From IMG/VR virus record IMGVR_UViG_3300027777_000186, positions 1-20,898 of that record: 20,898 bases of DNA; one strand, 5' to 3'. This stretch comes from a virus. Shown here piece after piece: positions 1 to 20,898 of this stretch (position 1 is its first letter; each line of letters starts with the position of its first letter). The translations under genes were made by a program, and so were the position numbers. The notes beneath the pieces are model-generated. The model saw only the letters and a list, made by a program, of their open reading frames with translations, made no database searches and was not told the origin of the DNA.

Positions 1-3000
1 GCCAACAACTGACGAATATATATTACTTACAATATTACCACAACCTCCTAATACACCAGAATATCCTGAGCCTGTCGTTAAGCAGTTACTTCTACCACCA
101 CCTATAACACCCATTCCGTTAGATGTACCTGAACTACAAATATTGTTACAATAACCACCACCAATAAAGCTGTAAGTTGCTCCACCACATGTAATTAAAT
201 TTCCATTTCCACCGACAATAGAATTATATGTGCCACCACAAGCACAGTTTTGTGCTCCACCTACTACAACAGATGAACCACCACCAGCACAATTACACAA
301 TCCACCTCCTACAAACGTACATACACCTTGAGCATGATTTAAGACACCACCTACTACACTACTATAGTTACCAGACGCTGTGTTTAATATTCCACCACCG
401 ATAAAAGTATTGCAGTTGCTGTTGTTTAAACATCTGTCATACAACCAAACGTTTGTTGCGCTTAATCCCGAAGATGTACATGAACTGAAATCACAACCAC
501 TTACAATAATAGCGTTAGCACTACCTGAGCTCGGTCCAACATTGACTACTCCGTAGTTTGCAGCACTTAAAGATGGGCCTGTAGTAGCTGTAGTCCAAAT
601 AATGCTGACAGCATTAGCTGTGCCAGCTAATGAAAATTGTCCGCAAAAACCACCATTACTTGCATTGATACATGTACAAGAACCATTACCTGACAAACCA
701 GTACTCGTGACACTCCAAGGCCTATATCCACCAGTATGGTTAAATGAACCACCATGAATATCAGAATTGAAGAGAGGGTTGTAGTTGAATCTACCGCCAG
801 CGATTGTTGAGTATATATTAGAGGCAGTATTACATTTACCACCTAATATTCCACTGGCTATACCACAAGAAATATTGTTCAATCCTCCAGCAATAGCAGT
901 ATATTGAGCACATGCATTATTAGACGAACCGCCACCGATAAAAGCAAATTGACCACCAGCACTATTACCAGTACCTCCCAAAACAGCTGAAAACCCTCCG
1001 CATCCACATGTATTGTTATTTGATCCCCCTCCCACAACAGCATAACCTGCCCCAGCTGCAACATTTCCTGAACCTCCAAGTACAGCACCCCAAGGAGCAG
1101 ATGCACAGTTTGAAATACCACCAGACACTACACTACATGCACCTGTTGCCTTATTATTCGTACCGCCACCAACAGTGCTATAAGCACCAGAAGCTGTATT
1201 GAATTTACCACCGCCTAGGACACCATAACACCCAGAAGCTGTATTAAGCTTTCCACCACCTATAAAGTTGTCATAACCTGTATTATTAATTGCTCTATCA
1301 TAGACATAGATACTTGTAGCACTGAGACCAGTACCTGTACAGGTGCTATAATCACCATTAACAATAACATAATTTGTACCAGTGGCTGCAATTGTAGCTG
1401 TTGTAAATAAACCAGCACTTAATGGAATAGTTGGTGTACTATAATATAAAGAAACGTTACCTGACGTAAACGGATAAGAAAAACAGTTCTGTATACCTGT
1501 ACCTATTAAACAGGTCTGAGAACCATTACCAGAGATTGAAGCAGCAGCTGTAATGTTAAAAGGAGCATAACCACCAGTGTGATTTGCAACACCTCCACCA
1601 ATTATAGAATCTCTTAATGGGTTGTAGTTTCCAAGACCACCAACGATGTTTGTATAACATCCTGATGATGTGTTACAGACACCGCCTAAAATAGATGATC
1701 TGTTACCTGATGCTGTATTACGATACCCTGATGCTGTAGATGTTGTACCAGAAGATGTATTAAAAACACCATTTAATACTATCGAATTTTGCCCGCTTGC
1801 TACATTGGCTTGTCCTCCTAAAACAATTGAACCTGTGCTTATTGCACAATTGTTACCATACCCTCCAAGAATTACAGAATAATTTCCTGAAGCTGTATTG
1901 GGATTACTGCCTCCGAGTACAACTGCAGCAAGACCTGAAGCTATATTACAATTACCTCCAACAACGACTGATGAATTACCTGATGCTGTATTCTTATTAC
2001 CACCAACAGCTACAGCATAGTTACCTGTAGCACATACTCCAGACCCAGCACCTACAAATGTTGCATAGCCTGTAGCACATCCACTAAAACCTCCTACGAC
2101 TGTTGAATAGTTACCTAATGTTCTATTACAACTACCTCCACCAACAATACTATAACAACCCGAAGCTGTATTACACTGACCACCAACAGCTACAGCATAG
2201 TTACCAGTTGCTCTAATACCTGACCCTGCTCCTACAAATGTTGCATAACCTGTAGCACAACTACTGAATCCATTAACGATTGTTGAATATGTTCCAGATG
2301 CTAAATTACAAACACCTCCTAAGACTTCTGAGAATGTATTATTAGCTGTATTAGAGCCAATAAGAGTTGTTGTCGAAGAAGTAGCTGAAGTAAAACTATA
2401 AGGACCCGAACTAATACCGCCACTTACTAAAGAATAAGCTGTACTCCAATTAGCGCTATTTGAGCTAACCGTGGTATATGTTGACTGCCAATTACCTGAT
2501 AGTGACTGCGGTATTGCCGTTAGAAATGCACCGGAATTACTTTGATATGCTGTTCCAATACTATACGCAGTATTCCAATTAACACTATTTCCTACACTAT
2601 CATAAATTACATTACTTGAACTAATATTACCCTGAACAGTTAATAGCTGATTAGGTGTTGTAGTACCTATACCAACATTACCCGAACTCTTAATACGCAT
2701 TGACTCATTACCGTCACCGGCATGCGTCCCGCTTAATACACCGCCAGTAAATAACAACAAATCTCCACTACCTGCTGTACCGAGAGCTAGGTTAGCACTT
2801 CCTGCATTATACAGATAAGCGTCATTCGGCTGTACAACGTTAAATGCACCAGGATAGAGATTGCCATTATATAGTGAACTATTAATACCTAAGTCCAAAT
2901 AGTTTCCGTTATCATTATAGATAGATAAATCAGCACTAGCACTAACACCGGCATATGTATTCTGTAATTGCTGGAAAACAGATAACGTACCAGCTCCGGC

Positions 3001-3657
3001 TATATTCAAAGCCTGAAAGTTTGTCGGCACGACTCCAGGATTTGTAAAGTTTGCCGTATAAGCGTTTACCTGACCATTGGTATTAAAATTACCAGTAGCT
3101 GAGATTGAACCGCCGACAGTTAATTCATTATTAGGATAGCTTACATTGACACCAACCTTACCGAAATTTGTAATAGGATTAATACTACCAACATGTAATA
3201 CTTCTACTCCTCCACTATTATAGAAAGAAGCAATATCAGATGGTCCATTAGCTTGTTGTACATACAAGGCAGGCCCAGCTCCAGTATTAATAACACTTAA
3301 AGCAGATGTTGTTGTAAACCTCGTGTTAGCAAATGTTGTGTTTCCAGTAGCTGTTAAGTTTCCATTAACAGTTAGATTACCATAAACCTGAGCACTAGAT
3401 AGAAACGCTGTAAAGCCTGTTAATATACCGCCGGATAGAGGAAGAAAATTATTATTAACATACGTATAAGGGGCAAACGTAGCACTATTACCTGTTAAAA
3501 ATGTATAAGCGGTTGTCCATTGCTTACTATTATTTGACTTATCGTAAACAACATCACTACTACTAATACCGCCTACAACAGTAAGATTCTGATTTGGAGT
3601 ATCAGTACCGATTCCAATTACAGAGGAAAGAGAATAACTGTTAATTAAGTTTGGCAT
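1..3657 (-). CDS. Giant tail-fibre/adhesin with beta-roll repeats (3' end beyond window)
   Basis: The frame from ATG at 3657 stays open for 1219 codons to base 1, so the C-terminus is outside the window. Residues 1 to about 430 form a cysteine-free stalk with three copies of a motif like VGIGTTTPNQLLTVQGN (near residues 13, 167 and 325), common in phage tail fibres, plus one NWQSTYTTVSSNSANW stalk unit. From about residue 430 on, the protein is built of roughly 14-residue repeats with a consensus like GGxxNTASGxYSxVxGG, the pattern of YadA-head/Hep_Hag left-handed beta-rolls. Two related inserts of about 130 residues interrupt the roll. About 39 cysteines lie in this half and none in the stalk. 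No Shine-Dalgarno sequence is visible; the gene starts 9 bp after the preceding stop and is probably co-transcribed with it. Likely a trimeric receptor-binding fibre. Many such fibres end in a self-cleaving chaperone, which cannot be checked here. Confidence 0.85.
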   Translation of the reverse strand, partial: MPNLINSYSLSSVIGIGTDTPNQNLTVVGGISSSDVVYDKSNNSKQWTTAYTFLTGNSATFAPYTYVNNNFLPLSGGILTGFTAFLSSAQVYGNLTVNGNLTATGNTTFANTRFTTTSALSVINTGAGPALYVQQANGPSDIASFYNSGGVEVLHVGSINPITNFGKVGVNVSYPNNELTVGGSISATGNFNTNGQVNAYTANFTNPGVVPTNFQALNIAGAGTLSVFQQLQNTYAGVSASADLSIYNDNGNYLDLGINSSLYNGNLYPGAFNVVQPNDAYLYNAGSANLALGTAGSGDLLLFTGGVLSGTHAGDGNESMRIKSSGNVGIGTTTPNQLLTVQGNISSSNVIYDSVGNSVNWNTAYSIGTAYQSNSGAFLTAIPQSLSGNWQSTYTTVSSNSANWSTAYSLVSGGISSGPYSFTSATSSTTTLIGSNTANNTFSEVLGGVCNLASGTYSTIVNGFSSCATGYATFVGAGSGIRATGNYAVAVGGQCNTASGCYSIVGGGSCNRTLGNYSTVVGGFSGCATGYATFVGAGSGVCATGNYAVAVGGNKNTASGNSSVVVGGNCNIASGLAAVVLGGSNPNTASGNYSVILGGYGNNCAISTGSIVLGGQANVASGQNSIVLNGVFNTSSGTTSTASGYRNTASGNRSSILGGVCNTSSGCYTNIVGGLGNYNPLRDSIIGGGVANHTGGYAPFNITAAASISGNGSQTCLIGTGIQNCFSYPFTSGNVSLYYSTPTIPLSAGLFTTATIAATGTNYVIVNGDYSTCTGTGLSATSIYVYDRAINNTGYDNFIGGGKLNTASGCYGVLGGGKFNTASGAYSTVGGGTNNKATGACSVVSGGISNCASAPWGAVLGGSGNVAAGAGYAVVGGGSNNNTCGCGGFSAVLGGTGNSAGGQFAFIGGGSSNNACAQYTAIAGGLNNISCGIASGILGGKCNTASNIYSTIAGGRFNYNPLFNSDIHGGSFNHTGGYRPWSVTSTGLSGNGSCTCINASNGGFCGQFSLAGTANAVSIIWTTATTGPSLSAANYGVVNVGPSSGSANAIIVSGCDFSSCTSSGLSATNVWLYDRCLNNSNCNTFIGGGILNTASGNYSSVVGGVLNHAQGVCTFVGGGLCNCAGGGSSVVVGGAQNCACGGTYNSIVGGNGNLITCGGATYSFIGGGYCNNICSSGTSNGMGVIGGGRSNCLTTGSGYSGVLGGCGNIVSNIYSSVVG
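391..789 (-). repeat. Second copy of an insert module within the giant fibre
   Basis: This encodes about 133 residues (roughly 957-1089) that interrupt the beta-roll. It opens with FNYNPLFNSDIHGG, FNHTGGYRPW and GLSGNGSCTC and closes with GLSATNVWLYDRCLNNSNC and NTFIGGG. The same order of motifs occurs in the module at 1252-1632, so the two are diverged paralogous domains within one polypeptide. Confidence 0.75.
1252..1632 (-). repeat. First copy of the insert module within the giant fibre
   Basis: This encodes about 127 residues (roughly 676-802) between beta-roll blocks. It opens with GNYNPLRDSIIGGG, ANHTGGYAPF and SISGNGSQTC and closes with GLSATSIYVYDRAINN and YDNFIGGG. It pairs with the copy at 391-789. 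The ends are most conserved and the middle (probably exposed loops) differs, as expected for a surface domain under diversifying selection. Confidence 0.75.
1981..2340 (-). repeat. Two tandem 180-bp units in the beta-roll coding region
   Basis: Positions 1981-2160 and 2161-2340 align at an exact 180-bp (60-codon) period. For example, CACCAACAGCTACAGCATAG recurs at the same offset, as does CCTACAAATGTTGCATA. Both encode CATGYATFVGAGSG followed by ATGNYAVAVGG. This looks like a recent tandem duplication that lengthened the roll in phase. Confidence 0.8.
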
Positions 3658-3666
3658 ATTAATTTA

Positions 3667-4584
3667 CTATGTAATAATAAAAGTGTTAGCTTGGGTACCA
3701 TCAATACAAATATATTTAAAGTGATAAGTCTGTGTTGTGTTAATACTACTTAAGGCAACAATATAAGGCGCTCCGCTACCATTTTGATAATTAGGAAATG
3801 CTGCGTTAACTCCTCCCCAGTCCATATATACAACACCATTACTAGGCAACGGATTATAAATAAGAATGTCAATAGTGCTGCCTGCTGAAAAATTGATAGG
3901 TGTAATTTTTAAAGGACTGGATACTGAGTTAATTGTACCGTTTTTAAAAGCATGGAGATGAATAAGGTTATCTTTTGAAAAATCAGCACTAATTGCTGTA
4001 GTGTTTGTTACAGTTGATGCAACAGTAAAGTTTGAAAAGTCTTTGCCTATTAATGCAGTATTAGCTGTTAAAGATACTGTATTGATTCCACCAGTTATAT
4101 TAGCACTAGAAGCATATATTACATTCGTTGTACTAATTGTAGAAGTAGATGTTGTTGGTACTAAAATTTGAAGAGCTGGAAGACCATTAGTTCCAATTGT
4201 CATTGGTAGGTTACTAAACAATGGATCAGCTCCAATATTATTACCACTCAGTAAAAGACCACAAGTATAAATGATTTGAGATCTCAAACCACCATTTTGA
4301 ACAGTAAAGCTATTACCATCATTGGACATCTTAATACCAGATGATCCTGGTACATTAGAAGCAAGAGATAAAGAATTTGCTGCTAGATATAAGTCATTAA
4401 AAGGCTGACCAATAGTACCTATAGAGAAAGAACTTGTAGCAGGTGTTATATTACTGCCTAGTATTAGTGCATTATTGCTTGTAGCGTATATCACATTACC
4501 ACTAAACGAAACACTGCCTGTACCGAGATTATAAGGTAAAGCGTAATTGCTTGTTAATGAAAATAATGATGTTAAGTTGATCAT
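3667..4584 (-). CDS. Tail-fibre-like structural protein, 305 aa
   Basis: A Ser/Thr/Asn-rich, low-charge protein typical of fibre shafts. Residues about 45-75 include SIGTIGQPFNDLYLAANSLS, resembling a shaft motif (GxxxxPFxDLYL) seen in many phage fibres. The C-terminal 100 residues (FSAGSTIDILIYNPLPSNG, then WGGVNAAFP, then YHFKYICIDG) look like a compact beta tip domain. The first 12 residues, MINLTSLFSLTS, resemble the starts of the proteins beginning at 3657 and 5767. It lies between two other fibre genes on the same strand. No Shine-Dalgarno sequence is seen; GTTAAATA lies 9 nt upstream of the ATG. Structural role is likely; the exact part is not known. Confidence 0.75.
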   Translation of the reverse strand: MINLTSLFSLTSNYALPYNLGTGSVSFSGNVIYATSNNALILGSNITPATSSFSIGTIGQPFNDLYLAANSLSLASNVPGSSGIKMSNDGNSFTVQNGGLRSQIIYTCGLLLSGNNIGADPLFSNLPMTIGTNGLPALQILVPTTSTSTISTTNVIYASSANITGGINTVSLTANTALIGKDFSNFTVASTVTNTTAISADFSKDNLIHLHAFKNGTINSVSSPLKITPINFSAGSTIDILIYNPLPSNGVVYMDWGGVNAAFPNYQNGSGAPYIVALSSINTTQTYHFKYICIDGTQANTFIIT

Positions 4585-4593
4585 GTTTACGTA

Positions 4594-4601
4594 TATTTAA
4601 C
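4594..4601 (-). promoter_or_regulatory. T4-late-like promoter motif (GTTAAATA)
   Basis: On the minus strand GTTAAATA lies 9 nt before the ATG at 4584. It has two mismatches to TATAAATA and the longest spacing in the set, so it is the weakest of the minus-strand examples. Confidence 0.4.
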
Positions 4602-4603
4602 TA

Positions 4604-5767
4604 TTACTGGATAATTCTCCATCCATATGAACCGCCTACATATATCGCTTTAAAAGAATATCCTGCAATATTCATAGCAACTAGTTGATTTTGATTCTCA
4701 ATATTTGTTGATGCAGATAATACGAAGTTATTTGTAGTCCAGGTATAATATGGATCCATAAATCCAATAACTGTCCCTAATGTTGGTGACGTAGGTAATG
4801 TACCTGTAACACCAGACGTTGTAGTATCGACCATATAATTACCAGTCGGTGTATTAACATTGAAGTTGCTATTTACATAAGTGTATAATGGATTATAGGT
4901 ACTTGAGCTAACTGTAACTACATTACTATTTGTCACTACACCATTACCGAGAACTTGGACATCAATTAACGCTCCAGCGCGAGGTGTGAAATTGAGATTG
5001 AGATAATTCGTTCCGCTATAGGTTATAGTGAAGTCAGAATTTGGAGTCTGAATAGCTCCATTCATTGATACAATATAACCAGCTGCATTTGTAAATGGAG
5101 CTGTTGAGCTTAAATTATAAATTGACGTATTTCCGTTAGCTATAAGCGCATATGAGCTTAACGCATTATTCCATGAAGCTGAATTATTCTGAACTAGGGT
5201 ATATGATGTGGCCCAATAGCCTGAATTTGCACAGAGTGTTGTATACGACGATTGCCAATTAGAAGACAAGCCTGTTAATCCGGTAGCTAAGGTATAGGCT
5301 GTAACCCAATTAGCGCTATTAGTATTAACTGTTGTGTAAGTAGATTGCCAATTGCTACTCAATGATGTTAATCCGGTAGCTAAGGTATAGGCTGTATTCC
5401 AATTACCAGTTACACTATTGATATCTGTATATTGTACAAAAGATGCTGTATTAAGATTACTGTATGTTACCCAGGTACCGCTATTTGTATAAAGTGTTGT
5501 ATATGAAGATTGCCAGTTAGCACTATTAGAGCTAACAGTAGTATATGTACTATTCCAATTGCCTGTTAATGCACTGATTGCAGAACTAGTACTGTTAATA
5601 CCGGTAAGGTTAGACCCATCACCATAGAAGGTACCAGATATTGATATGGCAGAAACTGTCGTATAAACAGCGTTTATACAGTTATTAATATTAATAACAT
5701 TTGTCAATGGTACTGCATTAACTAAAACAACAGAAGTAGGGTAAAATAATGTAGAGAAATTGCTCAT
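4604..5767 (-). CDS. Tail-fibre protein with YTTV/NSANW stalk repeats and C-terminal tip domain, 387 aa
   Basis: After a short N-terminal segment (MSNFSTLFYPTS) comes the fibre motif GTFYGDGSNLTGI. Then follow about six copies of a repeat with consensus NWxSxYTTVxxNSxxW, alternating with AYTLATGLTxLSSNW, up to about residue 205. A beta region follows. The last 75 residues (VDTTTSGVTGTLPTSPTLG, then YYTWTTNNFVLS, then YVGGSYGWRI) match the end of the neighbouring 6939-5767 protein and form a domain frequent at phage fibre tips. Its ATG overlaps the upstream stop (TAATG), and GGAGG lies 8 nt before it, so translation is probably coupled to the upstream gene. It is a clear paralogue of the upstream protein at the C-terminus. 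Confidence 0.85.
   Translation of the reverse strand: MSNFSTLFYPTSVVLVNAVPLTNVININNCINAVYTTVSAISISGTFYGDGSNLTGINSTSSAISALTGNWNSTYTTVSSNSANWQSSYTTLYTNSGTWVTYSNLNTASFVQYTDINSVTGNWNTAYTLATGLTSLSSNWQSTYTTVNTNSANWVTAYTLATGLTGLSSNWQSSYTTLCANSGYWATSYTLVQNNSASWNNALSSYALIANGNTSIYNLSSTAPFTNAAGYIVSMNGAIQTPNSDFTITYSGTNYLNLNFTPRAGALIDVQVLGNGVVTNSNVVTVSSSTYNPLYTYVNSNFNVNTPTGNYMVDTTTSGVTGTLPTSPTLGTVIGFMDPYYTWTTNNFVLSASTNIENQNQLVAMNIAGYSFKAIYVGGSYGWRIIQ
5274..5303 (-). repeat. 30-bp direct repeat, copy 1 (fibre stalk)
   Basis: Begins GTTAATCCGGTAGCTAAGG on the plus strand and is identical to 5367-5396, 93 bp (31 codons) away. It encodes part of the AYTLATGLT stalk unit, so it is an in-frame coding repeat. 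Confidence 0.9.
5367..5396 (-). repeat. 30-bp direct repeat, copy 2 (fibre stalk)
   Basis: Identical to 5274-5303. The identical DNA suggests recent duplication or gene conversion, and recombination between the copies would remove exactly 31 codons. Confidence 0.9.
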
Positions 5768-6939
5768 TAATCAATCCTCCATCCTACAGAGCCAGCAACA
5801 TATGTTACGGTAAAATTTAACCCATTTAAGTCACAATTTAAGTTTTCGCTACGACTTTGTATCATGTTACTGTTGTTACTTATTATAAAATTGTTGGTAT
5901 TCCATGTGAGGTACGGGTCTTGAAAGCTTATAAAATCACCAATATTTGGTGAGCTAGGTAGAGTCGCAGTTACAGATGAAACTGTGGTATCTACTATGTA
6001 ATATTGATATTTTGCAGCGTTAAAATTTGTATTCTTATAAATCTTTGATGTTAGACCTGTTCCACCTGTTCCCCAACTCGCACTATTTGCACATACCGTG
6101 GTATAAGTTGTATTCCAATAACCGGAATTTGAATGAACAAGCGAATTAACAGCTGGATCACCGCTTCCACCACCTCCGCTAAAGATAGTGGCAAGATCAA
6201 CACCACCGGAAAGATATTGCCCAGTTACGTTTAATGTACCGTTCATTGTACCACCGTTAGCGTATTGTACAGCAACAGACCCACCACCACCGGCATATTC
6301 AGCCATCACAGCAGCTTTCTTAAGATACTTCTCCATGTACTCCTCAAGTAACTTCTTAATATCTTGGACCTTATCAGGCTCTACAACACCGGCGACCTTT
6401 GTACTAATTTTATCTAACTCGGCAACGTAATTATTTGCAGGTACCTCAGGCTCAGCTTCTGCTTGTTTCTCAAGCTCTTGAACGTAATTATTAACTTCTA
6501 TTGGCTTCTCTTCTTCTTGAGCTACAACAACAGGCTCTTCTTTCTTTACTTCAACAATCTTAGGTATCTCTTCTTTCTTTTTCTGTTCTTTAATCGGTTT
6601 AACTTCTTTTGTTGACGCAAGAATGTCCTTAAGTTTACCAACAAAATCCTCAAAATTCTCTTCTTCTAAAACTTCTTCTTCCTCTATAGTTACTATTGTT
6701 TCTTTAACAGGCTCAACAACTACCTCTTTGATTGCTTCCTCAGGTGTGGTAATATCAATATGTGCTTGGACCTGTTGATTGATTTTTTCCTGTAATCTCG
6801 ATAAAGTCTCTTCTAAGGGGGATACCGTAGGAGCAGGTTGATCAGAGTTAATCTTCTCCATCAACGCTTTATGCTCTTTCTCCACACTAATCTTCTCTGT
6901 CAGATTAGATAGAAAGCTTATAAACGGGTCCTGGTCCAC
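5767..6939 (-). CDS. Fibre-associated protein: acidic coiled-coil N-terminus plus fibre tip domain, 390 aa
   Basis: The start is GTG at 6939 (GTG GAC CAG). Residues 1 to about 215 are highly charged and Glu/Lys-rich (EEEEVLEEENFEDF, KEQKKKEE) and predicted helical or coiled. The repeated NNYVQELEK and NNYVAELDK follow, then KKLLEEYMEKYLKKAAVMAE. A Gly-rich linker and the fibre phrase ANGGTMNGTLNVTGQYLSGG come next, then one YTTV-type stalk unit. The C-terminal tip domain (VDTTVSSVTATLPSSPNIG to YVAGSVGWRID) is shared with the next gene. The charged part probably docks to the baseplate or another fibre component; that is inference. TTTAAATA lies 5 nt before the GTG and overlaps the upstream stop. 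The stop overlaps the next ATG. Confidence 0.8.
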   Translation of the reverse strand: MDQDPFISFLSNLTEKISVEKEHKALMEKINSDQPAPTVSPLEETLSRLQEKINQQVQAHIDITTPEEAIKEVVVEPVKETIVTIEEEEVLEEENFEDFVGKLKDILASTKEVKPIKEQKKKEEIPKIVEVKKEEPVVVAQEEEKPIEVNNYVQELEKQAEAEPEVPANNYVAELDKISTKVAGVVEPDKVQDIKKLLEEYMEKYLKKAAVMAEYAGGGGSVAVQYANGGTMNGTLNVTGQYLSGGVDLATIFSGGGGSGDPAVNSLVHSNSGYWNTTYTTVCANSASWGTGGTGLTSKIYKNTNFNAAKYQYYIVDTTVSSVTATLPSSPNIGDFISFQDPYLTWNTNNFIISNNSNMIQSRSENLNCDLNGLNFTVTYVAGSVGWRID

Positions 6940-6944
6940 GTTAG

Positions 6945-6952
6945 TATTTAAA
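6945..6952 (-). promoter_or_regulatory. T4-late-like promoter motif (TTTAAATA)
   Basis: On the minus strand TTTAAATA sits 5 nt before the GTG at 6939 and overlaps the stop codon of the upstream gene (6948-6950). It has one mismatch to TATAAATA. T4-type late transcription would start on or next to the GTG. Confidence 0.5.
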
Positions 6953-7874
6953 GATAAACAGGGATATTACCAATACAAACACCGGATGCATTGTAAATTG
7001 GTATCTTTGTTACATATGAACCAATAGCTCCTGATGCCGTGACAGCAATGGCAAGAGAGTTTGCATAGACTAGACCTTGTGAACTCAAATTATTAACCTT
7101 CTCTGTTAGTAAGCGATCAATATCTGCTTTAACAAGATCAAGTCTTTTATTTTGATGCTCCTTGAGCTCGTTGAGATTAGATGATGAAACAGTATCAAGG
7201 TATTTGCTTACATTAATTTGTTGACTATCAAATTGCTCTTGTAATGAACTCTCTAACTCAAGAACGGTCTTCTCAAGAAGCTCTTTTTGCTGAATACCAA
7301 CTAGGAATGTTTCCTGTAAAAGATCAGCTTTATAATCTTCTAGTGTTTTTTGAATACGTGAATTATCTTCTAAAATTAATTGCTTACGTTGAAGCTCTTC
7401 TCTTTCTTTTAGAAGGGATATTTTTTCTTCATTAAGCTTTTGATTTTTCTTATGAAGAGCGTTCTCAAGCTCTTTAGCGTGTTGATATACAGCAGACGTA
7501 TCCTCTGATACTTTGACCTCATAAGATGGTAGTTTAGTCTCTGTTAATAGGACGTTTTGATTATCTGGAAATGTACCTAGGGTTTCGAGATTAATAATGG
7601 AGTGAGGTAAATCTGTTCCTAACTCGCATTCAACTAATTTAAATTTAATATCATCATGTACCTCACCATTAGGTAAGGTTACTGACGTAACTATGTACTC
7701 ACCATTTGATTCCTCAATATAGTTATGAACGAACTCATCATCCTTAGTTGTGATAAGTGTAATATTATGAAGGCATTCCTCTAAAGGACGGCAAAAGATT
7801 ACGTTCTCTGACTCTCTATCATCAATAAATTTACAAGAAACGCGATTATCTAATATAATGTCAACAAGGTGCAC
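6948..7874 (-). CDS. Coiled-coil fibre/baseplate-associated protein, 308 aa
   Basis: The start is GTG at 7874. Residues 1 to about 125 form a mixed alpha/beta domain (CKFIDDRESENVIFCRPLEE, TSVTLPNGEVHDDIKFKLVE). Residues about 130-265 are a long Glu/Lys/Leu-rich coiled coil (KKNQKLNEEKISLLKEREEL). The end is a hydrophobic segment, LAIAVTASGAIGSYVTKIPI, and the closing IYNASGVCIGNIPVYL, which resembles the IIYNAAG segment near the end of the 8277-7930 protein. No enzymatic motif is seen. Its place between fibre genes, the coiled coil and the late-type motif AATAAATA 5 nt before the start suggest a virion component or fibre connector. I do not recognise the family. Confidence 0.75.
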   Translation of the reverse strand: MHLVDIILDNRVSCKFIDDRESENVIFCRPLEECLHNITLITTKDDEFVHNYIEESNGEYIVTSVTLPNGEVHDDIKFKLVECELGTDLPHSIINLETLGTFPDNQNVLLTETKLPSYEVKVSEDTSAVYQHAKELENALHKKNQKLNEEKISLLKEREELQRKQLILEDNSRIQKTLEDYKADLLQETFLVGIQQKELLEKTVLELESSLQEQFDSQQINVSKYLDTVSSSNLNELKEHQNKRLDLVKADIDRLLTEKVNNLSSQGLVYANSLAIAVTASGAIGSYVTKIPIYNASGVCIGNIPVYL

Positions 7875-7879
7875 ATGTT

Positions 7880-7887
7880 TATTTATT
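7880..7887 (-). promoter_or_regulatory. T4-late-like promoter motif (AATAAATA)
   Basis: On the minus strand AATAAATA lies 5 nt upstream of the GTG at 7874, in the 55-nt gap after the gene starting at 8277. It has one mismatch to TATAAATA, and no Shine-Dalgarno sequence fits between motif and start. Confidence 0.55.
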
Positions 7888-7929
7888 GAATTTATAGGAA
7901 ATTCAATATTCTTAAACTATCTTAATCAG

Positions 7930-8277
7930 TTATTTTTTTACGCTATTAATTAGATAACCTTTCTGTGACAGGGTACTATAACCGGCGGCATTATATATGA
8001 TAACATCTAGTGTACAATTTACATTAAAGCTCGGTATAGTAACATATAAATGATTTCTGTCTGTGTAGCTATAATAGCTAGCGGATAGGGGATAACCCGA
8101 AAAGGCAGGAAATAAAGCTGATACTAACGGATTGTTAGTAAAAGAGTTAACAGAGCATAGTGAAGGAAATACGGCAGTATTACTTGCACTCAAGAAAACC
8201 TGAGCTACGTGATCGTACATATATCCTTCAAATTGGATAGACGCCGTCTGAGGATACGTGAGAGTAATATAGTTCAC
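7930..8277 (-). CDS. Small beta-rich structural protein, 115 aa
   Basis: The start is GTG at 8277 (GTG AAC TAT). The protein is rich in Tyr, Ser, Asn and Thr with few charges, e.g. MNYITLTYPQTASIQFEGY, and ends HLYVTIPSFNVNCTLDVIIY followed by NAAGYSTLSQKGYLINSVKK. The pattern of alternating beta strands and loops suggests an Ig-like or jelly-roll decoration or fibre-tip domain, but I cannot name the family. It sits between a probable fibre gene and a coiled-coil gene on the same strand, with AATAAATA 6 nt upstream of the start. A similar IYNA(A/S)G phrase occurs near the C-terminus of the 7874-6948 protein, a hint of a shared domain. Confidence 0.7.
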   Translation of the reverse strand: MNYITLTYPQTASIQFEGYMYDHVAQVFLSASNTAVFPSLCSVNSFTNNPLVSALFPAFSGYPLSASYYSYTDRNHLYVTIPSFNVNCTLDVIIYNAAGYSTLSQKGYLINSVKK

Positions 8278-8283
8278 TAACTA

Positions 8284-8291
8284 TATTTATT
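8284..8291 (-). promoter_or_regulatory. T4-late-like promoter motif (AATAAATA)
   Basis: On the minus strand AATAAATA, then TAGTTA, then the GTG at 8277. There is one mismatch to TATAAATA and a 6-nt gap, so T4-type initiation is expected at the GTG itself. It lies in the short gap between genes 8301 and 8277. Confidence 0.55.
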
Positions 8292-8300
8292 AATTATTTT

Positions 8301-8966
8301 TTAATTAGCAGCCATTGCAACCCAATTTGTACCATCGGATTGTAGTTGAACCCATTTACCAACAACAGCACTACCCGATTGAGGAAGGATAGTTGTATTA
8401 GGTGCAGAAATACCTGTAGCGCCTGTTATTGAGATAACATTTGATGTAGCGCTTACAATTACAGCAGGTGCGATAGCGTTCTTAATAGTTAACCATCTAC
8501 CTGGATACACTGACGGTGTTGGAAGTGTTAATGTGGTTGCAGCTGTTAGAATTAATGCATATGTTGTTGACGATACAACATATGCATTACCTGTTATAAA
8601 TGGTACGCTTGTGTAAATTGTCTGATTTACATTAAATGCTGTGTAAGCTGAGAGCTTATTAAAGCTAGAGTTATTACCTGAGAGGATATAGAATCCTGTT
8701 GGATTTGTTGTTGCATCATAAACAATATCACCAGTCTGCGCTGTATAGAGAAGATCAGAACTTGTAGCAGTAGCGTTAGCAATACCTGTGTACGTAGCGT
8801 AGAATTTAGACCCTGTACTAATACCGCCTGTCGAACTACCATCACCTACAAATAAGCGCTTGGAGTCTGTTGTATAACCAATCTCACCTTGATCAAGAAT
8901 TACTAGTTGACGGCTAGCGTCTGAACCTCTACGAACCTTGAGCTTAATAACTGATGCTGTTGCCAT
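8301..8966 (-). CDS. Phage fibre protein with Mtd-N-like N-terminus, 221 aa
   Basis: Residues 5-45 (IKLKVRRGSDASRQLV, LDQGEIGYTTDSKRLFVGDG) match the phage motif xIKLRRGxxxxW...LxxGEIGYxTDTxRxFxGDG found at the N-terminus of major-tropism-determinant and related fibre proteins, where it mediates virion attachment. The centre contains QTGDIVYDATTNPTGFYIL. The C-terminal domain (TTLTLPTPSVYPGRWLTIKN, then GKWVQLQSDGTNWVAMAAN) is a beta tip domain common in tail fibres. It is the first gene of the minus-strand fibre cluster and carries a perfect TATAAATA 6 nt before its ATG. Probably a short fibre or fibre adaptor; no hypervariable cassette or reverse transcriptase is seen here. Confidence 0.85.
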   Translation of the reverse strand: MATASVIKLKVRRGSDASRQLVILDQGEIGYTTDSKRLFVGDGSSTGGISTGSKFYATYTGIANATATSSDLLYTAQTGDIVYDATTNPTGFYILSGNNSSFNKLSAYTAFNVNQTIYTSVPFITGNAYVVSSTTYALILTAATTLTLPTPSVYPGRWLTIKNAIAPAVIVSATSNVISITGATGISAPNTTILPQSGSAVVGKWVQLQSDGTNWVAMAAN

Positions 8967-8972
8967 TAAGAT

Positions 8973-8980
8973 TATTTATA
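8973..8980 (-). promoter_or_regulatory. T4-late promoter, perfect TATAAATA
   Basis: On the minus strand TATAAATA, then ATCTTA, then the ATG at 8966. This is the exact T4 late -10 consensus, placed so that transcription would begin at the A of ATG. It heads the minus-strand fibre cluster, consistent with late expression of virion genes. Confidence 0.7.
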
Positions 8981-9015
8981 TTCCAATACGAATTATCAAT
9001 GTATTAAATATTATT

Positions 9016-9387
9016 ATGTCAAGATTAAAAGTTCTCTCAAAACATCTTAAAGATGTTTATCAAGGTAAGGCACCTACTGGTCAACTAAGAAGTTCAAAAT
9101 GGCCTACAGTTAGAAAGGCTCATCTCAAAGAACATCCAAAATGTGAAGTTTGTGGTTCAACTCTTCAGCTTGAAGTTCATCATATCGTCTCCTTTGCAAG
9201 AGATCCTGAAAAAGAGCTAGATCCTACAAATTTAATAACTTTATGCGAGAATAGTAATGACGGTGTTATCTGTCATCTTCTCTTCGGTCACCTTGGCAAC
9301 TATCAATACGTAAACCCTAGCGTTGTTGAAGACGCTAGGGTTTGGAACGAGAAGTTTAAGACTCGTGAAAAGTCTAGAAACAAATAA
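9016..9387 (+). CDS. HNH endonuclease-family protein, 123 aa
   Basis: Residues 29-92 carry the HNH signature: WPTVRKAHLKEHPKCEVCG (C43, C46), LEVHHIVSF (H55, H56), LDPTNLITLCE (N72, C77) and CHLLFGHLGNY (C86, H87, H92). The two CxxC/CxnC pairs would bind structural zinc, with His56, Asn72 and His87 as likely catalytic centre. The ending with CHLLFGHLGN is typical of one compact phage/bacterial HNH subgroup. ATG 9016 was chosen because the frame extended further upstream would overlap the divergent gene and lacks similarity. The role could be a free-standing nuclease in recombination, packaging or host DNA degradation. It lies just downstream of the fibre cluster but divergent from it, and a strong hairpin (9312-9343) lies inside its 3' end. 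Confidence 0.85.
   Translation: MSRLKVLSKHLKDVYQGKAPTGQLRSSKWPTVRKAHLKEHPKCEVCGSTLQLEVHHIVSFARDPEKELDPTNLITLCENSNDGVICHLLFGHLGNYQYVNPSVVEDARVWNEKFKTREKSRNK
9312..9343. repeat. 11-bp perfect inverted repeat inside the HNH gene
   Basis: AAACCCTAGCG (9312-9322) and CGCTAGGGTTT (9333-9343) are perfectly complementary with a 10-nt loop. The hairpin lies in the last 25 codons of the HNH gene and 48-79 nt beyond the end of the convergent minus-strand gene. No long U-tract follows on either strand. Confidence 0.85.
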
Positions 9388-9390
9388 AAC

Positions 9391-9591
9391 TTACCGATTT
9401 ACGTACTTACCAAACTTATCCTTGAGCTGGATAACGTACTTGCTAACAAAGCCCTCAAGAGCCTTATTACCGCCATCAAGGCCGTGATTCTTGACAATAG
9501 TAGCTAGCTCGTCCATATCGAGAATAGCTGAGAATGTATCAGCTTCTTTGTTGGTGTCGTTCTTAAGTGTGGTTTCGATTACGATTTTCAT
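9391..9591 (-). CDS. Hypothetical small protein, 66 aa
   Basis: Begins MKIVIETTLKNDTNKEADTF and ends KYVIQLKDKFGKYVNR. It appears to be a small alpha/beta protein with no transmembrane segment, cysteine or recognisable catalytic motif. It converges with the HNH gene (ends 4 bp apart) and diverges from the metallopeptidase-like gene, starting 18 bp from that gene's GTG. It uses more C and G at third positions than the A-rich genes at 13-16 kb. I do not recognise a family. Confidence 0.6.
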   Translation of the reverse strand: MKIVIETTLKNDTNKEADTFSAILDMDELATIVKNHGLDGGNKALEGFVSKYVIQLKDKFGKYVNR

Positions 9592-9609
9592 GTTGATTAA
9601 ATAATTTAT

Positions 9610-9948
9610 GTGGAAAACTCATTATTGCAACCAAATATACAAAATATTATTGAGTTTCTGCGTTCCAAGCCTCCGCATTTCTTCCAATTTAAGAGAATAC
9701 ACGGTCGTACAACAGGTATCTTTAAAGGTGATCATATTGAATTAGATTATAGAAAGGATTTAATTCAAACTATTCTTCATGAGTGTTTACATGCTATTAG
9801 ACCAGATTTATCTGAAACAAAAGTTATTGCTACAGAGAAGCAATTGATGAGAGTTATTACAAATATAGAAGTAGCTACAGTACTTTCAATTATTTCAAAG
9901 AAGATTTTATCTACAGAGAAACATCAGAGTTATCTACAAAGAGAATAG
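9610..9948 (+). CDS. Putative zinc metallopeptidase-like protein (HExxH), 112 aa
   Basis: The core is LIQTILHECLHAIRPDLSET with HECLH at residues 57-61, the HExxH zinc motif. It is followed by Glu69 and Glu76 (SETKVIATEK), one of which could be the third ligand. The upstream IFKGDHIELDYRKDL (about 37-51) resembles the strand before the active helix in compact SprT-like/phage metallopeptidase families. The start is GTG at 9610; the ATG overlapping it at 9608 is in another frame. TAAATA lies 6 nt before the GTG but with a poor -35. Substrate is unknown; a role in protein turnover or virion maturation would be speculation. The small size and lack of a signal peptide point to cytoplasm. Confidence 0.65.
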   Translation: MENSLLQPNIQNIIEFLRSKPPHFFQFKRIHGRTTGIFKGDHIELDYRKDLIQTILHECLHAIRPDLSETKVIATEKQLMRVITNIEVATVLSIISKKILSTEKHQSYLQRE

Positions 9949-9950
9949 AC

Positions 9951-9985
9951 TTGCATCTTTCTAATCTTTGTCTTAATATAGGGGT
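9951..9985 (+). promoter_or_regulatory. Sigma-70 promoter with +1 at ATG (gene 9986)
   Basis: -35 TTGCAT (9951), 17-bp spacer, -10 TAATAT (9974), AGGGGT, ATG. The -10 to ATG gap is 6 nt, so +1 falls on the start codon. Confidence 0.6.
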
Positions 9986-10186
9986 ATGAAGATTGATTTA
10001 GATGGTGAAACAGCTGACAGGATAACATACCTTACACTCAAGGAACACGCTTCCATGCTTAAAAAGTCCATTAAGGATTTAAAGAATAAGTCAACACTTA
10101 GACCTGTCGAGCAAGAGGACCTTACAACAAGTATTCAGGATCTAGCTGCAATTAATCAGGTTATTAATCTGTTTAGTATAAAATGA
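9986..10186 (+). CDS. Small helical phage protein, 66 aa
   Basis: Begins MKIDLDGETADRITYLTLKE and continues HASMLKKSIKDLKNKSTLRP, then VEQEDLTTSIQDLAAINQVI. The layout (LTLKEHxxxLKxxI, a short polar linker with a Pro, then a second helix ending IxxVINLF) matches a type of small two-helix protein frequent in phage genomes and of unknown function. It has its own leaderless-type promoter and overlaps the next gene by 4 bp (ATGA), so the two form an operon with coupled translation. Confidence 0.7.
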   Translation: MKIDLDGETADRITYLTLKEHASMLKKSIKDLKNKSTLRPVEQEDLTTSIQDLAAINQVINLFSIK

Positions 10187-10599
10187 GAGAGCAGACTATA
10201 TTTGAGCTTATCGTTAAGGACGGTAGGTACAGACTTAGATTAAATCAATCACCTAAGATTGAAAAGAATTTGATACCCTTTATTGTTCGTCCTAAGGAGC
10301 CATATAGGATCAAAAAGATTCAACTTGGTAAGTTTATTCTAGAGTTGTTTGATATGAACCTTAAGAGTCAAACAATGTATGACGCTATCGAAGCGATGAA
10401 AGAGCAAGATGCCTTTATGAACGAGCAAAAAGGTCAGGATGAACCTAAGCCTAAAGTTATGATGTCTATTGAAACATATGAACATATGCAAAATGACCCT
10501 GAGAAGGCTCGTGAGATCTGTAGCCGTATCTTCTCTAACGTTGAAGATCCAGATAAGAAGGCAATCAACGATCTAACAAATTTTCTTAAAAAGTGGTAA
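10183..10599 (+). CDS. Hypothetical protein, 138 aa
   Basis: ATG overlaps the preceding stop (ATGA). The N-terminal half (FELIVKDGRYRLRLNQSP, then PFIVRPKEPYRIKKIQLGKF) looks like a small beta domain. The C-terminal half is charged and helical (AIEAMKEQDAFMNEQKGQDE, ICSRIFSNVEDPDKKAIND). It has no transmembrane segment, one cysteine and no catalytic motif I can recognise. Second gene of the operon started at 9986; a new promoter follows its stop by about 10 bp. Confidence 0.7.
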   Translation: MREQTIFELIVKDGRYRLRLNQSPKIEKNLIPFIVRPKEPYRIKKIQLGKFILELFDMNLKSQTMYDAIEAMKEQDAFMNEQKGQDEPKPKVMMSIETYEHMQNDPEKAREICSRIFSNVEDPDKKAINDLTNFLKKW

Positions 10600-10609
10600 A
10601 AGTTATTGC

Positions 10610-10638
10610 TTGCGTTCCTTTTTAGATTAAATTATTAT
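10610..10638 (+). promoter_or_regulatory. Sigma-70 promoter with a true leader (gene 10682)
   Basis: -35 TTGCGT (10610), 17-bp spacer, -10 TATTAT (10633). Predicted +1 is near 10645, leaving a leader of about 37 nt before ATG 10682. This is the one strong sigma-70 promoter in the set that does not abut its start codon, a useful contrast. Confidence 0.55.
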
Positions 10639-10681
10639 AGAGTTCTAACCTGAAGTACAAAACCAATAAAGTAAAAAATAA

Positions 10682-10996
10682 ATGACAATCAAAGAATATC
10701 TAGAAGAGTTTTTCTCCAAAGATGAAAACCCGTTTAGTGAAATCGAAGTCTATCATCTTTCTGTTCAAGGAAAGGGGGAAGTAACCGTAGAGTATAACAC
10801 AACATCAGATAGAGCTGATATCATTCATACTGATGTAAAGCGATATTCTAATTACTATACAGCAGAGAATAGTAAGGAGCTTAAGGATACGATGGAGTAT
10901 TGCTTCGGTCTGCTTGTATCAGATAAGCAATGGAATCAAGGTGTTGGACGGGTACCTGTTCTCGTTGACGACGATATTGATGTAGATGAGTTTTAA
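10682..10996 (+). CDS. Hypothetical acidic protein, 104 aa
   Basis: An acidic protein beginning MTIKEYLEEFFSKDENPF, with central strands (GEVTVEYNTTSDRADIIHTD) and ending VLVDDDIDVDEF. No motif, signal peptide or membrane segment is seen. It is preceded by an AT-rich leader without a clear Shine-Dalgarno sequence. The acidic tail and small size would suit a DNA-mimic or protein-binding regulator, but nothing in the sequence proves this. Confidence 0.65.
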   Translation: MTIKEYLEEFFSKDENPFSEIEVYHLSVQGKGEVTVEYNTTSDRADIIHTDVKRYSNYYTAENSKELKDTMEYCFGLLVSDKQWNQGVGRVPVLVDDDIDVDEF

Positions 10997-11085
10997 TCCT
11001 CGTCGTTAAAGTGATTGTGCAAGGTAGCTAACACTAGTAAAATAGTCATATCAACTATTATAGAAATATAGGATTGTCCAAGCAT

Positions 11086-11346
11086 ATGAAGATTTATTCT
11101 CTAATACTTGTAATTTCTAGTTTTTTATTGCTTGGTTGTTTTACCGTACCAGGAAATGATCGAATAGTAACTATTAGATATATCCCTGATCAACACTTTA
11201 ATTATATTCATCCATTGAATAGACCTATTGATCAGGTTGAATATATACCAGCCAATCAATCATTTCACTCTAAACTAAATTATATCAACGAATGTATGAT
11301 TAACTATAGCTGGGGTAGGGGTTGGAATAATCGTCAGGATTTTTAA
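11086..11346 (+). CDS. Small lipoprotein, 86 aa
   Basis: ATG 11086 starts a classic lipoprotein signal: MKIY, then a hydrophobic stretch SLILVISSFL, then lipobox LLGC with Cys18. An in-frame TTG at 11074 is possible but would add four residues before the signal. AGGA lies about 12 nt upstream of the ATG. The mature part (about 68 residues) is rich in Asn, Tyr and Ile (VTIRYIPDQHFNYIHPLNRP) and ends WGRGWNNRQDF. It is probably anchored to the inner or outer membrane. An outer-membrane spanin or superinfection-exclusion protein are possibilities, but no lysis genes are adjacent, so the role is open. Confidence 0.7.
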   Translation: MKIYSLILVISSFLLLGCFTVPGNDRIVTIRYIPDQHFNYIHPLNRPIDQVEYIPANQSFHSKLNYINECMINYSWGRGWNNRQDF

Positions 11347-11377
11347 AAATTAACACACAAAAACATATATATTATAA

Positions 11378-11566
11378 ATGACAAAAAAGAAATTAAAGGG
11401 TCTTCTTATAGATCAATTACAAGTAACTCTTGAGGAATATAAGGAAGAGATTTTGGATACCCTCGCTATTGAAGCAACTGAGGTTGATGAAGATGGTGAG
11501 TCGGTCACTCCAGAGCTCGACTTGCTTGAAGAGGTTTGGGACGATGTCCTATCAAGTATTTTTTAA
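11378..11566 (+). CDS. Hypothetical very acidic protein, 62 aa
   Basis: A basic start (MTKKKLKGL) is followed by a strongly acidic, leucine-rich helix (EEYKEEILDTLAIEATEVDE, LDLLEEVWDDVLSSIF). No motif is recognised. The upstream sequence TATATA lies 6 nt before the ATG with a poor -35 (TTAAAA) 17 bp further up, so it weakly fits the leaderless geometry of its neighbours. The next gene starts 1 nt after its stop. Confidence 0.6.
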   Translation: MTKKKLKGLLIDQLQVTLEEYKEEILDTLAIEATEVDEDGESVTPELDLLEEVWDDVLSSIF

Positions 11567-11567
11567 G

Positions 11568-11723
11568 ATGTCCTTTAAGCTAGCTTATTTTATAGTTCGG
11601 GCAGGTAAATTCTTTTGTAAGAAGAATAGCTATAGATATTATCGCTTAACATATCTATTGGAAGATATTTATAGTGAGATGTATGTTTATAATATCTCCA
11701 AGCAGATGGAAAGAAGCTGGTAG
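11568..11723 (+). CDS. Hypothetical basic, aromatic-rich miniprotein, 51 aa
   Basis: ATG 11568 follows the upstream stop by 1 nt. The product, MSFKLAYFIVRAGKFFCKKN then SYRYYRLTYLLEDIYSEMYV and a Lys/Glu/Arg end, is basic and rich in Tyr and Phe. It may be amphipathic and membrane-associated. The frame is open further upstream (to 11430) but that part lies wholly inside the acidic gene, so the short start is preferred. Translation is probably coupled to the gene before it. Confidence 0.5.
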   Translation: MSFKLAYFIVRAGKFFCKKNSYRYYRLTYLLEDIYSEMYVYNISKQMERSW

Positions 11724-11751
11724 TTCCTTCTAATCTACCTATACTGATAGT
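11717..11751 (+). promoter_or_regulatory. Sigma-70-like promoter with +1 at ATG (gene 11752)
   Basis: Weak -35 CTGGTA (11717), 17-bp spacer, -10 TATACT (11740), GATAGT, ATG. Geometry is identical to the other promoters in the array. Confidence 0.5.
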
Positions 11752-11904
11752 ATGGAAAATAAAACTTATGAAAACGCTTTATTAAACCCACAGGTCGTTG
11801 CTGAATTCGAAGCTCTGCATATGGACATTGCGGACCTTAAGGAGAAGATTGCAAGTCTTCAAATCGTTGTAGCTTCACTTATTAGGGAGGATAAAAATGC
11901 TTAA
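11752..11904 (+). CDS. Hypothetical helical protein, 50 aa
   Basis: ATG 11752 follows a leaderless-type promoter. The product starts MENKTYENALLNPQVVAEF and continues with a heptad-like helix (LHMDIADLKEKIASLQIVV, then ASLIRED). It looks like a short coiled coil that may oligomerise. Its last 8 bases overlap the start of the next gene, and its 3' end supplies that gene's GGGAGG ribosome-binding site, so the two are an operon. Confidence 0.6.
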   Translation: MENKTYENALLNPQVVAEFEALHMDIADLKEKIASLQIVVASLIREDKNA

Positions 11905-12151
11905 GCGTGACTTATGGACTAATGATGAAGTCATTGATATTATCGAGGGCCATATGGTACCGATTAAAATGGATGACGCAAAGAATTGGTCTCAAGAAAG
12001 GTATGATGTTGCTGTAGACTGGAATACATCACTTCAAACAGCTGCATCGAATTTTTACGAATTCAAAGCCAGTCCAGATGCTTGGGTAGCTAAAGCCTAT
12101 GATACTGAAACTAAACAGATTGTAGTTATTAGTAAGCCTCTTCCGCAATAA
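11897..12151 (+). CDS. Hypothetical protein, 84 aa, with conserved C-terminal QIVVISKPLPQ
   Basis: GGGAGG lies 7 nt upstream of the ATG, one of the clear Shine-Dalgarno sites here, as expected for an internal operon gene. The protein is MLKRDLWTNDEVIDIIEG..., with Trp-containing segments (DDAKNWSQERYDVAVDWNTS, ASPDAWVAKAYDT) and the end YDTETKQIVVISKPLPQ. That end recurs (12 of 17 residues) in another reading frame at 20238-20291, where the rest of the gene is missing. No family recognised; soluble, probably alpha/beta. Confidence 0.65.
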   Translation: MLKRDLWTNDEVIDIIEGHMVPIKMDDAKNWSQERYDVAVDWNTSLQTAASNFYEFKASPDAWVAKAYDTETKQIVVISKPLPQ

Positions 12152-12310
12152 ATGAAACACATTTGGAGACTATGGTGTAAAGCTCTAGGTGACAAAGCAG
12201 GTAAACATAATCAAGAGGCTGATATTGTAGCTCTTATCCGTACTCTTATTGTACTTGTTTATATCATTACTAATTTGTTTATTATTGCAGGTATTGTTCA
12301 TCATTGGTAA
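12152..12310 (+). CDS. Single-pass membrane miniprotein, 52 aa
   Basis: ATG 12152 follows the preceding stop directly (TAAATG). The basic, polar N-terminus (MKHIWRLWCKALGDKAGKHN) precedes one clear transmembrane helix at about residues 27-49 (IVALIRTLIVLVYIITNLFI) and a short tail ending HHW. The positive charges before the helix predict the N-terminus inside. Third gene of the 11752 operon; small membrane proteins in phage early regions often alter the host envelope, but no function can be assigned. Confidence 0.6.
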   Translation: MKHIWRLWCKALGDKAGKHNQEADIVALIRTLIVLVYIITNLFIIAGIVHHW

Positions 12311-12317
12311 AATTTTC

Positions 12318-12352
12318 TTGTACGTTCCTGAATTTGAATCTATATTAATAGT
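12318..12352 (+). promoter_or_regulatory. Sigma-70 promoter with +1 at ATG (gene 12353)
   Basis: -35 TTGTAC (12318), 17-bp spacer, -10 TATATT (12341), AATAGT, ATG. Confidence 0.6.
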
Positions 12353-12565
12353 ATGAAGAATAAAGCAAAGCTCAATGAAGAGTACGATGCAATTGTTACT
12401 GAATACGAAGTAGAGCTCTTCGGAGCGTACGAAGGGAAGTATGATGTGGTGTACTTTGAGTCTTTTGAGCCTAAAATGTACGTCACCGTAGGTTCAGCAA
12501 AAGTGGTTTACATTACTAATCGAGACATTATTGACCTAATCAAAGAAGCTATTAACAATATCTAA
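12353..12565 (+). CDS. Hypothetical acidic protein, 70 aa
   Basis: Begins MKNKAKLNEEYDAIVTEYEV, then ELFGAYEGKYDVVYFESFEP, and ends with a helix, RDIIDLIKEAINNI. It reads as a small beta sheet plus C-terminal helix, acidic, without cysteine or membrane segment. The start MKNK is shared with the genes at 13637, 19407 and 20333. It is followed by a long inverted repeat (12580-12655) that may end its transcript. Confidence 0.6.
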   Translation: MKNKAKLNEEYDAIVTEYEVELFGAYEGKYDVVYFESFEPKMYVTVGSAKVVYITNRDIIDLIKEAINNI

Positions 12566-12579
12566 TCATGGGAGCATAT

Positions 12580-12655
12580 GTCTCCAGGTGCTCTTTTCGT
12601 ATACATCCTACGAGTTGTGTGATCATTCATTGCAGAAGATACAGCACCTGGAGAC
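12580..12655. repeat. 13-bp perfect inverted repeat around a 50-nt loop; candidate terminator or small RNA
   Basis: GTCTCCAGGTGCT (12580-12592) and AGCACCTGGAGAC (12643-12655) are perfectly complementary. CTTTTTC follows the right arm. The loop could hold a small second hairpin (CGTA...TACG near 12598-12612). The stem lies between genes 12353 and 12699, in the longest gene-free stretch of the early region (about 130 bp). It reads either as a terminator with an unusually long loop or as a structured RNA. Confidence 0.65.
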
Positions 12656-12663
12656 CTTTTTCA

Positions 12664-12698
12664 TTGCCGGTTTACACTTTTGCATATAGAATAAGATT
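12664..12698 (+). promoter_or_regulatory. Sigma-70 promoter with +1 at ATG (gene 12699)
   Basis: -35 TTGCCG (12664), 17-bp spacer ending GCATA, -10 TAGAAT (12687), AAGATT, ATG. The -10 and following hexamer are identical to those before 15347 and 15831. Confidence 0.65.
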
Positions 12699-12887
12699 AT
12701 GAACGAAACACCTCATTCAATAGCTCTCTGGTGTGATGATCAAGAGGAGAAGATTAAAGCTCTTCAAGACATTTGCTTAGATAATCCTCTGGACCAAGAA
12801 GCAAAAGAGATCTTAACAAGGCTAACCCAGATCCAAGAAGAGATAGAGATGTTGTTTAAAGATTGCAAGAAGGGATTGTTTGCTTGA
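12699..12887 (+). CDS. Hypothetical helical protein, 62 aa
   Basis: Begins MNETPHSIALWCDDQEEKIK, then ALQDICLDNPLDQEAKEILT and a final amphipathic helix (RLTQIQEEIEMLFKDCKKGL). It appears all-helical with three scattered Cys. No family recognised. Its TGA stop is part of the -35 box of the next promoter (TTGACC). Confidence 0.6.
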   Translation: MNETPHSIALWCDDQEEKIKALQDICLDNPLDQEAKEILTRLTQIQEEIEMLFKDCKKGLFA

Positions 12888-12918
12888 CCTGTCCACAGTT
12901 TGATTATAGACTCATAAC
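12884..12918 (+). promoter_or_regulatory. Sigma-70 promoter with +1 at ATG (gene 12919)
   Basis: -35 TTGACC (12884, containing the upstream TGA stop), 17-bp spacer, -10 TAGACT (12907), CATAAC, ATG. Confidence 0.65.
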
Positions 12919-13158
12919 ATGAAGCTCTTACCCACCCTTAAAGGCTATGTTGATGGCTGTATACCAGAAGCAGACATCCTTAAAGTCCTATCAGAAGATC
13001 AGATCCCTTTGTGGGAGAATTATATGAGAGGAAAGACCATAACTCAAATTGGCTTTGATGATTGGGGAATTTGGGAGACTGATTATAGTTCATTCAAGAG
13101 ACATATGGATAACCTTTATCTGAAGGAACTAGAGAATGAAGTTGACACCTCCTCCTAA
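12919..13158 (+). CDS. Hypothetical protein, 79 aa
   Basis: Begins MKLLPTLKGYVDGCIPEADI and has a Trp-rich middle (IPLWENYMRGKTITQIGFDD, WGIWETDYSSFKRHMDNLYL). It ends ELENEVDTSS, where the codons for the last residues are contributed by the next promoter's -35 and spacer; the gene ending at 15812 has the same LDTSS-type end for the same reason. Small, soluble, no known motif. Confidence 0.6.
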   Translation: MKLLPTLKGYVDGCIPEADILKVLSEDQIPLWENYMRGKTITQIGFDDWGIWETDYSSFKRHMDNLYLKELENEVDTSS

Positions 13159-13176
13159 AGCATATAGACTGTAAAA
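13142..13176 (+). promoter_or_regulatory. Class-A leaderless promoter (gene 13177)
   Basis: -35 TTGACA (13142), spacer CCTCCTCCTAAAGCATA, -10 TAGACT (13165), GTAAAA, ATG. The upstream gene ends inside the spacer. Confidence 0.75.
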
Positions 13177-13605
13177 ATGATTGGATACCAAGATAAGATA
13201 AATCAAATCCTTAGAGGAGCAGAAACTATAAAGAACTCAAAAGATACTAAAATGAATGAAACAGATGAAAATGGTAGATTAGTTAAGAAATGGGATGTAA
13301 AAGATGTTGAAGAATTAAAGAGTTTAGTAGAAGAGATTGTAAACAAGTACAATGAACTCGAATTTTTAAAACAACTACATGTTAGCGAATTGTCATTATT
13401 TGTTGAAGATGTTAAAAATTTAAAAGAGATAATAAATCAGAAGCTAATCCAAAGAACAGAGTTGTTGACAATTGCTGAAGAGATGGCTGAAGTTATTATT
13501 GATAATGGAGCATCTGTAAAGGATGCTATACCAATTGATAAGTTAGATGAATTCTATAAGAAGTGGAACATTGGAGAACCCTTTGTGAGAGATTATAGTG
13601 CTTGA
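13177..13605 (+). CDS. Hypothetical coiled-coil-like protein, 142 aa
   Basis: A charged, helical protein (MIGYQDKINQILRGAETIKN, then WDVKDVEELKSLVEEIVNKY, then ISELSL-like and VKNLKEIINQKLIQRTELL). The C-terminal part contains DNGASVKDAIPIDKLDEFYK. Heptad-like Leu/Ile spacing between about residues 45 and 105 suggests a coiled coil. The coding sequence is notably A-rich compared with genes before 12 kb. It has its own class-A promoter, and its TGA stop forms part of the next -35. No family recognised. Confidence 0.65.
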   Translation: MIGYQDKINQILRGAETIKNSKDTKMNETDENGRLVKKWDVKDVEELKSLVEEIVNKYNELEFLKQLHVSELSLFVEDVKNLKEIINQKLIQRTELLTIAEEMAEVIIDNGASVKDAIPIDKLDEFYKKWNIGEPFVRDYSA

Positions 13606-13636
13606 AGTGTCCTAAAGAATCATATATACTAAGAGT
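13602..13636 (+). promoter_or_regulatory. Leaderless promoter, class-A variant (gene 13637)
   Basis: -35 TTGAAG (13602, containing the upstream TGA stop), 17-bp spacer with TGTCCTAAAG and ending TCATA, -10 TATACT (13625), AAGAGT, ATG. Confidence 0.65.
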
Positions 13637-14272
13637 ATGAAGAATAAGAAAAAGGAATTTAAGAAGGTGACTATAACTTTTGATGAAAGGCATTTACCTG
13701 TAATCAATAGAGCATTGGAATGTTACATGAGACTTCGTAGTGGTCAGATTGGTATGGCTATGGATGAAGTATATTCTGATAAGCAATCTAAGATGTTAAA
13801 GGATGAAAACTATAGTCATTACAATGACAATAAGGATATTGAGAAGCTTATTAGATCTGTATACTTCAAAGACCTTGATAGCCCTAATGCAGCTTGGGGA
13901 ATTGGTCAGTATGGACATGGTGGTGAAGAAGCCTATATGATCTCAAAGACTCTTAGACAGTATATGGCATATGAAAGAAATGATGGCTATTCTGGTACTG
14001 GAAGAGACTTTGATACAACTTGGGGATCTTATTCAGATGTTCCTAATCCAGTTGTAGAAGGTTTTAGTACTAGGAAGTTCTTTAAGGCTCCAAAGAATAT
14101 TCAAAAGAAGCTAGAAGATTTGATTGAGGTTGGAGACTTCAAAGGTGCTTTTGATCTCATTGATAAGAAGTTTAAAACTCTTCCTAGAGGTGACAAGTAT
14201 GAGATTTCATTCAGTGGAAATGATTGGGGAGTATTTGTAACAGCACCAAGAAAGAAAGAGGAGGGCTGGTAA
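13637..14272 (+). CDS. Conserved-type phage protein of unknown function, 211 aa
   Basis: N-terminal KKVTITFDERHLPVINRALE, then CYMRLRSGQIGMAMDEVYSD: a strand-helix start with an ALExYxRLxxGQ motif that I associate with a hypothetical phage protein type. A Gly/Tyr-rich middle follows (AAWGIGQYGHGGEEAYMISK, then TGRDFDTTWGSYSDVPNP), then a helical and beta end. No catalytic residues are certain. It is the first gene of a probable operon with 14274 and 14653: the next ATG is 2 bp after its stop and AGGAGG within its last codons serves as the next ribosome-binding site. Confidence 0.7.
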   Translation: MKNKKKEFKKVTITFDERHLPVINRALECYMRLRSGQIGMAMDEVYSDKQSKMLKDENYSHYNDNKDIEKLIRSVYFKDLDSPNAAWGIGQYGHGGEEAYMISKTLRQYMAYERNDGYSGTGRDFDTTWGSYSDVPNPVVEGFSTRKFFKAPKNIQKKLEDLIEVGDFKGAFDLIDKKFKTLPRGDKYEISFSGNDWGVFVTAPRKKEEGW

Positions 14273-14273
14273 T

Positions 14274-14651
14274 ATGAAAGAACCAACCTTTGATGCTGAT
14301 GGTTATCCATCTGATGATACTATTGAGGCTATTGAGAAATGGCCCACGAAGGACTTTGTAAACTGTTTGAAGTTTGCTGAAAAAGCATATCAAAAGCAGC
14401 ATTATGGTGTTTGGAAGAAACAAGATGGATGGATTAAGATTGCTACTGGTGGATGGTCTGGTAATGAATCTATTGTCTATGCTCTAAAGACTCAGGTGTA
14501 TTGGAAGTTCTTATTCCTTGCACAAACCTCTGGTGGAGCTTATTATATCAAAGATCCAGAGACCTATGAGGACTATGATGTTAACTGTGATGTAATAGTT
14601 GAATCCCATAAGAAAATTCCTACAGGTCTATACATTCCAAATAAAGACTAA
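14274..14651 (+). CDS. Conserved-type phage protein with GGWSGNE motif, 125 aa
   Basis: It opens FDADGYPSDDTIEAIEKWP and has the central GWIKIATGGWSGNESIVYAL (about residues 52-72), then YWKFLFLAQTSGGAYYIKDP. The combination DxxGYPxxxxxxxIxxWP, then TGGWSGNExI..AL, then FW...GGxYxF/I is a pattern I recall from a widespread small phage/bacterial hypothetical family of unknown function. Translation probably uses AGGAGG 9 nt upstream of the ATG. It is inside the 13637 operon and the next gene starts 1 nt after its stop. Confidence 0.7.
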   Translation: MKEPTFDADGYPSDDTIEAIEKWPTKDFVNCLKFAEKAYQKQHYGVWKKQDGWIKIATGGWSGNESIVYALKTQVYWKFLFLAQTSGGAYYIKDPETYEDYDVNCDVIVESHKKIPTGLYIPNKD

Positions 14652-14652
14652 T

Positions 14653-15030
14653 ATGATAAATTATTTTAAAAACCTTTGGCACAAATTTATAGATTGGAAG
14701 AGAGATTATTTTGATAGTCCTTATTGTAAGGAATGTAAAAGCTGTGGAGAGGAAGGATGTTGCTCAATTGAGAAATCTCTTTTAGGTCATGATTGCAAAT
14801 ATGGTGAGTGTTATGCAAAAGAAGTTTATTATAACAAAATGATTATTGATGAGTTTTATAATCTATTGACAGATATGGGAGTACAACAAGCAGATGAAAC
14901 TGGTTATTTTGTAATAGATCCTATTGGTGATGTCTATAAGAGAGCATTTAAGAGAATGGAAGAGAAGTATAATAAACCAAAGCTACCATTCGTAATTACT
15001 GATAGTAGCAATTTGGATGCTTGTTTTTAA
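14653..15030 (+). CDS. Cys-cluster protein, probable zinc binding, 125 aa
   Basis: ATG 14653 was chosen because it lies 1 nt after the preceding stop; a frame extension to 14599 would overlap that gene by 53 nt. An amphipathic start (MINYFKNLWHKFIDWKRDYF) is followed by a cysteine cluster, Cys25, 28, 31, 36, 37, 48 and 53, with His46 (CKECKSCGEEGCCSIEKSLL), which could hold one or two zinc ions. The rest is helical (MIIDEFYNLLTDMGVQQADE) with a basic segment (YKRAFKRMEEKYNKPK). Function unknown; a DNA/RNA- or protein-binding adaptor is a reasonable guess. Confidence 0.65.
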   Translation: MINYFKNLWHKFIDWKRDYFDSPYCKECKSCGEEGCCSIEKSLLGHDCKYGECYAKEVYYNKMIIDEFYNLLTDMGVQQADETGYFVIDPIGDVYKRAFKRMEEKYNKPKLPFVITDSSNLDACF

Positions 15031-15042
15031 AAATAAAATAAT

Positions 15043-15315
15043 ATGCCACCATATATACCCAAACCATCACTAGCATCTAAAAGAGCAGATATTAGAGAAG
15101 CTCTTTTAGAACTCTTAATCAAAGAGAAGAAAACAGAAATTATTATTCAATGTGGTCTAAGAGCATTGGATCAGATTATGTATATGCCAGAGTTTGCACA
15201 AAGTACATATGATGGAATGTATTTGTCAATCGTTGGATGCAGCATTTATCTTAAAAGAGACTTTGAATTAGATCCTTGGAAGATTGTTTATAAGGAAGAA
15301 GTAATTTATAATTGA
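15043..15315 (+). CDS. Hypothetical protein, 90 aa
   Basis: A Pro-rich start (MPPYIPKPSLASKRADIREA) is followed by helices (LLELLIKEKKTEIIIQCGLR, ALDQIMYMPEFAQSTYDGMY). No known motif. It starts 12 nt after the previous stop in A-rich sequence without a Shine-Dalgarno site or good promoter, so it is probably the last gene of the 13637 operon. Its TGA stop lies in the -35 box of the next promoter. Confidence 0.6.
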   Translation: MPPYIPKPSLASKRADIREALLELLIKEKKTEIIIQCGLRALDQIMYMPEFAQSTYDGMYLSIVGCSIYLKRDFELDPWKIVYKEEVIYN

Positions 15316-15346
15316 CAAGTCCTCCTAAAGCATATAGAATAAGATT
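15312..15346 (+). promoter_or_regulatory. Class-A leaderless promoter (gene 15347)
   Basis: -35 TTGACA (15312, containing the upstream TGA stop), spacer AGTCCTCCTAAAGCATA, -10 TAGAAT (15335), AAGATT, ATG. Confidence 0.75.
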
Positions 15347-15586
15347 ATGGATATTGAAAAGGTAATAGAAGAGTTAAAGTGGTATAGAGAATCTTACCAA
15401 GCATTAGCTCATAAGATTAACTATACAATTTTAAAATATTCTAAAGTATTATTAGATCCAAATTTTGAAAATAAAGAATTTGTACATGATATTATAAAAA
15501 GTTTAGCAGAAAAAACAAAAGTAAAACCATTTCCTAATAATGGAATACAAATATCTTTAAAAGATTATGAAATTAGCACTAATTAG
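15347..15586 (+). CDS. Hypothetical helical protein, 79 aa
   Basis: MDIEKVIEELKWYRESYQAL, then AHKINYTILKYSKVLLDPNF, then a Lys-rich end. Helical, with no cysteine, membrane segment or catalytic motif. Very A-rich codon use. The following frame starts inside its last codons, so the two are probably translated together. Confidence 0.55.
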   Translation: MDIEKVIEELKWYRESYQALAHKINYTILKYSKVLLDPNFENKEFVHDIIKSLAEKTKVKPFPNNGIQISLKDYEISTN

Positions 15587-15812
15587 ATGGACTGAAGTGA
15601 TGTGGAACATTAAAGATTGTCCTTGGAAGAATGATGATGTTATCTTTGAAGAGGATTTAGGAATAAGGGATCTTAATCTAAGAGAAACAACAAAATATTT
15701 TGTATATAAGGTCTATGAAATTCTTAATGAGAATAAGTTTTTGGAGAATGTTGTGAAGTATCCAGACAAGATTTTAGAGTATAAGATTGAAGAGCTTGAC
15801 ACCTCCTCCTAA
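15567..15812 (+). CDS. Hypothetical protein, 81 aa
   Basis: ATG 15567 overlaps the previous gene by 20 bp; ATG 15600 (70 aa, MWNIKDCPWKNDDVIFEEDL) is an alternative start 13 nt after that gene. Neither has a convincing Shine-Dalgarno site. The product is acidic (NDDVIFEEDLGIRDLNLRET) with helices (KVYEILNENKFLENVVKYPD), and ends EELDTSS, encoded by the next promoter's -35 and spacer. No family recognised. Confidence 0.55.
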   Translation: MKLALIRWTEVMWNIKDCPWKNDDVIFEEDLGIRDLNLRETTKYFVYKVYEILNENKFLENVVKYPDKILEYKIEELDTSS

Positions 15813-15830
15813 ATCATATAGAATAAGATT
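15796..15830 (+). promoter_or_regulatory. Class-A leaderless promoter (gene 15831)
   Basis: -35 TTGACA (15796), spacer CCTCCTCCTAAATCATA, -10 TAGAAT (15819), AAGATT, ATG. The upstream gene's TAA lies inside the spacer. Confidence 0.75.
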
Positions 15831-16166
15831 ATGAATGTAAAACATAAAGGTAAAATTTATAATCCTGATCATCTAGGTATACTTGGAAAGTATTATGTAG
15901 CTTTAGTAACATTTGCAGAATTACCAATTGGTTCTTTATTTTATAGAAGTGTGAATGATAAAAATGCTAATGAGTGGTATGGCAGATTTCATACAAAACA
16001 TAATAAGAAAGAAAGTATTAGCTTCTCAGAAAACCACAAAATTAATCCATCTGAATATGTTTTTCTGTATATAGATGTTAGAAGATTCTTAGTTCATACA
16101 TTAGGCCATCATAAATTATTACCAAACAAAGAATTAATAAAATTAAACACTTTACAATTCACTTGA
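15831..16166 (+). CDS. Hypothetical protein, 111 aa
   Basis: MNVKHKGKIYNPDHLGILGK, then FAELPIGSLFYRSVNDKNAN and EWYGRFHTKHNKKESISFSE. The pattern of strands with LPIGSLFYR suggests a small beta-rich fold, and the protein is His/Lys-rich and basic. No catalytic motif is clear. It has its own class-A promoter and its TGA stop forms part of the next -35. Confidence 0.6.
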   Translation: MNVKHKGKIYNPDHLGILGKYYVALVTFAELPIGSLFYRSVNDKNANEWYGRFHTKHNKKESISFSENHKINPSEYVFLYIDVRRFLVHTLGHHKLLPNKELIKLNTLQFT

Positions 16167-16197
16167 CATCTCCTCCTAAAGCATATAGTCTTATAGT
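16163..16197 (+). promoter_or_regulatory. Class-A leaderless promoter (gene 16198)
   Basis: -35 TTGACA (16163, containing the upstream TGA stop), spacer TCTCCTCCTAAAGCATA, -10 TAGTCT (16186), TATAGT, ATG. Confidence 0.7.
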
Positions 16198-16635
16198 ATG
16201 AAGCCAGTAATTACAGTCGACTTTGATCAAGTTTTAGCCTTTGAGTCTGTTCAATGCACTGGCTGGATTGTTCTAGGCACTGGTGTTCTCAAGCCTATTA
16301 AAGCTATTCATGATTTAGTTAGAGAGAAGCATAGAGAGGGCTTCGATATACATGTGGTGACCTTTAGGAATGATGCTGATTTACCAGAGGTTAAAGCCTT
16401 TGTTAAAGAACATAATTTACCTATTAAAGAGATTCATAATACATCATCTAAGTCAAAAACTCCTATTCTTAAAAAGCTTCAGTCTACCCTTCATATCGAT
16501 GATTCATTAAGTGTTTGTATGGGAGCTTCTTCTCAAGGTATCAAATGCATCTTTGTTGATTGTGGACAGAAATTAGATGAGTCTCAAAGAGATTTGGCTA
16601 GCATATTCGAGACAATTAGAGTAGAATTAGACTAA
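16198..16635 (+). CDS. HAD-superfamily phosphatase-like protein, 145 aa
   Basis: Motif I is ITVDFDQVLAF (Asp8 nucleophile, Asp10 acid/base), motif II is HVVTFRND (Thr55), a motif III lysine may be in KSKTPILKK, and motif IV is LHIDDS (Asp101, Asp102). All the residues of an active HAD hydrolase are therefore visible in the right order for a small, cap-poor enzyme. It resembles short bacterial/phage HAD proteins that act on nucleotides or nucleic-acid ends, but the substrate cannot be read from sequence. It forms an operon with a second HAD gene that starts in its stop codon (TAATG). Confidence 0.75.
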   Translation: MKPVITVDFDQVLAFESVQCTGWIVLGTGVLKPIKAIHDLVREKHREGFDIHVVTFRNDADLPEVKAFVKEHNLPIKEIHNTSSKSKTPILKKLQSTLHIDDSLSVCMGASSQGIKCIFVDCGQKLDESQRDLASIFETIRVELD

Positions 16636-17183
16636 TGAATCAAGCACTACATTTCTTTATTGATCTTGATGAGTGTTTGGTTTCGACTGTCTTCTCTCAC
16701 AATCCTAAGAAGAATCGAATTAAGATTTCGTTAATGAATGATTGGCTTAACAAACCTAAGCATTACTGGACAACTCTTCGACCAGGTGCTTTAGAGTTCT
16801 TAGCCTATTGTCGAAACATTGCACCAACTTATATTCTTACTGCTGCAGCTACTGATTATGCCCAGGAGCACAATAAGGTCTTTAACTTAGACTTCTCTAA
16901 TGACCAGATTATAGGAAGAGGTCAATACATGCATTATAGCTCAGGAATGTTTCATGACAGAGTATCTGCTACAAAAATTGATCAGTATCCAAATTCTATT
17001 CTTGTTGATAATCAAAACATTAGAGATTATGGTGCAGATAACCTAAAGGTTAAAATGTCTTTCTTAGGTATTAAAGAGGATAGATTGGTTAAGTCTCGAG
17101 AGTACACTGGAGGTAAACAGCCACCTTCCTTTGATAAAGAGATTAAACAGATCGAGTATATTCTTGACTCAAATAAGAATTGA
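16635..17183 (+). CDS. HAD-superfamily (FCP1/NIF-like) phosphatase-like protein, 182 aa
   Basis: Motif I is FFIDLDECLVST (Asp10, Asp12). It is followed by TLRPGALEFLAYCR (about 47-60), the RPG..EFL segment typical of FCP1/NLI-interacting-factor phosphatases. Motif II is YILTAAATDYA (Thr69) and motif IV is SILVDNQ (Asp125). Motif IV has DN rather than DD, as in some active relatives. ATG overlaps the preceding HAD stop, so the two are co-translated. The proteins are too different to be a recent duplication. Possible roles include 5'/3' nucleic-acid end dephosphorylation or deoxynucleotide turnover. Confidence 0.75.
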   Translation: MNQALHFFIDLDECLVSTVFSHNPKKNRIKISLMNDWLNKPKHYWTTLRPGALEFLAYCRNIAPTYILTAAATDYAQEHNKVFNLDFSNDQIIGRGQYMHYSSGMFHDRVSATKIDQYPNSILVDNQNIRDYGADNLKVKMSFLGIKEDRLVKSREYTGGKQPPSFDKEIKQIEYILDSNKN

Positions 17184-17197
17184 TCTAATATAGTACT
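17164..17197 (+). promoter_or_regulatory. Sigma-70 promoter with +1 at ATG (gene 17198)
   Basis: -35 TTGACT (17164), 16-bp spacer, -10 TAATAT (17186), AGTACT, ATG. It lies in the last codons of the second HAD gene. Confidence 0.6.
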
Positions 17198-17425
17198 ATG
17201 CTTCAATACATCTTTTGGTCTTCAGTACTAGGTGGTGATGATAAACCTGCTGTTCATTATGGACATATTACATGTACACCTCCTCATGATTCTAGCTGTC
17301 CTTTAATTTTAACCTTGATATTCCTCTTAGCTCCATTTATAGTAATTGGTATACCCATTGTAGCAATCTGGTGGGATATAAAGAAGCATCCTAATAAACC
17401 TGTAAAAAGAGTAGCAAAAAAATGA
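17198..17425 (+). CDS. Membrane miniprotein, 75 aa
   Basis: A polar, Cys-containing N-terminal region (HYGHITCTPPHDSSC, residues about 21-35) precedes one strong hydrophobic helix (LILTLIFLLAPFIVIGIPIV, about 37-58) and a basic tail (KKHPNKPVKRVAKK). By the positive-inside rule the tail is cytoplasmic and the Cys region outside. The two cysteines could form a disulfide in the periplasm. Function unknown. Its stop overlaps the next ATG (ATGA). Confidence 0.65.
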   Translation: MLQYIFWSSVLGGDDKPAVHYGHITCTPPHDSSCPLILTLIFLLAPFIVIGIPIVAIWWDIKKHPNKPVKRVAKK

Positions 17426-17661
17426 AAGTAAAAGATCTAATTGAACAGTTACAAAAGTTTAACCCTGAGCAAATTGTCATAACGGATGGTTACGAGTCAG
17501 GATATGATGAAGTAAAGGAGGTTAAGTATATTGCAGGGCTTAAGCATTATCCAAGGAATGAAAATGATAAGAATTGGTACGATGGAGAGTACCAAGAGGT
17601 TAACAGTATTGGATGGTTGCAGGATACTGTTAGCGCTGTATATCTTCCTAGATCATCGTAA
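17422..17661 (+). CDS. Small conserved-type phage protein, 79 aa
   Basis: MKVKDLIEQLQKFNPEQIVI, then TDGYESGYDEVKEVKYIAGL. The arrangement (MKVxxLIExLQxxxPxxxVxxxGYExGYDxVxEVxxI) is one I know from many small phage and bacterial proteins of unknown function, probably a helix packed on a small sheet. It is translationally coupled to the membrane protein before it (4-bp overlap). Confidence 0.7.
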   Translation: MKVKDLIEQLQKFNPEQIVITDGYESGYDEVKEVKYIAGLKHYPRNENDKNWYDGEYQEVNSIGWLQDTVSAVYLPRSS

Positions 17662-17669
17662 TAGCATCT

Positions 17670-17777
17670 ATGATTAAGAAGCTACTTTGTCTCATAGGTA
17701 TACACGACTACGAGCTCAGACACTACTACGAAGACCCACACCTTCAATGTAGAAGGTGTAATAAATTAAGGTTCTAG
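17670..17777 (+). CDS. Tiny Cys/His protein (DUF1660-like), 35 aa
   Basis: MIKKLLCLIGIHDYELRHYY, then EDPHLQCRRCNKLRF. The pattern KLLCxxGxHDY...CxRCxK resembles the short DUF1660-type phage zinc proteins (C-x3-G-x-H-x-[YW], then CxxC). Cys7, His12, Cys27 and Cys30 could bind one zinc. It starts 8 nt after the preceding stop. The stop codon lies inside an 18-bp palindrome that probably ends the transcript. Confidence 0.6.
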   Translation: MIKKLLCLIGIHDYELRHYYEDPHLQCRRCNKLRF

Positions 17778-17784
17778 AACCTTA
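17767..17784. terminator. 18-bp perfect palindrome between convergent genes; likely bidirectional terminator
   Basis: TAAGGTTCTAGAACCTTA is its own reverse complement. It overlaps the stop of the plus-strand gene ending at 17777 and the end of the minus-strand gene (17782). It is followed by CTTCTTTTTATTTG on the plus strand and by ATTTATT on the minus strand. A 7-bp stem with a CTAG loop plus a T-rich run in both directions fits a two-way intrinsic terminator. Confidence 0.6.
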
Positions 17785-18267
17785 CTTCTTTTTATTTGCT
17801 TTAGCTTTAGCAGCACCAGCAATCTTCTTTGAAGCTTTCTTACTGTAGCCAGCCTTTTCAGCTGCTTTCTCTACCTTTGTAAAGACATGCTTCTCTTTCT
17901 TCTCTTCAATAAGGCCGAGTTCAGGTAAGATGTTCTCACTAACAAAGCCCTTGATGCTATCATCATAAAAGCCAGTCATAACATACTCAAGAAAGGTATC
18001 AACAGCCTTGTTGTTATGTGTACGAGCTCTTTCTAATGTTCTTTCTAGAAGAGACTTATTCATCTTACCTTCAAACCATTTGTAAGCGATAAACTTAACT
18101 GTACCTTCCTGAATAGGATTGTAAGCAGGAGTCATGAATGTAAAGCTTGAGGTAATTCTCGACACTACATCCATCATAAGATCACTATCTCCTACGGTAA
18201 GTTGTTCTGGTTGCTTTTTATAGATGCTGGCATAAGCTTCACCTAAGAGTTTGTGTTCATCGCGCAT
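17782..18267 (-). CDS. Hypothetical protein with lysine-rich tail, 161 aa
   Basis: Residues 1-115 are mostly helical (MRDEHKLLGEAYASIYKKQP, LERTLERARTHNNKAVDTFL). The last 40 are basic and Ala/Lys-rich (KVEKAAEKAGYSKKASKKIA, then GAAKAKANKKK), which suits binding to nucleic acid or an acidic surface. The start MxDEHxLLxEAY resembles the N-terminus of several small proteins of T4-like marine phages, with unknown function. ATTAAATA lies 6 nt before the ATG, so late expression and a virion or DNA-packing role are possible. Confidence 0.65.
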   Translation of the reverse strand: MRDEHKLLGEAYASIYKKQPEQLTVGDSDLMMDVVSRITSSFTFMTPAYNPIQEGTVKFIAYKWFEGKMNKSLLERTLERARTHNNKAVDTFLEYVMTGFYDDSIKGFVSENILPELGLIEEKKEKHVFTKVEKAAEKAGYSKKASKKIAGAAKAKANKKK

Positions 18268-18273
18268 ATAGAT

Positions 18274-18281
18274 TATTTAAT
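18274..18281 (-). promoter_or_regulatory. T4-late-like promoter motif (ATTAAATA)
   Basis: On the minus strand ATTAAATA, then ATCTAT, then the ATG at 18267. There are two mismatches to TATAAATA, but the 6-nt spacing and the following ATCT match the perfect example at 8973-8980. Confidence 0.45.
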
Positions 18282-18297
18282 CAAAATGTTTAATTTA

Positions 18298-18627
18298 TTA
18301 GTGACATGAACGGAGAAGACAAATAAAACAGATAGCAAGTATTGTATACATGATAGAGTTAACTATTAATTTTTGAGCGTCTTTCTCTTTCTGCTCTATC
18401 TCTTGTTGTTCTCTCTCTATAGCCAATTGCTGTTGACGTTCTTCTTCCTCAATAAGATAGCGTTCGTTAGCTTCTTCTTCTCTCTTCCAAAGACCTGGTT
18501 GACTATCGTAATAAGCCTTCAAACACTTCCGACAACAGAATAGATTACTTGTATCAGCTCCACGGAGACCTGAGGAGGGTGCTACCAACCTACCACACTC
18601 CATACAATTATTCATGTTTCTATACAT
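18298..18627 (-). CDS. Zinc-ribbon, coiled-coil, membrane-anchored protein, 109 aa
   Basis: Three parts are clear. Residues 8-35 contain CMECG and FCCRKC (Cys8, 11, 31/32, 35), a treble-clef-like zinc ribbon. Residues about 45-85 are a Glu/Gln/Arg-rich helix (ERYLIEEEERQQQLAIEREQ), probably a coiled coil. Residues about 87-106 are a hydrophobic helix (LIVNSIMYTILAICFICLL) forming a C-terminal anchor. The topology suggests a cytoplasmic zinc domain held at the membrane. TGTAAATA lies 8 nt before the ATG. It is adjacent to, and on the same strand as, the basic-tailed gene. Function unknown. Confidence 0.7.
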   Translation of the reverse strand: MYRNMNNCMECGRLVAPSSGLRGADTSNLFCCRKCLKAYYDSQPGLWKREEEANERYLIEEEERQQQLAIEREQQEIEQKEKDAQKLIVNSIMYTILAICFICLLRSCH

Positions 18628-18635
18628 TACAAAAC

Positions 18636-18643
18636 TATTTACA
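18636..18643 (-). promoter_or_regulatory. T4-late-like promoter motif (TGTAAATA)
   Basis: On the minus strand TGTAAATA lies 8 nt before the ATG at 18627, with one mismatch to TATAAATA. It is in the divergent intergenic region with the plus-strand gene at 18744. Confidence 0.45.
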
Positions 18644-18706
18644 ATCTATAAAAATAAGGCAAATCTAATCCCCGTTTATATCTAATAGACTTGTATAAAA
18701 TTATGC

Positions 18707-18734
18707 TTGCATACTGAGAATAATCATTTAATAT
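18707..18734 (+). promoter_or_regulatory. Probable sigma-70 promoter (gene 18744 and tRNAs)
   Basis: -35 TTGCAT (18707), 16-bp spacer, -10 TAATAT (18729), then 9 nt to the ATG. It may also drive the tRNA genes just downstream, since no other good promoter is seen before them. Confidence 0.45.
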
Positions 18735-18743
18735 ATTTACATC

Positions 18744-18950
18744 ATGCACTTCTGGCCCAATCTATCAATTATTCGTGCTTCCAATAAATGGAATGTTAAC
18801 AAAGCTCTTGCCAATCGCCCTAAGGGTTTGACGGATGAAGAGTGGAAGGCTGTTGTCGCAGATCATAAGCTCAATAAAAAGATTATGCTCAATACAGTTC
18901 TTAAAGAATCTAGGAAAGCTGTCGATAGAAAAACTAGCGATAAGAGATAA
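18744..18950 (+). CDS. Hypothetical basic protein, 68 aa
   Basis: MHFWPNLSIIRASNKWNVNK, then ALANRPKGLTDEEWKAVVAD and a Lys/Arg-rich end (RKAVDRKTSDKR). The segment GLTDEEWKAVVADHK is a helix start typical of many small proteins and gives no family. Basic and soluble. It ends 20 bp before tRNA-Asn and is probably on the same primary transcript. Confidence 0.6.
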   Translation: MHFWPNLSIIRASNKWNVNKALANRPKGLTDEEWKAVVADHKLNKKIMLNTVLKESRKAVDRKTSDKR

Positions 18951-18970
18951 ATTATATACAATGACTTTAT

Positions 18971-19045
18971 TCCTGATTAGCTCAATGGTAGAGCAGCGAG
19001 CTGTTAACTCGCATGTTGTTGGTTCGAGTCCAGCATCAGGAGCCA
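18971..19045 (+). tRNA. tRNA-Asn (anticodon GTT)
   Basis: Acceptor stem TCCTGAT/ATCAGGA, D-arm GCTC...GAGC, anticodon stem GCGAG/CTCGC with loop CTGTTAA (GTT), and T-arm GTTGG/CCAGC with loop TTCGAGT. Discriminator G, and CCA is encoded (19043-19045). A complete, canonical tRNA, likely reading AAC and AAT, which are common codons in these Asn-rich genes. Confidence 0.95.
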
Positions 19046-19051
19046 TTTTTA

Positions 19052-19133
19052 GCTCATGTGGCGTAATTGGCAGCCGCGATAGACTTAGGATCTATTTCCA
19101 AACGGAGTGGGGGTTCAAGTCCCTCCATGAGCA
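19052..19133 (+). tRNA. tRNA-Leu (anticodon TAG)
   Basis: Acceptor stem GCTCATG/CATGAGC, anticodon stem ATAGA/TCTAT with loop CTTAGGA (TAG), T-arm GGGGG/CCCTC with loop TTCAAGT, and a long variable region as expected for a class II leucine tRNA. Discriminator A; no CCA encoded. It starts 6 bp after tRNA-Asn. Confidence 0.93.
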
Positions 19134-19155
19134 TATACAAACTTGTTAATTAACT

Positions 19156-19226
19156 TACCCTTTAGTGTAACGGTAGCACAAGAGATTTTGGCTCTCTTTG
19201 TCATGGTTCGAATCCATGAGGGGTAG
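19156..19226 (+). tRNA. tRNA-Gln (anticodon TTG)
   Basis: Acceptor stem TACCCTT/AGGGGTA (one T-G pair), anticodon stem AGAGA/TCTCT with loop TTTTGGC (TTG), and T-arm CATGG/CCATG with loop TTCGAAT. Discriminator G; no CCA encoded. It should read CAA, the usual glutamine codon in the window. Confidence 0.93.
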
Positions 19227-19231
19227 TTTGT

Positions 19232-19321
19232 TTAGATATCGTTTCCGTTGTAGAGAAACTTTGCAATTACTAAACTCACTATAAAACAGCCAATAAGAAA
19301 GATATAATCATCTTGATTCAT
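19232..19321 (-). CDS. Possible membrane miniprotein, 29 aa
   Basis: The 180-bp space after the tRNAs contains, on the minus strand, an ATG ORF encoding MNQDDYIFLIGCFIVSLVIA then KFLYNGNDI. It has one hydrophobic helix between polar ends, a composition unlikely for random AT-rich sequence though short. TATTAT lies 8 nt upstream of the ATG. It ends 5 bp from tRNA-Gln. Support is compositional only. Confidence 0.4.
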   Translation of the reverse strand: MNQDDYIFLIGCFIVSLVIAKFLYNGNDI

Positions 19322-19371
19322 ATTTAACTATAATAGATCAACATTAAAGGTTATCAAGAAAATAATTCTGC

Positions 19372-19406
19372 TTGTGGTTCCCGTCCTTTGCTGCCATAAT
19401 AGGAGT
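19372..19406 (+). promoter_or_regulatory. Sigma-70 promoter with +1 at ATG (gene 19407)
   Basis: -35 TTGTGG (19372), 17-bp spacer, -10 CATAAT (19395), AGGAGT, ATG. AGGAG would lie upstream of +1 and so would be in the mRNA only on read-through transcripts. Confidence 0.55.
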
Positions 19407-19856
19407 ATGAAAAATAAAGAAGAGTTCATCAAATCCTACAACGAAACTGGCAAAGGAACTTCTAATAAGATTTCCTGTACTAAATGCGATGCAGAAGTTA
19501 CTGCATTCGGTTCTAACCTAGAGGGTAAGATTAAGAAGGCAGGAAGTCTTGAGATTCTTCTCGATACTTTTGTATGTCGGTCCTGTAAGGGAGCGTCAAA
19601 ACCTAAGAAAGAAGTCAAGGCTCGGGTTCATAAGATTACAAAAAAGGAGAAAGCTGAGGAACTTAAGAAGTACGATATTCCAGCTTTTAAGATCTCTGTT
19701 CCTCGTAATGTATTCCTTAAGGATGCTCCTGATATTATTCAGAGTATGTCTAACTCCGGTATTTGTCTCTCTCCTAGCTATTATCTCGATCATGCTAAAC
19801 AGTGTGAGGGGTGTACCTTCTATAGTGACTGTCAGTGTGCACTCAAAGCTGCTTAA
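19407..19856 (+). CDS. Cys-rich, probable zinc-binding protein, 149 aa
   Basis: ATG 19407 was chosen over an upstream in-frame GTG because the promoter abuts it. The N-terminal domain has CTKC (Cys24, Cys27) and, about 30 residues later, VCRSCKG, a likely zinc ribbon. A Lys-rich linker follows (SKPKKEVKARVHKITKKEKA). The C-terminal domain ends with QCEGCTFYSDCQCALKAA, a second Cys group of the CxxCxxxxxC type, preceded by DIIQSMSNSGICLSPSYYLD. The two cysteine clusters on either side of a basic linker suggest nucleic-acid or RNA-polymerase contact, but I do not recognise a family. The next gene starts 5 nt after its stop. Confidence 0.65.
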   Translation: MKNKEEFIKSYNETGKGTSNKISCTKCDAEVTAFGSNLEGKIKKAGSLEILLDTFVCRSCKGASKPKKEVKARVHKITKKEKAEELKKYDIPAFKISVPRNVFLKDAPDIIQSMSNSGICLSPSYYLDHAKQCEGCTFYSDCQCALKAA

Positions 19857-19861
19857 ACTTT

Positions 19862-20233
19862 ATGAACAACCTATACAAAGTATACATTGCTAAACTTAAA
19901 CGACAACAAAACAATCCTCGTATTGTTCTCAAGGTTGGTATTACATCCTCCTCAGATGCGATGGATCGCTTAACCTACAAGGGTACCGATGAACCATATC
20001 CTATCTCTAACTATTTTTCTGATATTAAGATTATGGCTAGTTCAAGGAAGATCTATTCAAGAGAGGAAGCTGAAAGTATAGAAGCCTATATTATGCAAAG
20101 TATTAAGGGAACAGATCCATATTTTCATAACTGGCGTGAGAAAGATCAGATCTCTGGCATTACAGAGATGCGTATCTGGAACTATAATGAGTTTCTTAAA
20201 TCAATCGAACTTCTTATGGAATCAACCAAATAA
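19862..20233 (+). CDS. GIY-YIG-type nuclease-like protein, 123 aa
   Basis: The N-terminal LYKVYIAKLKRQQ (Tyr5/Tyr8) and VLKVGITSSSDAMDRL (Gly26, Arg36) match the GIY...YIG pair and the catalytic Arg helix of small GIY-YIG proteins such as the T5orf172/MUG113 group, where YIG often reads (K/V)(V/I)GIT. The helix SREEAESIEAYIM supplies the metal-binding Glu (Glu71 or Glu74) and FHNW a late Asn. ATG 19862 was chosen 5 nt after the previous stop. A free-standing nuclease, possibly selfish or involved in recombination. Its 3' end overlaps the relic ORF described at 20187-20291. Confidence 0.6.
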   Translation: MNNLYKVYIAKLKRQQNNPRIVLKVGITSSSDAMDRLTYKGTDEPYPISNYFSDIKIMASSRKIYSREEAESIEAYIMQSIKGTDPYFHNWREKDQISGITEMRIWNYNEFLKSIELLMESTK

Positions 20234-20291
20234 AACATATGACACAAATGATGGTCAAATTTACGTCATCTCTGAACCTCTACCGCAATAA
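20187..20291 (+). pseudogene. Truncated paralogue of the 11897 gene (C-terminal relic)
   Basis: In the frame ending at TAA 20291 the sequence reads YDTNDGQIYVISEPLPQ, matching YDTETKQIVVISKPLPQ at the end of the 11897-12151 protein (12 of 17 identical), followed by a stop in both. Upstream the similarity ends and the frame runs into the 3' end of the GIY-YIG-like gene; an ATG at 20187 would give only 34 aa. This looks like the remaining 3' end of a second copy, cut off at the nuclease gene boundary. A short functional ORF cannot be ruled out. Confidence 0.5.
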
Positions 20292-20297
20292 TTCCTG

Positions 20298-20332
20298 TTG
20301 CACTATTTTACTCGTTCATGCATAATACTTGT
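20298..20332 (+). promoter_or_regulatory. Sigma-70 promoter with +1 at ATG (mini-ORF 20333)
   Basis: -35 TTGCAC (20298), 17-bp spacer, -10 CATAAT (20321), ACTTGT, ATG. Confidence 0.55.
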
Positions 20333-20368
20333 ATGAAGAATAAATCACCCCTAACCCCAACTAAGTAA
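20333..20368 (+). CDS. Candidate leader peptide, 11 aa
   Basis: ATG 20333 sits at the predicted +1 and encodes MKNKSPLTPTK, then TAA. The next gene starts 4 nt later. The first four codons copy the MKNK start of the genes at 12353, 13637 and 19407, so this may be a real leader ORF or the intact head of a gene whose body was lost. Confidence 0.4.
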   Translation: MKNKSPLTPTK

Positions 20369-20372
20369 ACCC

Positions 20373-20546
20373 ATGTCAACGTCCTCTAAAATTATCATGT
20401 TTGTCTCTCTCTTTAACATTCTGTTCTGTACCTTTGAACTAGGTCGGATTTCAGCAGGAGGTCAAATGTCCTTACTCTCAACTCTCATCATTGCTGTAAT
20501 CTCTATAGCTTCAATGGTCGACGCCTTCTCTACAACATCAAAGTAA
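20373..20546 (+). CDS. Two-helix membrane miniprotein, 57 aa
   Basis: MSTSSKIIMFVSLFNILFCT, then FELGRISAGGQMSLLSTLII and AVISIASMVDAFSTTSK. Two hydrophobic helices (about 6-20 and 33-49) flank a short loop with one Arg, giving a hairpin in the membrane. It begins 4 nt after the 11-codon leader ORF and is probably translated by reinitiation or coupling. The next gene starts 1 nt after its stop. Function unknown. Confidence 0.6.
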   Translation: MSTSSKIIMFVSLFNILFCTFELGRISAGGQMSLLSTLIIAVISIASMVDAFSTTSK

Positions 20547-20547
20547 T

Positions 20548-20718
20548 ATGGAACCAACTCTATTAACCGAAACTATTGATTTGAATAAATGTGTAGGTGC
20601 TGTACATGATTGTAAGAACCCTGCAACTTGTTCTGTTAACCATCCAACCCTAGGAGATCTTCGAGTGTGTGAAGCTTGTAAGATTATTGTAGAAAATTTC
20701 AAACATGAATCCATTTAA
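20548..20718 (+). CDS. Small Cys-rich protein, 56 aa
   Basis: MEPTLLTETIDLNKCVGAVH, then DCKNPATCSVNHPTLGDLRV and CEACKIIVENF. Cys15, 22, 28, 42 and 45, with two His residues, could bind one zinc (a CEAC knuckle plus partners). It follows the membrane miniprotein by 1 nt and overlaps the next gene by 14 bp, so it is part of the same operon. No family recognised. Confidence 0.6.
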   Translation: MEPTLLTETIDLNKCVGAVHDCKNPATCSVNHPTLGDLRVCEACKIIVENFKHESI

Positions 20719-20898
20719 TCAACCTTCAGTATCAAGAGGTGAGTTCCGTCGAGCTCTTAAACTTAAAGTTTATCAAGAGCTTAACGTAGACTTCAATGAC
20801 CTTCCTGACATTATCGATATTGATGATGTATGGTGGGAGGGACAGACAGAAAAGGAAGCCCTGCAGATGATTGCCGGGTGTATTCAGGACTTTAAGGA
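20705..20898 (+). CDS. Hypothetical protein, N-terminal 64 aa (runs off window)
   Basis: ATG 20705 lies inside the end of the previous gene (14-bp overlap). The visible part is MNPFNQPSVSRGEFRRALKL, then KVYQELNVDFNDLPDIIDID and DVWWEGQTEKEALQMIAGCI, still open at the window edge. It has helical segments and an acidic patch; no motif is recognised in the visible part. Confidence 0.6.
   Translation, partial: MNPFNQPSVSRGEFRRALKLKVYQELNVDFNDLPDIIDIDDVWWEGQTEKEALQMIAGCIQDFK

Follow-up and report, generated by a model that had tools for sequence, protein, structure and literature searches.

Fixed promoter-to-start codon spacing suggests leaderless transcription units in an uncultured T4-like phage and its relatives

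Introduction

In a stretch of viral DNA (IMGVR_UViG_3300027777_000186; 20,898 nt, hereafter the window, within which all positions are counted), promoter-like elements stand at a constant distance upstream of start codons, raising the question whether the mRNAs begin on the start codon itself. In the preferred and very probable reading, the window is part of an uncultured T4-like phage, of which the transcription units are built for leaderless mRNAs. The host sigma70 RNA polymerase would use TTGACA-17-TANNNT promoters with +1 at the A of ATG, and the resulting mRNAs, beginning with AUG, would be translated through direct recognition of the 5'-terminal AUG instead of Shine-Dalgarno (SD) pairing.

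Results

Promoter-start cassettes in the window

The original prediction described a ruler consisting of a -35-like hexamer, 17 bp, a -10-like hexamer, 6 nt and ATG. Among the total of 13 starts that it named (Table 1), the ruler is exact at 12, and the start at 17198 fits, as had been claimed, with a 16-bp spacer (TTGACT-16 bp-TAATAT-6 nt). The -10-like hexamer lies exactly 6 nt upstream of ATG at all 13 starts, being TANNNT in 11 cases and CATAAT at 19407 and 20333. The -35 hexamer begins with TTG in 11 of the 13 at the 17-bp spacer, or in 12 if 17198 with its 16-bp spacer is included; those of 9986, 12353, 19407 and 20333 match TTGACA at only about three of six positions, and that of 11752 is poor (CTGGTA). 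The arrangement agrees with sigma70 promoters (TTGACA, 16-18 bp, TATAAT-like), several of the -35 elements in the window being weak.

When all plus-strand ATG ORFs of at least 30 codons were taken without selection, TANNNT was found at 6 nt in 12 of 59, whereas other offsets averaged 1.8 (P of about 2e-7, before correction for 31 offsets). The pattern TTG-N20-[TC]ANNNT-N6-ATG occurs 12 times in the window, for a mean expectation of 0.47 and a maximum of 3 in 200 dinucleotide shuffles. Chance origin of the spacing is ruled out by the shuffles and the offset controls. The 13 cassettes are not all independent, because four of them (13177, 15347, 15831 and 16198) are near-copies of each other.

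Table 1. Positions of cassettes, late boxes and SD-led starts in the window
Feature	Position	Strand	Description
Cassette of ORF 9986-10186	9951..9988	+	TTGCAT (9951-9956), 17 bp, TAATAT (9974-9979), 6 nt, ATG 9986
Cassette of ORF 11752-11904	11717..11754	+	weak -35 CTGGTA, 17 bp, TATACT, 6 nt, ATG 11752; upstream frame closed by TAG at 11721
Cassette of ORF 12353-12565	12318..12355	+	TTGTAC, 17 bp, TATATT, 6 nt, ATG 12353
Cassette of ORF 12699-12887	12664..12701	+	TTGCCG, 17 bp, TAGAAT, 6 nt, ATG 12699; ATGA overlap with upstream stop
Cassette of ORF 12919-13158	12884..12921	+	TTGACC, 17 bp, TAGACT, 6 nt, ATG 12919; preceding gene's TGA inside -35
Cassette of ORF 13177-13605	13142..13179	+	TTGACA, 17 bp, TAGACT, 6 nt, ATG 13177; preceding gene's TAA in spacer (13156-13158)
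Cassette of ORF 13637-14272	13602..13639	+	TTGAAG, 17 bp, TATACT, 6 nt, ATG 13637; preceding gene's TGA inside -35
Cassette of ORF 15347-15586	15312..15349	+	TTGACA, 17 bp, TAGAAT, 6 nt, ATG 15347; preceding gene's TGA inside -35
Cassette of ORF 15831-16166	15796..15833	+	TTGACA, 17 bp, TAGAAT, 6 nt, ATG 15831; preceding gene's TAA in spacer (15810-15812)
Cassette of ORF 16198-16635	16163..16200	+	TTGACA, 17 bp, TAGTCT, 6 nt, ATG 16198; preceding gene's TGA inside -35
Cassette of ORF 17198-17425	17164..17200	+	TTGACT, 16 bp, TAATAT, 6 nt, ATG 17198; preceding gene's TGA in spacer (17181-17183)
Cassette of ORF 19407-19856	19372..19409	+	TTGTGG, 17 bp, CATAAT, 6 nt, ATG 19407
Cassette of 11-codon ORF 20333-20368 (MKNKSPLTPTK)	20298..20335	+	TTGCAC, 17 bp, CATAAT, 6 nt, ATG 20333
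Late box TAAATA	9005..9018	+	5 nt 5' of ATG 9016, HNH endonuclease ORF (9016-9387)
Late box TATAAATA	8964..8980	-	6 nt 5' of ATG, ORF 8301-8966 (Mtd_N tail protein)
Late box AATAAATA	8275..8291	-	6 nt 5' of GTG, ORF 7930-8277
Late box AATAAATA	7872..7887	-	5 nt 5' of GTG, ORF 6948-7874
Late box TAAATA	18265..18279	-	6 nt 5' of ATG, ORF 17782-18267
SD-led internal start, for contrast	11887..11899	+	GGGAGG 5' of ATG 11897
SD-led internal start, for contrast	14258..14276	+	GAGGAGGG 5' of ATG 14274

The ruler in relatives and controls

The scan was extended to about 684 kb, comprising the window and its relatives. Exact TTGACA-N17-TANNNT sites carry ATG at exactly 6 nt in 82 of 138 cases. With one mismatch allowed at the 17-bp spacer, the predicted 6-nt spacing stood the comparison with other distances (104 cases against 2-20 elsewhere), the peak being one base wide (2 at 5 nt, 104 at 6 nt and 16 at 7 nt) and the triplet at the ruler position being ATG in 104, TTG in 6 and GTG in 5 cases. 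At the 16-bp spacer, ATG is again found at 6 nt in 25 cases, indicating that ATG keeps its distance from the -10 element rather than from the -35. De novo positional enrichment upstream of the starts gave TTGACA as the top hexamer, with a 29-nt gap to ATG. The observation made in the window is confirmed well beyond it. The cassette of 13637 is conserved together with its ORF in four relatives (L004, L005, L006 and L011), and G007, a relative via the 13637 protein, is almost without cassettes.

The 6-nt peak is absent from the control phages T4, P-HM1, C48C1 and DSL-LC03; the ruler is thus no common property of T4-like phages at large, nor of freshwater cyanophages. The same ruler is present in G009, a T4-like, cyanophage-like contig unrelated in sequence to the window family, with 17 plus-strand cassettes in 12 kb and GC-rich, unrelated spacers. 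The base preceding ATG was uninformative as an initiator test, because T is frequent before all starts.

SD sequences and nested stop codons

No SD sequence was found at the starts of 96 cassettes. Genome-wide, SD frequency in the family is near background, 6-9% against 48% in T4, the textbook SD-led phage, and 18-48% across the measured controls (T4, P-HM1 and C48C1). In G009 it is 27%, and therefore SD loss is not always coupled to cassettes. At 19407, AGGAG ends one base upstream of ATG, a spacing too short for SD function. The remark that some internal genes carry an SD sequence was correct, since 11897 (GGGAGG) and 14274 (GGAGGG) have one at normal spacing; these two and gp23 of a relative would belong to a minority of starts that keep SD, and other operon-internal genes would be reached through stop-start coupling. 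About half of the called genes fall outside all of the putative early, late, SD and coupled classes.

In 44 of the 96 cassettes the promoter incorporates the stop codon with which the gene before it ends, as with TGA within TTGACA and TAA within the CCTCCTAAAG spacer. Nesting of the stop in the next promoter would generate a compact stop-promoter-start joint.

Late promoters

T4-type TAAATA late boxes are present in the window and in its relatives. Their scan was informative only after restriction to ORF starts, the raw scan against every ATG or GTG being uninformative. In the window family they peak 5-6 nt upstream of ATG, and in T4, C48C1 and P-HM1 they lie mostly at 16-35 nt. As the T4 late box spans -13 to -6 (PMC1524935), a distance of 5 nt would set +1 on the A of ATG, and the peak at 5-6 nt makes many late genes look leaderless as well. 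A second, gp55-dependent class of promoters may thus give leaders of zero or a few nt on many late mRNAs. The late peak is wider than the early one, covering about 4-12 nt in G004, and short leaders are therefore expected on some late genes. The late-promoter match, the near-absence of SD genome-wide and the nested stops had all been missed by the original prediction.

Alternative explanations

The promoters could be real and transcription could start a few nt off, or at several sites, giving leaders of 1-10 nt that are translated by way of A-rich or unstructured initiation regions or host factors and not through a 5'-terminal AUG. At the 17-bp spacer, the counts for 7-10 nt are somewhat elevated (16, 19, 12 and 20 cases), the late peak in G004 is broad, and called gene starts are A-rich upstream; such a mechanism, however, does not need one exact distance, and the early peak is one base wide at 6 nt. 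This explanation is considered improbable, though it is the best of the alternatives.

A copying by-product, in which one cassette was spread by duplication and the spacing was carried along without functional constraint, might account for the near-identical TTGACACCTCCTCCTAAAGCATATAGAATAAGATTATG copies seen both in the window and across about 15 contigs. Yet the wider family includes 40 mutually dissimilar cassettes (less than 75% pairwise identity), 32 of them with dissimilar spacers, and the late boxes are shifted to match. With these dissimilar cassettes, the peak retained at the 16-bp spacer and the unrelated spacers of G009, pure copying of one repeat is largely refuted as the full explanation and is given very little credence. 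Least probable of all is that transcription begins at the ATG and translation at a downstream in-frame codon with its own SD, for, although the starts of metagenomic phage genes are frequently mis-called, in-frame SD-preceded starts show no excess among the 96 cassettes (6 in codons 2-25 against 4 in codons 27-50), N-termini beginning at the cassette ATG recur (MKNK), and the triplet at the ruler position is predominantly ATG.

Leaderless initiation thus stays the preferred reading. The family-wide 6-nt peak supports the transcripts being leaderless, as originally predicted, and it is from the promoter geometry that we infer this.

Phage identity and host

A Gp23-type major capsid protein was found in the relatives G004 and G006, the gene region being outside the window, and a homologue of the gp55-type late sigma factor in G004 only, as a partial match of 45% identity. 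The psbA gene (PF00124) was not found in five relatives, of which the contigs may be incomplete; psbA is not carried by every cyanophage. For the 211-aa protein encoded at 13637, the search of named phages gave no relative and the family search no match. The host search with the 13637 family and the cassette 22-mer gave no match in the genome collection, and that by tRNA similarity indicated no host.

Discussion

The placing of promoters close to the start codons of many putative early and late genes suggests that these phages depend on an unusual initiation of protein synthesis. It appears reasonably probable that a T4-like lineage has largely abandoned the SD route, with sigma70 and phage-sigma (gp55) transcripts both starting on the start codon and the previous stop nested in the promoter, and that the same early wiring in a sequence-unrelated T4-like lineage implies selection by hosts favouring leaderless initiation. 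If two promoter classes under different sigma factors do place +1 on the start codon, leaderless initiation would be a main mode of gene expression in phages, and the design would be a clue to the host. Gene callers scoring SD could mis-call such genes or overlook them altogether; the ruler could help to locate starts and tiny ORFs in metagenomic phages, and perhaps to identify their hosts.

Comparison with known systems

Leaderless genes of Deinococcus-Thermus and Actinobacteria are defined by TANNNT directly upstream of the ORF (PMC3160421; PMC12340547), and in the TA-led class of Zheng 2011 this -10 signal precedes the start codon by a fixed distance of about 12 bp (PMC3160421). The cassettes likewise show TANNNT at a fixed distance to the start and lack SD, but those are cellular genomes, whereas here a T4-like phage carries mostly a full -35 element in addition. 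The promoters PL1, PL2 and PR2 of mycobacteriophage Cluster O (Corndog), a siphovirus of mycobacteria, number three per genome and form no array, without a late-promoter counterpart. T4-like phages (Straboviridae and Kyanoviridae) share Gp23 and gp55 homologues and the TAAATA late box with the window family, from which T4, P-HM1, C48C1 and DSL-LC03 differ in having no 6-nt peak, and the first three also in SD use and late-box distance.

The original prediction regarded a whole region wired in this way as unusual, which is fair where T4-like phages are concerned; in the large lytic Thermus phage phiYS40, however, most transcripts of whole temporal classes (middle and late) were reported to be leaderless (PMC3594737). 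That phage differs in its Thermus host and unrelated genome, in a reported shift of IF2/IF3 levels (five relatives of the window were searched for IF2 and IF3 genes, and none turned up), and in having the leaderless geometry in the middle/late class, whereas here it is shared by promoters of the -10/-35 class and those of the gp55-type late class. Phage-wide leaderless transcription has been reported from phiYS40, and the present case is best read as a leaderless design shared across a T4-like lineage.

Promoter-to-start spacing in the window

The ruler, in which a -35-like hexamer, a spacer of 17 or 16 bp, a -10-like hexamer and 6 nt lead to ATG, was applied to all 13 starts of the original prediction along the complete IMG/VR record of 20,898 bp. 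As had been claimed, the spacer is 17 bp long in 12 of the 13 starts and 16 bp in start 17198, and ATG follows the -10 hexamer after exactly 6 nt in all of them. The -10 hexamer was TANNNT in 11 starts and CATAAT in two, while the -35 was near consensus in seven (12919, 13177, 13637, 15347, 15831, 16198, and 17198) and weak in the other six, TTG nevertheless being present in 12 of the 13. Among 59 unselected plus-strand ATG ORFs of the window, TANNNT was located at 6 nt in 12 (mean at other offsets, 1.8), and the compound ruler pattern was observed 12 times against 0.47 expected from dinucleotide shuffles.

An 11-codon ORF (20333-20368; MKNKSPLTPTK) carries its own cassette, begins with MKNK as do larger cassette genes, and stops a few nt upstream of the next ORF, at 20373. 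Its role may be to hand ribosomes on to that gene, or it may be the remnant of one that has decayed. On the minus strand, positions 1-3660 form a long, repetitive coding region of tail-fibre-like type; its imperfect repeats, 45-180 nt in length, are numerous, and it runs open off the contig end.

Conservation of the spacing among relatives

A search of IMG/VR with the 211-aa protein encoded at 13637-14272, to which no function was assigned, gave ten related loci; their contigs are up to 225,756 bp long, and identity across the family is 72-87%. Neither named phages nor the protein families searched yielded a match, and the protein is a good marker for the lineage of the window. Long stretches of several related contigs, all partial and with start codons called by simple rules, made up a sample of 684 kb together with the window. 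Among 138 exact TTGACA-N17-TANNNT sites in this sample, 82 had ATG at 6 nt. When one -35 mismatch was allowed at spacer 17, 104 sites had ATG at 6 nt against 2-20 at other distances, indicating that the predicted spacing is indeed enriched, and 96 of the 104 opened ORFs of at least 30 codons. The distance also peaked at 6 nt for spacer 16; the start codon is therefore fixed relative to the -10, which matches the demand of a fixed transcription start. Motif enrichment on the relatives, a check akin to the one proposed with the original prediction, agreed: in a de novo positional k-mer analysis, the hexamer most strongly enriched upstream of called genes was TTGACA at 29 nt from ATG. Since some stretches may come from overlapping records (L003, L009, and L010, for instance, are near relatives of others), the raw totals are partly redundant, and the 40 cassettes mutually less than 75% identical are the safer figure.

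The trait is variable among relatives, because G007, a contig with a copy of the 13637 protein about 72-75% identical, carries two cassettes only. About half of the called genes fit none of the classes early, late, SD (Shine-Dalgarno), and coupled. By the same scans, the 6-nt peak was not found in stretches of T4 (50 kb), Prochlorococcus phage P-HM1 (50 kb), phage C48C1 (136 kb), or freshwater Synechococcus phage DSL-LC03 (100 kb).

Predicted transcription starts and late promoters

In sigma70 promoters, transcription starts about 7 nt downstream of the -10 hexamer, and in the cassettes this expected +1 falls on the A of ATG. From this geometry, we infer that the cassette promoters would produce leaderless mRNA starting at ATG, and that its translation would be AUG-end-dependent. 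The accepted genomic signature of a leaderless gene is TANNNT about 12 bp before its start (PMC3160421), and this arrangement has been experimentally tested in Deinococcus (PMC12340547).

The original prediction considered sigma70 promoters only, and late boxes are an addition. Before ORFs of at least 100 codons in the family of the window, T4-type late boxes (TAAATA) peaked at 5 nt (14) and 6 nt (13) before ATG, with about one per position beyond 20 nt, whereas those of T4, C48C1, and P-HM1 are mostly located 16-35 nt before ATG. As the T4 late consensus spans -13 to -6 (PMC1524935), a box 5 nt away would have its +1 at the A of ATG, and one 6 nt away would leave a leader of one base. The late distribution is broader than that of the early -10, indicating that the transcripts of some late genes would begin a few nt upstream of the start codon. 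Among the relatives, a gp55 homologue is present in G004, and Gp23 in G004 and G006. Both promoter classes, sigma70 and late, are at the distance that places +1 on or beside the start codon, and this shift of two classes with different sigma factors is the strongest support that the +1 position matters.

Late boxes and stop-promoter-start joints identified in the window
Feature	Start position	Strand	Basis
Late box 5-6 nt before ATG	9016	+	TAAATA scan
Late box 5-6 nt before ATG	8966	-	TAAATA scan
Late box 5-6 nt before ATG	18267	-	TAAATA scan
Late box 5-6 nt before GTG	8277	-	late-box scan
Late box 5-6 nt before GTG	7874	-	late-box scan
TGA-in-TTGACA joint	12919, 13637, 15347, 16198	+	stop of preceding ORF inside -35
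TAA-at--21 joint	13177, 15831	+	stop of preceding ORF in spacer

Translation signals and gene joints

No SD 4-mer was found at -17 to -5 of the 96 cassette starts. Genome-wide, SD 4-mers precede 6-9% of ORFs in the relatives G003, G004, and G006, which is near the 1-6% of a control window, in contrast to 48% in T4, 29% in C48C1, and 18% in P-HM1. A clear SD is kept by few genes, including gp23 of G006 and the internal operon genes 11897 and 14274 of the window, for which it had been noted. Closely spaced genes have stop-start junctions AATAATATG and TTAATATG, the sequences of which are consistent with translational coupling. In G003, G004, and G006, the base before ATG is T in about 57-60% of all starts, with or without a cassette, and this T may be a translation signal.

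The preceding co-directional ORF ends at TGA within TTGACA in 27 of the 96 cassettes and at TAA at -21 (CCTCCTAA) in 17, so that gene end, next promoter, and next start are packed within about 37 bp. These nested stops may partly reflect the closing of two of three frames by these triplets. A conserved promoter spacer, CCTCCTAAAGCATATAGAATAAGATT, occurs in the window (12899-16200) and family loci, contains an anti-SD-like CCTCC, and is common to many large viral contigs as an exact 29-mer. Its conservation exceeds the need of sigma70 recognition, and the spacer may bind a further factor.

A second lineage

G009 (IMGVR_UViG_3300023174_000064; 146 kb), a contig with Gp23 57% identical to that of Synechococcus phages, was found by a pattern requiring one 6-nt site, by which its first site was selected and the remaining sites were not. 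At spacer 17, 20 ATGs were located at 6 nt against 0-2 at other distances, and 17 plus-strand cassettes lie in about 12 kb of a GC-rich stretch (about 55% GC); the spacers of these cassettes are likewise GC-rich and show no relation to the window's own. This island of small genes, each with its own leaderless-type cassette inside a T4-like genome, occupies the first 5 kb and, at the other end, about 131-146 kb (51-55% GC against 40% overall). High GC at both contig ends is what a circular map carrying a single island would give, and argues against a chimera. SD frequency is 27%, unlike the family of the window. Cassettes built to the same ruler, 5-7 within about 10-13 kb, are also present in two further viral contigs, L089 and L041; a Gp23 match was found in neither, and the small genes of L089 have the common start MKVGD.

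Comparison with known systems

In an open-access library, which does not include most subscription papers, no report of a leaderless design in T4-like phages was found. In phiYS40, leaderless mRNAs reportedly account for most middle and late transcripts (PMC3594737), and for Cluster O mycobacteriophages, three leaderless SigA promoters are predicted (PMC4351075). These phages are the known counterparts of the family of the window.
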